The notes beneath the pieces are model-generated. The model did no database searches. It was not told the origin of the DNA and saw only the letters and a program-made list of their open reading frames with translations. DNA of 64,000 bases from Litchfieldia sinesaloumensis (GTDB lineage Bacteria; Bacillota; Bacilli; Bacillales; Bacillaceae_L). The translations under genes and the position numbers were made by a program. Positions 1-64,000 of this stretch are shown in pieces (position 1 is the first letter of the stretch; each line of letters starts with the position of its first letter). The stretch is from positions 1,568,532 to 1,632,531 of the forward strand of contig NZ_LT732529.1 in NCBI RefSeq assembly GCF_900156865.1, given 5' to 3'.

Positions 1-71
1 TCAAATACCTTTTCAACAGGAACGTTGAAAGAGCGTTTCATGATTAGCGTTGTTTTTGATGTATCAGCCAT
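1..71 (-). CDS. AHSA1/SRPBCC-domain protein, 5' end only
   Basis: The first 23 codons of a minus-strand gene that runs off the left edge. The visible peptide begins MADTSKTTLIMKRSFNVPVE. The short beta strand followed by a basic Arg-Ser-Phe and Val-Pro-Val-Glu-Lys-Val-Phe is how activator-of-Hsp90-ATPase-like (AHSA1) SRPBCC proteins start. The ATG at 71 is preceded by an AAAGGATG ribosome binding site. The ligand-binding fold itself lies outside the window, so the family call rests on the N-terminus only. Confidence 0.6.
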   Translation of the reverse strand, partial: MADTSKTTLIMKRSFNVPVEKVF

Positions 72-313
72 CTACTATTCATCCTTTTTACTTGAAGTGA
101 TGCCACTATCTTACTATCAATATTACTCAAAAACAAACGTAACACAACACTTCTTAAACCAGGAAGTATAGCTATTCTTAGAATCAACATAAGTCAAAAG
201 GAAGTTACTCATTTACTCTTCCCCTTTACTTGTCATTAAAACTTAAATCTTTTTGTTCATGACATAGATTGTTAATTGCTATCTAAATCATTTTTCATTT
301 TTGTGAATTCAGA

Positions 314-796
314 TTAGTTATTAGGGATTTCAATTATTTCTCCAGTGGCTCTTAATATAAGTAAATCTATAAAAATTAAGAATGTAGAAGAATTGAAATT
401 GTATGCTGCGATATCTTCTTCATATAACTTGATGTCAATTGTGTCAAAAACACTACCATCCCATTTAGCTCTATGTATTTTTAAGCAAGTAAAATTAGTC
501 CTTTGTTTTCGAGGAATAACCTTCCTAAACATAGTTGAATTCATAAGAAATTCATCTGAAAATTCATCTTTTGGAAGATCTAATCTAATAGTCATATGTT
601 TTTTATCTAAATTATCGTTTATTTTACCAATTCTAAACTTACCCTCTCCTCTCGTTTTAAAAGTAACTTGTTTGAAAGTTTTAATATGGCAACTATTTCC
701 TATACTTCCTGTATCTTTTAAGCCGCGATTCCTATATTTTGACAATATATTTCTTAATTCCTGTGATTTACTTTCTATTTCTTTACTAAAGTCCAC
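314..796 (-). CDS. hypothetical protein, 160 aa
   Basis: I do not recognise this protein. It starts with GTG at 796, about ten bases after an AAAGGTGG ribosome binding site. It is rich in Lys, Asn and Ile, has no signal peptide or membrane segment, and alternates strand-like and charged segments. It ends in a hydrophobic strand-rich region around residues 135-155. A similar-length frame on the opposite strand lacks a ribosome binding site and has a less protein-like composition, so the minus-strand reading is preferred. It stands alone, with more than 500 bases of AT-rich DNA upstream. Confidence 0.55.
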   Translation of the reverse strand: MDFSKEIESKSQELRNILSKYRNRGLKDTGSIGNSCHIKTFKQVTFKTRGEGKFRIGKINDNLDKKHMTIRLDLPKDEFSDEFLMNSTMFRKVIPRKQRTNFTCLKIHRAKWDGSVFDTIDIKLYEEDIAAYNFNSSTFLIFIDLLILRATGEIIEIPNN

Positions 797-1333
797 TATA
801 AACTGGCCACCTTTCTATTAGATATACAAGAGTCAAAAGTTATAACCGTTTTATCAACGTAATAAATACTATTTCTATTAATATAGGTTTATATATACAG
901 TACTTACAACGTATTTTTTTGAATAGACTCGTCAACAACTTCATAGGATTATATTTTCTATTTGTTTAATTCATTTTTGAAAAAAACGTCATCAAATGCC
1001 TTTTAATTTGGATGCAAATTTATACAACGGTGATCCCCCTAGATTTCTATTATATAGGAGGTTCATTAATAATTTCCTTGATACTTCAAATATTAACAAA
1101 TAACTACATTTATTACCTGAATTTTTTATGAATTGTCACTTAGTGCGCTTACCTAGGAAATTATTAAATTAAAAAGAGTGGAAATCATAGAAACAACCTC
1201 AAAATGTATTATAATATTTATTACTTTAAAAAGTGACGGATAGCTAAATCGTAAATTAGTATAATGACTAGATTTTTATTTATAACTGTAAATAATTCTA
1301 TTAAATTTGAATGTATCTTTACTAATAATTAAC
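797..1333. other. AT-rich intergenic stretch, nothing recognised
   Basis: About 540 bases, very AT-rich. No open frame with a credible ribosome binding site, no convincing terminator and no RNA gene was seen. It may be decayed coding DNA, but no remnant could be read. Confidence 0.5.
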
Positions 1334-1615
1334 TTAATATATAACTTTCTTTGCTCCCCTATATTCACTTTCACTAATATCAGGAAAGTGTTTCTGCCAC
1401 AGTTCAAAAACATTGTGGTTAGTTGCTTTACCTTCTTTCGAGAGCTTAACTACATGAAATCCATATTCGTCTCCACGCCTTTTCATTGTTCTTTTACGTT
1501 TAACTGAAAATATTTTTCCGGATCTGGTTATCTCATAAAGATTTTCATAACCTATTATTGGTTTTCTCTCTTCTTGCACACTATCACCGCTTTCTAATCC
1601 AAGAAATTTTATCAT
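1334..1615 (-). CDS. NUMOD4-domain protein, truncated homing endonuclease remnant
   Basis: A 93-residue protein. Residues 17-40 carry the NUMOD4 signature (KPIIGYENLYEITRSGKIFS), a DNA-binding module usually found at the N-terminus of HNH homing endonucleases of phages and group I introns. The next segment (residues 53-75, His-Val-Val-Lys-Leu-Ser-Lys-Glu-Gly) resembles the strand that normally leads into the HNH nuclease. No HNH motif follows, so the catalytic part is missing. This suggests a fragment left by a phage or mobile endonuclease gene. It lies just downstream of a PD-(D/E)XK nuclease-like gene in the same direction. Whether the fragment is expressed is unknown; its ribosome binding site is weak. 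Confidence 0.6.
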   Translation of the reverse strand: MIKFLGLESGDSVQEERKPIIGYENLYEITRSGKIFSVKRKRTMKRRGDEYGFHVVKLSKEGKATNHNVFELWQKHFPDISESEYRGAKKVIY

Positions 1616-1725
1616 AACATGCCTAATGGAATTGATTATTTTGATAAGGAAAGTTATTGGAACTCACATAAAAGATCCACTTCGTAATGTCATGTTATAA
1701 TGTAAGGACATCTTAATATTATTCA

Positions 1726-2565
1726 TTATTTTAAATAAGAACCAAGTCTCCATTGATTCCAAGAATTCTTATGTTCAGCTCTTCCAGGAGCTATACAATA
1801 ATCCGTTATTAAAGTCTTTTCATTATGAAATTCCAATGGAAGATGCTCATGATTCTCTTTTACATACCTTGCAATAAATCTTCGTGCGTTTTGTATTCCA
1901 TCTATGTTAGTATTTAGAATGGTTCTTTCCTCTTGATACACCTTTTCTACTTTATAAGGCTTTGCTATCCTACTTCCAGTAATGATAAAATGTAATTCAT
2001 CTTTCTTTGATTTCCCACCAACAATTTCCTTTGGCATACCTGATGATTGTCTCTTGGATTTAAACCTGGAATTAAGTTCGAGAAAATTATGAATTAGGTA
2101 CTTTAATATTTCATCATGTGTTTGTATTTCTTTTAATGCTTTAAAAATCATATTCCAGTTAAGACGTAATACCTCTTCTCCGTTAGTCAAGAGACGCTTG
2201 TGCGCATTTAATTGGCCTTCATCTAGTGTTCCTCTGATTTTAAATTCAAAAAGTAGATTAAAATTCTTTCCACATATCCAAGCATCGGGAATCGATCCAC
2301 TATTATCTTGTAGTGGAGAATGAGACAATGCACTAGTATAGGGAGCAATACCGATTATGTATTCATGTTTTTTAGATGTTTGAGGACATGATTTTTTTCG
2401 TGTGATGACTATTATTTCAGAGAAATCCATCATCTCAGATTGTTTGGGAATAATTGTTCTTAGAAACTGAGGAACTATCATTGAATTTTTATAGGCAAGA
2501 ATTGACATTAAAATATGAGTATAATGATCCTCTTCTTGACCTTGATATTGAAAAATATTCAACAT
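1726..2565 (-). CDS. PD-(D/E)XK nuclease-like protein
   Basis: A 279-residue soluble protein. Residues 92-109 show the PD-(D/E)XK arrangement: Ile-Pro-Asp94, a short spacer, a hydrophobic strand, then Glu107-Phe-Lys109. A Gln-Leu helix follows at residues 117-126, as in many restriction-type nucleases. The N-terminus (Gln-Glu-Glu-Asp-His-Tyr-Thr-His-Ile-Leu) resembles the helix carrying an extra acidic active-site residue in this superfamily. No methylase or specificity partner is adjacent, so it may be an orphan restriction-like or defence nuclease. The fold call is from motif spacing only; the substrate is unknown. Confidence 0.55.
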   Translation of the reverse strand: MLNIFQYQGQEEDHYTHILMSILAYKNSMIVPQFLRTIIPKQSEMMDFSEIIVITRKKSCPQTSKKHEYIIGIAPYTSALSHSPLQDNSGSIPDAWICGKNFNLLFEFKIRGTLDEGQLNAHKRLLTNGEEVLRLNWNMIFKALKEIQTHDEILKYLIHNFLELNSRFKSKRQSSGMPKEIVGGKSKKDELHFIITGSRIAKPYKVEKVYQEERTILNTNIDGIQNARRFIARYVKENHEHLPLEFHNEKTLITDYCIAPGRAEHKNSWNQWRLGSYLK

Positions 2566-2709
2566 TATTAATTCGTCCTTTTAGTTTAATATCTGTTTAA
2601 AAATGTGCACATTCGTAAGTGTTCTATTGTTTCTGAGTTTAACCGCTTTTACCTAAACAACCAGTGGTCGGGGTCGAACCGTTATCTATCTATCTAACCT
2701 TTCACCTGC

Positions 2710-3330
2710 TCAACCAAAAATCAAACTAAAAACACGTTCATGCGCACCATATATTTTATCTGCCTCTTCTAGTTGTTTAAATTCATCTCGATATTGGGCG
2801 ACAAACAAATCCAACTCACTAAGATCAATAAGAATAGTAACCAATACTTTCGGAATGTCCTCCCAGGAGTAAATAACGTCGATACTATCGTTTAATTCCT
2901 GATAGATTCGTTCAAACTGTTGTTCATCCAACCCTTTTCCTTTTTGCAGTTTCTCGAAAAAATTTCCGTTTTCGTTAATTTTCTCAATCAGTCTGGCAAT
3001 CACTTTAGCTTTTTCGGGCTCAATTTCACCCGCTTCTCTTGTACACTTTTGAATCAGCTTTTTACTTTCTTCGGCTGCGTTCCTAATACGAACTGATACT
3101 TCACCGCCATATACGAGTGAAAAGTTGTATAGTTCATCATATAGTCCGACTAAAATATGGAGAACATCTACAGGTATACTCGCTCGATTTTCCCATTCGT
3201 CAGCGCAGACAGTTAGAGCATTAACTACCTTTTCATACTCCTTTTCATCAAACGCATTTCCCATTCGCAGTTCTACAAGTAAATTTGCTTCTGACTGTTC
3301 AAGAGCGTCAATTAGTTCTTTGTCTTTCAC
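2710..3330 (-). CDS. hypothetical all-alpha protein with internal duplication, 206 aa
   Basis: Starts at GTG 3330 with AGGAGG eight bases upstream. The sequence is acidic, Glu/Leu-rich and probably entirely helical, without signal or membrane segments. Two halves look alike. Residues about 24-80 (Gly-Asn-Ala-Phe-Asp-Glu-Lys-Glu-Tyr-Glu-Lys) and about 131-190 (Gly-Lys-Gly-Leu-Asp-Glu-Gln-Gln-Phe-Glu-Arg) share the same spacing. In both, a Ser/Ala-Trp-Glu segment and a long Leu/Ile-rich helix ending in a Leu-Tyr/Leu-Asp pattern follow. This points to tandem duplication of one helical unit. I do not recognise the family; an immunity or structural role would be a guess. Confidence 0.6.
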   Translation of the reverse strand: MKDKELIDALEQSEANLLVELRMGNAFDEKEYEKVVNALTVCADEWENRASIPVDVLHILVGLYDELYNFSLVYGGEVSVRIRNAAEESKKLIQKCTREAGEIEPEKAKVIARLIEKINENGNFFEKLQKGKGLDEQQFERIYQELNDSIDVIYSWEDIPKVLVTILIDLSELDLFVAQYRDEFKQLEEADKIYGAHERVFSLIFG

Positions 3331-3412
3331 TCCTTCACCCTCCTATTGAAAGGGACTTACACTAAACTTGCATCTATTCTCTACAAGTTGCCACGCAACT
3401 TACACTATGCCA

Positions 3413-3802
3413 CTATTTGTATAGTAACTTCCCTTGCTTCATTTTTTCCCCTGTCCAAACAAATCTCACGAAAACATCCGCAACTTTGGACTTACGGTCT
3501 AACCAACCATGCACTATAATAGTATAAATTTCATACTTCATAGCATCTTCCCATGATTGTGCAGTGAATTGTTTGTTATATAAGAAAATATTTTCATTAA
3601 ACTTTCGAAAAAATAGTAAATCCTCACCACTTATGTGATGCTCAAATGGATATTTACTATCACCTTCCTTTATTTTAAATGGTTCTGAGTTTATATCTAG
3701 ACGTTTTGACTTCGTTTCCCAGAATACAAAATATCCGCACTTTGGTGTTGCAATTTTATAGATTTCTACAATTATTTCGGGAAGCATATCATTGTTTTTC
3801 AC
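3413..3802 (-). CDS. hypothetical protein, 129 aa
   Basis: Not recognised. Begins at a GTG following an AAAGGTCGGGA ribosome binding site. Aromatic-rich and soluble, with likely mixed alpha/beta structure and no signal peptide. It lies in a run of similarly sized minus-strand orphan genes (3.4-4.7 kb), separated from the next by only about 15 bases. It may therefore be co-transcribed with the 108-residue gene upstream. The size and clustering are typical of accessory islands, but no immunity or toxin motif is visible. Confidence 0.55.
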   Translation of the reverse strand: MKNNDMLPEIIVEIYKIATPKCGYFVFWETKSKRLDINSEPFKIKEGDSKYPFEHHISGEDLLFFRKFNENIFLYNKQFTAQSWEDAMKYEIYTIIVHGWLDRKSKVADVFVRFVWTGEKMKQGKLLYK

Positions 3803-3817
3803 TATATCCCGACCTTT

Positions 3818-4144
3818 TTAATAGTTTTCTAAAGCTTCCTCTACTAACTTATATACTTGATCCAAACTATTTCCTTTATAAACCCAACGACAAGTTCCCA
3901 TATGTTTCTCTCTAGCTTCACTTTCGGAAAAAATGATCAAACCCTCAGATGGAGGGACAGCCACATTAAATTCAAAGTATATCCACCGACTATTGTTAAC
4001 CATTTTTAGTATTCTTCCTTTTGGACCGAAAAAAGTCACACCTGTTTGGTTATAGGTTGGCAAAAACTGCTGGCCTATTTTACGTTGAATACTATCAATC
4101 AATTCATTTCCGTGATTCAGGAATCTATACTTTTTATCTAACAT
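3818..4144 (-). CDS. hypothetical protein, 108 aa
   Basis: Not recognised. ATG at 4144 follows a GGGGTGGAG ribosome binding site. The protein is soluble and strand-rich in the middle (Trp-Ile-Tyr-Phe-Glu-Phe-Asn-Val), with an amphipathic C-terminal helix. It is immediately upstream of the 129-residue gene on the same strand and probably shares its transcript. No catalytic motif is visible. Confidence 0.55.
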   Translation of the reverse strand: MLDKKYRFLNHGNELIDSIQRKIGQQFLPTYNQTGVTFFGPKGRILKMVNNSRWIYFEFNVAVPPSEGLIIFSESEAREKHMGTCRWVYKGNSLDQVYKLVEEALENY

Positions 4145-4255
4145 GGACTACTCCACCCCTATATTTTTTCTACAAAATCTACTAAAGCAAGGGACATCCT
4201 GTCTCCTACCAACATAATACTGCTCTAAATGTAAAAGAAACTAGACAACTGTTAT

Positions 4256-4714
4256 TTAATCTACCATTTCTAATGACTTCGTAAATAATTTGTCTGGAAA
4301 AGAATTATGTCGAAGTGTTCTTTCAAGAGACCCTGCTGTTCCTATTACATGCATGGAACCTCCAGTTGGGACTTCTACATTTATGTATTGGTTTTCCGAT
4401 GAAGTTAGATCAATTAAATTGGAGAATTCTTGAATGTTCAACGCACAAATAGTTTGCTGACCACATACTAAACATAAGAATACATTTTTCGTTACATCCA
4501 TATCACTTTGAATAGATTGCATCTCGGAAACACTGATTTTGAAACTCCATGGTGAAGTTTCTTTGGATAAATATTTCACAAATATCCTAGTATCATGGTT
4601 TACCTGATAATGGCCGTACAATGAATCTGGTTTATTCAAAGCTGTAAAAGAAGGATGTTCTGTAATTTGTGTAAGAACTGCTCCGTGATATAAGTCTTGC
4701 ATCTGTATTTTCAT
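4256..4714 (-). CDS. hypothetical protein, 152 aa
   Basis: Starts best at ATG 4714, giving MKIQMQDLYHGAVLTQITEH after a TGGAGTG ribosome binding site. It contains a Cys-Leu-Val-Cys-Gly-Gln-Gln-Thr-Ile-Cys segment near the middle, but the spacing does not make a convincing zinc site. The rest is strand-rich and soluble. I have the impression that similar proteins occur scattered in Bacilli near restriction or phage genes, but I cannot confirm this. Function unknown. Confidence 0.5.
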   Translation of the reverse strand: MKIQMQDLYHGAVLTQITEHPSFTALNKPDSLYGHYQVNHDTRIFVKYLSKETSPWSFKISVSEMQSIQSDMDVTKNVFLCLVCGQQTICALNIQEFSNLIDLTSSENQYINVEVPTGGSMHVIGTAGSLERTLRHNSFPDKLFTKSLEMVD

Positions 4715-4851
4715 TGTTATCACTCCAGGGAATTTTAGTGTTTATAGACTAATTATATCAAAGGGACTAGGAAAATATATCCAATTTTATATGTTTTTAT
4801 TTTACAATTCGTCATATCAAAGTCATTATTAAGTCATTCTTTTCTAAATTT

Positions 4852-5521
4852 CTATGTAACTACCAACTCCACAAAAACCACAGTATAATCAATTGGTACT
4901 AATTTAAAGTCATCATCTACTCTAGTTGGTATCTTTAAGGTGTTTTTTCCTTGATGTAGGTAAAGTAACATGTTTACTATGGAAGGTTTTTCTCCATGAA
5001 AGTGGCTCTTTATGGATTGTAATAATGAACATAAATTATAAGCTAAGACCGTACTATCTGCGGGAACTCTCTTACTCCCACGAGGTACTGTAATAACTTC
5101 ACCAACATGTTGAGTGAATTCTTCCCAACTTGTAAAATCTTGTTCAAACCACTTGTGTAGATAAGCTGTAAAAATTTGATGTCTAAGTAATTGTATATTT
5201 CTTAGATTCAGTTTTTCACCTTTTACCTCCGAGGAGGCATCCCATTTACTTTCACCAAGATAAATTGTGCTTTCACTCAGTAAAATTCGAGTGTTCGGAA
5301 TGGAAGTCTGGTTGGATAGTTTGGTGCCTTTTCTTTATTTTTATGATAGTTTTCTATTTCATCTAGTAAGGTAGTAAGGTTTTTTAGTAAAAAGAAAATC
5401 TTCAGATGCCAATAAAAATCTCTCCTAAGTACTTTTTATATAGACTATGTCTATCTTGTTCACGAACCTCTCTTACCATCTCTGGGCAGACCAAATACAC
5501 ACTTTCCTTAGAATATAGGTA
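4852..5521 (-). pseudogene. decayed gene with several frameshifts, family unknown
   Basis: No intact gene is present, yet coding-like protein can be read on the minus strand in successive frames. From the upstream end come SKESVYLVCPEMVREVREQD, then a segment reading LASEDFLFTKKPYYL in another frame, then LLDEIENYHKNKEKAPNYPT, and finally a long open stretch from 5334 to the TAG at 4852. That last stretch has no start codon near its beginning and includes YLHKWFEQDFTSWEEFTQHV. At least three frame changes join the pieces. The protein was probably about 220 residues. Family not recognised. Confidence 0.6.
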
Positions 5522-5529
5522 ATATACTC

Positions 5530-6690
5530 TTAATCATCTAACACTGATTTTGCAAGGCTATAAACGATTGTATCATCTGTTGGAGGGTTATGAAGCCCTG
5601 CACGAACATCACGGAAATACCGTTGGAGAGGATTTTGTGCGGAAAGACTTCGAGCTCCAACAATTCTCATTGCCAAATCCACTATTTTGTTTGCGCTGTT
5701 TGTTGCGATATGTTTTACAGCTGCTAGTTCTGCCCCCATATTACCTCGCTGTTCAGGTTGTTCAACCCATTTTCTTGCGACAGAGTAGAGGACTTCGCGA
5801 GCATTAAATAATTCTAATTCTATCTCTCCAATTTTTCTTCGTACTTCTGGTACATCTTTGATCGGACCTGGTAGGGTGGTAGGGCTATATTCAGAAGCAA
5901 ATTTTATTGCATAATCTCTAGCGGAAGTAGCTATCCCAATGTACACAGCAGGGATTTGCAAATACCAGCCTTTTGGTGAAGGTTTTTTGATATCCTCTTC
6001 TACCAATAATGCATCCTCAGGGACAAGGACTTGGTCTAGAATGAGGTCATCACTCTTAGTACCCCTCATGGAAACACTATCCCAGGTTTCTTTTATCTGA
6101 ACCCCGTCAAGTTTATGATCAATTAAAATATACCCTTTTGTACCAGTTTGATTGACATCAACTGAAACAATGGAATAATCGAGTGCAATGGCCATGGAAG
6201 TGAATGCTTTAGCTCCATTTACGCGCCATCCGTCTTTTTCTTTAATCGCGGTAGTCGTAGGCACGCCACCTCTAGAAGGACTTCCTGTCGCACGTTCTGA
6301 TTGAGCAAGATTAATGAGTGCTTTCTGATTTACGATTAAATCGCATATCTTGGCGAAGCTTTCTTCGTTCCAGTTTCTACTTTCAGCTGCTTCGAGAATC
6401 ACGCCGAGTTGCCAGCCGAGAGACAGGGCAGTTGGTCCGTCCCCATTCGCAATAATTTCTTGAATCTTGAGATATTCATATAGGTTAATACCATGGCCCC
6501 CATACTCAATTGGTACAGTAAGTGCTAAGAACCCCTTTTGCTTCAAGTCCTCAAAATTTTCAAAAGGGAATTTTCCCTGTGCGTCAATTTCGGCAGACCT
6601 TTCTCTAAAAGTTTCAGCTAACTCTTCGGCTTGTTTTAGTAAATTTTGTTGGATCTTACTTTCTGTTGATTGAACAAATGCAATTGTCAT
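5530..6690 (-). CDS. acyl-CoA dehydrogenase-type flavin monooxygenase, sulfur acquisition
   Basis: A 386-residue member of the acyl-CoA dehydrogenase fold, the group containing DszC/SfnB-like reduced-flavin monooxygenases. An N-terminal helical domain (residues about 15-110) precedes the beta-barrel region with SERATGSPSRGG and the C-terminal four-helix domain ending in the VGARSLSAQNPLQRYFRDVR motif. ATG 6690 is chosen because GGAGG lies seven bases upstream; an in-frame ATG two codons earlier is too close. It is the only gene behind a SAM-I riboswitch, so it should be made when SAM is low. This supports a role in oxidising an organosulfur compound rather than fatty acids. Substrate not determined. 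Confidence 0.75.
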   Translation of the reverse strand: MTIAFVQSTESKIQQNLLKQAEELAETFRERSAEIDAQGKFPFENFEDLKQKGFLALTVPIEYGGHGINLYEYLKIQEIIANGDGPTALSLGWQLGVILEAAESRNWNEESFAKICDLIVNQKALINLAQSERATGSPSRGGVPTTTAIKEKDGWRVNGAKAFTSMAIALDYSIVSVDVNQTGTKGYILIDHKLDGVQIKETWDSVSMRGTKSDDLILDQVLVPEDALLVEEDIKKPSPKGWYLQIPAVYIGIATSARDYAIKFASEYSPTTLPGPIKDVPEVRRKIGEIELELFNAREVLYSVARKWVEQPEQRGNMGAELAAVKHIATNSANKIVDLAMRIVGARSLSAQNPLQRYFRDVRAGLHNPPTDDTIVYSLAKSVLDD

Positions 6691-6717
6691 ACTCATTCCT
6701 CCATCCATTTTTAACAT

Positions 6718-6753
6718 AAAAAAGTCCACTTTCTTGGCGATGAAAGAGGACTT
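6718..6753 (-). terminator. riboswitch-controlled intrinsic terminator
   Basis: On the minus strand AAGTCC and GGACTT arms, extended by TTTC/GAAA, are followed by a T run. It lies between the SAM aptamer and the monooxygenase start, as expected for the expression platform of a transcriptional S-box. Confidence 0.75.
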
Positions 6754-6764
6754 CGGATAATCTA

Positions 6765-6876
6765 TCCTTTCTCATCTGTCAGACATCTTATGTCTGCTGG
6801 AATTAGCACCTTTCTTAATAAATAAGAGGTTGCTGCAGGATCGTAGGACCAGATTCCTCCCCTGACTCTTGATAAG
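6765..6876 (-). promoter_or_regulatory. SAM-I riboswitch (S-box)
   Basis: Read on the minus strand, the conserved S-box blocks appear in order: CTTATCAAGAG, GGGGAGG, the Gly-box-like CAGCAACC, AGGTGCTAATTCCAGCAG and the closing GACAGATGAG. This is the SAM-I aptamer of Firmicutes, which favours termination when SAM is bound. It controls the acyl-CoA dehydrogenase-type monooxygenase and stands back to back with a second S-box on the plus strand. Confidence 0.9.
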
Positions 6877-6905
6877 TTTTGAAACTATGTAATTTTAGAA
6901 TACAC

Positions 6906-6932
6906 ATTATACGATAATTTTATGGTTGTCAA
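6906..6932 (-). promoter_or_regulatory. probable sigma-A promoter for the leftward S-box unit
   Basis: On the minus strand TTGACA is followed after 15 bases by TATAAT, about 30 bases before the SAM aptamer. Both hexamers are perfect; the spacer is two bases shorter than ideal. Confidence 0.55.
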
Positions 6933-6983
6933 GATTTAAAAAATAAATTCAAATATGAATCATAAAAATATTAAAAATACTTG

Positions 6984-7012
6984 TTGACAGTATTTTCATT
7001 CTCATGTATATT
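6984..7012 (+). promoter_or_regulatory. sigma-A promoter for the rightward S-box unit
   Basis: TTGACA, a 17-base spacer and TATATT, about 28 bases before the plus-strand SAM aptamer. An almost ideal housekeeping promoter. Confidence 0.75.
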
Positions 7013-7039
7013 TTGGATTAAATTTAATAAACTGATTTC

Positions 7040-7138
7040 TTTATCAAGAGAGGTGGAGGGACTGGCCCTTTGATACCTCGGCAACAGGCTTACTAGCACT
7101 GTGCCAATTCCAGCAAGCGATAAGCTTGATAGATAAGG
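7040..7138 (+). promoter_or_regulatory. SAM-I riboswitch (S-box)
   Basis: Contains TTATCAAGAG, GGAGGGACTGGCCC, CCTCGGCAAC, the GTGCCAATTCCAGCAAG block and the closing GATAAGG, all in canonical order for SAM-I. It precedes the LLM monooxygenase and metNIQ genes and so links them to methionine/SAM limitation. Confidence 0.95.
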
Positions 7139-7161
7139 AAGGATTGTGCTTTTGTGTGTAA

Positions 7162-7193
7162 AAGCCTCTTCTTTTCTTAGAAGAGGTTTTTTT
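7162..7193 (+). terminator. S-box expression-platform terminator
   Basis: GCCTCTTC and GAAGAGG arms followed by a run of seven T, placed between the aptamer and the ribosome binding site of the downstream gene. Confidence 0.85.
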
Positions 7194-7230
7194 ATTTGTA
7201 AAAATATTTTATCAATTGGAGGAATGAAAG

Positions 7231-8625
7231 TTGAGTAACCAAAAACAAATAATCTTAAATGCCTTTGAAATGAATAGTTCCATGCATAATTCACATGGGT
7301 TTTGGAAGCATCCGAAAAATCAAAGACATCGTCGATATAAGGATTTAGATTATTGGGTAGAGTTGGCGAAACTTCTAGAAAGAGGAAAGTTTGATGCGGT
7401 ATTTTTCGCGGATGTCCTTGGAATCTATGATGTGTATCAAAAGAGTAAAGCGCCGTCCATTCGAGATGGATTGCAGGTACCATTAAATGATCCTGCGTTG
7501 CTCATTTCTGCAATGGCTCATGTCACTGAAAATTTGTCCTTTGCAATTACAGTAAGTACTACATATGAAGCACCTTTTGGTAATGCTAGACGTTTCTCTA
7601 CCTTAGACCATTTAACAAAAGGAAGAATTGCATGGAATGTGGTAACTTCATATCTACCAAATGCTGCAAGAAACTTCGGTCTGCAAGATATGATTAAGCA
7701 TGATGAGCGCTATGATATTGCAGATGAATTCCTCGATGTTTCGTATAAATTGTGGGAGCAAAGCTGGGAAGATGATGCAGTTGTTGAAGATGTTAAAAAT
7801 AAAACGCTTGTTGACCCAGATAAGGTACATGAAATTAATCATGAAGGCCTTTATTTCAAAGTCGAAGGGCCGCATTTAAGTGAACCTTCATTACAACGAA
7901 CACCTGTTATTTATCAAGCGGGTACATCTGAAAAAGGGCGTGAATTTGCTGCAAAGCATGCGGAATGTATCTTCGTTGGAGGTCCGACGCCTGAAAGAAT
8001 TCGATATTATGCAGACGATATTAGAAAGAGAGCGGAAAAACACGGCCGTAATCCAGAACATCTCAAAATCATTTCTTTCTTAAGTGTGATTGTCGCAGAA
8101 ACGACGGAGGAAGCAGAACAGAAATTTCAGGAATACAACAAGATGTGGAGCCCAGATGCTGCAAAAGCACAGTATGGGGCAAGTGGATATGACATTGCCG
8201 AATATGAAGATGTAGATCCAGATGAGCCATTTGGATATAAAAAGAAGACAGAAGGCGGGCACTATAAAGCCGCTCTGCTTACCAAGGATGCACCAAAACA
8301 ATTAACAGTAGGTGAAGTATTGAACCGTTTTGAGTCATTGGACCGTAACAGTATCATTGTCGGAAACCCTATAGAGGTGGCTGATGCGATTCAGTACCAG
8401 TTTGAAGAATCAGGGGTAGACGGCTTTAACTTAAACCATTTAGTCACACCTGGTGATTTGGAAGACTTTGTTGATTTAGTTATACCTATTTTACAGGAAC
8501 GTGGCTTATACAAAACTGAATATAAGCAAGGTACGTTACGAGAAAAGTTGTTTCCACAGGGTAAAAGTATATTGCCAGAAGATCACCCTGGTAGTAAATA
8601 TAGACGTGTCCCTGCTAAACAGTAG
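7231..8625 (+). CDS. LLM-class flavin-dependent monooxygenase, NtaA/SnaA/DszA family
   Basis: A 464-residue FMNH2-dependent monooxygenase of the luciferase-like fold. The N-terminus (ILNAFEMNSSMHNSHGFWKH) and the segments DAVFFADVLGIYD, TVSTTYEAPFGNARRFSTLD and GRIAWNVVTS are typical of the NtaA/DszA/DmoA group, which cleaves C-S or C-N bonds in sulfones, dimethyl sulfide or aminopolycarboxylates. Start TTG at 7231 has GGAGGA eight bases upstream; the ATG just before it is out of frame. It leads an S-box transcription unit with metNIQ. It needs a flavin reductase, which is not encoded here. An organosulfur substrate is inferred from context. Confidence 0.85.
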   Translation: MSNQKQIILNAFEMNSSMHNSHGFWKHPKNQRHRRYKDLDYWVELAKLLERGKFDAVFFADVLGIYDVYQKSKAPSIRDGLQVPLNDPALLISAMAHVTENLSFAITVSTTYEAPFGNARRFSTLDHLTKGRIAWNVVTSYLPNAARNFGLQDMIKHDERYDIADEFLDVSYKLWEQSWEDDAVVEDVKNKTLVDPDKVHEINHEGLYFKVEGPHLSEPSLQRTPVIYQAGTSEKGREFAAKHAECIFVGGPTPERIRYYADDIRKRAEKHGRNPEHLKIISFLSVIVAETTEEAEQKFQEYNKMWSPDAAKAQYGASGYDIAEYEDVDPDEPFGYKKKTEGGHYKAALLTKDAPKQLTVGEVLNRFESLDRNSIIVGNPIEVADAIQYQFEESGVDGFNLNHLVTPGDLEDFVDLVIPILQERGLYKTEYKQGTLREKLFPQGKSILPEDHPGSKYRRVPAKQ

Positions 8626-8663
8626 AAATATGTCTGGAGATGGAAGTGAGGGAAACAGCTCTT

Positions 8664-9674
8664 ATGATTGAGTTGAAGAATATAACAAAAGAATATGTCA
8701 GCAAAAAGAATAGAATTATCGGTGTCGATAATGTCTCGCTTACAATTAATAGGGGTGAAATATTTGGTATTGTCGGCTACAGTGGTGCCGGAAAGAGTAC
8801 GCTGCTACGGTGTATGAATATTTTGGAGAGACCCACGTCTGGTATCGTTAAAGTTGATGGTGTTGATCTCTTGCAGTTATCGAGCAAAGAACTCCGTAAA
8901 GCAAGGCAATCAATTGGCATGATTTTTCAAGGGTTCCATTTGGTTGCTTCCAAAACAGTGTATGAGAATGTTGCTTTTGCCCTAAAGGCTGCAGGGGTGG
9001 AAAATAGCATTATAAAAGAAAGTGTGGAGGAATTGTTAACCATAGTTGGGCTTGAAGACAGAATCAATCAGTATCCTGCCCAGCTCAGTGGTGGTCAGAA
9101 GCAACGAGTGAGTATAGCCCGTGCGCTCGCAAATAATCCAAAGGTTCTTTTATGTGATGAGGCGACTTCAGCGTTAGACCCAAATACGACTCAATCCATA
9201 TTAGCGTTATTAAAAAGGATAAATAAGGAGCTTGGGCTAACCATTGTGATTATCACGCATGAGATGGAAGTTGTGAAAGAAATCTGCCATCGATGTGCCG
9301 TCATGCAAGACGGAAGAATAGTCGAACAAGGTCCAACTTATCAGATTTTCTCTAACCCAATTGACCCATTAACAAAAAGATTTATTGACACAGTACTTAG
9401 CTTCAAACTACCTAGAAAACTAGTAGAGGGTATCAAAGGCAAATTAGTTAGACTTCAATTTCGGGGAGAGATAGCGGCAGAAGCGGTTGTATCCGATATG
9501 CTGCAGACATTTTTAGTAAAGGGGAATATTCTTCATGGCAAGGTAGAATATATTCAAGATCTTCCTTTAGGTATTTTCATCATGGAGCTAAATGGAGACG
9601 AACAAGAGGTTGAAAAGGCTATCGATTATCTTCGCGGTCGTGTCAGTGTCGTGGAGGTGGTTGAAAATGAGTAG
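8664..9674 (+). CDS. metN: methionine ABC transporter ATP-binding protein
   Basis: A 336-residue ATPase with Walker A GYSGAGKST, signature LSGGQKQR, Walker B VLLCDEATSALD and the H-loop His in VIITHEMEV. The last 80 or so residues match the NIL regulatory domain typical of MetN, which binds methionine and inhibits transport. ATG 8664 (MIELKN) is preferred over the ATG at 8640, whose ribosome binding site would be too close. It overlaps metI by eight bases. Its position behind the S-box and a sulfur monooxygenase suggests import of methionine or a related organosulfur compound. Confidence 0.9.
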   Translation: MIELKNITKEYVSKKNRIIGVDNVSLTINRGEIFGIVGYSGAGKSTLLRCMNILERPTSGIVKVDGVDLLQLSSKELRKARQSIGMIFQGFHLVASKTVYENVAFALKAAGVENSIIKESVEELLTIVGLEDRINQYPAQLSGGQKQRVSIARALANNPKVLLCDEATSALDPNTTQSILALLKRINKELGLTIVIITHEMEVVKEICHRCAVMQDGRIVEQGPTYQIFSNPIDPLTKRFIDTVLSFKLPRKLVEGIKGKLVRLQFRGEIAAEAVVSDMLQTFLVKGNILHGKVEYIQDLPLGIFIMELNGDEQEVEKAIDYLRGRVSVVEVVENE

Positions 9675-10326
9675 TGTGATAGAACTTTTACCTGAGTTAA
9701 ATCTAGCCTTTTTACAAACGTTACTGATGGTCGGAATTGCTTTAGTGGTCGCGGTTTTATTGGGTTTGCCATTAGGAATTACTTTGTTTGTTACCGATCG
9801 GGGGCTATTTTTAGAAAAGAAATGGGTAAAAACGTTAGTAGGAGTCGTCATCAACTTAATTCGGTCGATCCCGTTTATTATCCTGCTTGTCTTCTTATTG
9901 CCTTTTACTAACCTGCTAGTAGGAACAACGATAGGACCATTAGCTGCCTCTGTTTCTCTGTCTGTAGCAGCAATCCCTTTTTATGCAAGAATTGTAGAAT
10001 CGTCCGCAAGGGAAATTGATAAAGGTGTCATTGAAGCGGCGGTTGCTGTTGGCGCTTCACCATGGATGATAATTAGGCACATCATCCTCCCAGAAGCAAA
10101 ACCTGGTCTCATTACAGGGTTAACCATTACTGCTATTAGTCTTATTGGTTATTCCGCAATGGCCGGTACAATCGGCGGTGGAGGAATTGGCGATCTAGCC
10201 ATTCGATATGGGTACTATCGCTATGATAATACGGTGATGTTCACTACGGTTATTTTGTTAATTGTGTTAGTACAATTCGTTCAGTATTTTGGAGACTTTA
10301 TAGCAAAGGCTGTTAACAAGCGATAA
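9667..10326 (+). CDS. metI: methionine ABC transporter permease
   Basis: A 219-residue inner-membrane permease with about five membrane segments and the EAA-type loop motif around EAAVAVGASPWMII. Start ATG 9667 has GGAGGTGG a few bases upstream, inside the end of metN, so translation is probably coupled. A longer frame starting at 9592 lies inside metN and lacks its own ribosome site. It pairs with MetN and the downstream MetQ lipoprotein. Confidence 0.9.
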   Translation: MSSVIELLPELNLAFLQTLLMVGIALVVAVLLGLPLGITLFVTDRGLFLEKKWVKTLVGVVINLIRSIPFIILLVFLLPFTNLLVGTTIGPLAASVSLSVAAIPFYARIVESSAREIDKGVIEAAVAVGASPWMIIRHIILPEAKPGLITGLTITAISLIGYSAMAGTIGGGGIGDLAIRYGYYRYDNTVMFTTVILLIVLVQFVQYFGDFIAKAVNKR

Positions 10327-10353
10327 AAAATAAATTCAGGGTGGTAATGAAAA

Positions 10354-11172
10354 ATGAAAAAAATGATCTTTTTACTTCTATCATTTCTAGTGGTTAGTGT
10401 ACTTTCTGCTTGTGGCTCTAATGACAGTTCGGCATCTGGTGCAGAAAAGAAAGAGTTAGTGTTGGGTGCAACCATTCCATATAGTGACATGCTTGAAGAA
10501 GCAGTAAAGCCTTACCTTGAGGAAAAAGGATATAAAGTCACAGTGGAAGAATTCAATGATTATGTACAACCAAATATTGCTCTTAACAACGGGGCTTTGG
10601 ATGCAAATTTGTTTCAACACAAAGTGTATATGGATGGATTTGCTAAGGAAAATAACATGGAATTAACCAGCGTGATTACGGTACCAACGGCACCTATTGG
10701 CATTTATTCCAATAAGTATGATTCATTGGATGAAATCGAAAAGGGCAGTACAGTTGCAATAGCCAATGATCCTGCGAATCTAGCAAGAGGGCTTACCGTA
10801 TTAAAAGAAAATGGAGTAATCGACTTTGATAGTAATATCGATCCCCTCCGAGCTACCGAGAAAGACATCACGAGCAATCCTAAAGAGTTAGTATTTAAGC
10901 CAGTTGAAGCAGCCCAATTACCACGAACCTTAGAATCAGTAGACCTTGCTGCAATTAATGGTAACTTTGCGATATCAGCTGGACTAGACTTAACTTCTGC
11001 TCTTGTTCGAGATAAACTGCCTGAAAACATCATCAACCGAGTCGTTGTAAAAACGGAAAATATTGATAAGCAATATGTAAAAGACATTAAAGAAGCAGTA
11101 GAATCAGATGCATTCAAGAAAGTAATAGATCAACAGTTTCAAGGCTTCCATAGACCTGATTGGATGAAGTAA
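10354..11172 (+). CDS. metQ: methionine-binding lipoprotein, MetQ/NlpA family
   Basis: A 272-residue substrate-binding lipoprotein. The signal peptide MKKMIFLLLSFLVVSVLSAC ends in the lipobox Leu-Ser-Ala-Cys, placing the mature protein on the outer face of the membrane. The body has the NlpA/MetQ features LGATIPYSDMLEE, LNNGALDANLFQHKVYM and VAIANDPANLARGL. It is the last gene of the S-box unit and is followed by a bidirectional terminator. Confidence 0.9.
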   Translation: MKKMIFLLLSFLVVSVLSACGSNDSSASGAEKKELVLGATIPYSDMLEEAVKPYLEEKGYKVTVEEFNDYVQPNIALNNGALDANLFQHKVYMDGFAKENNMELTSVITVPTAPIGIYSNKYDSLDEIEKGSTVAIANDPANLARGLTVLKENGVIDFDSNIDPLRATEKDITSNPKELVFKPVEAAQLPRTLESVDLAAINGNFAISAGLDLTSALVRDKLPENIINRVVVKTENIDKQYVKDIKEAVESDAFKKVIDQQFQGFHRPDWMK

Positions 11173-11190
11173 ATCGAAAAAATGAAGAAT

Positions 11191-11223
11191 AAAAAATGGC
11201 TGGATTCAATTTCCCCAGCCATT
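11191..11223. terminator. bidirectional intrinsic terminator
   Basis: AATGGCTGG and CCAGCCATT arms with an A run before and a T-rich flank after. It separates the convergent metQ and acetyltransferase genes. Confidence 0.7.
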
Positions 11224-11663
11224 TATAATTTCTTTTCAAGAATGATTTTATGTAATCCTTTTTCGTCAGTATAGGTATCAATAACATCAAATCCATTTTT
11301 AATATTCAAAACTAGCATATTACGCCATTTATTCATTGTTTTTGTCTGGACAACACTATACCCATTTATCTTTAAATATTGATGTTGTTTTTTCATTAAC
11401 TCAGAAGCTATACCGTGTTTTCTGTAATTAGGATCTACACCGCCTAACCAACTATAAAATTTATTATTATCAATTTGATATCCAATCTTATATCCAATAA
11501 CTTTCATACCATCCATCGCAGTAATAACCAATAATTTAGGTTTATTTGCCATTTTGCTAATCAAATCATCAGTAGTACCAAAAATAAGTTTATTTAATTC
11601 TATAATTCCATCTAAAACATCATCATCAGGGATTGAATTAAAAATGAAATAATTCAAGTTCAA
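11223..11663 (-). CDS. GNAT-family N-acetyltransferase
   Basis: A 146-residue protein with the GNAT acetyl-CoA site at about residues 76-95: Leu-Gly-Gly-Val-Asp-Pro-Asn-Tyr-Arg-Lys-His-Gly-Ile-Ala-Ser-Glu-Leu-Met, the Arg/Gln-x-x-Gly-x-Gly/Ala pyrophosphate loop with His-Gly-Ile-Ala. TTG 11663 is the start, with GGAGGA upstream. The N-terminal part (VIGYKIGYQIDNNKFYSWLG) is the usual beta-hairpin. The acceptor is unknown. It is the first of many single minus-strand genes followed or preceded by the hairpin repeat described elsewhere. Confidence 0.8.
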   Translation of the reverse strand: MNLNYFIFNSIPDDDVLDGIIELNKLIFGTTDDLISKMANKPKLLVITAMDGMKVIGYKIGYQIDNNKFYSWLGGVDPNYRKHGIASELMKKQHQYLKINGYSVVQTKTMNKWRNMLVLNIKNGFDVIDTYTDEKGLHKIILEKKL

Positions 11664-11735
11664 ATGTTTTCCTCCTTCCTATAGAGCCACTCATAATAAA
11701 TATTTGGTTAACTAATTAAGACAGTCCTTCTTTAA

Positions 11736-11812
11736 CAAAACTGCCCTCTTTAGTACAATTACTTCCACAAAAAAGGCACTTCTCCTCCTGTAAGGAAAGC
11801 ACCATTAAGAAG
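11736..11812 (-). repeat. hairpin repeat element, copy 1
   Basis: Minus strand: GGTGC, a self-complementary arm (TTTCC / GGAGGAGAAGTGCC), then TTTTTTGTGGAAGTAATT and a tail ending AAGAGGGCAGTTTTG. It is a diverged copy of the element consensus, placed 3' of the 81-residue membrane gene. Confidence 0.55.
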
Positions 11813-11830
11813 AATATATAAATCGAAAAC

Positions 11831-12076
11831 CTAGCCAGCGATTCCTCTTGCTAACACTAGGAAAAATACAAAAACCAAGACTCCACCATTTAATAGACCA
11901 CCCACTATTCCTGACAACCACTTCTTTGATAGCACTGCAAATACAATACCCAATAGCGAAAGTGTCCCTAGAATGATAATACCCATCAATAAATTCGCAT
12001 TAGGTCCTCTTAAAATTAAAAATGAAATAATACTGGCAATAACCATTAGAAAAGAAAAAAATCCTAACTTATTCAT
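11831..12076 (-). CDS. small membrane protein, 81 aa
   Basis: Mostly hydrophobic, with three predicted membrane segments: residues 3-21, 29-50 and 58-77. It has a short basic loop (Ser-Lys-Lys-Trp-Leu-Ser) between the last two. No family recognised. A good ribosome site (GGGGGGATGAG) precedes the ATG. A copy of the hairpin repeat lies directly downstream and another upstream, so the gene forms a repeat-gene-repeat unit. Confidence 0.6.
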   Translation of the reverse strand: MNKLGFFSFLMVIASIISFLILRGPNANLLMGIIILGTLSLLGIVFAVLSKKWLSGIVGGLLNGGVLVFVFFLVLARGIAG

Positions 12077-12140
12077 CTCATCCCCCCCTATAACTTACTT
12101 TCAATTGTTACTTAATAGAAATTGTATAGCCTTTCTTATT

Positions 12141-12222
12141 CAACAATCCTACTTCATTAGTTAAATAACTTCAACAAAATAGGCGTTAATCCTTCTTGGA
12201 TCATCGCACCCGTTACTTCAAT
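12141..12222 (-). repeat. hairpin repeat element, copy 2
   Basis: Minus strand: GAAGTAACGGGTGCGATGAT, then a loop and complementary arm ending AACGCC, then TATTTTGTTGAAGTTATTT and the tail AACTAATGAAGTAGGATTG. The stem GCGATGATCC/GGATTAACGC pairs along its length, with one G-T and one mismatch. Confidence 0.7.
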
Positions 12223-12290
12223 AATGAAGGTTTGATACCTTTCAATACTTATAACATCCTCGGATGAAATCCTTTTCCCCTATTGAAAAG

Positions 12291-12466
12291 TCAGACCCTT
12301 GGGGTTTCACTTTGTTTCGTTTTAGTGAATAGACCTACAATGATTGTGACTATTCCACCTATCAATACAATAAAGTAAAAAAGCATTAAAGTGGCTGTTC
12401 CGTCTAATCCTTGAAGCACCTTGGTTTCATGTAATAAAGGTAACAATAGCGGATAAGTTAAAACCG
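12291..12466 (-). pseudogene. C-terminal remnant of a membrane protein
   Basis: Minus-strand reading up to TGA 12291 gives a membrane segment (LFYFIVLIGGIVTIIVGLF) followed by a basic tail Thr-Lys-Thr-Lys-Gln-Ser-Glu. Upstream, the frame is interrupted by TAA near 12466, and no start with a ribosome site precedes it. It looks like the end of a transporter or similar protein that has lost its beginning. Family not recognised. Confidence 0.4.
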
Positions 12467-12625
12467 ATTAGGTCAAATAATACAGACTCATGAGTTGTAA
12501 GTGGTTTATTTGCTATACTCAACAACCATTTCCAGCACTTGCTAGTTTTATCAATCTAACAAATTTAATGGAGCAGCTAATTTTAATAACTGGTTACTCC
12601 ATTAAACTAATTGCAGCCGTTCGTT

Positions 12626-12663
12626 GAAAATGGACTCATTAATCAGAAATAATGAGTCCATCT
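12626..12663 (-). terminator. strong intrinsic terminator
   Basis: ATGGACTCATTA and TAATGAGTCCAT form a perfect 12-base-pair stem followed by TTTT on the minus strand. It lies downstream of the fragment at 12672-12785, which suggests that an expressed gene once stood there. Confidence 0.75.
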
Positions 12664-12671
12664 TCTGCAAT

Positions 12672-12785
12672 TTAAGCCTGGACAGTAGAATTTGGGTTTT
12701 CAACCCATTCATAGGATACTTTTTGGCCCTGTTTTTATAGATCTGAATCCATCAGGAAACCTTTTAAGAAAAAAATCGCTGATTA
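12672..12785 (-). pseudogene. short gene remnant, frameshifted
   Basis: Two coding-like pieces in different minus-strand frames: DFFLKRFPDGFRSIKTGPK, then VSYEWVENPNSTVQA and a TAA at 12672. A perfect terminator follows immediately. There is no start codon with a ribosome site. Probably the degraded 3' end of a gene of unknown family. Confidence 0.35.
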
Positions 12786-12849
12786 GTGAGTCTATTATAA
12801 AAACAAGAACTATTATAAAGTACTTTTCGGCTTCTTGGTTGATATTTTT

Positions 12850-13233
12850 TTAATATGTTCTTCCAGCTAACAACGCAACATATAAAGAAATTGTGACTAG
12901 TAATATTGCAAAAAAATCTCGTCTCGCAAGGTAAGTTGTAGAGTGAAGACCTTTTATAGTTAAGTGAGCAAACAGGTAAGAGATAGGCATTAGAATAATC
13001 TTTTCTAGTCCATTTTTTATTTTTTCATTCTTACGGAATATGGCCAATCCAATTCCACAAATTAGTAAAAATCTAGCAATCTTTGCTTTTTCAATTTCTG
13101 TTTGAGTTGGGGTGAATAGTTCCTCAATTTTATCCCTAACAATTGAACTAGAGTAATTAACTTCATCTAATTCAAGCAAATAATCTTCTAACTGTTCGGA
13201 TTCACAAACCATTTTCATAATAATATCATCCAT
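12850..13233 (-). CDS. hypothetical protein with C-terminal membrane segments, 127 aa
   Basis: Residues 1-45 are acidic and helical; two or three hydrophobic segments follow (about 52-67, 80-92, 108-123). Not recognised. The ATG at 13233 is directly abutted by a GGGGG run, so the ATG five codons later may be the real start. It stands alone between a decayed region and the hairpin repeat copy near 13.8 kb. Confidence 0.5.
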   Translation of the reverse strand: MDDIIMKMVCESEQLEDYLLELDEVNYSSSIVRDKIEELFTPTQTEIEKAKIARFLLICGIGLAIFRKNEKIKNGLEKIILMPISYLFAHLTIKGLHSTTYLARRDFFAILLVTISLYVALLAGRTY

Positions 13234-13415
13234 CCCCCTAAAAACAGCTTTGGATAAATATACATCAGTCAGTATTAATACACAATAAAATAAGATGGGT
13301 TTTTTTAGTTTTTTCTTACACTAAACTGCACCTTTAGTTCAACAGGGACAGTGTTCCCTTCATTATTTAGTCGAAATGTGACATCAACTTTTTATTTTAT
13401 CTCGATAATCCGCAG

Positions 13416-13445
13416 TTGCTGTTCCCGCACTATCCAAAGTATAAT
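13416..13445 (+). promoter_or_regulatory. sigma-A promoter of a 29-residue peptide gene
   Basis: TTGCTG, an 18-base spacer and a perfect TATAAT, ending 29 bases before the ATG of the small peptide gene. Confidence 0.6.
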
Positions 13446-13474
13446 TATATAACTAGCCGATTGGAGGTGGAAAA

Positions 13475-13564
13475 ATGGATCTCATTTTATGGATGACTGT
13501 TTTGTCGGGTACACTTATCGCAATATTCGCTGATAATAAAAAATGCAAAAAGAAAAAATGTTAA
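13475..13564 (+). CDS. single-span membrane microprotein, 29 aa
   Basis: Reads MDLILWMTVLSGTLIAIFAD followed by a Cys/Lys-rich tail (Asn-Lys-Lys-Cys, four Lys, Cys). One membrane segment (residues 3-19) and a strongly basic C-terminus with two cysteines. It has its own sigma-A promoter, a GGAGGTGG ribosome site five bases before the ATG and an intrinsic terminator downstream. That is a complete transcription unit on the strand opposite to its neighbours. The architecture resembles small membrane regulators or type I toxin peptides, but no antisense RNA was identified. Confidence 0.65.
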   Translation: MDLILWMTVLSGTLIAIFADNKKCKKKKC

Positions 13565-13652
13565 ATTTTTTCATATCTACTCAAATTACTGGTGGCTTTA
13601 GGAACTGGACCCTGTGTTATAGATTTATTTTTTAGACGTACATCTTGTTCCT

Positions 13653-13685
13653 CTCCCCCTTCATCCTTAATTAGGGGGCTTTTTC
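13653..13685 (+). terminator. intrinsic terminator
   Basis: CCCCCT and AGGGGG arms closing an A/T-rich loop, then CTTTTTC. It ends the transcript of the 29-residue peptide gene. Confidence 0.7.
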
Positions 13686-13786
13686 ATGTGCATAATCATC
13701 GAATTACGTAGTAACTAAAAACTCTAATTCTCATTTAAATGCTGCATATGCTAACTCCTTTGTAAGAACAATTTTTTCATATCTAT

Positions 13787-13872
13787 TCAACTCTTCTGCT
13801 TCGATAGCTTAATGACATCAACAAAAAAATGCATGAATCCCTCTTTGATCAACGCACCTATTAGGTTAAGTA
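13787..13872 (-). repeat. hairpin repeat element, copy 3
   Basis: Minus strand: AATAGGTGCGTTGATC, a short loop, GGGATTCATGCA, then TTTTTTTGTTGATGTCATT and the tail AAGCTATCGAAGCAGAAG. It begins a few bases after the stop of the alpha/beta hydrolase. The arms differ from copy 2 but still pair. Confidence 0.7.
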
Positions 13873-13879
13873 CATTACT

Positions 13880-14611
13880 TCACAATCTAATCTTATCAGT
13901 TAGCTTTTTTATCGCACTGACTACCACTTCGGGTTCATCATTTTGTATGTAATGAGCACTGTTTTCAGCTATAACCAATTCACCATCAGAGGATATTTCA
14001 AGAATTGCTCTCTGCATTTCATTCCATAACTCTTGTGATTCCTTTGAATAATGAGCCTTTTTACCAGCTGAAAGAACAATAAGTGGGACATTTAATTTAT
14101 GTTTAGTTTCTTTTAACTGCTTTAGGCTTTCCATAAATTCATCATAATTACCTTCATAAACGAATTGCTTGTTGTATGCTTGTTGAAACTCTTTTGACAT
14201 CGTTGGAAGAAATTTTTCTCTGTAATCTTCAGGTGTAGAGTCAACCAAGACAAGTCCACAAACTTCATTTTCATATTCAGTTGCAAACATTCGCATATTA
14301 ACTCCACCAAATGAATGACCTACTAATATGTAGGGAGGTTTAATCTTGGCTTCAATAAGAAGTTCCTTCAATTCTCTTACCATCTCACGACTAGTTCTGG
14401 GATTCGAACTTTTTTCACTTTTCCCAAGTCCAGCCCTATCATAAATTAAAACGGTAGTGAGCATTGAAATATCCTCAATTACTGAATCCCAAGCCTTGGA
14501 GTAATCTCCATATCCAGCGTCCATTACAATTGTTGGTTTTCCGGAATTATCTCCCACTAATTTAGCATATAAATTACAATGACTTAATTGCACAAACATT
14601 TCTTTCGTCAT
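13880..14611 (-). CDS. alpha/beta hydrolase
   Basis: A 243-residue soluble hydrolase. Nucleophile elbow GHSFGG (Ser near residue 100), oxyanion-loop region DAGYGDYSKAW near residue 33, acid residue probably in VLVDSTPEDYR, and the catalytic His in ENSAHYIQNDEP near the C-terminus. The segment LIYDRAGLGKSEKS is typical of the family. ATG 14611 follows GAGGATTGG. A single-gene unit ending directly at a hairpin repeat copy. Substrate unknown. Confidence 0.85.
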   Translation of the reverse strand: MTKEMFVQLSHCNLYAKLVGDNSGKPTIVMDAGYGDYSKAWDSVIEDISMLTTVLIYDRAGLGKSEKSSNPRTSREMVRELKELLIEAKIKPPYILVGHSFGGVNMRMFATEYENEVCGLVLVDSTPEDYREKFLPTMSKEFQQAYNKQFVYEGNYDEFMESLKQLKETKHKLNVPLIVLSAGKKAHYSKESQELWNEMQRAILEISSDGELVIAENSAHYIQNDEPEVVVSAIKKLTDKIRL

Positions 14612-14639
14612 TTAGTCCAATCCTCTCATTTTGCCAACT

Positions 14640-14692
14640 AATTAACAGTCAATATCTTCTTGAATTAACCTGCTTCTTTAGTTTAATATCCA
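14640..14692 (-). repeat. hairpin repeat element, tail-only copy
   Basis: Only the conserved tail is clear: minus strand ATTAAACTAAAGAAGCAGG followed by TTAATTCAAGAAG. It lies between the alpha/beta hydrolase and merR genes. Confidence 0.45.
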
Positions 14693-14710
14693 TAATGTTA
14701 CATTTGGATT

Positions 14711-15331
14711 TTAACATAAAACCCCAACTGCAGGCTTCATAAACGACACCATGGCTTCGGTATGTTCTACCACTTCAGGATCATTCGGAGTTCTTCCTTC
14801 TTGAATGAATTGCTTCATTTTGCTAGACCATCTGGCCATTTCCTGATCCAAATCAAGCTGCGCCGTGTACGAGTGCAATTTATTATATACCGAATTAGCA
14901 CCGTGCTCATTTAACCAGCGAGTTCGTGCCTCTTCATTTTTCAAGGCATGAATGAGTACAAGCAGTGAATCATGGTCGACAGTCTCAGGTCCTGAAACGG
15001 TTTCTTGAGCACGGGCAATGGTTTGTAAAACCGTATCAATTTGTTTCCGTTTTTCTTCCAGCATCCTTGCCTGAGTGGTGAGCGTCATTGCAATATCCTG
15101 CTGGGGTTGCTTAAGGTACTCTGAAATATCCTCCAGTGACATATCTAAAAATTTTAGCACTAGTATTTTTTGAAGCTGCTCAATGGATGTATTGTTATAC
15201 TTCCGATGTCCACGTTCTGTGTATTCCGAAGGTTTCAAGAGCCCAATCTGATCATAGTGTCTTAGTGTGCGTTCTGTGATTCCTGTAAGTTTCGCAAATT
15301 CTCCAATCGAGTATGTTTTCTCCATTGTCAT
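14711..15331 (-). CDS. MerR-family transcriptional regulator, TipAL-like
   Basis: A 206-residue regulator with an N-terminal winged helix (YSIGEFAKLTGITERTLRHY, then LLKPSEYTERGHRKY), a dimerisation helix (residues 75-105) and a C-terminal effector domain of about 90 residues resembling the TipAS-type drug-binding domain. The start is preceded by AAGGGAGTG. A TTGAC inverted repeat in its own promoter suggests autoregulation, usual for MerR proteins. The ligand and other targets are unknown; the neighbouring alpha/beta hydrolase could be one. Confidence 0.85.
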   Translation of the reverse strand: MTMEKTYSIGEFAKLTGITERTLRHYDQIGLLKPSEYTERGHRKYNNTSIEQLQKILVLKFLDMSLEDISEYLKQPQQDIAMTLTTQARMLEEKRKQIDTVLQTIARAQETVSGPETVDHDSLLVLIHALKNEEARTRWLNEHGANSVYNKLHSYTAQLDLDQEMARWSSKMKQFIQEGRTPNDPEVVEHTEAMVSFMKPAVGVLC

Positions 15332-15366
15332 TTGTCTTCACTCCCTTTCCATTTGAACTATATCAC

Positions 15367-15381
15367 TTGACGTAATGTCAA
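15367..15381. promoter_or_regulatory. likely MerR operator
   Basis: Inverted repeat TTGAC-N5-GTCAA some 36 bases upstream of the MerR-family gene. It overlaps the -35 position of a probable promoter, as expected for an autoregulated MerR promoter. Confidence 0.55.
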
Positions 15382-15577
15382 TAGCAAAGGCTTTTTCATT
15401 TTTTGTATTGGGTAGAGCTGAGCTTCCCCTTTTTAGTTGGTTCATACGAGATGAACTTACTCCTAATTTAATAATGTGAATTTATTAAAATTTCTTATAT
15501 AATAGCAAATATATGGAAAAACCAATCCTTACAAGGGGGGATACAAAATAGGAGTATTAATCATATGTCTGATTGTT

Positions 15578-16450
15578 TTGTTTAGGATCATGTTATGGAT
15601 ATGCCATGATTGGCTAGGGTTCAGTGTGTTGACCACGATATTTATAACTCTTTCTTTATTATCCATCCCTATTATTTACAAAGAATTGAAAGATACTAAA
15701 AAAGCAAAAGAACGGTTGAGAAAGGCTAAAACCTATCAAGCACTTGTTGTAGCTAAAGAAGTGATTCAGGGATATCGCGGAAGAACAACGTTCACTTTTG
15801 AATTAACCGTTGAAGACGAAACCGTTCAAATCAGCAAAGATAACGTACATATCGATTTAGAAGTCAATCAAATAGTAGACGTCTATCCGGCTTACGATGA
15901 ACAGAAAAACGTAGCTGATTTTGAATTTGTAGAGTATGTAAAGGTGGAATCAAAAGTCTATAAGCCCTTTATTTTTTTCGGTATCGGTTCCATTTTAACA
16001 ACCATTTTATTTATTCTAATCGACAAGGCACCTTTCATGACGACGATATCGAATATCATTGGGTTATCCTTTTTCATGATTCTATTCTTGTTTACTGGTA
16101 TTTATAGTATTAAAAGAGCGTTCATCAGTAAAAAGGCGTTAACCCCTGTTGAAGCAATCATTCATGAGGTACGAATTGTCACATTTTATCATTTTCACCA
16201 TGAGGTTGTAACTCCGCCACGGACTCACATCAGTCCTATCTATCGGGTAGAGGTTGATGGTCAAACGTATCAATTTTTAGGAGATAAATCGATAAAAGAA
16301 GAAGATAAAGGAAAGAAAGAGATTGTCTACTATGATAAAGAAACGATGGAATTCTTTGATTTGCCTAAAAGTAAAGGGGATTGGCTTGTAGGGATTACAT
16401 TGATTGTACTTTGTATACTGATTGGAAATAATATTTTACAAGAATTTTGA
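15578..16450 (+). CDS. DUF3592-like membrane protein, 290 aa
   Basis: An N-terminal membrane segment, a soluble strand-rich domain (residues 48-120), two central membrane segments (about 130-150 and 158-180), a second soluble domain with the DUF3592-like IYRVEVDGQTYQFLGDKSIK and IVYYDKETMEF, and a final membrane segment. The role of the family is unknown. TTG 15578 lacks a ribosome site. The strong AAGGGGGG site lies further upstream and points to an in-frame ATA near 15549, which would add about ten hydrophobic residues and complete the first membrane helix. The true start is therefore uncertain. Confidence 0.7.
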   Translation: MFRIMLWICHDWLGFSVLTTIFITLSLLSIPIIYKELKDTKKAKERLRKAKTYQALVVAKEVIQGYRGRTTFTFELTVEDETVQISKDNVHIDLEVNQIVDVYPAYDEQKNVADFEFVEYVKVESKVYKPFIFFGIGSILTTILFILIDKAPFMTTISNIIGLSFFMILFLFTGIYSIKRAFISKKALTPVEAIIHEVRIVTFYHFHHEVVTPPRTHISPIYRVEVDGQTYQFLGDKSIKEEDKGKKEIVYYDKETMEFFDLPKSKGDWLVGITLIVLCILIGNNILQEF

Positions 16451-16460
16451 TAATCAGCAA

Positions 16461-16514
16461 GTGGGCCAGACCCCCGGTGAATTAACGCCTTGGTTCACTC
16501 GGAGGTCTGGCCCT
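16461..16514. repeat. palindromic repeat with GGGCCAGACC arms
   Basis: GGGCCAGACC and GGTCTGGCCC form perfect ten-base arms around a loop that itself contains GGTGAA/TTCAC-like arms. It sits between convergent genes and may act as a bidirectional terminator. A related copy lies at 39976-40024. Confidence 0.7.
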
Positions 16515-16533
16515 AATTGTGATATTCTACTGC

Positions 16534-17103
16534 TTACTGCTTATTTATATAACTTAGTATTTCTGAACGTGTATGAGTATCGTTGACTAATACTCCTCGA
16601 ACTGCTGAAGTTACCGTCTTAGCCCCAGGTTTCTTTACTCCACGCATCGTCATACACATATGCTCGGCTTCAACTACAACCATAACACCATGTGGATCTA
16701 ATGTTTCCATTAAAGTATCTGCCACGGTTGAAGTAATTCGTTCTTGAAGTTGAGGTCTACGAGAAACTGCATCAACTGCTCTAGCAAGCTTACTTAAACC
16801 CGCTACTCTTCCATTCCTTGGAATATAAGCCACATGAGCAACTCCGTAAAAAGGAACAAGATGATGCTCACACATTGAGTGAAACTGGATATCCTTCACT
16901 AATACAAGTTCTTCATGATTTTCGCTAAAAATAGTTTCAAAGAATTCCTTTGGATCCGTCGTTAGTCCTGAAAACACTTCTTCATACATCTTTGCAACAC
17001 GCTTAGGTGTATCTAGAAGTCCCTCCCGACTAGGATCTTCACCAACAGCCTCTAATAGTAAACGTACGGCCTCTTCAATCTGTGCGTGATTGATGTTTGA
17101 CAT
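16534..17103 (-). CDS. folE: GTP cyclohydrolase I
   Basis: A 189-residue enzyme converting GTP to 7,8-dihydroneopterin triphosphate, the first step of both folate and queuosine synthesis. Zinc ligands are visible in [11 protein letters not shown] and in [11 protein letters not shown]; other family motifs are [20 protein letters not shown] and [14 protein letters not shown] 17103 is chosen because AGGAGG precedes it. A frame starting 13 codons earlier begins inside the spacer. It is the last gene of the queC-queD-queE-folE operon under a preQ1 riboswitch, where it should feed GTP into preQ0 synthesis. Confidence 0.93.
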
Positions 17104-17146
17104 TTTGTTTCCTCCTACTGGTAAACTATTAATATATTTCACTTAC

Positions 17147-17875
17147 CTACACACCACGTTTATTTCCCCAAATAAAGGTATGGAGTTGTGGCAGTACTTT
17201 TATATTCTTGAATTCATTGTCTACCATCGTTTTATCGATGAGCCATTCATATTTTAGTAATAACTGCTGAATTAGATGTTTATCATCCGTTGTTTTGTTA
17301 TCTTCATTTCCTACTTGTAGAAAGAATGGAACTTCTGGATAACGAAGGTGTACATTCTTTGCGTATTTATAATCCTCATCATCGAAGACTACAACTTTCA
17401 AACTTATATTATTAGTTGATGTTTGAGCATACATTCTATTAATGATCATATCTAATACATCAAAATCTGTTTTCATTCCAGAACTTGGTGGTTTAGGAGA
17501 AATGGTTAATTCATCAATTTCTAAAAACCAATCCTGCCATCTACTTCCCTGTGTTTCAAGCCCAATTTTAATATTTTTCTCTTTTAAAAGGGAAACGAAG
17601 TATTTTAAATTTTTTAATAGGGCTGGATTACCACCCGATATTGTGACAAAAGAAAAGCCGTCCCCACCGAGGGAAACAAGTTCCTGCCAAATTTCTTCTG
17701 CATCCATTTGCCTGATTAAATCTTTGCCAGAACCATCCCAAGTAAACGCCGAATCACACCACAAACAAGAATAATCACAACCCGCTGTTCTGACAAACAT
17801 CGTCTTCTGACCAATGACCATTCCTTCTCCTTGGATGGTTGGGCCAAAAATCTCCAACACTGGTACTTTAGTCAA
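17147..17875 (-). CDS. queE: 7-carboxy-7-deazaguanine synthase
   Basis: A 242-residue radical-SAM enzyme that ring-contracts 6-carboxytetrahydropterin to 7-carboxy-7-deazaguanine. The cluster motif is CDYSCLWC (Cys-x3-Cys-x2-Cys), preceded by IFGPTIQGEG; the GGNP segment is the SAM-binding SGGNPALL. TTG 17875 is preferred because it gives the N-terminus Met-Thr-Lys-Val-Pro-Val-Leu-Glu, matching family length. The longer ATG-started frame overlaps queD by 68 bases. With TTG the overlap is eight bases, consistent with coupled translation. Confidence 0.9.
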   Translation of the reverse strand: MTKVPVLEIFGPTIQGEGMVIGQKTMFVRTAGCDYSCLWCDSAFTWDGSGKDLIRQMDAEEIWQELVSLGGDGFSFVTISGGNPALLKNLKYFVSLLKEKNIKIGLETQGSRWQDWFLEIDELTISPKPPSSGMKTDFDVLDMIINRMYAQTSTNNISLKVVVFDDEDYKYAKNVHLRYPEVPFFLQVGNEDNKTTDDKHLIQQLLLKYEWLIDKTMVDNEFKNIKVLPQLHTFIWGNKRGV

Positions 17876-18362
17876 GCTCCATCCACTCCCGTCTTGCCTC
17901 AGCGAAACTTGTAGGTGTTTCGTATAAACGAACAAACTCTACTCTCGCCCCATTGTATTGTTTCCTATTCTTCTCAGAATCTAGTGATTCTTTCATTTTT
18001 TCATAGATCCAAACAACCATATTTTCTGCTGTCGTATTCATTTTGGGTAAAGTTTCATTCAGATATCGATGATCGAGATGAATTTCAATCTCATTTTTCC
18101 AAATTTCTTTTATATCCCCAAAATCAATTACAAGACCGATTTCATCTACATACCCACTAATACCAAATATCACTTTGTACGTATGCCCGTGAAGATTTTT
18201 GCATTTCCCTTCATAACAGTGAAGGTGATGTGCTGCATCAAAAGTAAATTCCTTGCTCACAAGTACTCTCTTTTTATGATACTTAAGTTCATTTTTAGTT
18301 ATATCTTGATCTATTTTTTGTAGATTTTCTACTATTCTAAAACCGAAGAAGTCTAATCCCAT
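17868..18362 (-). CDS. queD: 6-carboxy-5,6,7,8-tetrahydropterin synthase
   Basis: A 164-residue zinc enzyme that makes 6-carboxytetrahydropterin from dihydroneopterin triphosphate. Zinc-binding histidines lie in FDAAHHLHCYEGKCKNLHGH, which also holds the catalytic Cys. The IDFGDIK and HLDHRYLNE motifs follow, and the C-terminal RLYETPTSFAE is typical. Its ATG overlaps the queC stop as TAATG. It is close in length and organisation to the Bacillus subtilis protein. Confidence 0.93.
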   Translation of the reverse strand: MGLDFFGFRIVENLQKIDQDITKNELKYHKKRVLVSKEFTFDAAHHLHCYEGKCKNLHGHTYKVIFGISGYVDEIGLVIDFGDIKEIWKNEIEIHLDHRYLNETLPKMNTTAENMVVWIYEKMKESLDSEKNRKQYNGARVEFVRLYETPTSFAEARREWMELD

Positions 18363-19030
18363 TATGCCTCAGCTCCTTCTAGTGATTTAAGATACTTCTC
18401 CAATCCCTGTTTTCTTAATTTACATGCAGGGCACTCTCCACAACCATCCCCAATTACTCCCTCATAACAAGTTAGGGTTTTTTCACGGACATAATCTAGT
18501 ACATTTAATTCAGCAGCCAATTTCCATGTGTCTGCCTTATCTAACCACATTAGTGGAGTATGAATAACAAATGGTTTATCCATTGATAGATTAATTGTCA
18601 CATTTAGAGATTTAATAAATGCATCCCTACAATCTGGGTATCCACTAAAGTCCGTTTCACATACACCAGTAATGATGTGTTTTGCACCCACTTGGCTTGC
18701 TAATACCGCAGCAAATGATAAAAAGATTAAGTTACGACCTGGAACAAATGTCGATGGTAAATCACCATTTTCTCCGTCTTTTATTTCAATGTCATTCCGA
18801 GTTAACGCATTAGGAGCAAGTTGGTTTAATAATTGCATATCTAGAAGATGATGTGTAACATTTAATTCCTGTGCAATTTCTTTTGCACACTCAATCTCTT
18901 GCTTATGTCGCTGATTATAATTAAATGTAACTACCTCTACCTCTTTAAACGTTTGTAGTGCCCAAAATAGACAAGTAGTACTGTCTTGTCCACCACTAAA
19001 TACCACAATTGCCTTTTCATCTTTTATCAT
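18362..19030 (-). CDS. queC: 7-cyano-7-deazaguanine (preQ0) synthase
   Basis: A 222-residue ATP-dependent enzyme that turns 7-carboxy-7-deazaguanine into preQ0. The PP-loop SGGQDSTTC is at residues 10-18, and the zinc-binding C-terminus contains [22 protein letters not shown] 19030 has AAGGAGA upstream; the 13 extra upstream codons would run into the riboswitch terminator. First gene of the operon. Confidence 0.93.
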
Positions 19031-19051
19031 AAAAAATTCTCCTTCCAAAAG

Positions 19052-19083
19052 AAAAAACAGTACTCCCAAGATAGAAGTACTGC
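19052..19083 (-). terminator. preQ1 riboswitch terminator
   Basis: On the minus strand GCAGTACTTC and GGGAGTACTG arms followed by TTTTTTC, directly between the preQ1 aptamer and the queC ribosome binding site. Confidence 0.85.
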
Positions 19084-19089
19084 TTCTTC

Positions 19090-19123
19090 TTAGTTTTTTT
19101 AGAGAGGGGTGCTAGAACCTCTA
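19090..19123 (-). promoter_or_regulatory. preQ1-I riboswitch
   Basis: Minus strand AGAGGTTCTAGCACCCCTCT followed by CTAAAAAAACTA is the compact class I preQ1 aptamer: an H-type pseudoknot with the AGAGGTTCTAGC stem-loop and A-rich tail. Binding of preQ1 should form the downstream terminator and switch off queCDE-folE. Confidence 0.93.
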
Positions 19124-19487
19124 CCGCAATTTCGCGGATTTATATGAAATTAATATAAATATAGTATCACAAATTCATCCATAGTGTACAAGTTTTACCT
19201 TTGTAATCTTATGTAAATGCTATCAACATTGAAAACGTCATGAAGTTTGGTCAACCACAGGGTTATTATTTATATACTCTTCTCATGCCAAAAGAATTGA
19301 TGTTCCACCTGAACTTTTCGGCTAAATTGGTTTTTGTGTAAGAAAGGTGAGATTCCATACGACATGCAAGTTTGAACTTAAGGGTACACCACATTCTTCA
19401 AAAGAACCCTATTGTGCCTTTTTGCGTGCAAAACTTCCGATTGTCCCCTTTAAGAACCGTCCCCAGTGTTTTCAGTGTTTCTTGATA
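19124..19487. other. intergenic region with a REP-like palindromic half
   Basis: Upstream part: a weak promoter for the preQ1 unit (minus strand TTGTAC, 17 bases, GATACT). Around 19438-19468 there is TTTAAGAACCGTCCCC flanked by TTGTCCCC. The AAGAACCGTCCCC core resembles REP-type sequences that accompany single-domain Y1 (RAYT) transposases. No transposase is in this window. No gene seen. Confidence 0.45.
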
Positions 19488-20738
19488 TTAAGAGGATATA
19501 TTACTCTTCCCCACATGCCATACATAAGGTGGGCGCGTTTTATTAACAGCATAATCACCTACTACTCTCTCTTTATAAATAAGAGGATTATGAGAGGCAA
19601 TGGTTCGTGCATTACGCCAATAGCGATCAAAGCTCTTGGTTGGTAATGTGGCCGAAGCTCCTAATGCGTCGAACAATAATGCTGTTGCATCAAGTGTTAA
19701 GCTACTGACCACAACTTGCGCTTGTGACACTTCTATTTCTACTTCATCATTTACCAATTCTTTATTTTCACCGTTTCCAGCCAGATGCAGCTCATAGGCA
19801 TTTTGTAAAGATTCAGCTGCTTTTAGGACAATGGCTCCAGAGGAATATGCTAAGCTATGAATTTTTCCGACCACTTGCAGAACTTGCGGGTCTTCACTTG
19901 AACGAGCACCCGCTGAATGTGTATAGGTTCTTTTTCGTTCTGCTACTGCTTTTGAAACGTCATTTGCAGCTGCACGGGCAATCCCAGCTAAAGTCGCTAA
20001 ATGCATCATTTGAAAAAAGGCAGCTTGATATGTAGCATTAAACTCCTCTGTTAGAATTTCACTTTCCTGTAATTGCACATCAGTAAACGTTGTTGTTCCG
20101 CTACCCGTCAATTTTTGACCAAAGCCATCCCAATCATCAATTACGTTCACGCCTTTTGCATATCTTGAAATAACAGCAAAGACTTTATTTTCTTCCTCTT
20201 TGGTTGCCAAAACAAGAATCCAATCGGCATAAATGGTGCCCGTCGAATAATATTTTGTTCCGTTCAAATACAGCTGGTCTCCTTCTCCTTTTGTCACTTT
20301 CGTTAAGAACGTGCCAGCCTTTGCACCAGCAACTTCAGACCATGCATTGCCAACAATATCTCCCTCTAAAATGCGCTTTATCCACGTACTTCTAAGTTCA
20401 CCCTCTGGTGAATTCAACACCATCTCCACAAAAGCAAAATGTGCTCGTAATGCTTGTGGTAGATTCGAATCCGCCTCTCCTAATTCAATAAGAAGATTAA
20501 ATAACTCTGGGATCGTTGCACCCAATCCGCCCTCTTCACGTGGAATCCGAATCGCACCGAAACCCGCTTCCTTTAACAAGTTGATTTCCTCAAAAAGTAG
20601 TTTTCTCTCATTCTCTCGGTGAACCGCACCTTCACGTATTCGTTGAAAAATATCTCTATACCTTGTTGCTAATTGTTCATAGTTCGTACTAGGAGCACTG
20701 CCCCATACACCTCTTGCTTTTTCTATCGTTACTGTCAT
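19488..20738 (-). CDS. SfnB/DszC-like flavin monooxygenase
   Basis: A 416-residue acyl-CoA dehydrogenase-fold protein of the sulfur-acquisition group. N-terminal helical domain with IRIPREEGGLGATIPELFNL, middle domain with NAWSEVAGAKAGT and a TKYYSTGTIYADW strand, C-terminal helices with FDALGASATL, and the characteristic end WRNARTIASHNPLIYKERVV, seen in DszC-type enzymes. Third gene of the S-box operon after the isochorismatase-like and 122-residue genes. Reduced flavin must come from elsewhere. Exact substrate unknown. Confidence 0.8.
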   Translation of the reverse strand: MTVTIEKARGVWGSAPSTNYEQLATRYRDIFQRIREGAVHRENERKLLFEEINLLKEAGFGAIRIPREEGGLGATIPELFNLLIELGEADSNLPQALRAHFAFVEMVLNSPEGELRSTWIKRILEGDIVGNAWSEVAGAKAGTFLTKVTKGEGDQLYLNGTKYYSTGTIYADWILVLATKEEENKVFAVISRYAKGVNVIDDWDGFGQKLTGSGTTTFTDVQLQESEILTEEFNATYQAAFFQMMHLATLAGIARAAANDVSKAVAERKRTYTHSAGARSSEDPQVLQVVGKIHSLAYSSGAIVLKAAESLQNAYELHLAGNGENKELVNDEVEIEVSQAQVVVSSLTLDATALLFDALGASATLPTKSFDRYWRNARTIASHNPLIYKERVVGDYAVNKTRPPYVWHVGKSNISS

Positions 20739-20773
20739 CTCTCATTCCTCCAGCCATGTATTTTTAAAAAGTA

Positions 20774-21142
20774 TCATGCCTCACTTACGGTTTTCTGTTT
20801 ATTTCTGGAAACTCGTTTTCTCGGTCTATAAAACTTCTGAAGTTCTCTTGTTAGTCCTCCATTTCCAAACCGGATAAATTTATCTTGTTCCTGCTTTATA
20901 CCTTCTTCTATCGTGTAATCTAGAAAAGCCAAAAGATAGATACGACGGTAATGGATATTGATCATTCCATTTTCATAAAACCAGTTATCGATCGTATTAA
21001 AGACACCCCTATTTACCCCGTATTGACTATTACACCATTGATAAAATTGTAAATCAGGTAGATTAAGATGTTCACTCTGCTTAAATGAATACACTTCTCT
21101 AGTTTCATTACGAATCTTAGTAGATTCTACACTTTTTTTCAT
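20774..21142 (-). CDS. unknown protein in SAM-riboswitch operon, 122 aa
   Basis: I do not recognise this protein. ATG 21142 follows AGGAGGGC; a longer frame begins inside the upstream spacer. The sequence is basic, especially the C-terminus (Tyr-Arg-Pro-Arg-Lys-Arg-Val-Ser-Arg-Asn-Lys-Gln-Lys), and contains aromatic-rich segments such as LPDLQFYQWCNSQYGVNRGV and NWFYENGMINIHYRRIY. No membrane segment. Sandwiched between the isochorismatase-like hydrolase and the SfnB-like monooxygenase with short spacers, it is certainly co-transcribed. A role in organosulfur use is inferred only from context. Confidence 0.65.
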   Translation of the reverse strand: MKKSVESTKIRNETREVYSFKQSEHLNLPDLQFYQWCNSQYGVNRGVFNTIDNWFYENGMINIHYRRIYLLAFLDYTIEEGIKQEQDKFIRFGNGGLTRELQKFYRPRKRVSRNKQKTVSEA

Positions 21143-21201
21143 GATGATTGCCCTCCTATGGTTGTTTCCTTTCATTTATTGTCAATCTACTGAACACAAC
21201 T

Positions 21202-21966
21202 TCACGTCAAACTAACACTAGAATCGTCCCGTTGTTTCCTTGTTTCCTTTGTTTCCACAGGCTGTTCCAAAAGAGTGACGAATGTTTCTGCAGAAATGAC
21301 GGGTGCAAAATAATTATTGATTCGCTGTAGTGCAGCTGCCTCCTCCTCAGGGTAGCGACATCCAGTTGCATCCCCAATTACAATTGGTAAGTAACCATTG
21401 TCACGTGCTAGGCGAACATTACCTTCTACGCACCAATCCAGATGAATTCCTGTAAACACAATCACTTCAACATTCTTACGCGCTAATTCAAGCGGAAGCG
21501 GTGTCCCAAAAAAGGCGGATTGTAATGCCAGTTCATTGAATTGCAAATCTCCTGGTCTTACAAGTTCCTGTAACTCATCAACCAGTTCATTATCTTTCTC
21601 CTTCTCTTCCTTTGAAAAGCTAAGGTTTTCGATCCAAGTCTCGTATTGAACCTTATCGAAAATGGTCTGTGGGTAATCTTCACGAAACACGCTGTACCCA
21701 ACCCAACTAAAAGATACAAAATTTCGTGCCTTTCTTGCAGCTTCCACAACCTTAATAGTTGCTGGTAAACTTCCTCTTTCCCGGTGATTCTCTTGGCCTT
21801 GGGCCCCCCATGATTCATAAAGGGATTTATTCTGGCTTACAGAAACAAAGGCTGCCTTTCTCTTTAAAATCTCTGCAAGATCTAACTTTTTCCATTGTGG
21901 CGCAAGCTCTGGAATGGCATGAATTCCTCCCAATTTTTCTTGATTCCATTTAGTTGTTTGTGACAC
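21202..21966 (-). CDS. isochorismatase-like cysteine hydrolase
   Basis: A 254-residue hydrolase of the isochorismatase fold. The nucleophilic Cys is in IHLDWCVEGNVRLARDNGY, the standard Leu-x-x-Cys-Val-x-x-Asn context, and the C-terminal DATGCRYPEEEAAALQRIN matches the family. Family members hydrolyse amides or vinyl ethers. As first gene after an S-box it probably acts on an intermediate of organosulfur degradation together with the downstream monooxygenase. It is longer than the usual 180-210 residues because of an insertion near residues 110-150. Confidence 0.8.
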   Translation of the reverse strand: MSQTTKWNQEKLGGIHAIPELAPQWKKLDLAEILKRKAAFVSVSQNKSLYESWGAQGQENHRERGSLPATIKVVEAARKARNFVSFSWVGYSVFREDYPQTIFDKVQYETWIENLSFSKEEKEKDNELVDELQELVRPGDLQFNELALQSAFFGTPLPLELARKNVEVIVFTGIHLDWCVEGNVRLARDNGYLPIVIGDATGCRYPEEEAAALQRINNYFAPVISAETFVTLLEQPVETKETRKQRDDSSVSLT

Positions 21967-22105
21967 AAAAATCTCCTCCTATTGTGTTTTTATTACAAAA
22001 AAAGACATCATGCTATCCATAATGAATAACATGATGCCTTTAGTTGACTAATCGGCATTCCTATTTGATTTTTTCTAAAAAAAATTCTATAGGGCTCAAA
22101 AATGA

Positions 22106-22136
22106 AAAAAACCTCTTCTCATGACAAGAAGAGGTT
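22106..22136 (-). terminator. S-box expression-platform terminator
   Basis: AACCTCTTCTTG and AGAAGAGGTT arms followed by TTTTTT on the minus strand, between the third SAM aptamer and the isochorismatase-like gene. Confidence 0.85.
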
Positions 22137-22160
22137 AAATATCCGAACGCATTTATCTCT

Positions 22161-22263
22161 TCTTATCTTTTCAAGCATGTTAGCTTGATGGAATTGGCAC
22201 AGTGCAATTAAGCCTGTTGCCGAGGTGTCATCGGGCCATTCCCTAAACCTCTCTGGATAAGAA
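22161..22263 (-). promoter_or_regulatory. SAM-I riboswitch (S-box)
   Basis: Minus strand shows CTTATCCAGAG, GGGAATGGCCC, CCTCGGCAACAGG, the GTGCCAATTCCATCAAG block and the closing GATAAGA. Third SAM-I riboswitch of the window. It controls the isochorismatase-122 aa-SfnB-like operon. Confidence 0.93.
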
Positions 22264-22284
22264 TTTTTTTATTAAATTAAATAG

Positions 22285-22313
22285 AATATATAACACATGC
22301 ATTTGGAAGTCAA
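22285..22313 (-). promoter_or_regulatory. sigma-A promoter of the third S-box operon
   Basis: Minus strand TTGACT, 17-base spacer, TATATT, about 22 bases before the aptamer. Confidence 0.7.
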
Positions 22314-22531
22314 TACCATTTTACTAATTATGAAAACATTTTGTTTCAGAAGGAAAATCAAGTGTCACCTTCCATATCCGTGCAAATAGTCAGCTTCTTA
22401 TGTTTTATTAATGGGTTCAGGTGATGTTGAGATTTATTCAACTAAAGCTATCGTAAATTAAATAAGAAAAAGACGCTCAATCGACAAACGGGCACGATAG
22501 TTAAGTTCACTAAACGTTAATCCTTCTACCG

Positions 22532-23467
22532 TTATTTAACTTTAATTACAATTTTCCCTTTGGCATGATTTGTTTCACTTAATTCATGTGCTTTTTGTAA
22601 CTCTTCCGCTGAAAAACCAAATACACTACCAACCTGAGGCTTAAGTATTCCTTTCTCAAGCAAATCGCCAATTTCACCTAGCTGTTTACCACTTGGCGTT
22701 AACCAATAGGAGCTTGCCGTTATTTGATGCTTTTCTATTAATTCCGGATCAGGTTGTCCGGCAATAGATACTAGTCTGCCACCAGGTTTTATTATCTTGA
22801 AGCTTTTATTTAAAATATCGCCACCCATTGTATCAATGACCACATCATAATCACTTAATTCTTCTTCGAATTGTTGTGTACGGTAATTAATAAACACATC
22901 TGCACCCAGACTTTTTACATATGCTTCATTTTTTCCACTCGCTGTTGTAGCTACATAAGCACCTAAATGTTTTGCCATTTGAATAGCCAAACTTCCTACA
23001 CCACCAGCTCCAGCGTGTATGAGTACTTTATCTCCTTGCTTGACTTTTGTGTTATCCACTAAACACTGCCAAGCAGTTAGGCCAGCTAATGGAATAGATG
23101 CAGCTTCTTCAAATGTTAAGTTACTAGGCTTTTTGGCAAGCAATTCTTCATCCACAGTAGTAAATTCCGCATATGTACCTTTTGGGGTCGTATCAGGTCG
23201 CGCAAAAACTTCATCCCCGACCTGAAAGGACTTCACCTCATCACCAACTTCAACAATCTTACCAGCAACATCCCAGCCAAGGATTATAGGGAATGTCCAA
23301 TCAAGCATTTTCTTCAAATAACCCGCTCGAAGCTTCCAATCAATTGGATTAATGGAAGTTGCATAAACCTCAACAAGTACTTGGTTTGCTTTTATTTCTG
23401 GTTTCGGTAGCTCCTGCTCTACTAACACATTTTTACTACCATATTCATTTATAACAACTGCACGCAT
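22532..23467 (-). CDS. NADP-dependent quinone-type oxidoreductase
   Basis: A 311-residue medium-chain dehydrogenase/reductase without catalytic zinc. The N-terminal GroES-like part has SINPIDWKLRAGYL and ILGWDVAGKIVEVGDEVKSF. The Rossmann part has KVLIHAGAGGVGSLAIQMAK, and the linker VDNTKVKQGD is typical of zeta-crystallin-like quinone reductases. ATG 23467 is preferred to the GTG three codons earlier, which overlaps the GGGAG ribosome site. A single-gene unit. Substrate unknown. Confidence 0.85.
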   Translation of the reverse strand: MRAVVINEYGSKNVLVEQELPKPEIKANQVLVEVYATSINPIDWKLRAGYLKKMLDWTFPIILGWDVAGKIVEVGDEVKSFQVGDEVFARPDTTPKGTYAEFTTVDEELLAKKPSNLTFEEAASIPLAGLTAWQCLVDNTKVKQGDKVLIHAGAGGVGSLAIQMAKHLGAYVATTASGKNEAYVKSLGADVFINYRTQQFEEELSDYDVVIDTMGGDILNKSFKIIKPGGRLVSIAGQPDPELIEKHQITASSYWLTPSGKQLGEIGDLLEKGILKPQVGSVFGFSAEELQKAHELSETNHAKGKIVIKVK

Positions 23468-23629
23468 CAATAGCACTCCCTACAAAATGTAATTAAGCTA
23501 AGTATTTGCTTCTTTCTGAGTAGTCATCCATTCCCGTCAGAGTATGGCGCACTGGTTCCTACTATTAATATATAATTACAAGTTTTTGCACCATCTTCAC
23601 CGTTTAGTTTTTAAATAACTAAGGTGATT

Positions 23630-23662
23630 TATTCAACTATCGTGATCCGTTAGTTCAGTATA
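23630..23662 (-). repeat. hairpin repeat element, tail-only copy
   Basis: Minus strand ACTGAACTAACGGATCACG followed by ATAGTTGAATAA matches the conserved tail of the element. No hairpin half is visible. Confidence 0.4.
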
Positions 23663-23678
23663 GAAATTATCCCTTTGT

Positions 23679-23768
23679 CTATTCTTTACAAGCATCTACA
23701 AATTTTTTTGCCTGTATTAAAGACATACCTGTTTGTTCTCTCACAAACTTTACCGTTTTAACTTCCAT
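23679..23768 (-). CDS. bL12 C-terminal-domain-like microprotein, 29 aa
   Basis: Reads MEVKTVKFVREQTGMSLIQA then Lys-Lys-Phe-Val-Asp-Ala-Cys-Lys-Glu. The Val-Lys-x-Val-Arg-Glu-x-Thr-Gly-x-x-Leu-x-x-Ala-Lys-x-x-Val-Asp pattern is that of the helix-loop-helix at the factor-binding face of ribosomal protein bL12. Its ATG is nine bases after the stop of the 98-residue gene, so it is probably translated by coupling. It is too short for a full bL12 domain. It could be a free-standing mimic or the remnant of a longer protein. Confidence 0.5.
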   Translation of the reverse strand: MEVKTVKFVREQTGMSLIQAKKFVDACKE

Positions 23769-23777
23769 ATTATCTTA

Positions 23778-24074
23778 TCATTCTTCTATTTCGAAAACCT
23801 GCCAGCCATGCGCTTGGAGCTTTTCAACATACTCCTCGATTGATATTTCCTCTAATTCCACCGCAAGCGGAGCTAATGAAACCCAACATTCTTCCGTCGC
23901 ATAATTAACTGTCACTTTAACCACTTCATAGCCGTTGTGAAACTGAGGAGAGAAACCTGGGTCATCGATGATATCTCCTTCTACAGGCCGAAAATCAGAT
24001 TGAAAGGTCTTTTTCATCGTTACTACCTGCTCTTCGTTCATCGAAGCAACAAAAATTATTAAATGTATATTCAT
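23778..24074 (-). CDS. hypothetical protein, 98 aa
   Basis: ATG 24074 has AGGGAG seven bases upstream. The sequence is acidic, with a strand-rich first half including a Gly-Tyr-Glu-Val-Val-Lys-Val strand and a C-terminal helix (ISIEEYVEKLQAHGWQVFEI). Not recognised. It is followed nine bases later by a microprotein with a bL12-like motif, suggesting a two-gene unit. Confidence 0.5.
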   Translation of the reverse strand: MNIHLIIFVASMNEEQVVTMKKTFQSDFRPVEGDIIDDPGFSPQFHNGYEVVKVTVNYATEECWVSLAPLAVELEEISIEEYVEKLQAHGWQVFEIEE

Positions 24075-24176
24075 CGACACTCTCCCTTTTTATTTGTAAA
24101 ATTTATTTATTCTTAATTGTAACCTGCTATAAATAGGAAACAAGCAAAATAATTGTTCAGATTTAGTAAACAACAA

Positions 24177-24359
24177 TTATCGCTCGATTTGCTTTTGTTT
24201 TTCATTCCCAATATAGTTCCAAATCCACAACACAACCCAAAAAACAAGCGGTACGATTGTAGCAAGTCCTTTATAAGGGTTTGGTATAATATAAAACAAT
24301 AATAACATCACAAGAAGAAAAGGTGGCATTAATATCCAATAACGCTTCCTCCTGTTCAT
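24177..24359 (-). CDS. small membrane protein, 60 aa
   Basis: Two membrane segments (residues 8-25 and 32-50) between a basic N-terminus (Met-Asn-Arg-Arg-Lys-Arg-Tyr) and a charged C-terminus. GGAAGTGAT precedes the ATG. Not recognised. Single-gene unit; a repeat tail follows upstream at 24.39 kb. Confidence 0.55.
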   Translation of the reverse strand: MNRRKRYWILMPPFLLVMLLLFYIIPNPYKGLATIVPLVFWVVLWIWNYIGNEKQKQIER

Positions 24360-24384
24360 ATAATCACTTCCTTAATATAATATC

Positions 24385-24552
24385 ACATTACCCTACCTCG
24401 TTAGTTAAAAGGTGTTGTTCTTTCCATTTAATCGTCTTATTTCGTTTTCTAAGTTCGTCAAGAAAAGATAGCCGGAAAGGCAACTGGATCTTAAATTAAC
24501 GCGCCGTTAGTAAAAATACTTTCCTCCTTGTTGAGGAAACGCACCCCTTAGA
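24385..24552 (-). repeat. diverged hairpin repeat pieces
   Basis: Two pieces of the element family. Near 24385-24412 the tail (minus strand AACTAACGAGGTAGGGTAA) appears. Near 24494-24552 a GGGGTGCG start is followed by a TTTCCTC/GAGGAAAG-type hairpin and a second tail-like ACTAACGGCGCG. The arms pair although their sequence differs from other copies. Confidence 0.45.
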
Positions 24553-24557
24553 AAATT

Positions 24558-24743
24558 TTATTCATCGCTGTTTTCCTTCCGCTTATAGGGTGTTTTTGCC
24601 CAATTATAAAATAGGAAAATCAAAAACATTATAAAACAGACCCCTACATTATCAATCCAATTAACCTCTTCTTTAACTATTAACTGCCAAATGGTTGTTA
24701 CTAGAAAAAAAAGTAAAGGGTATCTAATGCTATCCTTAAACAA
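24558..24743 (-). CDS. small membrane protein, 61 aa
   Basis: Two membrane segments and a Lys/Glu-rich end. A longer frame starts at 24842, but its first 17 or so codons lie inside a copy of the hairpin repeat. The better start is TTG 24743, with GGTAGGTG five bases upstream, giving a protein that begins Met-Phe-Lys-Asp-Ser-Ile-Arg-Tyr. Not recognised. Confidence 0.5.
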   Translation of the reverse strand: MFKDSIRYPLLFFLVTTIWQLIVKEEVNWIDNVGVCFIMFLIFLFYNWAKTPYKRKENSDE

Positions 24744-24785
24744 ATTGGCACCTACCTTTACATTATCTCTATTTGAATAATCCTT

Positions 24786-24868
24786 CCTTGCACTAACCTG
24801 CTCCGTTTGTTCAATAAGAAATTCAACAAAAAAGGTGGTCAATCCTTCTCAGAACAACGCACCGGTTC
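24786..24868 (-). repeat. hairpin repeat element
   Basis: Minus strand: GGAACCGGTGCGTTGTTC, loop, GGATTGACCACC, TTTTTTGTTGAATTTCTTA and the tail AACAAACGGAGCAGGTTAG. The arms GGTG...CACC pair, and the tail matches the family. It lies between the 123-residue and 61-residue membrane genes and gives the latter a false N-terminal extension. Confidence 0.65.
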
Positions 24869-24916
24869 CTTTTTTACAAATTATTGAAGTATCATAAAAC
24901 AGAAATCTATTTTATA

Positions 24917-25288
24917 TTAAACTTTATTAATATTATGAACCTTTTTTGCTAATATCATTGCTATGTACTGAGGAATTAAATTCAGTAGACTTACTACTAC
25001 TATTAGTTGAGAAGAAGAAAAGGGTTTAAAATAACCGCCATCCCACATTTCTGTATCCGACATACTACCATTAAAATAAAATGAAATTATCATAGAAAAA
25101 ATATTTCCGATAATAAATGGAATGAAATTGCAAAAATATCTCGATAGGAATGCAAGAATAGAAGTTGATACAATCATTATCAGATACCCAATTAAAGAAT
25201 GGTTAGTAAAGTCTTGTTTCATTGAAAAATATACAAATGGAAAACAGTATAAAATAACAAATAAGATACCAATGCATATTTTTTTCAT
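24917..25288 (-). CDS. membrane protein, 123 aa
   Basis: ATG 25288 is preceded by AGGAGAG. Four hydrophobic segments (about residues 2-20, 31-47, 50-72, 97-117). The hydrophilic stretch DTEMWDGGYFKPFSSSQ precedes the last helix. Not recognised. Single-gene unit between repeat pieces. Confidence 0.6.
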   Translation of the reverse strand: MKKICIGILFVILYCFPFVYFSMKQDFTNHSLIGYLIMIVSTSILAFLSRYFCNFIPFIIGNIFSMIISFYFNGSMSDTEMWDGGYFKPFSSSQLIVVVSLLNLIPQYIAMILAKKVHNINKV

Positions 25289-25387
25289 AGTAGCTCTCCT
25301 ATGTTCCAAAAGTATAATTGTGTAATTTTACACTAATCGTAACATAACGTTCACTTTTCGTATATAAAATATTACCAAATTATTATT

Positions 25388-25443
25388 CAACTTAGCTGCC
25401 CCTTGTGAAAGCTCTAATCCTTCAAACCTCGCACCCGTTAGTT
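25388..25443 (-). repeat. hairpin repeat element, shortened copy
   Basis: Minus strand begins CTTCAACTAACGGGTGCGAG and ends with AAGGGGCAGCTAAGTTGAA; the T-run part is lost. The stop codon of the upstream lipoprotein-like gene (25438) lies inside this element. Confidence 0.55.
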
Positions 25444-25992
25444 GAAGTAAGGGATTAATTCAATTTCATTATTGTTTCCATCTAATAATATAAATTCATC
25501 AGGAAGAGGGTTCTCAAAATGATCAGGTACTTTTTCGTATATAAGTAATGTTTCGTCATCAGGCATGTTCAATTTAAGATCATGTATCTTATTTCTTGAA
25601 TTAATTAACATAGTGTTAATTTTCAAATTAGGGTTTTTCCCATATAAAACTATGTAATTACCTTCACTTGTTTCTATTAACCGATTATTAATTAAACTCC
25701 CGCCATGACTACTCGTAACTATTTTCAACTTACCATTTATTCCTTCAACAAGGTGAGCGTATCCATACCCTTCATGGAATTGAAATAATGATACATAGGA
25801 TTTTGAATCATCAAGTTGTACCACTTTTAGTATATTAGGGTCATAAACTTCCATACTATACCCTCTATTTAGCCAAACTTTTAAACTTGATTGAATAGCT
25901 TCTTTATCATTTTCAATTTTATATTCATTAAAATAGTAAAATGAAAATCCAATGCCAAACACTAAAAGAAAAAATAATATTTTCTTTTTCAT
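25438..25992 (-). CDS. membrane-anchored hypothetical protein, 184 aa
   Basis: ATG 25992 follows GGAGGGGGG. A basic start and one membrane segment (KKKILFFLLVFGIGFSFYYF) suggest an N-terminal anchor with an extracytoplasmic domain of about 160 residues, strand-rich with several Tyr/Asn turns. No lipobox Cys. Not recognised. Its TAA lies within a repeat element. Confidence 0.55.
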   Translation of the reverse strand: MKKKILFFLLVFGIGFSFYYFNEYKIENDKEAIQSSLKVWLNRGYSMEVYDPNILKVVQLDDSKSYVSLFQFHEGYGYAHLVEGINGKLKIVTSSHGGSLINNRLIETSEGNYIVLYGKNPNLKINTMLINSRNKIHDLKLNMPDDETLLIYEKVPDHFENPLPDEFILLDGNNNEIELIPYFN

Positions 25993-26025
25993 TCTGACTT
26001 TACCCCCCTCCAAATTCGCTTATTA

Positions 26026-26072
26026 TTTTCAACAACCTGCTTCTTTAGTTTAATAACTTCAACAAACACATT
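26026..26072 (-). repeat. hairpin repeat element, tail copy
   Basis: Minus strand TGTTTGTTGAAGTTATTAA and then ACTAAAGAAGCAGGTTG. It lies just downstream of an ordinary intrinsic terminator (26091-26130) that may have replaced the repeat's own hairpin. Confidence 0.5.
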
Positions 26073-26090
26073 TTTTTATCCTTTTTTTAG

Positions 26091-26130
26091 AAAAAAAAGA
26101 ACGAATTCCACCATTGAGAATTCGTTCTTT
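26091..26130 (-). terminator. intrinsic terminator
   Basis: AAAGAACGAATTC and GAATTCGTTCTTT are perfect complementary arms followed by a T run on the minus strand. It ends the transcript of the 97-residue membrane gene. Confidence 0.8.
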
Positions 26131-26176
26131 ATCACATTTCATACTTTTAAATGAAGCCTCACCTATTTTTTAACTA

Positions 26177-26470
26177 CTACTTACTTTCTTCGATAACCTT
26201 ACCCGTTTTCTTATCTTTGACTACAACCATCGACATATAAATACTAAATAACAAAATGATTGCCGTTGTTATTGGTAACCCATATGAGGCATTCAATTCA
26301 AATACGGTATTACCAAAAAAATGAAAGAGGCTAAGAGTTAGTAAGAATCCTACATAAATACGTTTCCTCTTTGAATCTCCAGTACCACCATTACTATTTC
26401 TAATATATGATAGTGATAGCCAAGTGAAAAATGATAAATAAAATACTGCTAATACAATATAGATTTCCAA
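26177..26470 (-). CDS. membrane protein, 97 aa
   Basis: TTG 26470 after GAGGGG. Three membrane segments (residues 3-22, 36-55, 65-84) with a basic Lys-Arg-Lys-Arg loop in between and a Lys-rich tail. Not recognised. Followed by a strong terminator. Confidence 0.55.
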   Translation of the reverse strand: MEIYIVLAVFYLSFFTWLSLSYIRNSNGGTGDSKRKRIYVGFLLTLSLFHFFGNTVFELNASYGLPITTAIILLFSIYMSMVVVKDKKTGKVIEESK

Positions 26471-26524
26471 GACTTTTCCCCTCTGTTTCTTTTATCTACT
26501 GTTCATCATATTTTTCAGTGGTAA

Positions 26525-27193
26525 CTACTTATTAAATCGTTTGTTAACTTCAATTGTAATGAACTCTGGCAAATAGTTTGGAGTACATCCTCTTGATACC
26601 ATTTCATCTTTGTAAAGACCCGTTCTCTCTCCAATTTTAATACAACGTGCACGGTTCTTTTCATCATAAACGCCTATCCAGCCTGCAGTGAAATTCATAG
26701 CCCATTGAACTTCCGGCTCTTCCTGCGCAATCGTAGCTTCTATTGCAGATAGCAAATATTCGGTGTTATCAGGCGGTGTTTGTCCAGTCCATCTCAATCG
26801 CCCTTGATAATACCAGAATACTCGCCTTTGAAGAGCAGAAGGGCTATTTTCCCATGACTCCATCAGTGCAATTGTCTTCTTGTCTTTGGTGAGCTGATTA
26901 GCCATTAACCAATCTATTAAGTTAGTTCGCTCTTTAAAAGTGTGAGTCTGCATATCCTTATCAAGCTTATCTAGCACCTCTTGTGAAAGAAGTTTTTTAT
27001 CCATAATTAAGATAGCTAATTGTCTGGGCATAAACTCTTCAGTTGACCAAAGTTCCATAGCTAGTTCGTGATCTTTTTTAATCTCCTTCGCAATCTTTCG
27101 TAAATCACCTAACTTCGTTTTACTCTCAATTTGAGATAGAATGTTCTCTGCTTTTGAAGTACGTTTTATTTCTGTACCTTTAGTTTCATTCAT
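26525..27193 (-). CDS. DNA alkylation repair (AlkD-like) HEAT-repeat protein
   Basis: A 222-residue helical protein of the AlkC/AlkD superfamily, HEAT-like repeat glycosylases that excise alkylated bases. Matching segments are LGDLRKIAKEIKKDHELAME, LWSTEEFMPRQLAILIMDKK and EVQWAMNFTAGWIGVYDEKN, where the Trp-Ala-x-Asn is a conserved feature of the subfamily. ATG 27193 gives Met-Asn-Glu-Thr. Stand-alone gene with an ordinary promoter region upstream. Confidence 0.75.
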   Translation of the reverse strand: MNETKGTEIKRTSKAENILSQIESKTKLGDLRKIAKEIKKDHELAMELWSTEEFMPRQLAILIMDKKLLSQEVLDKLDKDMQTHTFKERTNLIDWLMANQLTKDKKTIALMESWENSPSALQRRVFWYYQGRLRWTGQTPPDNTEYLLSAIEATIAQEEPEVQWAMNFTAGWIGVYDEKNRARCIKIGERTGLYKDEMVSRGCTPNYLPEFITIEVNKRFNK

Positions 27194-27354
27194 TTTATAC
27201 AACTCCTTTATTAAAACACTGTTTCAGTATATGTACTTGAAGGGATTTATCAAGAACTTAATTTTTCTTATAAGTCTAATTGCATTGATTTGCCTCCAAA
27301 GTTTACCCTTTTCATATTGTAGCATATATTATATAAGAGCTTTCTCAACTGAAA

Positions 27355-27397
27355 AAAGACTAGCCTTATTATTTACGTATTGAGGCTAGTCTTTTAT
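27355..27397 (-). terminator. intrinsic terminator
   Basis: AAGACTAGCC and GGCTAGTCTT arms, with a T run on both strands. It lies downstream of the 150-residue gene. Confidence 0.75.
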
Positions 27398-27472
27398 ATT
27401 AGCAAAACCTGTTTTTAGATTGAAGCTATTATAAAAATCGAAATCAATGTTCTTTTACTAACTAAGAATTCA

Positions 27473-27925
27473 TCAACTGCCGTTGTTATCTGATAATAGA
27501 TATTCATGAGGTATGATTCCCATAGGCTTGGATTGAATAAATCCATCAATTTGTTTTATCTTTTCTAATTCTTCAGCTCTTATTTGTATTGAAAATTCAA
27601 AAGGATAGTTGTTTAGATTGTTTATATTAAGATAATGAAATTCCCCGTCTCGCGATACAAATTCAATGTTCGGATTCGGTGATAATATTTCGATCACCCT
27701 TGCTTCCTGTGCAAACGGGATAACCAAAGCTAATTGATTATTAGCAAACTTCGGTAATGAACCATCAATCTTTCCTTCTATTAAAATTCCATCACTTGTT
27801 GACTTATCAGTTTCTAAATTAAGTTGGACTTCAGCGAGTGTAGTTTCGACATTTTTTTGATTTATATAGTCCAACAATATATATATAATAAAGATACTAA
27901 TAAAAGCCAACAAGAATTTCTTCAA
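27473..27925 (-). CDS. membrane-anchored hypothetical protein, 150 aa
   Basis: TTG 27925. One N-terminal membrane segment (residues 3-20), then a beta-rich domain of about 125 residues that may face the outside. Segments such as NQLALVIPFAQEARVIEIL and FEFSIQIRAEELEKIKQID suggest an immunoglobulin-like or carrier fold, but I do not recognise it. Single-gene unit with its own terminator. Confidence 0.5.
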   Translation of the reverse strand: MKKFLLAFISIFIIYILLDYINQKNVETTLAEVQLNLETDKSTSDGILIEGKIDGSLPKFANNQLALVIPFAQEARVIEILSPNPNIEFVSRDGEFHYLNINNLNNYPFEFSIQIRAEELEKIKQIDGFIQSKPMGIIPHEYLLSDNNGS

Positions 27926-28015
27926 TGTTCATCTCATCCTTTTAGTTTGTAATATTGACTACCCAATCACTACTATTACTAGTTCGTTTTGTTAAGTAAA
28001 AAAACCCTCCGCTTG

Positions 28016-28171
28016 TTAATGTAAGTGCTTTGGTTCGATATGTTTCAACGGAGCTTGCGCGGTGTCTCCAGTCCCAGGTAAGATAATAACTACGTTATCT
28101 GTCTCTTCTTTTTGTTCAATCAATCTATATGGTATAGTTTTAGATTCTGTAATTTCGTTACTAATCGCCAT
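28016..28171 (-). pseudogene. truncated alpha/beta hydrolase, N-terminal fragment
   Basis: ATG 28171 after AGGGAATG gives a 51-residue fragment that ends in VIILPGTGDTAQAPLKH. This is the first beta strand and oxyanion turn of a group of Bacillus alpha/beta hydrolases (normally about 200 residues). The Ser, Asp and His catalytic parts are missing, and the reading stops shortly after the turn. Interpreted as a 3'-truncated pseudogene. A longer frame to 28249 has no ribosome site. Confidence 0.55.
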
Positions 28172-28271
28172 TTTCTCATTCCCTAAGATCTGCTGCCTCA
28201 AAAAGCCCAGTATTGGATAGGTATAATAAAATGTATTATTTATTCTCACTACTTCCTTTGTGGCCGTTTTT

Positions 28272-28667
28272 TTATAACGCCTTTGTACTTGTGACTATTT
28301 CAATTAACTCCTCAATAGTACCAATGCATTTTTGAACCTCTGATACATGATAAAACGTACTGGTAGTCTCGGGATTGTTTATCTCATGATTTGGTGAATA
28401 GAGGTAAATTCTTTTGCCTTGTCCAAGAGCAATGCCTAATTCAATGTGACTTCCTTTTCCTGCGGGTAATAAAACGATGATAAAATCTGCATCCTTTACA
28501 GCGTTTATTTCTTGTAAGCCTATCTCCCTTAAATCCTCAATTGTTGTTGCCCTCTCATTTCTAGTCCAATCATATGTATGAATATAGCCTTTGCCTTTTA
28601 ATTGATTACTAACGTTACGAACTGTTTCAATGTTGTTAAAACTCGATGCCACATAAAACCTATTCAT
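28272..28667 (-). CDS. nucleoside 2-deoxyribosyltransferase-like protein
   Basis: A 131-residue protein with the family start Tyr-Val-Ala-Ser-Ser-Phe (a Y/F-x-A-S/G-x-F/M nucleotide-site strand). It then has DADFIIVLLPAGKGSHIELG, where the Asp and the Gly-x-x-x-Glu correspond to the substrate-binding acidic and catalytic Glu residues. Family enzymes cleave or transfer deoxyribose or hydrolyse nucleotides. ATG preceded by GGGAG. Single-gene unit. Confidence 0.75.
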   Translation of the reverse strand: MNRFYVASSFNNIETVRNVSNQLKGKGYIHTYDWTRNERATTIEDLREIGLQEINAVKDADFIIVLLPAGKGSHIELGIALGQGKRIYLYSPNHEINNPETTSTFYHVSEVQKCIGTIEELIEIVTSTKAL

Positions 28668-28771
28668 TTTTTATTTCTCCCTTCGTAAACAAATAAGGAC
28701 CACTTAGGTTCTTTTCAGTTTCTAAAACTAAGGAGATCTGTAGTTGAATCAGAAACCGACTTCATTAGCTG

Positions 28772-29542
28772 CTAGTTTTCTCCTTTTAATCCTAGTGCGG
28801 ATTTGATAGTCGCCCAGAATCCTGACTTCTTAGGCTTACTTGGTGCATGTGTTGACCTTATTGGGTTTGGAGATGGTTTAGACGCAGATTTCAATTCCCG
28901 GAATGAGCTTGCTGTGCCACCTGAATAAATATGTTCATAATACTCTTTTCTGCCTTTTTCACAATCGATACACCAATCAGCGTAACCATCCTTGAAGCGA
29001 TTATCTTTTCTAAAAGCGGAAAAAGGTTTAATTCTATCAAAATCATTATAAATTCCCTCTACACAAAATCCGCCTCTGCAAAATTTTCCATGTTTCAGAG
29101 CTTCAGCAAGTTCTGCCTCATACTTTATCCTAGCCTCTTCTGCTCTTTTTTCATCTTTTTCCTTGCATTCGTTACATTTTCTAGCTGAAGGGCTTGAATA
29201 TAATTCAATATTCTTAACCACTTTACATGTCATACATTTCTTTATTTTCTGTTTAGATTGCCTTGGTTCTGGTGCTAGCTTCAATACTTCGATGTCTTGA
29301 TCAGCCTGCTCTGTAAGAACATTCATAAGAACTTGATGTTCCATATCCGTTAAATCAAGGACGCTTTCCTTTTCAGCACCATTATTTATATACTTTACTC
29401 TCACATGATTGCCTTTGTCTTTAATAACGTTAATAATAGTACGCTTGTTCAACAGACTAGCTGATATGTATTCGATTTTTAAGCTCTTTTTGTTTGCTCT
29501 TACGGAACATCCGCTGTAATCCCCAGATAATACTTTACCCAC
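28772..29542 (-). CDS. multi-zinc-ribbon protein, 256 aa
   Basis: GTG 29542 after AGAGGTG. After an N-terminal domain (residues 1-95) come paired cysteines: Cys-Met-Thr-Cys and Cys-Asn-Glu-Cys (about residues 103-125), then Cys-Arg-Gly-Gly-Phe-Cys and Trp-Cys-Ile-Asp-Cys (about 158-195). Each resembles a treble-clef or zinc-ribbon knuckle. The second pair follows FSAFRKDNRFKDGYADW, a pattern common before zinc knuckles in phage and HNH-like proteins. The C-terminus is Pro/Ser/Lys-rich and ends in a short amphipathic helix. Function unknown; nucleic-acid binding is plausible. Confidence 0.55.
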   Translation of the reverse strand: MGKVLSGDYSGCSVRANKKSLKIEYISASLLNKRTIINVIKDKGNHVRVKYINNGAEKESVLDLTDMEHQVLMNVLTEQADQDIEVLKLAPEPRQSKQKIKKCMTCKVVKNIELYSSPSARKCNECKEKDEKRAEEARIKYEAELAEALKHGKFCRGGFCVEGIYNDFDRIKPFSAFRKDNRFKDGYADWCIDCEKGRKEYYEHIYSGGTASSFRELKSASKPSPNPIRSTHAPSKPKKSGFWATIKSALGLKGEN

Positions 29543-29792
29543 GTTGCACTACACCTCTTTGATTAAGAAACTTTAATGGATATGAATTATAAAATAATTA
29601 CCTAGGGCTAATAGCATAAATTTCAAGTGATTTTATATTTTCCCGGATTCTATTTTATTATCTTCCAACCGGGAAAAACATAATACAAAAAGGATCATTT
29701 AGGTTCTTATCGCTTTGTTCAACGAAAGCAGCCTATAGTTTAAGTGGATTTCTTCACAATCACAAAGAAAATCGACTTTTAAACAAGATCAT

Positions 29793-30323
29793 TTAACAAT
29801 TATTACTATATTCTATTTCATGAAAATCAAATTTCAATCGGTCCACAATTTCTTTTGCACATTCCATCATCGATTGAGTGTATGTATTAATCTCGACATC
29901 GTAAATTTCCTGCCGATGTACAAAATTGAGCTGAGAAATTGCTTGCCCAATTTGCCGGTCTCCTCTGAAATGTTCTCTACGTTTTAGCTCTTCGACAGGG
30001 CAATGAACCCCAACAAGAAGGATTGGGTAATTGTTAAGTGTTTTATAAAAATGTTGTAATGTTAAGGGGTTATGGAGAATTTGGTCAAGTATTAAATTAA
30101 TGCCTCGTTCTGAGAACATCGCCACATTTCTATAATAAAAATATTCTGTTCCAACGGGTATTAGCCGCTGGTTATCTCTATCTTCCATCTTTTCTACGAC
30201 TAAATCATAATCATCTACGCTAAAAGCAAAAAAGTCAGGAAGTAACTTTGTTATTTCCTTTGCTAAAGTTGATTTCCCTGAACTTGATACACCATTTAGA
30301 ACGATAATCATTCCTTTTTCCAT
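29793..30323 (-). CDS. chloramphenicol-phosphotransferase-like kinase
   Basis: A 176-residue P-loop kinase. Walker A GVSSSGKST at residues 10-18 and the DDY acidic motif near residue 37 (FAFSVDDYDLV) match the CPT family, which phosphorylates the 3'-hydroxyl of chloramphenicol in Streptomyces. Many Bacillus members have unknown substrates. Later segments LLVGVHCPVEELKRREHFRG and RQIGQAISQL complete the fold. ATG 30323 chosen over an upstream frame start because the P-loop then sits at the usual distance. Resistance is not implied without testing. Confidence 0.75.
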   Translation of the reverse strand: MEKGMIIVLNGVSSSGKSTLAKEITKLLPDFFAFSVDDYDLVVEKMEDRDNQRLIPVGTEYFYYRNVAMFSERGINLILDQILHNPLTLQHFYKTLNNYPILLVGVHCPVEELKRREHFRGDRQIGQAISQLNFVHRQEIYDVEINTYTQSMMECAKEIVDRLKFDFHEIEYSNNC

Positions 30324-30472
30324 AAATACACACTCCAATAAGCTCAGATATTACAATTAATTATAAAATTCAATTTCAATGTATAGATTTCCTGCTTATG
30401 GAAGTAAACTTACCCAATAGTTGAAGAAGCGGCAGGACTGTTCTGCTATCGCCACCAGTAAGCTTAAAAGCA

Positions 30473-30658
30473 TTACTTTTTCCTTAGTCTTTGTGCAATA
30501 TAAATGAGCAAAGTAATTATTGTTATATTTTGAATGCAAAGGACTATTAGAGCTACCATTTCTACTTCATTTGTTGTTGCACCAGTTACCAGTGCTACTA
30601 AATTAAAGACAATGAATGACAGAACAAAAAGGCCAATAAAGATACCGATATATTTCAA
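30473..30658 (-). CDS. small membrane protein, 61 aa
   Basis: TTG 30658 after AAGGGGGAAT. Two membrane segments (residues 5-24 and 33-55) and a basic end Arg-Leu-Arg-Lys-Lys. Not recognised. Lies next to a full copy of the hairpin repeat. Confidence 0.5.
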   Translation of the reverse strand: MKYIGIFIGLFVLSFIVFNLVALVTGATTNEVEMVALIVLCIQNITIITLLIYIAQRLRKK

Positions 30659-30682
30659 TTAAATTCCCCCTTACTCTTTAAT

Positions 30683-30765
30683 TGTTATTGAACATTCCTG
30701 CCCCGTTACTTGAAAAAGAAAAAGGCTTCACTCCAAATTGAAGTAAAGCACCCCGTTTGTTGAAT
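30683..30765 (-). repeat. hairpin repeat element
   Basis: Minus strand: CAACAAACGGGGTGC, arms GCTTTACTTC and GGAGTGAAGC (ten pairs, loop AATTT), TTTTTCTTTTTCAAG, tail AGTAACGGGGCAGGAATG. The arm sequence differs completely from copy 2 yet pairs fully, which is good evidence of a conserved structure. Confidence 0.7.
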
Positions 30766-30859
30766 AAGTTCATCAAAGAAAATACTCAAGGAATAAATCC
30801 TTAATCGTTCATTTGTTTGTTTTAAGTAAGGATTATTTTCTTAAATTTTTAGATGCAAG

Positions 30860-31168
30860 TTATATCTTACTCTTATTTAATACTGTAATGGGAATATCGT
30901 TTTTTGTAATACGTTCTATATAGCCAATAAGTTCAGAGTCTTTAACAACTTGTTGATAGATGGTTGTTTCATTTAGAATAAATTCTATATCATAAGATTC
31001 CACTTCAACCGAAATCATTGAATTGGCAAATTCGGATGTGTATCTTTCTATATGTTTTTTGTCCTTGGCTTTATCTTTAATAGAATAGATTAAGTTTCGT
31101 AGTTGCTTCAATTCATGATTTTTATGTATTACCAAATATCCAACTGATTCATGTCCTCTTTCATCCAA
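30860..31168 (-). CDS. hypothetical protein, possibly frameshifted at its 5' end
   Basis: The 102-residue frame would start at TTG 31168 without a clear ribosome site. Upstream, another frame reads HFFEEYIDEHWMKEDMNQLD and ends at a TAA inside the start of this frame, as if one gene had been split by a frameshift. The main part is helical and charged with a strand-rich end (ISVEVESYDIEFILNETTIY). Not recognised. Confidence 0.4.
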   Translation of the reverse strand: MDERGHESVGYLVIHKNHELKQLRNLIYSIKDKAKDKKHIERYTSEFANSMISVEVESYDIEFILNETTIYQQVVKDSELIGYIERITKNDIPITVLNKSKI

Positions 31169-31216
31169 TGCTCATCAATATACTCTTCAAAGAAGTGTGC
31201 ATTTAGTCTTCTTATA

Positions 31217-32197
31217 TTAGTTGTTATGTTCTACATTTATAACTACATTTCCCTTCTTGTGTCCTTTCTCGACATATCTATGAGCTTCCACAATCTCATC
31301 AAACGAATAATATCTGTCAATAACAACTGTTAACTTTCCCATCTCAACAAGTTCTTTAAGGAAGTTTAATGCTTCTGAAGTTTCAGGTGGATTTCGGCTC
31401 AATAATAGTTTCTTGCTACTTGTCAACTTAGTCCATAGCATTTGAACACTTGGTAGCGGTTCAGTAACATTTATATAGGTACCGTTGTTCTTTAACCATT
31501 TCATACAAGCTGAAAAGGAACTCTTGTTTACCGCTTCAAAGATGACATCATATGATTCGTCTGTACTAGAAAAATCCCTTGCTGTATAATCAATTACTTT
31601 GTCAGCTCCCAGAGATTTTACTAATTCTAAATTCGCGGTACTACATACCCCTGTAACGTTTGCTCCGAGATATTTAGCAATCTGAACCGCATAACTTCCT
31701 ACACTTCCTGAAGCACCATAGACTAAAACTGATTGACCGCTCTTTATACCTGCTTTCTTAAGAAAATACAATGCTGTACGAGCTCCAATAGGAATGGCAG
31801 CAGCTTCTCCATAAGTTATAGTGGAAGGCTTAATTGCTACAGGACCATCTTCCTCCAAACACTTATATTCGGCATAAGCACCAAACCCTGCCAAGGTTGC
31901 TGCAAAAACTTGGTCTCCTTGCCTAAACCTTTTTACATTTTTTCCAACTAACTCAACTTCTCCAGCTAACTCCATTCCTAATATTTCTTTTTTTGGTTGT
32001 TTTAAACCAAGTGTTATACGTGCAGGTAGCCAAAAAGCAAAAGGAACTGTAAAACTCCGTGACCGAATATCTGCTACTGTTACGGTTGTGGCTTTTACCT
32101 TAACTAAGATTTCATTTTCTTTGGGAATAGGTTTTTCTACCTGTTTAAGTTCAAGAACATCGGGGGGGCCGTACATTGTGTACACAATGGCTTTCAT
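31217..32197 (-). CDS. NAD(P)-dependent alcohol dehydrogenase-type oxidoreductase
   Basis: A 326-residue medium-chain dehydrogenase/reductase lacking zinc ligands. GroES-like domain with [20 protein letters not shown] and [20 protein letters not shown]; Rossmann site [20 protein letters not shown]; later [23 protein letters not shown] 32197 follows GAGGTGGA. It is a distant homologue of the oxidoreductase at 22.5 kb. Substrate unknown. Repeat element upstream. Confidence 0.85.
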
Positions 32198-32267
32198 TTA
32201 TCCACCTCAAATTCGTTTTATTCCTTAACATAATACGAATAATTAGAATAAATAGACCGATAGTCCA

Positions 32268-32345
32268 ATAATTATTCTTAAACTATCATGCCCCGTTAGC
32301 TCAATAATTTTTCGCTCTAAGAGAGCCTTAGCTCAATTGGCGTAT
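32268..32345 (-). repeat. hairpin repeat element
   Basis: Minus strand: GCTAAGGCTCTCTTAGAGCG hairpin, then AAAAATTATTG and the tail AGCTAACGGGGCATGATAG. First of four elements in a row (32.3-34.3 kb), each separated by a single gene. Confidence 0.6.
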
Positions 32346-32382
32346 TTAGCCTAAATGAAGCTACCAAATCTGTTACTTAAAC

Positions 32383-32580
32383 CTAATGCCTAATAATATT
32401 GTCTAAGATAGGAAGTAAAATTAAGACAACTACACTTTGTATTAATGTTAGTACGATGTCCCTTTTCCAATTATTTTCAGGATATCGATTAACTAACCTT
32501 CGCCAAATAAAGAAGACTGTCCACCAAAACAGTAACGTATAAATGGCTGAAATAATACTATCGTAAAAACCATAATACAT
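32383..32580 (-). CDS. small membrane protein, 65 aa
   Basis: ATG 32580 after AGGGAGGAG; the longer frame to 32655 has no ribosome site. Two membrane segments (residues 8-22 and 41-60) with a basic-acidic loop (Arg-Tyr-Pro-Glu-Asn-Asn-Trp-Lys-Arg) between. Not recognised. Between two repeat elements. Confidence 0.55.
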   Translation of the reverse strand: MYYGFYDSIISAIYTLLFWWTVFFIWRRLVNRYPENNWKRDIVLTLIQSVVVLILLPILDNIIRH

Positions 32581-32675
32581 AATATCTCCTCCCTTATTCA
32601 TGAACCATAAACTTACATTAATAAAAAGGAAATTATACTTTCTTACGTATACCACTTAAAAATATTTCGTTATTG

Positions 32676-32754
32676 AAGTATTCTGCTTCTTTAGCTTAAT
32701 AACTTCAACGAAAATAGGCGATAATCCTTCTTGGATCATCGCACCCGTTAGTTC
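32676..32754 (-). repeat. hairpin repeat element
   Basis: Minus strand: AACTAACGGGTGCGATGATC, loop, GGATTATCGCC, TATTTTCGTTGAAGTTATTA and the tail AGCTAAAGAAGCAGAATAC. It is nearly identical to the copy at 33052-33136 over its central 65 or so bases, so one of the pair is a recent copy. Confidence 0.75.
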
Positions 32755-32755
32755 T

Positions 32756-33001
32756 TTATGCTTCACCCATTCCACTAAGCAAAAGCAAATATCCTATTGT
32801 GATAAATGCAAGAACATTAAGTATTATTAATATCCCATTTTTCCCTTTTATCCCCAAAAATGCTCCTAATAACGGAAATAAACACATTGAGATTATTGCC
32901 ATTCTACCTAATGAACCAAAAGATACACCATTAAACATTAATGAAAATAAAATAATAAATATCCCTATACAGACAGTTGAAAAAATATTGTATTTTTTCA
33001 A
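32756..33001 (-). CDS. small membrane protein, 81 aa
   Basis: Three hydrophobic segments (residues 5-27, 31-49, 54-76), short loops and a positive-inside start (Met-Lys-Lys-Tyr). The ATG follows GGGGGTGGC. Its stop codon is only a few bases from a repeat element, and a near-identical element stands upstream, so the gene is bracketed. Not recognised. Confidence 0.6.
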   Translation of the reverse strand: MKKYNIFSTVCIGIFIILFSLMFNGVSFGSLGRMAIISMCLFPLLGAFLGIKGKNGILIILNVLAFITIGYLLLLSGMGEA

Positions 33002-33051
33002 TTTGCCACCCCCTTAATTTATTACAGGTTACCACATATCCCCAATTGATT

Positions 33052-33136
33052 GTTGCACTATCCTGCCTCGTTAGCTTAATAACTTCAACGAAAATAAGCG
33101 ATAATCCTTCTTGGATCATCGCTATCCGTTAGTTTA
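33052..33136 (-). repeat. hairpin repeat element
   Basis: Minus strand: AACTAACGGATAGCGATGAT, loop, GGATTATCGC, TTATTTTCGTTGAAGTTATT and the tail AGCTAACGAGGCAGGATAG. Near-duplicate of the element at 32676-32754. Confidence 0.75.
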
Positions 33137-33187
33137 ACAATATATGCTTTTTAGTATCGGTATGAACAGGATATTAAGTTCTTCATA

Positions 33188-33586
33188 TTATTTAGGTAGA
33201 TTCAGTTGCCACGAAACTCCAAAACGGTCATTTAGCCAGCCAAATTTCTTACTGAATCCATAATCTCCTAGTGGCATCAGTGCTTGTCCACCTTCGTTCA
33301 GTTTCTGATAAAGATTGTCAAGTTCTTCTTCAGTATTACAAGTAACAAATAATGAGAATGAAGGTGTGAAGGAAAACTGATGTTTAATATTGCTGTCTAT
33401 GCACATAAATTCTTGACCTTTTAAGGTGAAAGTAGCCTGCATAACAGTTCCTTCATCCCCACTTTCATTTGCACCATATCGAACAATATTTGTAATTGCT
33501 GAATCCTCAATCAGAGATGTGTAAAAATTCATTGCCTCTTCTGCTTTGCCCTCTTGAAACATTAAAAATGGTGTGACCTTTTCCAT
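33188..33586 (-). CDS. VOC-family (PhnB-like) protein
   Basis: A 132-residue protein of the 3-demethylubiquinone-methyltransferase-like/PhnB type of the vicinal-oxygen-chelate fold. Typical segments are PFLMFQEGKAEEAMNFYTSL, SFSLFVTCNTEEELDNLYQK and the end GWLNDRFGVSWQLNLPK. Whether metal ligands are complete cannot be judged. Members are mostly of unknown function; some are antibiotic-resistance or detoxification enzymes. Single gene between two repeats. Confidence 0.8.
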   Translation of the reverse strand: MEKVTPFLMFQEGKAEEAMNFYTSLIEDSAITNIVRYGANESGDEGTVMQATFTLKGQEFMCIDSNIKHQFSFTPSFSLFVTCNTEEELDNLYQKLNEGGQALMPLGDYGFSKKFGWLNDRFGVSWQLNLPK

Positions 33587-33661
33587 TATAAATCTACCCC
33601 TTTTAGAATCTATTTTCTAAAATATAATTCAACCTATATTACAACCTATATTATTATATCC

Positions 33662-33752
33662 ATTCATTTACTAAACTGCTTCGTTGCTAAATAACTTCAA
33701 CAAAAAAAGTGCATTTATCCTTCTTGAATCAACGCACCCTTTAGGTTAAAGT
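33662..33752 (-). repeat. hairpin repeat element
   Basis: Minus strand: AACCTAAAGGGTGCGTTGAT, loop, GGATAAATGCAC, TTTTTTTGTTGAAGTTATTT and the tail AGCAACGAAGCAGTTTAG. It starts eight bases after the lipoprotein gene's stop codon. Confidence 0.7.
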
Positions 33753-33760
33753 ATAATCAA

Positions 33761-34213
33761 TTACTTAATAAAAACATTGCCAACATATTGAGCCTTCCCT
33801 CTATCCGTTTGAAGATTTACCTCAATTACATAGTCACCTGTCTCTTTCGGTAAATAAAAGGAAATACCAGTCACTTCTAAATCTAGCTTTTTATCATTTT
33901 GCCAAACCGAAACACGTAACGCTTCGGTCTTGAAATCTGCGTGATTAGAAAGCAAATCAACTTTTTCTCCCGCAATAAAATGCATCTGCTGTTGCTGTTT
34001 GGCTAACGCTATACTATCTTCTGTTTCTTTATCAATCGGGTTGTTACCTTCTCCACGCCAATCGATATTGGCCTCTACTAATTCTTCTGATGACATGTTG
34101 CTGTTACTTGAAAGTGTAATGGTGGGAGGTGAAAAATCATAACTTTCACCAATACACCCTGATAATATAAGAATAAAAACCAATCCGATAGATAATTTTA
34201 AAAATACTTTCAT
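33761..34213 (-). CDS. lipoprotein of unknown function, 150 aa
   Basis: ATG 34213. Signal peptide MKVFLKLSIGLVFILILSGC with lipobox Leu-Ser-Gly-Cys. The mature part has an early Ser/Asn-rich linker and a beta-rich C-terminal domain (SFYLPKETGDYVIEVNLQTD) that resembles an immunoglobulin-like fold. Outer membrane-face location is expected. Not recognised further. Confidence 0.65.
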   Translation of the reverse strand: MKVFLKLSIGLVFILILSGCIGESYDFSPPTITLSSNSNMSSEELVEANIDWRGEGNNPIDKETEDSIALAKQQQQMHFIAGEKVDLLSNHADFKTEALRVSVWQNDKKLDLEVTGISFYLPKETGDYVIEVNLQTDRGKAQYVGNVFIK

Positions 34214-34254
34214 TTCGCACCTCATTAATTAGTCTCATTTAATTATATATTTTC

Positions 34255-34335
34255 TGTAACTATCCTGTCTCGTTTGTTGTAAAAGATAACAGACAATAAA
34301 ACTAGCGCAGTGGGATTAGCCAACTTCTGCGCTTT
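34255..34335 (-). repeat. hairpin repeat element, diverged
   Basis: Minus strand: GCGCAGAAGTTGG and CCCACTGCGC form the hairpin, followed by TAGTTTTATTGTCTG and the tail CAACAAACGAGACAGGATAG. Confidence 0.55.
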
Positions 34336-34349
34336 GAGTTTTAACCGTA

Positions 34350-34739
34350 TTATTTAAACTTCTTCGCATAGATAAATTCGGTAATCGGGACTGTAACAAA
34401 AGTAAGCCCTACCACTATAACAAGTGGATAATTTTCTATTTCATTGAAGTTGCCTGTTCCTTCAGAGATAAATAAGATTAATCCAGATAACACCATCAGG
34501 ACATAATAACCTATTTTGGCACTTTGGGTTTCAATATGGCGATCTAATTCATCCTTCTCGCCACCACCTTCATGATGACCCCAATTCAGCGAATTAAAAA
34601 AATAGCTCAGAGCTAGAAAGCTAAAAAATATACCAGCTGCATCTATCGTTCCATACCTAATCCATTTGTATAAGGTAAAACCTGCAATTAATAGAAAAAC
34701 AATAAAGACTAAAATAGCAATCGTATTTTTGCTTTTCAC
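34350..34739 (-). CDS. four-helix membrane protein paired with XRE regulator
   Basis: About 129 residues with four membrane segments (residues 5-24, 31-48, 72-91, 98-118) and a hydrophilic loop Gly-His-His-Glu-Gly-Gly-Gly-Glu-Lys-Asp. GTG 34739, overlapping the XRE gene's stop as GTGA, is preferred because GGGGGAAAA precedes it. A membrane protein coupled to a small XRE repressor is a recurrent pair in Firmicutes (DUF2178-like), of unknown function. Confidence 0.65.
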   Translation of the reverse strand: MKSKNTIAILVFIVFLLIAGFTLYKWIRYGTIDAAGIFFSFLALSYFFNSLNWGHHEGGGEKDELDRHIETQSAKIGYYVLMVLSGLILFISEGTGNFNEIENYPLVIVVGLTFVTVPITEFIYAKKFK

Positions 34740-34945
34740 GCCTTTTTCCCCCATTCTCGTACAATAAATAAATCTTCCATAGCGACTCCTAAAGTCCTTG
34801 CGATATCAAATGCTAACTGCAAACTTGGGTCATATTTGTTATTCTCGATAGCGTTAATGGTTTGCCTACTCACATTACATAATTCTGCTAATTTCCCTTG
34901 TGAAAGACTTTTTATTTCTCTGAATTCCTTAATTCTGTTTTCCAT
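34736..34945 (-). CDS. XRE-family small transcriptional regulator, 69 aa
   Basis: A single helix-turn-helix domain: IKEFREIKSLSQGKLAELCN then VSRQTINAIENNKYDPSLQL, the standard pattern for YozG/YvaO-type regulators. The end Glu-Asp-Leu-Phe is typical. The gene is four bases out of register with the downstream membrane gene, so translation is coupled. TTTTTACACC/GGTGTAAAAAA near 34970 may be its operator. Confidence 0.85.
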   Translation of the reverse strand: MENRIKEFREIKSLSQGKLAELCNVSRQTINAIENNKYDPSLQLAFDIARTLGVAMEDLFIVREWGKKA

Positions 34946-35080
34946 TTCATTGCCTCCACATAATAAGGTGTAAAAAACCTTTTACACTAATATCATAAAA
35001 TAAGACAATGGATGTGTCAAATATATTTGACAACCATTGCCTTGAGATTCAAACTATTATTTGAAGAAGCGATTGCTTTT

Positions 35081-35530
35081 TCAGTTTTCGTTTTCTTCAA
35101 ATATCAATTCAATTAAAGTTATTACTACCGCAACCATCAACCCTGTTATCAAGGTGAATGTAATACCGTCCATAAACCCATCCACTATCGAAAGACATAA
35201 CCAATTTGACAGACCTTGAATACAAAACTGAATCAACAACTTTTCAAACTTCCCTGTCAATTTTTCCGTAAATAGAGCAGATATCGGTTTAGAAAACAGT
35301 TCAACAATTGTAGCTAGAATAAAAAAACTGACAACAAAAATAACCAATGACCAAATGGAATTGTACTGAATACCAAGCAACTCGAAAATACCCGCTATCC
35401 CAAAGAGGTAAATCCCGATAATAAAACCTAACACCACGGCTACAAAAAGTGTTACTCCCACAACTGTTCCTATTTTTTGTTTTACATTTTTTTCACGAAA
35501 TGATTGATCATTGTGCTCAGACATATACAT
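35081..35530 (-). CDS. YrvL-like membrane regulatory protein
   Basis: A 149-residue protein with four membrane segments (about 22-45, 57-80, 98-113 and 124-143). GIFELLGIQYNSIWSLVIFV and GLSNWLCLSIVDGFMDGITF are the most family-like stretches of the YrvL group. Bacillus subtilis YrvL restrains an unusual sigma factor system. No sigma factor gene is nearby, so the role here is open. Two adjacent ATGs are possible starts. Confidence 0.55.
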   Translation of the reverse strand: MYMSEHNDQSFREKNVKQKIGTVVGVTLFVAVVLGFIIGIYLFGIAGIFELLGIQYNSIWSLVIFVVSFFILATIVELFSKPISALFTEKLTGKFEKLLIQFCIQGLSNWLCLSIVDGFMDGITFTLITGLMVAVVITLIELIFEENEN

Positions 35531-35866
35531 CCAACTCTCTTTTTAAATACTGTCCAGGAACATAATCAATACCTTTATGTTGTCATGCTACTAAACATAC
35601 GAAATGGATGGAACAAAGTTTCACTATTGTACGATTTTGGTAGTGCGGGGTATTCGCGAGCTGCACACTCTAAAGTGAATGTGTAGAGAGAATTAGACTA
35701 TAAATGCAATCAACTCTTATTCACTACCGTTCATACAACACATTAATATGATATTTACTGAATATCGGTTTTCAATTAAGTATTTATGCCAGACAATATT
35801 TATAGTAAAATCTAAAAGACTACCAACATTTGGTACAGTTAATTTAAATTAGGGAGCAGCAAGCCC
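35531..35866. other. intergenic region between divergent genes
   Basis: About 335 bases between the YrvL-like gene and the plus-strand membrane gene. Contains only promoter-like AT-rich DNA. No gene, RNA or repeat recognised. Confidence 0.5.
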
Positions 35867-36265
35867 ATGTCAATTATAATCAGAAGAAAAATTTTAACGG
35901 CCATCATAAGTAGCTTAGTAGTTGTATTGATTTTTATGGTTCCTGGTGAATCTAACCTGAATGGATTTGCGAACTTGTTTTATTTAAACGTAATGATTGT
36001 TATTACATATGGGGTTATCGCATCCATCACTAGTGATTGGATGAGTAAAAAGATGTTCACGACGACCAAGTCTCAAGAGATTACTTCCTTTCTCTTTCAT
36101 TGTTTGTTCGGATCCGTGTTTCTCGTTCTTAGTCTGGTTTCTGCGATATCCTTTTTTATCGTTGACCGTTTACTTACAAGAGTGAAACTTAAATGGTGGA
36201 ACGTTATTTTGGCAGTAATACTTGTGATACTTGTGTTTTTTATCCTTATTCTTATTGGGGATTAA
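35867..36265 (+). CDS. membrane protein, 132 aa
   Basis: ATG preceded by AGGGAG. Four membrane segments (residues 9-25, 36-55, 72-97 and 108-130). Ends in a hydrophobic helix capped by Gly-Asp. Not recognised. Single gene, plus strand. Confidence 0.6.
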   Translation: MSIIIRRKILTAIISSLVVVLIFMVPGESNLNGFANLFYLNVMIVITYGVIASITSDWMSKKMFTTTKSQEITSFLFHCLFGSVFLVLSLVSAISFFIVDRLLTRVKLKWWNVILAVILVILVFFILILIGD

Positions 36266-36334
36266 GGTTAATTTAACCCCTAAATTTAAATAAACTTCCT
36301 AGATAAAAACCAGTCCTACTAGGCAATCATCTAT

Positions 36335-36362
36335 ACTTCCTCCCGTATGGACACATACACTA
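36335..36362 (+). promoter_or_regulatory. possible sigma-K (mother-cell) promoter
   Basis: CATACACTA at 36354-36362 fits the sigma-K -10 consensus CATA-N3-TA, with an AC-containing -35 region about 16 bases upstream. It precedes the spore-coat-like FGRPWG protein. This would mean late, mother-cell expression. Confidence 0.45.
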
Positions 36363-36414
36363 GGTTGAATGCTCAGGTATGAGTTTCGTAATGCTCATGA
36401 GGAGGAATGAACCG

Positions 36415-36687
36415 ATGTATAATGAATATCAACCTGTTCCATCGTATGGAAATGATGAAAGGATTTTCGGAAGACCATTTGGATTTGGTAGACCATGGGG
36501 TTTTGGTTTTGGTCGTCCTTGGGGATTTGGAAGACCTTGGGGGTTTGGTTTCGGTAGACCATGGGGATGGGGATTTAGTCCATTTTTAGGAGGGCTTGCA
36601 GGCGGCTTATTAGGCAGCGCATTGTTTGCCCCATTTTATGGCTATGGCTATCCTGGCTATGGATTTGGGTATCCGTACTACTGGTAA
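36415..36687 (+). CDS. Gly/Phe/Arg/Pro/Trp-repeat protein, spore-coat-like, 90 aa
   Basis: ATG 36415 has GGAGGAA eight bases upstream. Residues about 15-50 contain seven tandem units of Phe-Gly-Arg-Pro-Trp/Phe-Gly. A Gly/Leu/Ala-rich hydrophobic stretch (FLGGLAGGLLGSALFAPFYG) follows, then a Tyr/Gly/Pro-rich tail ending Tyr-Pro-Tyr-Tyr-Trp. The composition is like that of small coat and crust proteins of Bacillus spores, which cross-link through Tyr. The sigma-K-like promoter agrees. Repeat slippage may vary the unit number between strains. Confidence 0.6.
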   Translation: MYNEYQPVPSYGNDERIFGRPFGFGRPWGFGFGRPWGFGRPWGFGFGRPWGWGFSPFLGGLAGGLLGSALFAPFYGYGYPGYGFGYPYYW

Positions 36688-36707
36688 TGATTATTAAATG
36701 TCATATA

Positions 36708-36740
36708 AATAGCTCAGTGTTCATGTACTGAGCTATTTTT
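36708..36740 (+). terminator. intrinsic terminator
   Basis: AATAGCTCAGT and ACTGAGCTATT arms followed by TTTTC, directly downstream of the coat-like gene. Confidence 0.8.
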
Positions 36741-36840
36741 CATTATAAGTGTACTTACCATCCTTTTAAATGAACCTCGGAAATCACCTTCCATAATTCA
36801 GTACTATCATTTATAGTATTTTTTAGAGGTGGTGAGTTTG

Positions 36841-37134
36841 ATGGAACAAGAAACAATGCTTAAAGAAATATTACACGCATTTAAACTATATTCTGATAAA
36901 GTTGATAATAAGTTGAATGTGTTGAAGAATGATTTGGAATCCAAGATGGACCGAATGGAGATGAAAATGGATACAGGTTTTGCACGTATAGATGAGCGAT
37001 TAGAAAGATTTGAAAAGAAATATGATGGAATGCGTGTTGAGATGACAGAAAGCAAAGAAACAATTGATTTTATTTTAAACAAAACTGCTCAACATGAGCG
37101 AAAACTACAGCAACTTATTAATCAGCAACTTTAA
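36841..37134 (+). CDS. coiled-coil protein, 97 aa
   Basis: ATG 36841 with GAGGTGG upstream. Long heptad-patterned coiled coil over residues 8-95, with a Met-rich central stretch (Lys-Met-Asp-Arg-Met-Glu-Met-Lys-Met-Asp) and a charged C-terminal half. A related broken piece is at 58451-58588. These resemble small Bacillus coiled-coil proteins of unknown role. Confidence 0.6.
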   Translation: MEQETMLKEILHAFKLYSDKVDNKLNVLKNDLESKMDRMEMKMDTGFARIDERLERFEKKYDGMRVEMTESKETIDFILNKTAQHERKLQQLINQQL

Positions 37135-37234
37135 CTTCCTCACAAATTGCTATTTTCCCAATACATTGAATCACATTCTTTTAGATGTTATCACTGTGAT
37201 AGCATAGTCAGTTATTAGAAGTAAAATGATTATT

Positions 37235-37267
37235 GTCCCCCAGCACGTCATACCCTACTGGGGGATA
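37235..37267. repeat. CCCCCAG palindrome
   Basis: CCCCCAG and CTGGGGG arms between the convergent coiled-coil and nadR genes. The same arm sequence recurs at 54600-54640. May stabilise transcript ends; no T run. Confidence 0.5.
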
Positions 37268-37274
37268 GACAAAC

Positions 37275-38300
37275 CTAAATCTCAAACCTCTCCCGTATCA
37301 ATTCAATCGCCTTTTCTAACCGCTCTTGATAGGTCCCGCTTATGCTCACGTACTCAATCCCACATTGATTCAAGATCATTTTTAAGCGTTGATTATTTTC
37401 TTCTCGCACCTGTTGTTCCCCGTGCACCCTTAAGCCATCATCAACCCATTTCACATCAGGCTCTAAAAAAAGGCAAAGGTCGTATTGTTGGATCTTAGCC
37501 ACTTCATCTAGTACCCGCTGCGTTTTCTGGTTGTATAGCTCAGAGTAAAATTGCGTGACAGCTGCTTCCGTGTCGATAAAGACAAGCTTATTTGCCTGTT
37601 TAATAGCCTCGTATTCTTTTACTTTGTGACCGTATGCAATGAGTGGGTAATCCTCGTCTAGCATAATGCCATCACAGCCACCCAACTCTTCACATAATTC
37701 CCTGCCATATTCACTTACAAAGGTTGTGTTATACATGAGTGCTAGGTTTTTAGTTAATGTTGATTTCCCACAGCTTTCCGTACCTAGAATGACGACCTTT
37801 TTAACGAAAAAGGGTCTCGCCACCTCGGGAATGTACTGCCAGTTTTGGAACACACCTTTTTCTCGTATCTCCGTTGCCGAGATTGGTACCAGGTCCCTGT
37901 TTTTATCAATTAACATGTGGGTTGCTTTAGGGTAGAGGTCTTTGAAAATTGAGTCGTAATTCACTTCGGAGCTAAATACGACATCAATGTTTTTCCCAAT
38001 CGCAGCCTTTATTTGTGAGGCCCCTTTACTCCAATCGTAATCTTCATCCCCATCATGATCTTCCACTTCGATAACCTTGACGTGTTTCATATCCTTTGTC
38101 AATTGCGAAAGCCAGCGTAGCCGAATTCGGCTCGGAATATAAGGGAACTTGCTTGCTTCACACAACTCCCGGTCCCTTTTTGCACTATGAGACAACACGA
38201 CATACAATTCATCAACCCTTGTTGAAGCTTTGATAATGGCGTACACATGACCTTGATGCAATGGTAAAAACTTTCCACCGAAAAATCCAACCTTTTTCAT
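37275..38300 (-). CDS. nadR: bifunctional NadR: NMN adenylyltransferase and nicotinamide riboside kinase
   Basis: A 341-residue fusion. The N-terminal nucleotidylyltransferase (residues 1-160) has GFFGGKFLPLHQGHVYAI, the His-x-Gly-His-type site, and the ISATEIREKG end. The C-terminal kinase (165-341) has Walker A GTESCGKST and a Tyr-Gly-Arg-Glu segment. It phosphorylates nicotinamide riboside and adenylates NMN. It lacks the N-terminal DNA-binding domain of enterobacterial NadR, fitting the separate repressor NrtR here. Overlaps pnuC by four bases (ATGA). Confidence 0.9.
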   Translation of the reverse strand: MKKVGFFGGKFLPLHQGHVYAIIKASTRVDELYVVLSHSAKRDRELCEASKFPYIPSRIRLRWLSQLTKDMKHVKVIEVEDHDGDEDYDWSKGASQIKAAIGKNIDVVFSSEVNYDSIFKDLYPKATHMLIDKNRDLVPISATEIREKGVFQNWQYIPEVARPFFVKKVVILGTESCGKSTLTKNLALMYNTTFVSEYGRELCEELGGCDGIMLDEDYPLIAYGHKVKEYEAIKQANKLVFIDTEAAVTQFYSELYNQKTQRVLDEVAKIQQYDLCLFLEPDVKWVDDGLRVHGEQQVREENNQRLKMILNQCGIEYVSISGTYQERLEKAIELIRERFEI

Positions 38301-38995
38301 AAAACATCTTCCCCTTTCTGGAGTTTATATACTTTCGACCAGTTATAATATCCGTAGATACTATTGATCAGAAACGCCGACCACATGACCAGCATGGATA
38401 GATCGTTTCCTCCTTGTAAGAGTAGCGCTTTGACCCAAAGTGAGATGGAAAGTACATTCACCGCAATCCAAAATAACCACTGTTCAGTGAATCGCTTGAG
38501 CATTAAAAGCTGAGCAATCACCGATAATGTCGTCGTTGCCGAGTCAATCCAGACAACACTGCCACCGATTCTTTCAAGTAGGAATGCATAGAGGACAAAG
38601 ATGACTACGAATGAAGATAGAGTAAGGGTCCAGCCCTTCTTCGTTAAGACACTGACTTTTATCTCTTCCCCTTGAATGGTTTGCTTTGCTTTATGTTTAC
38701 TCCATAAATATATCCCTACAAATTGGAGTGGAAAATAAAACAAGGCATTCAACATAACCTCGCCATATAAGCCATATCCGTAAGCAATATACGCATATGT
38801 TCCAGTTTGAATAATCCCAAAATAGTAATTACTAATCTTCCCTTTCGCCACCAGCACCACACAAAGCATTCCGGAAATCGAGGTAATAAAACCTAGAAGC
38901 GTATCATCCCAGACAAAGAATAAATACACATTCACCAGTGTAAACGTCACAAGCCATAGCTTTTCAAACAAGGTCCAGTCTTTTAAAACTTTCAT
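38297..38995 (-). CDS. pnuC: nicotinamide riboside transporter
   Basis: A 232-residue membrane protein with seven or so segments. The motif GIIQTGTYAYIAYGYGLYGE and the Trp-x-x-W stretch near residue 110 are PnuC signatures. It imports nicotinamide riboside by facilitated diffusion, driven by NadR phosphorylation inside. ATG 38995 is preferred to the GTG at 39004. An AATTAAC-N5-GTTAATT operator precedes it. Confidence 0.9.
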   Translation of the reverse strand: MKVLKDWTLFEKLWLVTFTLVNVYLFFVWDDTLLGFITSISGMLCVVLVAKGKISNYYFGIIQTGTYAYIAYGYGLYGEVMLNALFYFPLQFVGIYLWSKHKAKQTIQGEEIKVSVLTKKGWTLTLSSFVVIFVLYAFLLERIGGSVVWIDSATTTLSVIAQLLMLKRFTEQWLFWIAVNVLSISLWVKALLLQGGNDLSMLVMWSAFLINSIYGYYNWSKVYKLQKGEDVL

Positions 38996-39019
38996 TTTTC
39001 CCACCCCTTATTGACTATC

Positions 39020-39038
39020 AATTAACAAATTGTTAATT
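39020..39038. promoter_or_regulatory. NrtR operator upstream of pnuC-nadR
   Basis: Perfect nine-base arms AATTAACAA and TTGTTAATT around a single A. The core AATTAAC-N5-GTTAATT is shared with the site upstream of the Nudix regulator. Confidence 0.75.
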
Positions 39039-39054
39039 ATAACAAAGAAAAAAA

Positions 39055-39837
39055 TTAATACTTGGCATTATAAATAGATACATATGGATCAAAATCATTA
39101 AATCGATAGAGCTGTGCTTTATTCTTCGACCAGCGATTTGTTTTTTGAGGCTCTCCATCCTTCACGACTTTTTCAAGAAACGGAAGCGTTGGTGCTTTTC
39201 TGAAAAATTGTGAATCAAGTTTTAGCCACGGTTCATCCATCACCGTTAGCAACACCCCTTGCAGCTCAGACAGAACAAATTCCTTTGGTAAGAAGTTTTT
39301 CGCAAGCGTTGTTAATGACATATCTTTTTTAATGAACCATAACGCATCCTCAATAATTTGCTTGTGATCAAAAGCTAGGTCCAGCTTAAACACTTCATCC
39401 ATCGTGAATAGCTCAACATCGGCTGCATCCTCTGCTGCCCTTCTTTTCACTAGCTTATTTTCTGGCACGATTGCATAATGAGCATTTGAAATAATCCAGC
39501 CCCGATTGTCTCGACCAAACTTGTCGTAGACGCCAAAGTGCTTAACCTTTAATCCATCAATACCCGTTTCTTCCTTTAGCTCGCGAACAGCCGCATCATA
39601 AGCCGTCTCTTCAGGCTTGATAAACCCACCAGGCAATGCCCATTTCCCTCTTTCGATATTAGGCTCACCTTCTTTGGTCTTCTCTGCTCGTTTAATCAGC
39701 ATTATTTTTAATGTTTTCTCTGGCGGTGTATATGGAGCAACCTCTGTTGAAATGATTGTAAAAACAGCAATATCACTCGTATAGCCATCTGGAGTCCGAT
39801 AATTCCTCACATCATATTGTAACGATTCCTCGCTCAT
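39055..39837 (-). CDS. nrtR: Nudix-type transcriptional repressor of NAD metabolism
   Basis: A 260-residue fusion of a Nudix domain and a C-terminal winged helix. The Nudix box G-x5-E-x7-REUxEExGU is complete (GFIKPEETAYDAAVRELKEE). NrtR proteins bind ADP-ribose or similar through the Nudix domain and leave the operator when bound. The C-terminal part (NRWSKNKAQLYRFNDFDPYV) is the DNA-binding part. Start has AGAGGTGAG upstream. The adjacent palindromes argue it regulates pnuC-nadR and itself. Confidence 0.85.
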   Translation of the reverse strand: MSEESLQYDVRNYRTPDGYTSDIAVFTIISTEVAPYTPPEKTLKIMLIKRAEKTKEGEPNIERGKWALPGGFIKPEETAYDAAVRELKEETGIDGLKVKHFGVYDKFGRDNRGWIISNAHYAIVPENKLVKRRAAEDAADVELFTMDEVFKLDLAFDHKQIIEDALWFIKKDMSLTTLAKNFLPKEFVLSELQGVLLTVMDEPWLKLDSQFFRKAPTLPFLEKVVKDGEPQKTNRWSKNKAQLYRFNDFDPYVSIYNAKY

Positions 39838-39870
39838 CCTTGGCTCACCTCTATTTTAAAAGGAATTTAT

Positions 39871-39889
39871 AATTAACATTTCGTTAATT
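39871..39889. promoter_or_regulatory. NrtR operator upstream of nrtR
   Basis: AATTAAC and GTTAATT perfect arms separated by five bases, followed by another partial TTGTTAAT. Same geometry as the pnuC operator, suggesting autoregulation. Confidence 0.7.
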
Positions 39890-39975
39890 GTTAATAACAG
39901 TATATCAGAAATATGGAAGAAATGTTACAAGATATTTTCGACAAAAAGTGATTATTTTTAGTCAGTCCCAAATAT

Positions 39976-40024
39976 TGGGTCAGACCTCCAGTATATAAGA
40001 CGTTTAAACTAGTGGCCTGGCCCA
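39976..40024. repeat. palindromic repeat, second copy of the GGGCCAGACC family
   Basis: TGGGTCAGACC and GGCCTGGCCCA arms with a loop of about 25 bases. Related to 16461-16514 by its ends GGTCAGACCTCC and CTGGCCC. Probably a terminator-like REP element downstream of the amidase gene. Confidence 0.6.
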
Positions 40025-40031
40025 ACCCAAA

Positions 40032-41513
40032 TTAGTAAAACGGATTCTCTCTCACATCCACCCACCTATCAGTCTGTTCCATTTGTCCTGCCAGCTGTAA
40101 TAGTAAATCTTCACGACCTCGTCTTGCCATTACTTGTACACCACATGGCAGTCCATCCTTTGTTAGATGTAGTGGTAGTGTCATGGCTGGTTGTCCTGTT
40201 AAGTTAGCGAGTTGGGTAAAAGGCGTTCGCTCGAGACTTTTGTTGGCAAGTTGATCGACAAAGTCTGTCTTTTTCAAGATACCACCTAACCCTAGACCAC
40301 CTACTGCTCGGATTAACATTTTCTCCATTGAAGTAGGATCAAGTTCTCCAATCTTTGATGGTGGGAATGCGGTTGTAGGTGTGATGTATAGGTCATAGTC
40401 GTCATGAAACTCTTCCATTTGGATAGCAACTTTATCCCAATATTTTAAACTCGTTAAGAATTCCCCTGCAGAGACCGCTTTTCCAAGTAGCCCGAGAATC
40501 CAGGTGGTGGGTTCGACATCCTTTGAAGTAACTTTTCGTCCAATTACTTCTTCAATAGCTGTAAAAGTTGCAGCAACCTCGGCAAAATAAAGCATGAAAT
40601 AACTATTGGCAAGCTTTTTACCATCGATAGGTGCTTCTTTTTCTACCACGTGATGTCCCATACTTTCTAGAAGTTTTATAGATTGATCTACGGCGTCCTT
40701 GCATTCTTGATGAACACTCGTGCCTAAAGGTGAATCTGTTGTAAATGCTATTTTTAGCGGACGCGTAATAGGTGTTTGTGATGCGCTCAAATATGAGCCG
40801 TTAAATGGCGGTGCTATAAAGGCCGATGCACGGTCGAACTCGTAGTGGTCAAGCATCGCTGCACTGTCTCGAACCGAACGACTTAATATATGATCGACTG
40901 ACGCGCCCTGCCAAGAGCGCCCACGATTAGGTCCAATTGGCGTTCGACCACGAGTAGGCTTAAGGCCAAATAGTCCACAAAACGCACCCGGTATCCGAAT
41001 CGACCCGCCGCCATCATTTGCTCCAGCAATAGGAACCATTCCTGATGCAACAGCTGCTGCAGAGCCACCACTGGAACCACCTGGTGTATACTCAGGATTC
41101 CACGGATTTCGTGAAGGCCCGTTATGAGCTGGTTCCGTTACACCCATTAACGCAAACTCAGGAACATTGGTTTGTCCCAAGATTGTGATACCACTTGCCT
41201 TGATTTGACGGACGAACTCACTATCTTCGTCGGCAATGAAATTAGCTAGCACCTTCGAACCTTCTGTCATCGGCTGTCCTTTTATTTCTTGCAGCATGTT
41301 TTTCGTTAACACTGGAACGCCGGCAAATATACCGGTAGCTTGATTGTCTTCTTGCGGATGATCATATATTTTATGAATGACCGCATTAAGTACCCCGTTC
41401 TTTTGCTCAATTTCACGGATTGCCATCTCTCGGACTTCTTCTGCACTAACCTCTTTCTTTTGAATTAACTGTGCTAAACCTAGGCCATCATATTGCTTAT
41501 AATCAAACACCAC
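40032..41513 (-). CDS. amidase-signature family hydrolase
   Basis: A 493-residue enzyme of the amidase signature family. The Ser-Ser-Lys triad is visible: Lys in GVPVLTKNMLQEIKG, cis-Ser in GGSSGGSAAAVASG, and nucleophilic Ser in DGGGSIRIPGAFCGLFGLKP. Substrates in the family range from glutamyl-tRNA to peptide amides. This length and the lack of gatBC neighbours favour a stand-alone amidase rather than GatA. GTG 41513 with a GGGGGG site upstream. Confidence 0.9.
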   Translation of the reverse strand: MVFDYKQYDGLGLAQLIQKKEVSAEEVREMAIREIEQKNGVLNAVIHKIYDHPQEDNQATGIFAGVPVLTKNMLQEIKGQPMTEGSKVLANFIADEDSEFVRQIKASGITILGQTNVPEFALMGVTEPAHNGPSRNPWNPEYTPGGSSGGSAAAVASGMVPIAGANDGGGSIRIPGAFCGLFGLKPTRGRTPIGPNRGRSWQGASVDHILSRSVRDSAAMLDHYEFDRASAFIAPPFNGSYLSASQTPITRPLKIAFTTDSPLGTSVHQECKDAVDQSIKLLESMGHHVVEKEAPIDGKKLANSYFMLYFAEVAATFTAIEEVIGRKVTSKDVEPTTWILGLLGKAVSAGEFLTSLKYWDKVAIQMEEFHDDYDLYITPTTAFPPSKIGELDPTSMEKMLIRAVGGLGLGGILKKTDFVDQLANKSLERTPFTQLANLTGQPAMTLPLHLTKDGLPCGVQVMARRGREDLLLQLAGQMEQTDRWVDVRENPFY

Positions 41514-41636
41514 TCATCGCCCCCCGTTTAATTCGTCTCTTTTCTTATCTATTAATTTATGAATATAGTTAGATATTAGCATACATATTTAAATAGTACG
41601 ATTTCGATTGGTATTTGTCTTAGGGTGAAGTTACGA

Positions 41637-41673
41637 AAAAAAGACGCCGGTTTCATAAACCAACGTCTTGATG
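41637..41673 (-). terminator. intrinsic terminator of the mcrBC unit
   Basis: Minus strand AAGACGTTGGTTT and AAACCGGCGTCTT arms followed by TTTTTT. Confidence 0.8.
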
Positions 41674-41691
41674 TAATATCACTCTTAAAAC

Positions 41692-42954
41692 TTAAACAAA
41701 TGAACTCATGTACTTCACTAATTCTTTCCGATTTCTTGATTTGTCTTCTAAACATTTGGCTACATAATTTACATGTAGTGGGAGCAGAATAACCGAGCCC
41801 AAATGATGAGACGACGTCGGGTTCGAGATATTGATTTTTTGTGTACTTGCCATTTCATTCAGTGAAGGATAGATGATGGTTGCCGTTTTGTTCCCCTCAC
41901 TGCTTAGTGCATAGATCGCCAGTTGATAGAGCATGTCACGTGGTAGTGCATGTTCCCACAGGTCTTTGTATTTTGCATCCATCAGCTTCACTACCTTGTT
42001 GTTTTTCATGATAGCAATGTCTGGTCTTGGCGTCGGAGATCTCCTATGTTTCGGATTCTGATTTGCTTCATATGTAAACATACCACGTAGACGATGCTGA
42101 TCCATTAGGGTATAGTCTGGCACAAATTCCCGAATTAACTTACTGACTAACATCTCAAAAAAACGATTCATATCAAAGAAGAAACCGTGTAAGGACATAA
42201 CCTGATTTTCACCATCAAGCTGAATCCCTTGATTCTCTTGAAGTAACGTAATGATTTCAAGTAGAGGCCGATATCTTTCTGATAAACGGTTGAGCGTACG
42301 TTGTGCTTTCTGAATGATTTGTCTTGTTAGCACAATGGATGAAATATACTCATCTAGGTACGTTACAAGTCGACGTAAATGAATTCGAAGATTTTGGTCA
42401 TTTACTAACGTAACACATCGTTTTAATCCCGCTAGCAGCACTTGATTTAATAGATTATCTTCATTGCGCTCATAATACCGACTTGGTAATGTAGCTTTTT
42501 TCAAGGCTTGGTTTCTGGCGATCTTCGTAAAATCCAGTCTACCTTTAGGAGATGCCAAATCCTCTTCCCTTCTGATATACCCTCTGTGGACTCCTTTACT
42601 CAATAAATCCTCGGTATGGATATATAATTGATAGATGATGATATCTAAAAAGGAGTAAGACTCAAGATTGAAATCTGACTGATGCATGATCTTAATATCA
42701 TGTAAGTAATAGGCATAATTCAGTAAAGTTAGTAGCTCCATTCCCTGTATTTTCGGCATAATACTAAGCTGTATATCCCCTAATTGGATGGAACCGACAA
42801 ATGAATTCGTACTAATGCTCAGGCCCTCTTTTAATTCGATTATCTTAACGATTTCACTCTCCGTTAACATTCTCGCAAGCTCTTGCTCTTGTTTGGTCTT
42901 AAGTTCGACTTCTTGCAGAACCTCACTTTGCCATTCTCTTAGTGTTATTTTCAT
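41692..42954 (-). CDS. mcrC: McrC-like nuclease subunit of a McrBC restriction system
   Basis: A 420-residue protein. N-terminal OB-like region (residues 1-90), a helical mid-section with GYIRREEDLASPKGRLDFTK, and a C-terminal PD-(D/E)XK nuclease: Pro-Asp312, then Asp327-Ala-Lys329 in VVKLMDAKYKDLW. McrC subunits cleave DNA when translocating McrB complexes collide at modified sites. ATG 42954 starts one base after the McrB stop codon, so translation is coupled. In the older coordinates the longer frame would run into mcrB. Terminator follows. Confidence 0.85.
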   Translation of the reverse strand: MKITLREWQSEVLQEVELKTKQEQELARMLTESEIVKIIELKEGLSISTNSFVGSIQLGDIQLSIMPKIQGMELLTLLNYAYYLHDIKIMHQSDFNLESYSFLDIIIYQLYIHTEDLLSKGVHRGYIRREEDLASPKGRLDFTKIARNQALKKATLPSRYYERNEDNLLNQVLLAGLKRCVTLVNDQNLRIHLRRLVTYLDEYISSIVLTRQIIQKAQRTLNRLSERYRPLLEIITLLQENQGIQLDGENQVMSLHGFFFDMNRFFEMLVSKLIREFVPDYTLMDQHRLRGMFTYEANQNPKHRRSPTPRPDIAIMKNNKVVKLMDAKYKDLWEHALPRDMLYQLAIYALSSEGNKTATIIYPSLNEMASTQKINISNPTSSHHLGSVILLPLHVNYVAKCLEDKSRNRKELVKYMSSFV

Positions 42955-42955
42955 G

Positions 42956-45220
42956 TTACTCAGCCGTACTTTCCTCGATGTCATCTTCATCGTTCTCATC
43001 CTCATCATTCGCGATGATAGTACTTAGCTCTGGAGTTGGATCAAGTAATGCATTTAATAGGGTTTCGATATGTTCTTCGTCAAATAGCTCTTGTTTCACC
43101 TTTTTGTGTTTCAAATCGATAATTCCATTTCCAACAATCTTAGAAATGACCGTATAATCTCCGTAACAATATTCTTCAATCAATGGAAGGATATCCTCTT
43201 CGATAATCTGCTTGAATCTGATGTGATTTATAATTGGCTTTTCTCCTTCTAAAAAGTAGGAATGACCAATTTGTAAGTTTCTCGCATCCTGACCTAAGTA
43301 CTCAACAATCCGGCCATTAAATGCCTGCAACCATTCCCCTAATGGTAAATGTTTGATAGCAACTCCTTCTAATAAGTGATAATCAGGGAGAAGTTCGATA
43401 AAGCCAAAACGTCTTCGTAACGCAACATCCAATAATGCAATCGATCGATCAGCTGTGTTCATCGTCCCGATAATATATACATTTTCTGGAACTGAGAATA
43501 ATTCATTCGATAATGGTAAAATGACTTCTTTTCCTCGTTTATTCGACTCAATACTCGTAATCAATTCACCGAATATCCTTGAAATATCGCCTCTGTTAAT
43601 TTCATCGATAATTAAATAATAGTTTTGTTCTGGATTGTTTCTAGCATCGCTACAAATCGTCTTGAAAATCCCATCCTTTAATTCAAATAGAGTATTTTCA
43701 TTGACGATTTTCGGTTTAATTCCTTCCAAGAAATCTTCATATCCATACGAAGGATGGAAAGTACACATTCGAACTGTTCCTCGCTCTGTTGCAGTTCCAG
43801 TAATCGTCCGTTTTTCCTGTTCAGTGAGCTGGTGAAAGCTTTTGTGGAACAACTGTCGAGCGGATAATTCATGACTTGTTTTTTCCGCATGATACGTTTT
43901 CCCCGTTCCAGGTGGTCCGTACAGTATTACTTGTTTCTTCCGTCTTAAAATTCCTTCTATCCTACTAGCAATTCCTGTTAAGTTCTCTAGCTGTCCGGTT
44001 GGTTTCGGTTCAGCTGGGCTTGTCCCATTTTGTGATAGAATACTTTCAATTTCTAAAAGATTATCTACGTTTTTCAGAGTGTGAACCGTCGTTAGGATTC
44101 CCTCTCTTGGAAACGGTAATTTCTGATTGACCTTGTGTAACCATTGAGTTTCAATCGTATGTGGGAACTCTTTGTCTTCTCGAAATGTATATGTACCTGT
44201 TGTTTTACCAATCCCAAGAATCGTTTCACCATCTGCTGCAACGACGATTGTCCCTTTTTTCAAACGAGTTAAAAAGGCTGCAACCTGTGACGTCCATCTT
44301 CCAATCACTTGGGGTGTTTGTGTTGGGTAATGTTCTTCAAAGATTTTCTTCATTTCTGCCTTCATCGGGTTGATTTTCATCGTATCAAAGCGGCTCAAAT
44401 CCCCTAATTCAGGCCAACCAATCGCCACATATCCATTCGTATACATGTCATCCCAATAACTGTTGGAGCCATCCGTTGTGCCAACACGAATATAGTTATG
44501 AGGACCCCCGTGAAGCTCATTAATGACCATTGTAAAATGATTGATGTGAACCCCAAATTGTTTAGCGAGTACCATGAGCTGTCCTGACAATGTATACAGT
44601 CGCTCAGGTGTTGCCGGTTTGACTTGCATCTTGATTAACGCATTTTTTTGCCAATCTTTATTATGAAAATCATCGATTTTGTCAGGGTAAATTAAGTGAT
44701 AATATTTATGTACCCATCCCAAATTATTCATATTGAAACCGAGACGACTGTCTAACTCTGCCTGTAGTGTTAGATAATCCGATTCGGTTACGGTATCATT
44801 TCCTACTATCTTCTGGATGATTTCAGCACCTACGAGTAGATCATTCCTAACTTGAACCGCTGTATCTAAGGCTTCGTCTTCGGTTAACTCAACTGGGTTT
44901 TGGCCGCTTCCTGTCATCCACACCCCGTCACTACTTCGCGGAAATAATATATATTTATAGGCACTTCCACCCGAGATACTTCCATAGGTCGTCGTTTGGA
45001 AATCATCATCATTCTTAAATTCCAACCAATATACTAAACTATCACGATTTCCTAGATTAAACATCGTATCTAATAGCTCTTTGCCATTCAATGCTCGTAA
45101 CTGATCAGGATGGAATTTCTCTTGAAACACACGATATCCAGCTTTCAATTCCTCTTCTGTCTGCATTTTCTTTTGTTGCAATAGACTTTTCCTAGTTTCT
45201 ACGATTTTATCTTTTAGCAC
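42956..45220 (-). CDS. mcrB: McrB-like AAA+ GTPase/ATPase with EVE-like N-terminal domain
   Basis: A 754-residue protein. Residues 1-235: unrecognised domain. About 240-375: a domain resembling EVE/YTH base-reading folds (NGYVAIGWPELGDLSRFD and later AADGETILGIGKTTG). About 420-680: McrB-type AAA+ motor with Walker A GPPGTGKT (435-442), Walker B YYLIIDEINRGD (about 534-545) and the sensor segment IIGTMNTADRSIALLD. The acidic tail is Asp/Glu-rich. It probably recognises modified cytosine and loads McrC. Type IV-like restriction of methylated DNA is the expected role. Confidence 0.85.
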   Translation of the reverse strand: MLKDKIVETRKSLLQQKKMQTEEELKAGYRVFQEKFHPDQLRALNGKELLDTMFNLGNRDSLVYWLEFKNDDDFQTTTYGSISGGSAYKYILFPRSSDGVWMTGSGQNPVELTEDEALDTAVQVRNDLLVGAEIIQKIVGNDTVTESDYLTLQAELDSRLGFNMNNLGWVHKYYHLIYPDKIDDFHNKDWQKNALIKMQVKPATPERLYTLSGQLMVLAKQFGVHINHFTMVINELHGGPHNYIRVGTTDGSNSYWDDMYTNGYVAIGWPELGDLSRFDTMKINPMKAEMKKIFEEHYPTQTPQVIGRWTSQVAAFLTRLKKGTIVVAADGETILGIGKTTGTYTFREDKEFPHTIETQWLHKVNQKLPFPREGILTTVHTLKNVDNLLEIESILSQNGTSPAEPKPTGQLENLTGIASRIEGILRRKKQVILYGPPGTGKTYHAEKTSHELSARQLFHKSFHQLTEQEKRTITGTATERGTVRMCTFHPSYGYEDFLEGIKPKIVNENTLFELKDGIFKTICSDARNNPEQNYYLIIDEINRGDISRIFGELITSIESNKRGKEVILPLSNELFSVPENVYIIGTMNTADRSIALLDVALRRRFGFIELLPDYHLLEGVAIKHLPLGEWLQAFNGRIVEYLGQDARNLQIGHSYFLEGEKPIINHIRFKQIIEEDILPLIEEYCYGDYTVISKIVGNGIIDLKHKKVKQELFDEEHIETLLNALLDPTPELSTIIANDEDENDEDDIEESTAE

Positions 45221-45400
45221 TTTTTAGCCCCCGTTTCTATCTTTCATGATGTTTTTCCTTATTTTAACATACATGAATGATAGGTTGGTAGGAAGACAAC
45301 TCCTGCGAAAAGAACGTTAAGATGTGTATTATTCTACTTTTGGATAAAATACAAATAGATTATATTAAGGATAACAAGAAGGATTTTGGAGGAATTGCAT

Positions 45401-46549
45401 TTGAAACAGTTTACTGAGGAAGAAAAAATAAAGATTTTATCAGACATCATCGCGATTAAATCCGTTAATGAAAACGAAATCGAAGTGGCCAATTACTTGA
45501 GGGATCTATTTTCACAATACGGCATTGAATCTACGATTGTTCCCGTTACAGACACTCGTGTGAATTTGGTGGCTGAAATTGGCAGTGGCAGTCCAGTCAT
45601 CGGCATTTCTGGTCATATGGACGTCGTTTCTCCTGGTGATGAAAGCGACTGGTCTTCGGATCCGTTCACATTAACAGAAAGAGACGGAAAATTATACGGA
45701 CGTGGAACAAATGATATGAAAGCAGGTTTGGTAAACCTTGCTCTAGTGATGATTGAACTCAAAGAAAATAATGAACTAAGAAATGGTACAGTCCGTTTTA
45801 TGGCTACAACTGGTGAAGAAGTTGGTGGCGCAGGTTCTAAGAAATTATATGAAGAAGGCTATATGGATGATGTCGATTATCTATGGGTCGCTGAGCCTTC
45901 TCATGACACCATTATTTACTCACACAAAGGTTCGCTTAACTTACGTGTATCGTCGGTCGGTGAAGCAGCGCATAGTTCGATGCCTGACCAAGGCTATAAC
46001 GCGATTAATCCATTGATGAAATATCTATTAGAACTAGACGCTAAGTTAAATGGTGATGAGCGTAAAAATGAAGTACTAGATAAATTGGTGATGAGTACTA
46101 CTATTTTCACTGCGGGAAACCAGGTCAACTCGGTTCCGGAGAAAGCAGTCGCTGAAATAAACGTCCGTACAATTCCAGAATTTGATAACGATGAAGTCAT
46201 TGATTTATTCAAGACAACAGCTAAAGAGTACAATGAAAAAGGTGCTACTATTGAAGTTGAAGTGACAATGTCATTACCAAGCGTGTTCACTTCAGGAAAG
46301 TCTGAAATGGTTGAGCTTGCTAAAGAACTCGGTAAAAAACATTTGAATCTAGACATTTCGGTTAAAGGCTCGCCTGGAGTGACCGATGCATCAAACCTAT
46401 TACGAGATAAAGATGAAAACTTCCCATTCATGATGTTCGGCCCAGGTGAAACAAAAATGGCACACAAAACAGATGAATACGTCTACAAAGACTATTACTT
46501 TGCATTTTTCGATATTTATAAGGAATTAATTTTAGGACTAACGAAATAA
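45401..46549 (+). CDS. M20-family metallopeptidase (ArgE/DapE/ACY1-like)
   Basis: A 382-residue di-zinc hydrolase. Metal ligands: His and Asp in GISGHMDVVSPGD, Asp in GRGTNDMKAG, Glu-Glu in TTGEEVGGAGSK, the Glu in WVAEPSHD and the His in TKMAHKTDEY. Start TTG 45401 is preferred because GGAGGA lies seven bases upstream. It faces away from mcrB and toward the end of the Wadjet operon, as an ordinary house-keeping-like enzyme between two defence systems. The substrate could be an N-acyl amino acid or dipeptide. Confidence 0.85.
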   Translation: MKQFTEEEKIKILSDIIAIKSVNENEIEVANYLRDLFSQYGIESTIVPVTDTRVNLVAEIGSGSPVIGISGHMDVVSPGDESDWSSDPFTLTERDGKLYGRGTNDMKAGLVNLALVMIELKENNELRNGTVRFMATTGEEVGGAGSKKLYEEGYMDDVDYLWVAEPSHDTIIYSHKGSLNLRVSSVGEAAHSSMPDQGYNAINPLMKYLLELDAKLNGDERKNEVLDKLVMSTTIFTAGNQVNSVPEKAVAEINVRTIPEFDNDEVIDLFKTTAKEYNEKGATIEVEVTMSLPSVFTSGKSEMVELAKELGKKHLNLDISVKGSPGVTDASNLLRDKDENFPFMMFGPGETKMAHKTDEYVYKDYYFAFFDIYKELILGLTK

Positions 46550-46734
46550 AAGAGAGAGATGGCTACATTTCATGGTGGCCGTCTCTATGTGTTTGATTAG
46601 TAAGTAAGAGTATCTATAGTCATATCAAGGATATCGCTTTAAAACGGTCTATATTTCTATCATTATTATGAGCATGAATCTCATCAAGTACTGAGTAGCA
46701 TGCCATCAAACATCCTAATTACCGCAATTAATCA

Positions 46735-46775
46735 CCCCAAAAGTTAGAGGCAAATCTAACCTTTGGGTGTAGTAT
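46735..46775 (-). terminator. hairpin downstream of jetC
   Basis: CACCCAAAGGTTAGA and TCTAACTTTTGGGGTG arms. Stable hairpin 15 bases after the jetC stop, but without a T run, so only a probable terminator or transcript end. Confidence 0.45.
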
Positions 46776-46789
46776 ATTTATTCTGCTCA

Positions 46790-49700
46790 TTACACATTCC
46801 CCATATCCTGATAGATCCGAAATGCCGGAACAATCGTATCGGAGACGATTTCTTTTCCTTTTTCACGAATGAAGTCCAATTTGTAATAGGCATCAAATCG
46901 CTGGCTGATTTCGGTTTTGACCAGTTCTGGTGGCGTAACAACGATAAATTGGAATTTCAGCTTTTCTGCCACTGCGAAGATCGGATCAAGAACATGGGCG
47001 GAGGCTGCTTGTCCGAACGGATTATCACAGACTAACGGAACCCAGCTTTGATCGGTTTCGCTCTTCACAGACAATAGCATCATCATCATCACCATTCGTG
47101 CCGACAGCTTCTGGCCACCACTACCATCCGACTTCGTCTTTGAGCCTTGGTTAATCGTCTGCCATGTTGAATAATGCTCTCTTTGCGGTTTCCCGTACAT
47201 AAAGGCATTATCGGTTCGCATGTTATAGACGAGTAGCTCTGGGTACTGATTTCGAAGTGATACAAACAGGATCTGCTCATCACTAATCAATTGTTTGATT
47301 TCCTGGTCTAATGCTAGATTGTTATCATCAATCATCTCAAATTGCTTCGTGATTTTATTGATTGCTGCGACAAAATGCTGCTTTAATAGTGGCTCAATGT
47401 CTTCTGCCTTTTTAGGTAAAATATCATTCTTTAGCTGGACAAGTGGGAAGGATCCACGCTCGTTTTTCAGCTTCATTTTTGCAATCATTGAGCGGATGGC
47501 TTCTGAAATGCTCATCACCTTCATACTGGCACGGCTCGCCCAGAAGTTTTGTGCCTTCTCTGCCCTTTCTTTGTCACGCTCAAGTTGTTCTAATCCACTG
47601 AGTGAAAAACGTTTCATGTTCTTCACGATCGTTTGAATATGGTGATAATGTCTCGTATCCATATGATCAAGTGTCGTTAGCACTTCATTCTTGAAACGAA
47701 TCTCCCAATCTTTTCCCTCAATTGCTAGCTTTAGATTGCGCAATGCTTGTTCGATTTTCGCATGCTTTTCTTGACCTTTATCTTGAATCGTTTGATGATC
47801 CTCACACCATGCTAGAATACAGGCTTTACCTTGACTCTTGATTTTCTCAATATCCTCGTCCGTGAAGGCTGCGGCGTCTTCCTTTAAAACCACAGATAAC
47901 GTCAATAAATCTCCTTCATAGCCAGTGATATTCGCATCTGTTTCTTTCTGTTTTTTCTCAGCCTCTTTGATTTCGGCGTTCGTGATTTTCGATTGGTCAT
48001 TGATTTCAACCGCTTTTACATCAAGGTCTAGGTCTTCCCATTCTTCAGGCTGTTTTTCATGCTTCGCTACTTTTTTCTTCAACTTATTACGCTGTTCAGA
48101 AGCGTGTTTGGCTGAGGTTTCGGCCACCGTAACAGCCGTTCCTTGTTTGCGCTCTTCCTTTTCCGCCGCTTTCAATTCCTTTTGAGCACTTTGTAGCATA
48201 TTTTCAACGATACTAATCGGTTCCTCGGGTACCGGTACCTCACTCCATTCCTCATTATGAACTTGGAGTTTTTTCACTAACTTCACTTGCTGCTTTTGTT
48301 CAGAATCCTTTTTCGCTTGGATAATGAGTAATTCTTGAGCTTGTTCTTCTTTTGATTTTTGCAGCTGTTTTAACTCATCAATGCTTCCCGTGATTTCAGC
48401 TAGTACGTGTGGAGATAGCTGAGGGACTTCCTCACTTTGATCTGCATTGCCTTCAGCAGGAAAAGCTGCACCTTCAATAAAGAAAGCAATCTCCTTAATA
48501 GTTTGCTCTGTCGTAAGCTTCCATTCAAAATAGGTTTGGCTCCACTTATTTTGTAGCTCAACGATTGTTTCGTGTTCGTTGCCGATTTCATTCAGTTCAA
48601 CAGTAAGAGATTCCTTTTGTTTCTCTTTCTCTAACTTCACTCGTTTATTTTCTAGATGTGGAGCTTTTTCATCCTCGAACTCCTCTAGCTTTTCAACATC
48701 GTTTGAAAGCTTTTCAATTTTCACCTTGTTTTTCTCAAGCTGTTCGGTGAGTTGGGTTTGATATTCTTTTTCCTTATCTTGTTGTAGGATGACTTCCTGT
48801 AAGTTTGCTTTCTTCGAGACAAGCGCATTCTGTTCGTGGTGAATCGCTTTTTCGAAATCACTTGAAAGCTCATTGGAAGCAAAACGATCGATTTCTTTTA
48901 AAATGCTTCGTAATGTGTTTTCCGTTAACTCAGTTTCAGAAAGTGCTTCTTTCTTTTCTTCTATTTGTTTACCAATCTCTCTTTTCCAGCTCGTAAAATA
49001 ATTCTTATCGGTTAAAAGGTCTCGTTCCGTACCATTTAGCATCACAAAAGATGATTCTTGAGGTTCGTTGTTCATTTCCTCACGTAAGAAAATCGGTACA
49101 GGGCTTTTGAACATTCTTCCTGAAAGAGCCTGCTGATTAATTTTCTCCCATTGATGCCCGTTCACGACCAATCCATATGGAAGCAGTGGATAGGTTACTA
49201 GATACTTCGCCATTTCTTCTGCAGACAATGATTGAAGAAATTGGCTTCCGTAAAAGACATCAATGCCCGTCTTCTCATCAATCCATTCTTTTAATTCCTT
49301 CACATCACGATTTGCGACCCAAAAGTGTTCATCATTTAATGAATGATCGAGCTGGGTTTCCCACAGTTCTTTCTTAAGCTGTTCGCCTTGTTGCAGGATT
49401 TGACTCAGTAGCTCTTCAATCTGCATTCCGTATTTTGAGAGTAAAGAATGGGTGAACGGTACCGTGACATCATCTAGTAAACCATGAATCTTATCATAAA
49501 GTTTTCCTTCCTTTAGCTTTTGCACGTCATTCTTTGCTGTTAATTCTTTAATCTTTTGCTCAGAAAACTCAATCGATTGGGAAAGTGTACCGTGTGAAGC
49601 AGCAAGTTGATTTTGCTTTTCACTTGATTCTTTCATCTTACTATTCAGTTCTTCTATTGCTCTATTTTTGTCTTCGATTTGTTTTGATAGACTCTCGATA

Positions 49701-51250
49701 AATCCTTTTAAGTCATAGGTTAACCGGTCACCATATTCCTCAATTAGTGCTGCTTCCTTCGTTTCAAACGCATGTATTTGTGTATAGAGTAGATCAATCT
49801 CACTCGTTAGCTTTGCAATATCCTTTGTCTTTTGTTTTTCCTGGCGTGACAGTTCTTTTTCTTTTTGCTTTAAAAATTTCTGATAGCCCACATACTGAGT
49901 AATCGCCTCTTGTAATGATTGATGTGCTTCCTCCCATTTTGTTGCGGCCTCTTGTTTGATTTCATCCATTCGCTGATTGACTTGCTCTAGGCCACTATTT
50001 TGTTCCAATTTGGCAATTTGCTGTGAAAGAGATCCAATGACTTGCTCGTTTTCGTGCCATTCCTTTAATAACACGTGAAAAGCCAGCTCTTCTTTACGTT
50101 CTTGTTTCTCTTGAACAAGAGCCTCCAATTCTGCATGCTTCTCCTTCTCTTCGACCACTTTCTTTTCCCACTCTAGTACTTCCTGGTGCGCTTTTGCGTA
50201 CTCTAGGTTGTCTTTTTGAAAGCGTAAATCGGCTTGCTTTTCGGTTAGTTTCTCGATTTCCTTTTCTAATGTAACCAAGGTTTCTTCCTCGGTTTGCTTC
50301 ACATGTTGCAGTGCTCCAAGCAATTGTCTTCCTACTTTGATACTTTCATCGACAATTTCTTTGTGCTGGATTCCCTTTTCAATATGCTCCTCAAATGGAA
50401 CAATGTCTTCAAGGAACTCTTTATGAGCTTGCTCTCGTTTTAAAAGAACAGGAAGGTCCTTCGCAATACTTGCTTGACTCTTAAAAATCTCGACAAGGTC
50501 ATTCTTTTGATGCTCGGTTCGATGGAGAACGGCGCTAATCGTCGGAATGATTCGTTTTTGGAACAGCGAATGATCATCCTCAGCTCCTTCAAAGTATTTC
50601 CCAACTCCACCTTCATCCTTGTTAATATCCTTCATGATGTCCCAGTCTTTACGGTTAATCCCATATGTATCAAGGATGCGGTAATGCTTCTTCGTATCTC
50701 GGTACACGTCATACCCGTTCCATTTTAAATAGTCCTTCAGGCTTTCCGTTTCAGCCACTTCACCATTTTCAAAGAGTGGGATATGTTCGAGCGCCGCTTC
50801 TTCATTCTTTTCAAAATCTCTTGTATAAAAGGTAATATTCGGTAGTATTTTTGCTTCTTGTTCAAGAGTTTTCCGGTCATTCTCCGCTTCTTCACTCATC
50901 GAAATCCGCTGTTCAGCTGAGAACATACCACCTGTAATTAGATGTCTACCGTCTGCCCCGTCCAATTCCCATTGAATGACAACATGGAAGGTGTAGGGAA
51001 TAAATTGCTCTTTATTGTTGAAGAAGAACTGCTGGTAGTACCGATTGTTCTGCTTTCCCCATGATGTCCCAGGTTTAAGGATTTGAAAAATCGTTTGTAG
51101 GAATACACCTTTCCCACCACCGTTCATCATCGCAATGAGGCCGTTTGTCGAGGTCTCCTCATTATGAAAATTAAATGTCGTATCTTTATATTGCTTTTGC
51201 ATGCCATCATATTTCAGGCCAACAATTCTAATCCGATGGATCTTCGGCAT
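46790..51250 (-). CDS. jetC: Wadjet JetC, SMC-like ATPase
   Basis: A 1486-residue SMC/MukB-like protein and the motor of the Wadjet complex, which extrudes DNA loops and marks small circular plasmids. Two ATPase half-sites flank long coiled coils (about residues 270-600 and 800-1300) with a hinge-like globular part around 620-780. Walker A is Asn43-Gly-Gly-Gly-Lys-Gly, without the usual Ser/Thr; the signature is SGGQKLSARM (1377 on); Walker B ends Val-Cys-Asp1409-Asn-Pro-Phe, without the catalytic Glu. ATG 51250 sits six bases after GGAGG and overlaps jetB. Confidence 0.9.
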   Translation of the reverse strand: MPKIHRIRIVGLKYDGMQKQYKDTTFNFHNEETSTNGLIAMMNGGGKGVFLQTIFQILKPGTSWGKQNNRYYQQFFFNNKEQFIPYTFHVVIQWELDGADGRHLITGGMFSAEQRISMSEEAENDRKTLEQEAKILPNITFYTRDFEKNEEAALEHIPLFENGEVAETESLKDYLKWNGYDVYRDTKKHYRILDTYGINRKDWDIMKDINKDEGGVGKYFEGAEDDHSLFQKRIIPTISAVLHRTEHQKNDLVEIFKSQASIAKDLPVLLKREQAHKEFLEDIVPFEEHIEKGIQHKEIVDESIKVGRQLLGALQHVKQTEEETLVTLEKEIEKLTEKQADLRFQKDNLEYAKAHQEVLEWEKKVVEEKEKHAELEALVQEKQERKEELAFHVLLKEWHENEQVIGSLSQQIAKLEQNSGLEQVNQRMDEIKQEAATKWEEAHQSLQEAITQYVGYQKFLKQKEKELSRQEKQKTKDIAKLTSEIDLLYTQIHAFETKEAALIEEYGDRLTYDLKGFIESLSKQIEDKNRAIEELNSKMKESSEKQNQLAASHGTLSQSIEFSEQKIKELTAKNDVQKLKEGKLYDKIHGLLDDVTVPFTHSLLSKYGMQIEELLSQILQQGEQLKKELWETQLDHSLNDEHFWVANRDVKELKEWIDEKTGIDVFYGSQFLQSLSAEEMAKYLVTYPLLPYGLVVNGHQWEKINQQALSGRMFKSPVPIFLREEMNNEPQESSFVMLNGTERDLLTDKNYFTSWKREIGKQIEEKKEALSETELTENTLRSILKEIDRFASNELSSDFEKAIHHEQNALVSKKANLQEVILQQDKEKEYQTQLTEQLEKNKVKIEKLSNDVEKLEEFEDEKAPHLENKRVKLEKEKQKESLTVELNEIGNEHETIVELQNKWSQTYFEWKLTTEQTIKEIAFFIEGAAFPAEGNADQSEEVPQLSPHVLAEITGSIDELKQLQKSKEEQAQELLIIQAKKDSEQKQQVKLVKKLQVHNEEWSEVPVPEEPISIVENMLQSAQKELKAAEKEERKQGTAVTVAETSAKHASEQRNKLKKKVAKHEKQPEEWEDLDLDVKAVEINDQSKITNAEIKEAEKKQKETDANITGYEGDLLTLSVVLKEDAAAFTDEDIEKIKSQGKACILAWCEDHQTIQDKGQEKHAKIEQALRNLKLAIEGKDWEIRFKNEVLTTLDHMDTRHYHHIQTIVKNMKRFSLSGLEQLERDKERAEKAQNFWASRASMKVMSISEAIRSMIAKMKLKNERGSFPLVQLKNDILPKKAEDIEPLLKQHFVAAINKITKQFEMIDDNNLALDQEIKQLISDEQILFVSLRNQYPELLVYNMRTDNAFMYGKPQREHYSTWQTINQGSKTKSDGSGGQKLSARMVMMMMLLSVKSETDQSWVPLVCDNPFGQAASAHVLDPIFAVAEKLKFQFIVVTPPELVKTEISQRFDAYYKLDFIREKGKEIVSDTIVPAFRIYQDMGNV

Positions 51251-51974
51251 GCCCATCCTCCTCTGTTGTCATCAATTTTTTTACCATTTCATAGCGATCA
51301 TAGTCGTGATACAGGTATTCAATTCGCTCAAATAATTCTTGTTTTGGAATTACCTTCGGAATGTCATCACGGTCTAGGATGACAATTAACCCTTCTGTCT
51401 CAAGTAGCCGCATGCTGCTCGCAATTAAACCGATTCTCGTACGTCGATTTCCTTTTTTTACTCCAAAATCATCCGAGTCAACCTCCATGTATTTCCAGGT
51501 CGTCACCACTTCTTTCATATCAATCCGTTCTTCTTCCCCGAAATGAGGTGTTGTTTTAAGAACATTGTCCCAATTAATGATTAGGTTATTGACTTCTCGT
51601 TCAAGGGCGTAATAGCTAATTCCTTCACGCTTTGTGCGAATTTTTGCTGCTTGGTTCCGGTCAATTAATGCTAAAAAAGACATCATGATTACACTCATCA
51701 GATGAAAGTGTTTTTTCGTTTCGATTTGTCGATGCTTTTCTTTCATATGAGTAAAATTGGTCGCAAAAACGGAGCCAGTTGGCTGAACCACTAATTGAAT
51801 TCGTTTCGGTGCTTCAATAATATACGTACCTGACTCATCCGCTAAGAGAAGTACCGTCTGCCTCACTTCTGGATCAAAATACGTTTGAAAGTGTTCACTA
51901 TTTTCATCAATGACCTTGTCTTTTAAGAGTGTAAAATAGACAGCTGATGCTTGTTTAATGGTTTCTGCATTCAT
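51228..51974 (-). CDS. jetB: Wadjet JetB, MukE-like KITE subunit
   Basis: A 248-residue protein of the size and position of JetB, the winged-helix KITE subunit that bridges JetA and the SMC. The C-terminal half has wing-like strands (RTRIGLIASSMRLLETEGLI then VILDRDD). The ATG overlaps the jetA stop as ATGA. Its own stop lies inside jetC. Identification is mainly by locus and architecture. Confidence 0.8.
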   Translation of the reverse strand: MNAETIKQASAVYFTLLKDKVIDENSEHFQTYFDPEVRQTVLLLADESGTYIIEAPKRIQLVVQPTGSVFATNFTHMKEKHRQIETKKHFHLMSVIMMSFLALIDRNQAAKIRTKREGISYYALEREVNNLIINWDNVLKTTPHFGEEERIDMKEVVTTWKYMEVDSDDFGVKKGNRRTRIGLIASSMRLLETEGLIVILDRDDIPKVIPKQELFERIEYLYHDYDRYEMVKKLMTTEEDGHAEDPSD

Positions 51975-53485
51975 CCCTTCTCCTCCTGTACACATATTTT
52001 AAACGGTGTAATTTTCATTCGATGCCAAGTAAAGGGCTCCGCTTGAGGATCAAATTCGGTAAAAATCTTTGCGCCTTCAAATATTTCAAATTGCGGATAT
52101 TCGTTCATTAATTTATAAAGAAGAATTTCCCGCTCATCACTTAACGTTTCTTCTTTTCGATACAAGACTTGAACCTTTAATGGCTTCTTATCGAACATCA
52201 TCCATAAATCAATCGTCTCAGATTCCTCAAACCATAAATCCTGCACCTCTAATGGAAGGTCTGCTAAATTTGTTAACGAAAAAGAGCCGTATGTTTGTAG
52301 ATATTGAAACACATAACTCCATGCTTTTATGACAGAATCCCAGTCTGTTACCCTGACTTGAGTCTTATCTTCGTCGCCTTCTTCATCCACAATCAAATCC
52401 GGTCCTTGCTTTTCATCAAATTCTTGTTCACCCCAAATCCAATCGAGCGGCAAGATAAATTCATTCTTCGGTGAGAATAACGGAGAAAGAACACGTTCCA
52501 CTGTACTAAAACGACGGACGCCTTCCTTCATCAACCAGTTTTCATAATAATGCTCGCGAAATGAAACAAGGCTGTTTTCCCAAAACAAGGATGGGTTTTC
52601 TGCTTTTAACTTCATTTCATAGGAGATATTTTGAATGACGAGCTTCGCAAAACGATCATGAAGCTGCCTTGAATGTCCGATTTTTTCTTGAAGAAGAATC
52701 AGTTCCTTTTGAATCGAGTCATCCTCTTCATTTCGTCGCTTTGTTTTTTCTAACATACTTGTGATGGTCCGGAAGTGGTTTTTCTCTTCCTCAAATTGCT
52801 TTTCGATTTCGACACGATTGTCGGCCCTTTGCCATTCTTCTTCAATCAAGAGGATTTTGGGATTATTGATCATTTCCTTTTGAAAGGTAAATTCATTTGC
52901 CATTAAGCGGTTCACGCGTGAAATGAGGTGATCGAGGTTTCGTGTAGCTTTTCTAAAATTACCGTTTTTAATCAACTGCATGCTATAGAGTTGTTCTATT
53001 GTAATCGAAAATTCTTCCGCCATTTCCCTACTCATAAAAATCATTTCCTGAGCGACATCTGTGAGCTTATAACAAATCGAGCCACCAAACTCTAAATTTG
53101 TATATAATTCATCCATTTCGACATATCGAAATACCTGAGTCTCCCAGGATTGTCTGATTTCATCATAATACAATGCTTCAAACGGCTTACTTAATTCCTC
53201 TTTTCCCTGATAAAGGAGACCAGTCGTAATCCGTTCAATTTGCTTTTCGTCTGCCAAAAGCTTCATTTGCTTAACAGCATCTTCCACCATGTATTTAATG
53301 TCCGATTTCCGGCGCTGATCGTCATCGTTTAACTCTCGATAAAAAATCGTCAGGAGTACTTGCATGAGGATCGTTTGGAGGTGAGGTTTCAGTTCCCCGA
53401 CTTCCATCCCTCTCCCAAGCTCAAACAGGGGATTTAATCGTTGCATTCTCTGGGCGAATCCTTCCCATGATTCGTTCACATCCAT
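51971..53485 (-). CDS. jetA: Wadjet JetA, kleisin-like subunit
   Basis: A 504-residue protein matching JetA in size and order, the MukF-like kleisin that links the SMC heads. Mostly helical, with a coiled-coil part around residues 220-290 and an acidic linker (Glu-Gly-Asp-Glu-Asp-Lys) near 360. The C-terminal 100 residues contain strands that may form a winged helix. ATG 53485 follows TGGAGGCG within the end of jetD, a ten-base overlap. Confidence 0.8.
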   Translation of the reverse strand: MDVNESWEGFAQRMQRLNPLFELGRGMEVGELKPHLQTILMQVLLTIFYRELNDDDQRRKSDIKYMVEDAVKQMKLLADEKQIERITTGLLYQGKEELSKPFEALYYDEIRQSWETQVFRYVEMDELYTNLEFGGSICYKLTDVAQEMIFMSREMAEEFSITIEQLYSMQLIKNGNFRKATRNLDHLISRVNRLMANEFTFQKEMINNPKILLIEEEWQRADNRVEIEKQFEEEKNHFRTITSMLEKTKRRNEEDDSIQKELILLQEKIGHSRQLHDRFAKLVIQNISYEMKLKAENPSLFWENSLVSFREHYYENWLMKEGVRRFSTVERVLSPLFSPKNEFILPLDWIWGEQEFDEKQGPDLIVDEEGDEDKTQVRVTDWDSVIKAWSYVFQYLQTYGSFSLTNLADLPLEVQDLWFEESETIDLWMMFDKKPLKVQVLYRKEETLSDEREILLYKLMNEYPQFEIFEGAKIFTEFDPQAEPFTWHRMKITPFKICVQEEKG

Positions 53486-54540
53486 CGCCTCCATGTCTCA
53501 ATTGTCAGTACTTCTTGAGGGATTCGCTTATTTTCCTCCCATAATTGCATCAGGAGTTCTTGCTCATCATCGGTAAACCATTGCAAGAACGAATCACGAT
53601 AGCTTGTGTTTTGAGTTTGACCTCTTTTTTGCACATTCTTTTGTTCTGCACATTGGAGCATCTTACGGTAAATCTTTAAAGCTGGCTGAATGCTACAATT
53701 CTGGTATTTTTCAATCAGCCTGACCATGATGCCATAACCAGCTGCATCTAGATCCCCTGCGTAATAAAAGAGATAGTTTTTCTCCGGAAACATCCGAAAG
53801 AAGAACGAAAAACTCCGCTCGATTTTCGTTCCTTCACCATAAATGATGAGCTCAGGTTCATAATCAAGAAGATCTTGTTCCAACAACTTAATCGCCGTAT
53901 GAAAGAATGATAGATTTTCAACGATAAGGACACGTTGAATCTCACTTATTTCTCTCCCTTGTTTCATCCAGAATACAAATGGCTCCCCGTAGTGAACCAT
54001 TTTCAGTTGCTCTTCTGACACGCCAATTCGGGTTAAAAAGCCGCTTCCCTCAGGGAATTCAGTAGAGTCTAGTAAAAATTTTTCATGGCCAAAGAGCTCA
54101 AGACATCTTTCTTCAACAGAGACGATTTCCCGCTCCTGACTCGATTGAAGAAACTGGTATACATTCTGAATCCGACTCCATTCGTCCTGCGTCTGCCATT
54201 CAGGATGACGTTCATAATAAGAAAAATCAAACCGATCGCTTAGCTTCATCATCTCAAGACGATCCCATTTCTCTTCCTGAACCTTCGTATGTACCCAATA
54301 ATAGAGTGGTAGAGACGGTGTTCTACCGTTATATTGTTTATTTTGAATCGGTGACAACTGTCCTTCCGCCTGTAAGGTTTCAATTGCCTGATAAAATAGC
54401 GAGTACCCATCCATCTCGTAATAATCATCCATTAGATTCCGTAGCTGAAATTCTAAATCATTTATATTAATCTTCTTTTTTTGTCGAGGGTGTCCGATAT
54501 CTTCAATAAAACCTCTCACCCGTACCTCAACACTATTCAT
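53476..54540 (-). CDS. jetD: Wadjet JetD, Toprim-like nuclease
   Basis: A 354-residue protein. The N-terminal 190 residues are helical (arm and dimerisation part); the C-terminal Toprim domain has Glu208-Asn in VLIVENLSFF and the Asp-x-Asp pair in YYAGDLDAAGYG (263/265), with a late Ile-Pro-Gln-Glu-Val. JetD is the nuclease that cuts the plasmid after loop extrusion. It is first in the operon (D-A-B-C) rather than last as in type I. GTG is possible, but ATG 54540 is preferred. Confidence 0.85.
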   Translation of the reverse strand: MNSVEVRVRGFIEDIGHPRQKKKININDLEFQLRNLMDDYYEMDGYSLFYQAIETLQAEGQLSPIQNKQYNGRTPSLPLYYWVHTKVQEEKWDRLEMMKLSDRFDFSYYERHPEWQTQDEWSRIQNVYQFLQSSQEREIVSVEERCLELFGHEKFLLDSTEFPEGSGFLTRIGVSEEQLKMVHYGEPFVFWMKQGREISEIQRVLIVENLSFFHTAIKLLEQDLLDYEPELIIYGEGTKIERSFSFFFRMFPEKNYLFYYAGDLDAAGYGIMVRLIEKYQNCSIQPALKIYRKMLQCAEQKNVQKRGQTQNTSYRDSFLQWFTDDEQELLMQLWEENKRIPQEVLTIETWRRWM

Positions 54541-54599
54541 CCTACTCACCTACTTTTGTGGGGCCGACCACGCGCCCCAAACCTGATAAGAAATATGTA

Positions 54600-54640
54600 A
54601 CCCCCAGTATGGTAATACGAGATTACACTGGGGGTCACCT
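54600..54640. repeat. CCCCCAG palindrome, second copy
   Basis: ACCCCCAGT and ACTGGGGGT arms between the HAAS-domain gene end and jetD. Same arm as 37235-37267. It may terminate the padR operon before jetD. Confidence 0.5.
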
Positions 54641-54732
54641 TATAGTTACACTATGATAGATTCCATTAAAATCATATAATCTCTACTACTATTTAACCAT
54701 AATAATTCAAATTCATCTAATGTTTAATAACA

Positions 54733-55488
54733 CTAAGCGAGCTTTTTTTTCCCTTTTTCGATGATCCAGATATTTACTAACAACGCGACGAACATTAATA
54801 CGAAGGAAGCAATTTGGATGATTAGTATTTTTTCTATATCCCAATTCGTAAACCTTGAGAATACATCAGGAATAATCAGGATAGCCGGTAACCAAAGCGA
54901 GAGCCATGATTTACTCCAAATCGCGGCTACGACAAAAATACTACAGCAGATTGCAATCACAATCATATCCGTTATCACATTATCAATAAAAAACGGTTCT
55001 ACAACTAAATTACTTACAACCAATATGAGAATTGCAATGAGGGTAACGATTGAGCTCGAAACGACTCCCCCAAGAAAAAACTTCTTCATCGAAAATTGCT
55101 TTCTGCCAGCCTGTTGTAAAAAATACGTGTAAATGAGCAGTCCAATCACAGCAAATATCGGTAAGCCGATAACCTGGATGATGTTTAGTTGAAACTCCCC
55201 TCTTACCGCTGGGCCTAATAGAAAATAGGCAAAGATTCCAAGAAAATAAATAGGGAGAAATTTGGTTAAACGTTTATAATCCGTCTTCATCTCCTGCTTG
55301 AGAGAAGCCATGTATTGCTCAGGTGTTTGGTCAATAATATCATCGATGCTTTTACCACTTTTCTCTGCTTCAATCAGATGATCTTTTAACTCCTCAGTTA
55401 ACTCAGAAATTTCTTGTTCGTTTTTACCTGACATCATTAAATACATTCGTAGATTATCAATAAATGTATTACTTTTTGTAGACAGCAT
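54733..55488 (-). CDS. HAAS-domain membrane protein, 251 aa
   Basis: ATG 55488 after AGGAGGG. N-terminal soluble HAAS-type domain of about 80 residues (SELTEELKDHLIEAEKSGKS is the core), then six membrane segments. HAAS proteins occur downstream of PadR regulators and are thought to be membrane signalling components. Last gene of the padR operon. Function unknown. Confidence 0.7.
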   Translation of the reverse strand: MLSTKSNTFIDNLRMYLMMSGKNEQEISELTEELKDHLIEAEKSGKSIDDIIDQTPEQYMASLKQEMKTDYKRLTKFLPIYFLGIFAYFLLGPAVRGEFQLNIIQVIGLPIFAVIGLLIYTYFLQQAGRKQFSMKKFFLGGVVSSSIVTLIAILILVVSNLVVEPFFIDNVITDMIVIAICCSIFVVAAIWSKSWLSLWLPAILIIPDVFSRFTNWDIEKILIIQIASFVLMFVALLVNIWIIEKGKKKLA

Positions 55489-55501
55489 TCTATTCCCTCC
55501 T

Positions 55502-56176
55502 TTACGCACTTTTTCGTTTCTTTCTCACAAACAAAATCCCCAATAGGACCGCACCGATAAGGAATGACGCCCACCATGAAAACTCAAAAGACGGACCTAA
55601 ATCTGGTGTGAATTTGGCCCCAACTAGTACAACCGCCATTCCAATTGCTGCCATAATACCCGCTTTTATCGAGTCCTTTCGAAGACTCCGGTTTTCATTG
55701 AACAGGGACCTTTCTATAAGCTTTAAGATATAAACTATAACGAGGTAGACAAATCCAGCAATAACTAGTGCAACCATTAAAACGGATAATGGGTAAACAT
55801 CCGTTTTGACTTCAATGAATTGCGATAAACCAAGAAATAGAGCGCCTCGAATGACCAAAAACCAACCCACAATAATGGCAATGATTCCTCCTATAAACGG
55901 GATAAGTTCCCGTTTCTTTTCTCGTGGAAGTTGTTCAATCAGTTCATCCGCAAATGCCCTTGGGTCATCACCAAATATGTCTTTTGCCGTTTTCCCTTCT
56001 TGTTGTCCTTCCAGTAAATGATCAAGCATTTCCATTAATACCTCTTCTGATTGTTGCTCTGAGAGGGTAAATTTTAGTCGAATGTAAATCAGTAGATCAC
56101 CGTAATATCGTTCATTTTCAGCTGTTAATAATTCTCGTTTTTGATTGTTTTCTTCTATTAATTTTTGGACATTCAT
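55502..56176 (-). CDS. HAAS/DUF1129-like membrane protein, 224 aa
   Basis: N-terminal soluble helical domain (LSEQQSEEVLMEMLDHLLEG and the Phe-Gly-Asp-Asp-Pro-Arg-Ala-Phe turn) followed by six membrane segments. ATG overlaps the padR stop as ATGA. Second gene of the padR operon and distant homologue of the next gene. Confidence 0.7.
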   Translation of the reverse strand: MNVQKLIEENNQKRELLTAENERYYGDLLIYIRLKFTLSEQQSEEVLMEMLDHLLEGQQEGKTAKDIFGDDPRAFADELIEQLPREKKRELIPFIGGIIAIIVGWFLVIRGALFLGLSQFIEVKTDVYPLSVLMVALVIAGFVYLVIVYILKLIERSLFNENRSLRKDSIKAGIMAAIGMAVVLVGAKFTPDLGPSFEFSWWASFLIGAVLLGILFVRKKRKSA

Positions 56177-56505
56177 CCTTCTCGCCTCCCCACCAGTAAT
56201 TCATTGACTGGTTTTGAAATTTCCTGCCATTCTTCTGTGATCCTCTCTAATGCCTCTTGCCCAGCGTCTGTTAAAAAATAATATTTGCGATTGGGTCCAG
56301 ATTCTGAGGGTCGCATTTCGCCCCGAATGAGTTTGTTTTTTTGGAGTCTTAAAAGAATTGGATAGATGGTGCCTTCACTGACATCGGCTAAGCCAATCTT
56401 CAACAGTTTTTGTGAGAGCTCATAGCCATAGACAGGCTCTTTTTCAATGACAGCTAATACACATCCGTCTAAAATCCCTTTTAACAATTGGCTTCTAATT
56501 GTCAT
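56173..56505 (-). CDS. PadR-family transcriptional regulator
   Basis: A 110-residue winged-helix repressor: LLKGILDGCVLAVIEKEPVY, GLADVSEGTIYPILLRLQKN and RKYYFLTDAGQEALERI are the family blocks. It regulates its own operon with the two HAAS genes. ATG 56505 with AGAGGAGG upstream. Similar cassette at 62.7 kb. Confidence 0.85.
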   Translation of the reverse strand: MTIRSQLLKGILDGCVLAVIEKEPVYGYELSQKLLKIGLADVSEGTIYPILLRLQKNKLIRGEMRPSESGPNRKYYFLTDAGQEALERITEEWQEISKPVNELLVGRREG

Positions 56506-56635
56506 TTCAACATTAATTCCTCCTCTACTTGGCTAAACAAGGTAGTGAACGATAAAAAAAATACTCTTTTTAGCTATTAGGTAATGCAAGTTAGCTTGGT
56601 AAAAAAAAGCTGGTTATACGTATTAGTTGAATCTA

Positions 56636-56768
56636 ATATCGTTGCTTTCCGCTACAGGCGGATGCTTTCCGCGGGCGTGGCTTGAGCCTCCTCGTCGCTG
56701 CGCTCCTGTGGGGTCTCAATGCTCACGCTTTTCCCGCTGGAGTCACCGCCTTACGCTTCAATCAACTA
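56636..56768. repeat. roughly 130 bp GC-rich intergenic repeat of Bacillaceae
   Basis: Contains CTTTCCGC, GGATGCTTTCCGCGGGCGTG, GAGCCTCCTCG, GGGGTCTC and TTTTCCCGCTGGAGTC in the order I recognise from a repeat that is abundant in several Bacillus genomes, flanked by GTTGATT-like ends. It is GC-rich against an AT-rich background. No gene. Role unknown; possibly mobile in the past. Confidence 0.75.
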
Positions 56769-56849
56769 GATTTGCAAGTTATTATCATTTCAACAATCCT
56801 TTAAAACGAAAAAATTTAAGAAGGGTAGTTGGTATTACAAGATAGTCGT

Positions 56850-56892
56850 TTTAAAAACAACTACCTTGTTAAACAAAATAGTTGTTTTTAGT
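56850..56892 (-). terminator. terminator of the histidine kinase gene
   Basis: AAACAACTA and TAGTTGTTT arms with a T run on the minus strand, about 55 bases after the kinase stop. Confidence 0.65.
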
Positions 56893-56947
56893 GTATGTTT
56901 ATTTCATATTTTTGTCAATAGGCATATTTGATTCAGCTCTAATTTTT

Positions 56948-58333
56948 TTATATGGAAGAATCAATCGGTAAGTAAATAGTAACGGTCGTTCCCCTTCCTA
57001 CTTCACTGGAAAAATCCATTGTGCCATTATGTGCCTCAATAATTTTCAGACTAGTCATCGTGCCTAACCCTGTCCCTCTTTGTTTCGTCGTATAAAAAGG
57101 AATACCAATATTTTCAATTACATCCTCCGGGATTCCGCATCCTTGATCAGCAATTTGAATCCATACTGTATTTTTATCTTTTTTCTTAAGATTTACAGTG
57201 ATTTCTCCACCATTTGGCATGGATTCTATCGCATTTTTTATAAGATTAATAAAAACCTGCTTTAATTGATTTCCAATACAACGCACTGGTGGTAAATCTT
57301 CATACATTACTTTTATATCAACGTTATTCATCAATGCTTGAGACCCAAGAAGTGTAGTTACATCTTCAAAAATTTCTTTTACATTTTCACTTTTAAAATG
57401 ATGGGCTTGTGGTTTAGCTAGTAATAATAGTTCTCCTGTTATCATTTCGATTCTTTCGATTTCTTTTTCCATAATCTCAAGATAACTATCTTTAACATTT
57501 TCATTTGATGAACTCATTAATTGTAGAAATCCCTTTAGCGCTGTGAGGGGGTTTCGTATTTCATGAGCGATTGATGCTGAGAGTTGTCCAACTGCTGAAA
57601 GCTTTTCAGATTTCACTAGTTTTTGTTCGGTTAGTTTTTTATCTGTAATGTCTTTTGCAATCCCATATACTCCAACGACTTCATTATCAACAATGATTGG
57701 CATATTGGTAACACTTAAATGAACAACATGACCATTCTTGTGCAATGCTTTTGTTTCATAATGTTGGGTTGTGCCCATGACTGCCTTTTCATAAAACTCG
57801 GAAGTCATCTCTAACACATCTTCGGAAACTAGATGTACATATGTTAAATGTAAAAATTCCTCTGCACTATAACCTAATAGCTCTTCCATAGCCGAATTTA
57901 CACTGAGATATCTTCCATTTAGATCAAAGGAAAATACAGCATCAGGATTATATTCAAAAAGGGATTTATACTGTTGTGCATCATGTGACAATGACTTTTT
58001 TTCTTTTGTGACATCTTGGAAATAAACAGTTAGCCCATTTTTTGATGGATAGGCCGTCACATCATACCATGTTTTTAATGGTGGAAAATACGCATCAAAC
58101 TTAACGGAAACTTGTTCAGAAACAGCTTTGTGATATTGTTCATAAAAGAGTAAACTCACTGCCTCGGGGAATTCATCCCATACATTTCGGCCTACAAGGT
58201 CCTCTCGACTACGAAATAAGAGACGGGTTGCTTCTTTATTCACATAGGTGAAATTCCAGCTGTTATCTAATGCAAAAAAACCATCTGTAATTCTGTCCAA
58301 TATCTCCCGCGTGTCTATTTCGATACTATTCAT
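56948..58333 (-). CDS. PAS-domain histidine kinase, KinA/KinE-like
   Basis: A 461-residue soluble kinase without membrane segments. PAS domains at about residues 5-110 and 120-230; dimerisation/phosphoacceptor SIAHEIRNPLTALKGFLQLM with His near 257; ATP-binding domain with NLIKNAIESMPNGGE, ADQGCGIPEDV and RGTGLGTMTSLKIIE. No response regulator lies nearby, as for sporulation phosphorelay kinases. Signal unknown. Two PAS domains could sense redox or a metabolite. Confidence 0.85.
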   Translation of the reverse strand: MNSIEIDTREILDRITDGFFALDNSWNFTYVNKEATRLLFRSREDLVGRNVWDEFPEAVSLLFYEQYHKAVSEQVSVKFDAYFPPLKTWYDVTAYPSKNGLTVYFQDVTKEKKSLSHDAQQYKSLFEYNPDAVFSFDLNGRYLSVNSAMEELLGYSAEEFLHLTYVHLVSEDVLEMTSEFYEKAVMGTTQHYETKALHKNGHVVHLSVTNMPIIVDNEVVGVYGIAKDITDKKLTEQKLVKSEKLSAVGQLSASIAHEIRNPLTALKGFLQLMSSSNENVKDSYLEIMEKEIERIEMITGELLLLAKPQAHHFKSENVKEIFEDVTTLLGSQALMNNVDIKVMYEDLPPVRCIGNQLKQVFINLIKNAIESMPNGGEITVNLKKKDKNTVWIQIADQGCGIPEDVIENIGIPFYTTKQRGTGLGTMTSLKIIEAHNGTMDFSSEVGRGTTVTIYLPIDSSI

Positions 58334-58450
58334 AACTAAACTACCTCACTAATTCCGACTATTTAAATAATTTCATATCTAGTATAAAATTCTAGCATAA
58401 TTACTAAAATCCTGCTTAGTCTTTAAATAGTTTTTGACCTGTGCCTAGCC

Positions 58451-58588
58451 ACGGATGAGAAGTTGGATATGATGAAGAGTGATTTGGAGTCGAAGATGGA
58501 GAGTTTAAAGATAGAATTAAATTCGGGGGAAAACTTGGCATTTGAAAAACAAGAGGAACAAATGCTTATTCATCTTTTCAAAAACTAA
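58451..58588 (+). pseudogene. fragment of a coiled-coil gene
   Basis: Plus-strand open stretch reading DEKLDMMKSDLESKMESLKI and ending FKN at TAA 58586-58588. LKSDLESKM-like core matches LKNDLESKMDRMEMKM of the intact gene at 36841. No start with a ribosome site upstream, so a degraded paralogue is likely. Confidence 0.5.
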
Positions 58589-58616
58589 TAACATTATTGT
58601 TGAGATGATTAGAAGA

Positions 58617-58645
58617 GCAAAAAAAGACCTCAACTTGTGAGGTAT
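58617..58645 (-). terminator. intrinsic terminator
   Basis: ACCTCAC and GTTGAGGT arms followed by CTTTTTTT on the minus strand, directly after the 40-residue protein gene. Confidence 0.75.
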
Positions 58646-58647
58646 TT

Positions 58648-58770
58648 CTATGAATCAGATTCTTTTTTTAGTTTATTGGATTGCTTTTCTAACCATTTTG
58701 CCCTAGCTACCAGACCCCAAGTCCCAAATCCTATCATAATGATTACAAAACCTAGATAAATCCAGTGCAT
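58648..58770 (-). CDS. single-span membrane microprotein, 40 aa
   Basis: Reads MHWIYLGFVIIMIGFGTWGL then Val-Ala-Arg-Ala-Lys-Trp-Leu-Glu-Lys and a Lys/Ser-rich tail ending Asp-Ser. One membrane segment (residues 3-20), cytoplasmic tail. AAAGGAGCT ribosome site before ATG 58770 and a terminator after the TAG, so a real small gene. Not recognised. Confidence 0.7.
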   Translation of the reverse strand: MHWIYLGFVIIMIGFGTWGLVARAKWLEKQSNKLKKESDS

Positions 58771-58876
58771 TTGATAGCTCCTTTCCTTTGTGATTAAAAA
58801 CAATCAATCTTAGATTATAATCTTAAATTCGTTCGCACTATATATTACTAATTATACTATATAAGTAAACTTTTAA

Positions 58877-58922
58877 AAATGGTGCCTTTCCCACGAATAA
58901 CTGAGGGAATGGCACCATTTAT
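58877..58922 (-). terminator. intrinsic terminator
   Basis: AAATGGTGCCATTCCC and GGGAAAGGCACCATTT arms with a T-rich flank, at the end of the esterase gene. Confidence 0.75.
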
Positions 58923-58923
58923 A

Positions 58924-59886
58924 TTATTTATTTTCTATCGGTTGTTTACGCTGTAGAACATGTTTCACTGCACCAATATACTCACCCAGTGCACGCTGAC
59001 TGATGCTTGCTTGTGGTACAACACTTTCGAATCCGTGGTAGCATCCAGGATATAAGTGAAATTCAACATCTACTCCTGCTTGACAAAGTTTTTGGACATA
59101 GGTGAGTGTCTCATCACGAAACGGGTCCAATTGGCCAACACACGTATACGTATAGGGAAGTCCAGAATAATCTATAGCTCGAGCAGGTGCAGCATAGGCT
59201 GGAATATTCTCTGTTCCATTCGCCCCATTCAAATACATCGCCCAACCTTTTTGGTTCAAATCATGATTCCATATCATATTGCCTGTAATTTCAAGACTTG
59301 ACGGGGTATTATTTCGATCGTCAATCATTGGATACAACGGCATTTGGAAACATAATTCAGGTCCCTTACGATCTCTAGCAAGTAATGATAAGGCAGCTGT
59401 TAACCCTCCACCAGCACTAGCACCTGCCACACCAATTCGTGAAGAATCTACACCCAAATCAGCCGCATTTTCTGAAAACCATTTAAGCGCAGAATAACAA
59501 TCCTCTAATCCCGCTGGATAAGGATCCTCTGGGGCTAGTCTATAATCAACTGAGACAACCACACATTCCCCTTCTGTAACAAATCTTTGGCACAATACAT
59601 CGTCACCTTCAGGAACACCAAGTACATAGCCACCACCATGTATCCATAATAATCCTGGTAAAGCCGCGTTTTTTTCTTTTGGCTCGTAAATACGTACCCG
59701 AACAGAAGGGTTATCTGCTGGTCCTTGTATCATTCGATTTGATATTGATACAGACTCATCAACGGGTATTTCGATAGTTTGTGAGATTTCAATCATACCC
59801 TGTCTAGCTGCTTCAAGATTTTCTAAATCTAGCGGTGGAAAAAGCTCCAGGACTTCTCTTAATTCAGGATCAATTCGATTTTTCAT
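58924..59886 (-). CDS. alpha/beta hydrolase, hormone-sensitive-lipase family esterase
   Basis: A 320-residue esterase. Oxyanion motif WIHGGGYVLG, nucleophile GASAGGGL, acid in GQLDPFRDETLTY and His in YPGCYHGFESV, the complete HSL-family set. ATG 59886 follows AGAGGAGA. Cytoplasmic; short-chain esters are likely substrates. Single gene with terminators on both sides. Confidence 0.9.
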   Translation of the reverse strand: MKNRIDPELREVLELFPPLDLENLEAARQGMIEISQTIEIPVDESVSISNRMIQGPADNPSVRVRIYEPKEKNAALPGLLWIHGGGYVLGVPEGDDVLCQRFVTEGECVVVSVDYRLAPEDPYPAGLEDCYSALKWFSENAADLGVDSSRIGVAGASAGGGLTAALSLLARDRKGPELCFQMPLYPMIDDRNNTPSSLEITGNMIWNHDLNQKGWAMYLNGANGTENIPAYAAPARAIDYSGLPYTYTCVGQLDPFRDETLTYVQKLCQAGVDVEFHLYPGCYHGFESVVPQASISQRALGEYIGAVKHVLQRKQPIENK

Positions 59887-59994
59887 TTTAATTCTCCTCT
59901 ATTAATAATTTTACCTATTTTTAATGTATGCGGTTACATCTATTTTTATATTAAATTTATTATTAAAACCACCATCTACAGGTAAAATAGAAAA

Positions 59995-60025
59995 AACCGA
60001 CATGTACTTACACATGTCGATTGGT
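59995..60025 (-). terminator. intrinsic terminator
   Basis: CGACATGTG and ACATGTCG arms followed by TTTTTT on the minus strand, after the MFS gene. Confidence 0.8.
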
Positions 60026-60042
60026 TATAAACTCTATCTTTC

Positions 60043-61209
60043 TTAAAGACTATCAACCACTCTCCGTTTTTCAATTGCCAGTGTTGCTCCAAGTAGAACA
60101 ACCGTGAACACAATTAAAAAGATTGGAAATAGATTCATAGTAAATCCTTGAAGTAAGAATCCCACTAGTGGCGGCAAGATGATGATTCCAACATAGCCAC
60201 AAGCAACTTGCAATCCCATAATCGTACTGGAATCCTTGACTCCAAACCTTCTCGGTGTTTCGTGCATCATGGTCGGGAAAATGGCAGCACACCCAAGACC
60301 TAGGAGAATAAATCCACCGTATAAAACACTTCCCCTACCGAAGGCAACCGTCAATATACCAAAAATCAGCAAAATCTCACTAATCAACAGCAGTTTCTGA
60401 TTCGAAAGCCAAAACGAGATAAATCCGGAAAGAATCCTTCCCACTGTTAAACTAACAAAAAAAGCGGAAATGATAAAACTAGCAGTTGCTATTGATAACG
60501 TTTTTTCCTCAATCAAATAACTACTGCCCCATAAAAAAATAGTCCCTTCAAGTCCAACGTAAAACAGGAACGAAACTAAAGAAAAGAGAACTCCTGATTG
60601 TTTCACTACCGTCTTAAATGAGCTTGTAGCCTCATCAGATGTATCAGCCATTTTATTCTCATTCATCTTCCAAAGAGGGAGAGTGAAGAAAAGAATCAAT
60701 ACCAGCACCACTTGAATACCGCCAATGATCATGTAACCGTTTCTCCAGGAAAACTGATTACTTAAGACAACCCCCATAATTACCGGACCTAACGTTGCCC
60801 CCACTCCCCAGAATGCATGTAGCCAATTCATATGATGTGCTTTGAAATGAACAGCTACATAGTCATTCAATGAAGTGTCAATTGCACCCGCTCCTAAACC
60901 TAACGGAACTGCTGCTACAATTAAAAAATAGAAATTTTGTGTAAATGCAAATCCAAATAATCCAATCGCTGTAAGCATTACACTACCTAAAACTAGCTTA
61001 CCTGTTCCAAATTTTTTCGTGATTCGCATCGTTTGTAAACTAGATATGACCGTACAAATGGCTATGGTCATCGAAATAATCCCCGCCATACTGAGTGCCA
61101 CATGAAAGTCCCCCACCATAATAGGCCATGTCACACCTAAAATGGAATCGGGCAATCCTAAACTGATAAAGGTTGCATAGATGATGAATAAAAAAAGTAG
61201 CTTTCGCAC
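60043..61209 (-). CDS. MFS transporter
   Basis: A 388-residue protein with twelve membrane segments. GTG 61209 with GGGGGAAG upstream is preferred; it gives the first helix LLFLFIIYATFISLGLPDSI. Signature-like loops TKKFGTGKLVLGSV between helices 2 and 3 and PRRFGVKDSS between 9 and 10. The fold resembles the FucP/YfkF-like sugar and drug transporters. Substrate unknown. Single gene. Confidence 0.8.
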   Translation of the reverse strand: MRKLLFLFIIYATFISLGLPDSILGVTWPIMVGDFHVALSMAGIISMTIAICTVISSLQTMRITKKFGTGKLVLGSVMLTAIGLFGFAFTQNFYFLIVAAVPLGLGAGAIDTSLNDYVAVHFKAHHMNWLHAFWGVGATLGPVIMGVVLSNQFSWRNGYMIIGGIQVVLVLILFFTLPLWKMNENKMADTSDEATSSFKTVVKQSGVLFSLVSFLFYVGLEGTIFLWGSSYLIEEKTLSIATASFIISAFFVSLTVGRILSGFISFWLSNQKLLLISEILLIFGILTVAFGRGSVLYGGFILLGLGCAAIFPTMMHETPRRFGVKDSSTIMGLQVACGYVGIIILPPLVGFLLQGFTMNLFPIFLIVFTVVLLGATLAIEKRRVVDSL

Positions 61210-61461
61210 AGTAACTTCCCCCACTATTTCCATATGTACAACATTCAGATGACAATTTGCAGTCACCTTCCATTAAAATACAGCAAATTCAATTATAACA
61301 AAAAGGCTTAAGTGTTCCTATTAATATATCTGTTTTTACGCACTTCGTCTTTTTTAGCCTAAATTGGTCAACCTTTCCTTAATTTCCACATTAATCTACA
61401 AACCTTGACAATCATGTAGTATAATTTATGAGATTACTAGATTAGCGAGGAGGTACAAAAC

Positions 61462-62538
61462 TTGGCTACCAAGAAAGTGAAAATGTCCGTGACGACGACT
61501 GCCATCATTGCCGCTGCCTTATTTGCTGCAGAAGAGGCAGAGGCTAGCACGTACAAGGTACAGAGTGGCGATTCACTGTGGAAAATTGCTGTAAAGCATA
61601 ATATTTCGGTTCCACAATTGAAGTCGTTAAACAACTTAACGAGTGATTTGATTTTCCCAAATCAAGTCCTCAAAACAGAAGTACAATCAAGCAACGACAC
61701 ATCAGGTAACACCACGCAACCTGTGAAGGAAAAAGAACCTGAAAAACCAAGTTCATCAGTAGCATCTACATACACCGTAAAATCTGGTGATACACTCAGT
61801 GGTATTGCAGTCAAACATAAGATTTCTTTGAATGATTTAATGAAGTGGAATAACTTGAATTCAACGATTATTTTTCCTGGCAATGTGTTTGTTGTAAGTA
61901 GTCCGACAACTACGGCGCCACCAACTAACACAGCTCCATCGAAACCGGTGACCCCACCAACCACACCGGCTCCGGCTCCAACAGCTACTGTTTATATAGT
62001 AAAATCAGGTGATACCTTATCAAGAATCGCCTTAGATTATAAAGTAACTGTTGCTAACCTTAAGAAATGGAATAACTTGAATTCAGATATGATCTATATC
62101 GGCCAAAAGCTAACAATTGGTGATGGCGCTAAAGTGGAAACACCGAAAGAAGAAACGCCACCAAGTAATGTTGGATACAATGTCGATCAATTGATTCAAG
62201 TAGCAAAAAGCCAATTGGGAACAAAATATGCGTGGGGTGGTTCGACACCAAATGGGTTTGACTGCAGTGGATTCATTTACTATGCATATAAGGCAGCAGG
62301 TTTAAATACCAATCGTTATTCAAGCGAAGGCTACCATATGCGCTCCTATTATGTAATTAATCCAACTCTCGGAGACTTAGTATTCTTTGAAGGTACGTAC
62401 AAAGCTGGTATCTCACATGTTGGGATTTATATTGGAAACAACGAATTCATCCACGCTTCCAATGATGGCGTAATGATTTCAAATCTAAATGAGTCCTATT
62501 GGAAAAAGCATTTCGAAGGATTTAAGAGGTTTTATTAA
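61462..62538 (+). CDS. LysM-NlpC/P60 cell-wall endopeptidase
   Basis: A 358-residue secreted protein. Signal peptide ends near Ala-Glu-Ala (residue 28). Three LysM modules at about 30-75, 103-147 and 172-216 (YKVQSGDSLWKIAVKHNISV is the first) joined by Thr/Pro-rich linkers. The NlpC/P60 domain at 244-358 has the catalytic Cys in NGFDCSGFIYYAY and His in ISHVGIYIGNN. It should cut D-Glu-mDAP peptide bonds. TTG 61462 with GAGGAGG upstream. Like Bacillus LytE/CwlS. Confidence 0.9.
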   Translation: MATKKVKMSVTTTAIIAAALFAAEEAEASTYKVQSGDSLWKIAVKHNISVPQLKSLNNLTSDLIFPNQVLKTEVQSSNDTSGNTTQPVKEKEPEKPSSSVASTYTVKSGDTLSGIAVKHKISLNDLMKWNNLNSTIIFPGNVFVVSSPTTTAPPTNTAPSKPVTPPTTPAPAPTATVYIVKSGDTLSRIALDYKVTVANLKKWNNLNSDMIYIGQKLTIGDGAKVETPKEETPPSNVGYNVDQLIQVAKSQLGTKYAWGGSTPNGFDCSGFIYYAYKAAGLNTNRYSSEGYHMRSYYVINPTLGDLVFFEGTYKAGISHVGIYIGNNEFIHASNDGVMISNLNESYWKKHFEGFKRFY

Positions 62539-62556
62539 AAAGATTGTTAAAAGGTA

Positions 62557-62591
62557 AGGAAGTTCGTTCTTAGGAATGGACTTCCTTTTTG
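62557..62591 (+). terminator. intrinsic terminator
   Basis: AAGGAAGTTC and GGACTTCCTT arms followed by TTTTG after the endopeptidase gene. Confidence 0.75.
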
Positions 62592-62688
62592 TTGTTCCAT
62601 CAAAGTTACTATATATTGGTGTCCAAACACAGTCTCCTATCCCCTCTCCCTTCAATGATGACCAATCATAATGTATTTTATTTTCACC

Positions 62689-62709
62689 ATATACTTGATT
62701 GAAGTATAT
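62689..62709. promoter_or_regulatory. probable PadR operator
   Basis: Perfect arms ATATACTT and AAGTATAT separated by GATTG, 20 bases before the padR ATG. A PadR dimer site is the obvious reading. Confidence 0.6.
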
Positions 62710-62729
62710 ATTTTTGTTAAATTTAACCT

Positions 62730-63068
62730 ATGGATAGAACTAGTTTGATTAAAGGTCATTTAGAAATGTGTGTATTATCTATTTTGTCTAAGAAAAAAAG
62801 CTATGGGTATGAAATTATGAAGGAGCTTGAAGTACACAATTTAAAACTGAAAGGAGTGGGAAGCATTTACCCTATTCTGACGAAGCTCAAAGATCAAGAA
62901 TGGGTTGATACTTACCGTGAAATGACAGATAACGGGAAGGTCAGAGTGTATTATGAAATTAATGAAAATGGGATAAAGCATCTTCAGATTAAAATCAATG
63001 AGTGGTTAGAGTTACAGCAGGACATAAAATCCCTACTTCAAAGTGATTTGATGGGAGATGATTTGTAA
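62730..63068 (+). CDS. PadR-family transcriptional regulator
   Basis: A 112-residue winged-helix regulator: SLIKGHLEMCVLSILSKKKS, GVGSIYPILTKLKDQEWVDT and VYYEINENGIKHLQI. The ATG overlaps no upstream gene and has only a weak ribosome site. Its stop overlaps the next gene's ATG (TAATG). It controls a HAAS protein and probably the serine hydrolase downstream. Confidence 0.85.
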   Translation: MDRTSLIKGHLEMCVLSILSKKKSYGYEIMKELEVHNLKLKGVGSIYPILTKLKDQEWVDTYREMTDNGKVRVYYEINENGIKHLQIKINEWLELQQDIKSLLQSDLMGDDL

Positions 63069-63580
63069 TGAACGTTAAATTAAATATGGAAGAAAAAAAG
63101 TTTTTAAATGATGTGATGAGTGAGTTAAAGCACTATCAAATAAGTGTAAAGGATAGAAAGAATATTGAACAGCAGCTTATAGAGCATATCGAAGAATCTC
63201 GTGAACATGGTCGGGACAGTATAGACGAACTTGGGGATACCGCGACATTTGTCAAAGATTTCTTGGAGATTAATGGAATCGATCTTCATGCTGAAATAAA
63301 ACAGATTCGAAATTCCAAAAGCAGAACCGGCTTTTTATTTGGGATAGGATTTCTTACTTTATTTCTTACATATCTTGGTTCTCAACTGCTCCTCTCCATG
63401 TTTTTAACTGAATCCTTTAATCCCTTGGTAACTAGTAGTGCCTTTGATTACAATATCTTTTACCGAATTTCAGATAATGTATGGTGGAATTCTTTACTAA
63501 TGATGATTAGCATTTCCATTGCTTGTTTACTATCGGTGCTTGTAGTAATGCTTACTAAACAAAAATTGAGAATTTGGTGA
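63068..63580 (+). CDS. HAAS-domain membrane protein, 170 aa
   Basis: Soluble N-terminal HAAS-type domain (IEQQLIEHIEESREHGRDSI, then Glu-Leu-Gly-Asp-Thr-Ala-Thr-Phe) and two membrane segments (about 95-118 and 142-163). Coupled to padR by TAATG. Similar to the genes at 54.7-56.2 kb but with fewer helices. Confidence 0.75.
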   Translation: MNVKLNMEEKKFLNDVMSELKHYQISVKDRKNIEQQLIEHIEESREHGRDSIDELGDTATFVKDFLEINGIDLHAEIKQIRNSKSRTGFLFGIGFLTLFLTYLGSQLLLSMFLTESFNPLVTSSAFDYNIFYRISDNVWWNSLLMMISISIACLLSVLVVMLTKQKLRIW

Positions 63581-63588
63581 TAGTTACC

Positions 63589-64000
63589 GTGAAAATAAAA
63601 ACGACGATATCAAAAGTTGTCTTTGTGTGTTTATTATTTCTTACGTTTTCTCCATTTCTACCAGTCTCACAAATCCTTGCAAAACAAGACATAAAGAGCA
63701 CGCTAAATACTTATGTCGAAGCATTTTTAGAAGAGCATAGAATTCCTGGAGCATCTATTGCTATTGTTCATGAAGGCGACCTCTACTACTCTCATGCCTG
63801 GGGTGTAACAGGAGAATCCGAAGAAAAAGTGACGACTGAAACTCCCTTTACAATAGGGTCAATAAGTAAATCATTAACAGGCTTAGCGATAATGAAGTTA
63901 ATTGAAGACGGTACCGTGGGTTTAGATGATCCGGTCCAAAAATACTTGTCATGGTTTACCCTGCACGATAAACAAGCAGCATCCCAAATTACCATTGAAC
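63589..64000 (+). CDS. serine hydrolase, beta-lactamase/class C-like, 5' part
   Basis: Runs off the right edge. GTG 63589 (or GTG 63577 overlapping the previous stop). Signal peptide KTTISKVVFVCLLFLTFSPF, then the class C/PBP-like body RIPGASIAIVHEGDLYYSHA and the catalytic Ser-x-x-Lys in TIGSISKSLTGLAIMKLIED. It probably hydrolyses a peptide or ester at the cell surface; beta-lactamase activity is not implied. Third gene of the padR cassette. Confidence 0.8.
   Translation, partial: MKIKTTISKVVFVCLLFLTFSPFLPVSQILAKQDIKSTLNTYVEAFLEEHRIPGASIAIVHEGDLYYSHAWGVTGESEEKVTTETPFTIGSISKSLTGLAIMKLIEDGTVGLDDPVQKYLSWFTLHDKQAASQITIE

Follow-up and report, generated by a model that had tools for sequence, protein, structure and literature searches.

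The region at 11.7–34.3 kb of the window (the 64,000-nucleotide stretch of Litchfieldia sinesaloumensis DNA analyzed here) contains single genes interspersed with copies of a repeated element. A covariance model, R1, was built from seven copies of the element in the window. These are strong matches (E 1e-19 to 1e-11), all on the minus strand, and they fit R1 by construction because the same copies built it. They are given below by position with the weaker copies, the core sites, and the putative cassette genes.

11728..11815, minus strand: degenerate element outside the model set, R1 E 2e-6
12136..12222, minus strand: full element, R1 95.5 bits
13783..13870, minus strand: full element, R1 84.6 bits
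22532..23476, minus strand: cassette gene, zinc-binding dehydrogenase family (Pfam)
23637..23655, minus strand: core-like site upstream of the ADH cassette, a fuzzy match with 3 mismatches
24785..24875, minus strand: full element, R1 71.2 bits
24917..25309, minus strand: cassette gene, 130 aa, no Pfam match
25378..25446, minus strand: truncated element
26026..26114, minus strand: degenerate element outside the model set, R1 E 5e-5
26525..27202, minus strand: cassette-type gene, DNA_alkylation family (Pfam PF08713, 3.4e-10)
30685..30764, minus strand: full element with a variant stem, R1 61.6 bits
31217..32197, minus strand: cassette gene, zinc-binding dehydrogenase family (Pfam PF13602, 3.8e-27)
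32281..32304, minus strand: core site without a recognized mini-unit, at the start of the ADH cassette; weak R1 match at 32275-32377 (E 0.001), outside the model set
32383..32655, minus strand: cassette gene, 90 aa, no Pfam match
32670..32757, minus strand: full element, R1 97.6 bits
32756..33001, minus strand: cassette gene, 81 aa, no Pfam match
33050..33138, minus strand: full element, R1 93.7 bits
33188..33586, minus strand: cassette gene, VOC/3-dmu-9_3-mt family (Pfam PF06983, 5.5e-40)
33664..33750, minus strand: full element (hairpin mini-unit and right core), R1 80.5 bits
33761..34225, minus strand: cassette gene, 154 aa, no Pfam match
34258..34281, minus strand: core site without a recognized mini-unit; marginal R1 match at 34252-34358 (E 0.026)

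The first-pass annotation had described a repeat confined to 11.7–34.3 kb, with all clear copies on the minus strand. Indeed, the seven strong copies are accompanied by weaker, marginal, and truncated ones, and the window beyond 11.7–34.4 kb has no R1 match better than E 0.14. The claimed range is only partly occupied: copies occur in it, but ∼14.7–22.5 kb is free of clear elements. Further marginal R1 matches lie at 21961-22048 (E 0.013), 19020-19098 (0.056), and 14657-14740 (0.12), and the second block of the element is also found without a recognized hairpin block, for example at 32304, 34281, 23655, 13339, and 24406. The four element-gene units reported at 32.3–34.3 kb are present, as is the stop codon said to lie inside an element: the TAA of the upstream ORF 25438-26013 falls within the truncated copy at 25446, whose RNA fold has an energy of −17 kcal/mol (z −2.9). 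At gathering thresholds, Rfam returned three SAM riboswitches in the window and no model matching the element; at 32200-33800, no match was obtained up to E 1.

The stem arms had been noted to vary between copies and yet to pair. The RNA-structure counts drew on 60 of the 150 aligned copies, from nine genomes: 89.8% of stem cells are paired, and 23 are changed on both sides, compared with 6.4 ± 2.0 in shuffles, none of 500 reaching 23. This covariation was seen in the central hairpin. The core arms and outer arms of the element showed no excess, and a fold-based attC was ruled out for the arms on this ground. The proposal that a folded site travels with each gene is retained in part: units are exchanged, as described below, but recombination seems to act on a short core defined by sequence rather than by fold, and the terminator-like hairpin, which would act as a transcription terminator, appears to form a sub-unit that is partly separate.

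A search of the 4.56-Mb genome with R1 gave 17 matches at E ≤ 0.01. Fourteen of them fall in two minus-strand clusters, one of which is this window, so that the copies are clustered genome-wide and not evenly scattered. In relatives, 695 of 703 elements lie on the strand that predominates at their locus, 91 of the 96 loci with at least three elements are wholly one-stranded, the gap between elements has a median of 961 nt, and 371 of 440 gaps have their longest ORF in the same direction as the elements; the profile behind these orientation and gap counts was partly built from elements of the integrase loci themselves. Core sites number 362 on the array strand and 11 on the opposite strand, and 167 of the 362 have no recognized hairpin. 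Two loci that both repeat L103-L108 (L128 and L130) were left out of the orientation, integrase-link, attI, and core-site counts. No element hit was obtained in 20 arbitrarily placed control loci of 20 kb each (0.4 Mb).

The absence of an integrase, as first remarked for the window, extends to its genome. The genome (G000) encodes four PF00589 proteins, none near an array, and no relative of the recombinase described here beyond 32% identity; the host XerD and XerC are only 29%–32% identical to it over the matched part. No intact integrase copy was found in nine genomes of the genus (its own included, most of them drafts). Fragments that are 67%–84% identical occur in five congeners, and cassettes of the genus have been shuffled although no intact integrase is kept. 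In other relatives, by contrast, a Xer-like tyrosine recombinase of 279 aa is present, and its catalytic residues are retained in 67–68 of 68 open copies. Elements are contained in 73 of its 76 loci, within 2.5 kb of the gene at 70. Of these elements, 395 of 404 are antisense to the recombinase, 206 on one side of it and 189 on the other, and thus arrays flank the gene on both sides. At one locus, L113, the sole element has the same orientation as the integrase. Modeling of the recombinase with AlphaFold gave a poor result (mean pLDDT 59.7), from which no conclusion was drawn.

A core site resembling attI is located ∼70 nt upstream of the recombinase gene. The pattern was found at 47 of 71 loci, after five with <300 nt upstream had been left out, compared with 22 of 1000 control slices; it was not found at the other 24. 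Its distance from the gene is 60–80 nt in 43 of the 47. A looser pattern (8 mismatches in 23) gave 52 hits, of which 42 lie at a distance of 66–77 nt; the remaining ten probably include chance matches. Among the 73 locus pairs with at least 80% leader identity, the first cassettes had no BLAST match in 71, and an ungapped comparison gave the same count. In these 71 pairs, which come from 36 loci and are non-independent, identity falls at AACG|NN, from 0.86 at core position 10 to 0.34 at position 11. By comparison, this site beside the integrase would be the point at which cassettes enter, as in integrons.

The same genes recur between species beside different neighbors, and the breaks fall inside the element. 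At integrase locus L178, the first cassette beside the attI-like site begins with sequence 92.6% identical to positions 32050-32307 of the window; there, the 5′ end of the 31217..32197 cassette adjoins that site. The VOC gene upstream of the element at 33050..33138 is also present, with its flank, in G006 (L085) next to a different neighbor. The gene upstream of 24785..24875 is 94.6% identical over 387 nt in G005 (L079), with which positions 24788-25299 are common and the downstream flank differs. The cassette at 22532-23546 is 89%–91% identical in four other genomes (L076, L082, L085, and L095), and the DNA_alkylation gene is 89%–90% identical in L078, L088, and L200. Unit-wise exchange, as anticipated from the layout, is thus observed between species; one genome per species was compared, and for this reason no gain or loss within a species was seen.

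Under loose flank rules, 27 element pairs share the upstream gene only, 20 the downstream gene only, and 1 both, 75 being ambiguous, and the middle of the element appeared unlinked to either gene. With stricter rules and a matched baseline (19 and 18 pairs, non-independent), the middle proved weakly linked to the upstream gene. Upstream-sharing pairs exceed the baseline at positions 1–75 and not at 76–88, and their hairpin remains linked to the gene (0.78 versus 0.70; 3/2000), which makes independent mobility of the hairpin mini-unit uncertain. Downstream-sharing pairs exceed it at 76–88 (0/2000) and not at 12–47; the left arm of the right core is somewhat linked (0.75 versus 0.63; 7/2000) and the linker weakly so (42/2000). 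The sharpness of the break is unequal between the two sides of the element.

Sequence comparison thus establishes the arrays and their orientation, the link to the integrase, the attI-like site, the sharing of units in new contexts, and the positions of the breaks. The earlier integron-like reading of the array is largely right. Within what one genome per species can show, none of the three outcomes named beforehand as refuting it (even scatter, no exchange of units, stems that do not covary) occurred. It is very probable that Bacillaceae and their relatives have an integron-like platform and that this region belongs to it, as a section of a single-gene cassette array that lacks the integrase. 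In complete form, the platform would consist of the Xer-like tyrosine recombinase gene (∼279 aa), the attI-like core ∼70 nt upstream, and long arrays of single genes running in one direction, antisense to the recombinase. A single core, TTNAACTAAC-G-NNGCAG-GTTAGTTNAA, appears to serve at the junctions, the exchange falling on AAC|G or at most 1–2 bases from it. Three units are proposed: a gene cassette (GNNGCAGGTTAGTTNAATAA - gene - TTNAACTAAC), a hairpin mini-unit of ∼57 nt (GGGTGCG - hairpin - T run - GTTGAAGTTATTNAACTAAC) that probably ends transcription, and an integrase unit (GGGTGCGATA - terminator-like hairpin - antisense int - leader - TATTGAAGTAAC). The recombinase would catalyze the exchange, cassettes would go through an excised form, and the mini-unit and integrase unit may move on their own. 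In the window's genome, the integrase would be gone, the cassettes being either leftovers or moved in trans. In the open-licence literature, preprints excluded, no description of such a system was found.

The layout is shared with integrons and CALINs: single genes arrayed in one direction, a tyrosine recombinase gene antisense to them, an attachment site just upstream of that gene, cassettes common to several species, and clusters that lack an integrase. The GTTAG-type core triplet also resembles the R′ box of attC, GTTRRRY. The elements could on this basis be unusual attC sites of a classical integron or its CALIN, moved by a true IntI-type integrase, but this is very unlikely, and the absence of the IntI insertion and the profile score led to its rejection. 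Scores with the IntI profile TIGR02249 were only 90–114 bits, the cut-off being 265; the strongest stretches stop at profile position 179 (residue 185 of protein 2) and start at 234 (residue 200 of proteins 1 and 3), and ∼54 profile positions face ∼14 residues of the recombinase. The spacing from the catalytic lysine to HxxR is 66 residues in the 17 copies, out of 19, for which both motifs were matched, compared with 71–73 in host Xer proteins and 106 in the true IntI of G331, which indicates that the insertion is missing. Among 199 genomes from the order, none had IntI itself (E ≤ 1e-55), and among 299 from the phylum one did (E ≤ 1e-60), that one being the positive control. One source describes the insertion as essential though not fully conserved (PMC8138268), and another describes integrons as extremely rare in Firmicutes, with one complete integron (Limnochorda pilosa) and a few CALINs (PMC9024848). 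The platform further differs from integrons in its junction, a short core whose arms are conserved in sequence rather than as a covarying fold with paired R and L boxes, in its hairpin mini-unit with a T run, and in having arrays on both sides of the integrase. It may be said to work like an integron without being one by definition, because the enzyme has no IntI insertion and covariation is absent from the site arms. In an analogous sense, the window's genome, with at least two cassette sites and no integrase nearby, corresponds to a CALIN. From the profiles, we lean toward an independently evolved gene-capture platform, with a Xer-like, non-IntI recombinase, three interchangeable units, and one AAC^G crossover, a convergent counterpart that would be the missing integron of this group.

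Two explanations dispense with a site-specific enzyme. RecA-dependent homologous recombination between repeated terminators could shuffle the genes, the integrase being a bystander; the elements are repeats, several array contigs stop inside an array, the genus of the window has no intact integrase, and linkage fades across part of the element rather than at a single base. This origin is nevertheless judged highly improbable because of the break at the attI-like site, placed within 1–2 bases in 71 pairs. The core alone is ∼24 nt with variable arms, the integrase is antisense to nearly all elements at its loci, and the set distance of the attI-like site is not given by chance. The elements could also be dispersed repeats of the terminator, REP, or bcr type that play no part in moving genes. 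Their covarying stem and the T run after it resemble an intrinsic terminator, and intergenic stem-loop repeats of comparable size have been described in Bacillus relatives, such as Bant-1 and Bhal-1 (PMC2267715) and bcr1-18 (PMC6542083). Such a family, which the first-pass annotation had kept as the sober alternative, is hardly credible here: it fails to explain the one-way arrays, the antisense integrase, and the attI-like site. Copies are concentrated in two one-strand clusters rather than spread over the genome, the control loci contain none, nearly half of the core sites (167 of 362) have no recognized hairpin, and whole units, not repeats alone, are common to several species.

In dif modules, the sites lie in alternating, inverted orientation around each gene, whereas the loci with at least three elements are here almost all one-stranded. 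The integron-like platform resembles the dif modules of Acinetobacter plasmids in that genes lie between short Xer-type sites and are shuffled as modules; those modules are reported to be plasmid-borne and to rely on the host XerC/XerD (PMC13141974, PMC7399989). The platform differs from them in its dedicated recombinase, attI-like site, long one-direction arrays, and presence on chromosomes as well as plasmids.

If the proposal is correct, a large group of soil and environmental Bacilli has its own gene-collecting device, which would explain the source of many of their single accessory genes, and the core sites would provide a new set of recombination sites for Bacillus engineering. Should the origin be independent, Xer-like recombinases have given rise to integron logic more than once, and the need of that logic for a folded single strand becomes testable. 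As to cargo, 90 of 110 proteins drawn randomly from 287 (ORFs up to 400 aa) were compared with defence families, and none of the 90 matched at E ≤ 1e-5. In BLAST searches, no element was detected in phage records, and five plasmid records contain it.

The covariance model R1, trained on seven copies of the repeat from the window, recovered its seven training copies between 11.7 and 34.4 kb, along with three weaker copies and some marginal matches. Outside this stretch of the window no match was better than E 0.14, which bears out the claim of the first-pass annotation that the repeat is real and, within the window, confined to that stretch. The window lies at 1,568,532-1,632,531 of contig C3 in the 4.56-Mb genome of L. 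sinesaloumensis (G000). A scan of this whole genome with R1 gave 17 matches at E<=0.01; rather than the even scatter that had been named as speaking against a cassette array, 14 of them fall in two clusters, every one on the minus strand.

R1 matches in the G000 genome
1,415-1,449 kb, minus strand: cluster 1, five matches
1,580-1,602 kb, minus strand: cluster 2 (the window), nine matches
655-658 kb, plus strand: two matches outside the clusters
4,057 kb, plus strand: one match outside the clusters

R1 matches were present in 37 of 60 genomes searched (own included), with 3 to 47 per genome in eight congeners. No Rfam family matched the element.

Alignment of 150 copies gave approximately the consensus ATTNAACTAAC-GGGTGCG-hairpin-TTTTTT-GTTGAAGTTATTNAACTAAC-GNNGCAG-GTTAGTTNAATAA. 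The hairpin at the centre of the element is real. With 60 copies aligned plainly in MAFFT, 89.8% of its cells were paired and 23 carried changes on both sides (shuffles: 6.4 ± 2.0); the compensating stem differences reported at first pass are thereby upheld. No excess covariation was found between the two inverted arms within the right block, nor between the left and right outer arms of the element; these arms seem to be conserved as sequence, like recombinase half-sites on duplex DNA. The T run behind the hairpin suggests that this mini-unit would end the transcript of the preceding gene. Across 1.68 Mb of array loci, 362 core sites of the right-block type share the strand of the array and 11 lie on the opposite one. 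The hairpin block was present upstream of 195 of the 362 and absent from 167 by a pattern that may miss diverged hairpins. Because cores occur both with and without it, the common joint appears to be the core, not the hairpin.

The layout of the arrays was surveyed with a profile built from 300 element copies, at loci picked for clusters or integrase, a choice that does not fix the strand of the elements. Of 137 loci, 129 held elements by this profile, 703 in total, of which 695 lay on the majority strand of their own locus; the median gap was 961 nt. Where gaps measured 100-2500 nt, their longest ORF ran with the element in 371 cases and against it in 60, and 9 gaps had none. Twenty control loci of 20 kb placed arbitrarily in G000 and a second genome, G010, gave zero element matches. 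When 20 proteins encoded in the window's array stretches were scanned, 8 had a Pfam match at E<=0.01; among 90 cassette proteins sampled at other loci are members of the families GNAT (7), glyoxalase (4), SUKH (3) and DinB (2). The array-region gene at 29793-30338 of the window resembles a chloramphenicol phosphotransferase (Pfam CPT, 8.4e-38), a predicted function. Gaps shorter than 100 nt were rare (15 of 566); near-gapless tandem elements, such as L087:14465-14616, L178:8724-8885 and L200:11760-11927, could reflect loss of a gene or insertion of a mini-unit alone.

Searches with PF00589 revealed tyrosine recombinases inside array contigs of relatives, and these form one family of ~279 aa. 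The family alignment, compared with 84,980 species genomes, gave 203 relatives, the best of which supplied 78 distinct loci; hosts among the matches listed are Bacillaceae and neighbouring families, with two strains labelled Paenibacillus. Elements were present at 73 of 76 non-duplicate integrase loci and lay within 2.5 kb of the gene at 70, so a recombinase gene accompanied by the same element, which the first-pass annotation had proposed to look for, does exist in relatives. The elements are antisense to the integrase in 395 of 404 cases, 206 of them located 5' of the gene and 189 located 3' of it. With R1, trained on the window only, the best 150 matches fell in 50 of the 78 loci, 146 of them antisense. 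An orientation exception occurs at a contig end in L113 (12252-13161), where integrase and element share a strand and the element stands right behind the gene. The reading frame is open over the matched stretch in 68 of 78 copies, and R138, K162, H228, R231, H254 and Y263 are conserved in 67-68 of these 68. By profile, the enzyme is Xer-like, not an IntI. The spacing from K to HxxR is 66 residues (measured in 17 of 19 copies), compared with 71-73 in host XerD/XerC and 106 in a true IntI of the same phylum. No IntI was found among 199 genomes of the order; among 299 of the phylum, 1 had it. Members of the family are also plasmid-borne, examples being those on Peribacillus simplex pSHB26 and Sporosarcina psychrophila pSP10-266k. 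In S. psychrophila TMP10 a 266-kb plasmid (L202, NZ_CP146249.1) bears the integrase, and a 6-kb MobV plasmid (L224, NZ_CP146247.1) has an ASCH-domain gene followed by an element, a possible cassette escape.

Upstream of the integrase start, read towards the array, many loci carry TTGAAGTAAC-GNNGCAG-GTTAGTT. This attI-like pattern (up to 5 mismatches in 17) was found in 47 of 71 loci, in 43 of those at 60-80 nt, against a background of 22 in 1000 control slices. Among 73 locus pairs with leader identity of at least 80%, the first cassettes lacked any BLAST match in 71 and were 98-99% identical in the remaining two. Over the 71 pairs, which are not independent because they were drawn from 36 loci, identity was 0.88 in the leader, 0.89 in the arm and 0.86 at the first spacer base, and 0.34 at the next base. 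Between Neobacillus niacini PL-B1 (L136) and Mesobacillus maritimus MER TA 152 (L145), leader and first cassette are near-identical (98.4% over 244 nt), which points to recent spread of the platform between genera. The start of a dehydrogenase cassette with its core site in the window (32050-32307) is 92.6% identical to the first-cassette start of L178, from Bacillus sp. FJAT-27225, which adjoins the attI-like site and has the rest of the gene replaced by another. This likeness ties the window directly to an attI-like site.

The 3' side of the integrase has a terminator-like hairpin, and behind it 53 of 74 loci carry, within 6 mismatches in 20, the reverse complement of AACTAAC|GGGTGCGATA, the bar marking the joint; identity decays past this joint (19 pairs). 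Given this joint and the attI-like core, the integrase unit seems to share its bounding joint with gene cassettes and hairpin mini-unit alike. At L132, L147, L152 and L155 the unit adjoining the 3' side ends near-identically, at about TTGTGAANNAATGTACTTAAACTAAC, perhaps a further shared module. The integrase leader (L127-L191, e.g., L141:9946-10006) contains AATAATTCCTC...GAGGAATTATT or variants, segments that could mask the ribosome-binding site. RNAalifold predicted five pairs in 33 sequences, two with double changes, at only -1.6 kcal/mol.

Between loci, element pairs had the upstream gene alone in common in 27 cases, the downstream gene alone in 20 and both in 1, with 75 ambiguous pairs set aside. 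Stricter flank rules gave 19, 18 and 1, with 187 ambiguous; baselines were matched by genome. In upstream-gene pairs, positions 1-75 were above the expected likeness (segments 0 to 4 of 2000) and positions 76-88 were not above baseline (0.51 versus 0.56). In downstream-gene pairs, positions 76-88 were alike (0.76 versus 0.55; 0 of 2000), and the right core was somewhat alike in its left arm (0.75 versus 0.63; 7 of 2000); likeness was weak in the linker, spacer and left end (42, 89 and 84 of 2000), and the hairpin was unlinked (0.68 versus 0.69). Some of the sharing crosses genera, as between G006, a congener, and Jeotgalibacillus soli (94.7% over 396 nt). Four other genomes have the window's dehydrogenase cassette 22532-23546 at ~90% identity, and the congener G005 shares 24788-25299. 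Gene units thus recur in different species beside new neighbours, a between-species counterpart of the strain comparison proposed at first pass.

Comparison of sequences establishes the one-way arrays, the antisense integrase and the attI-like site, and likewise the sharing of units in new contexts and the fixed break point at that site. The Xer-like integrase would itself carry out cassette exchange. With NN variable next to the break and two different right-hand halves in use, exchange may not need homology in the spacer. Exchange of this kind would fit the exchange of single strands, as in integrons; against it here stand the arms, which lack covariation. No description of such a system was found in open-licence full-text literature, from which preprints and most subscription papers are missing, and this absence does not prove that it is unpublished.

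An intact integrase was found in none of nine genomes of the window's genus. Five congeners retain fragments of 24 to 95 residues, 67-84% identical to the integrase; those of G002, G003, G004 and G006 are on array contigs, on the strand opposite to the array, and that of G005 is on a contig without a known array. G000 has no fragment. The first-pass remark that no integrase is visible can thus be extended to the whole of G000 and, as regards intact genes of this family, to the genus. The window arrays accordingly resemble CALINs, integrase-less cassette clusters, and would have outlived their integrase or be served by one encoded elsewhere.

Although inside the range first described for the array, 14700-22500 of the window is a block without clear elements. 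It includes 16534-19069, which we take to resemble queC-queD-queE-folE, and a SAM riboswitch at 22160-22263. A divergent pair of SAM riboswitches lies at 6769-6878 (minus strand) and 7038-7139 (plus strand). At 36478-36580 there are short TTTGG/GGTTT-rich repeats with a period of 18-24 nt (family D5), perhaps coding.
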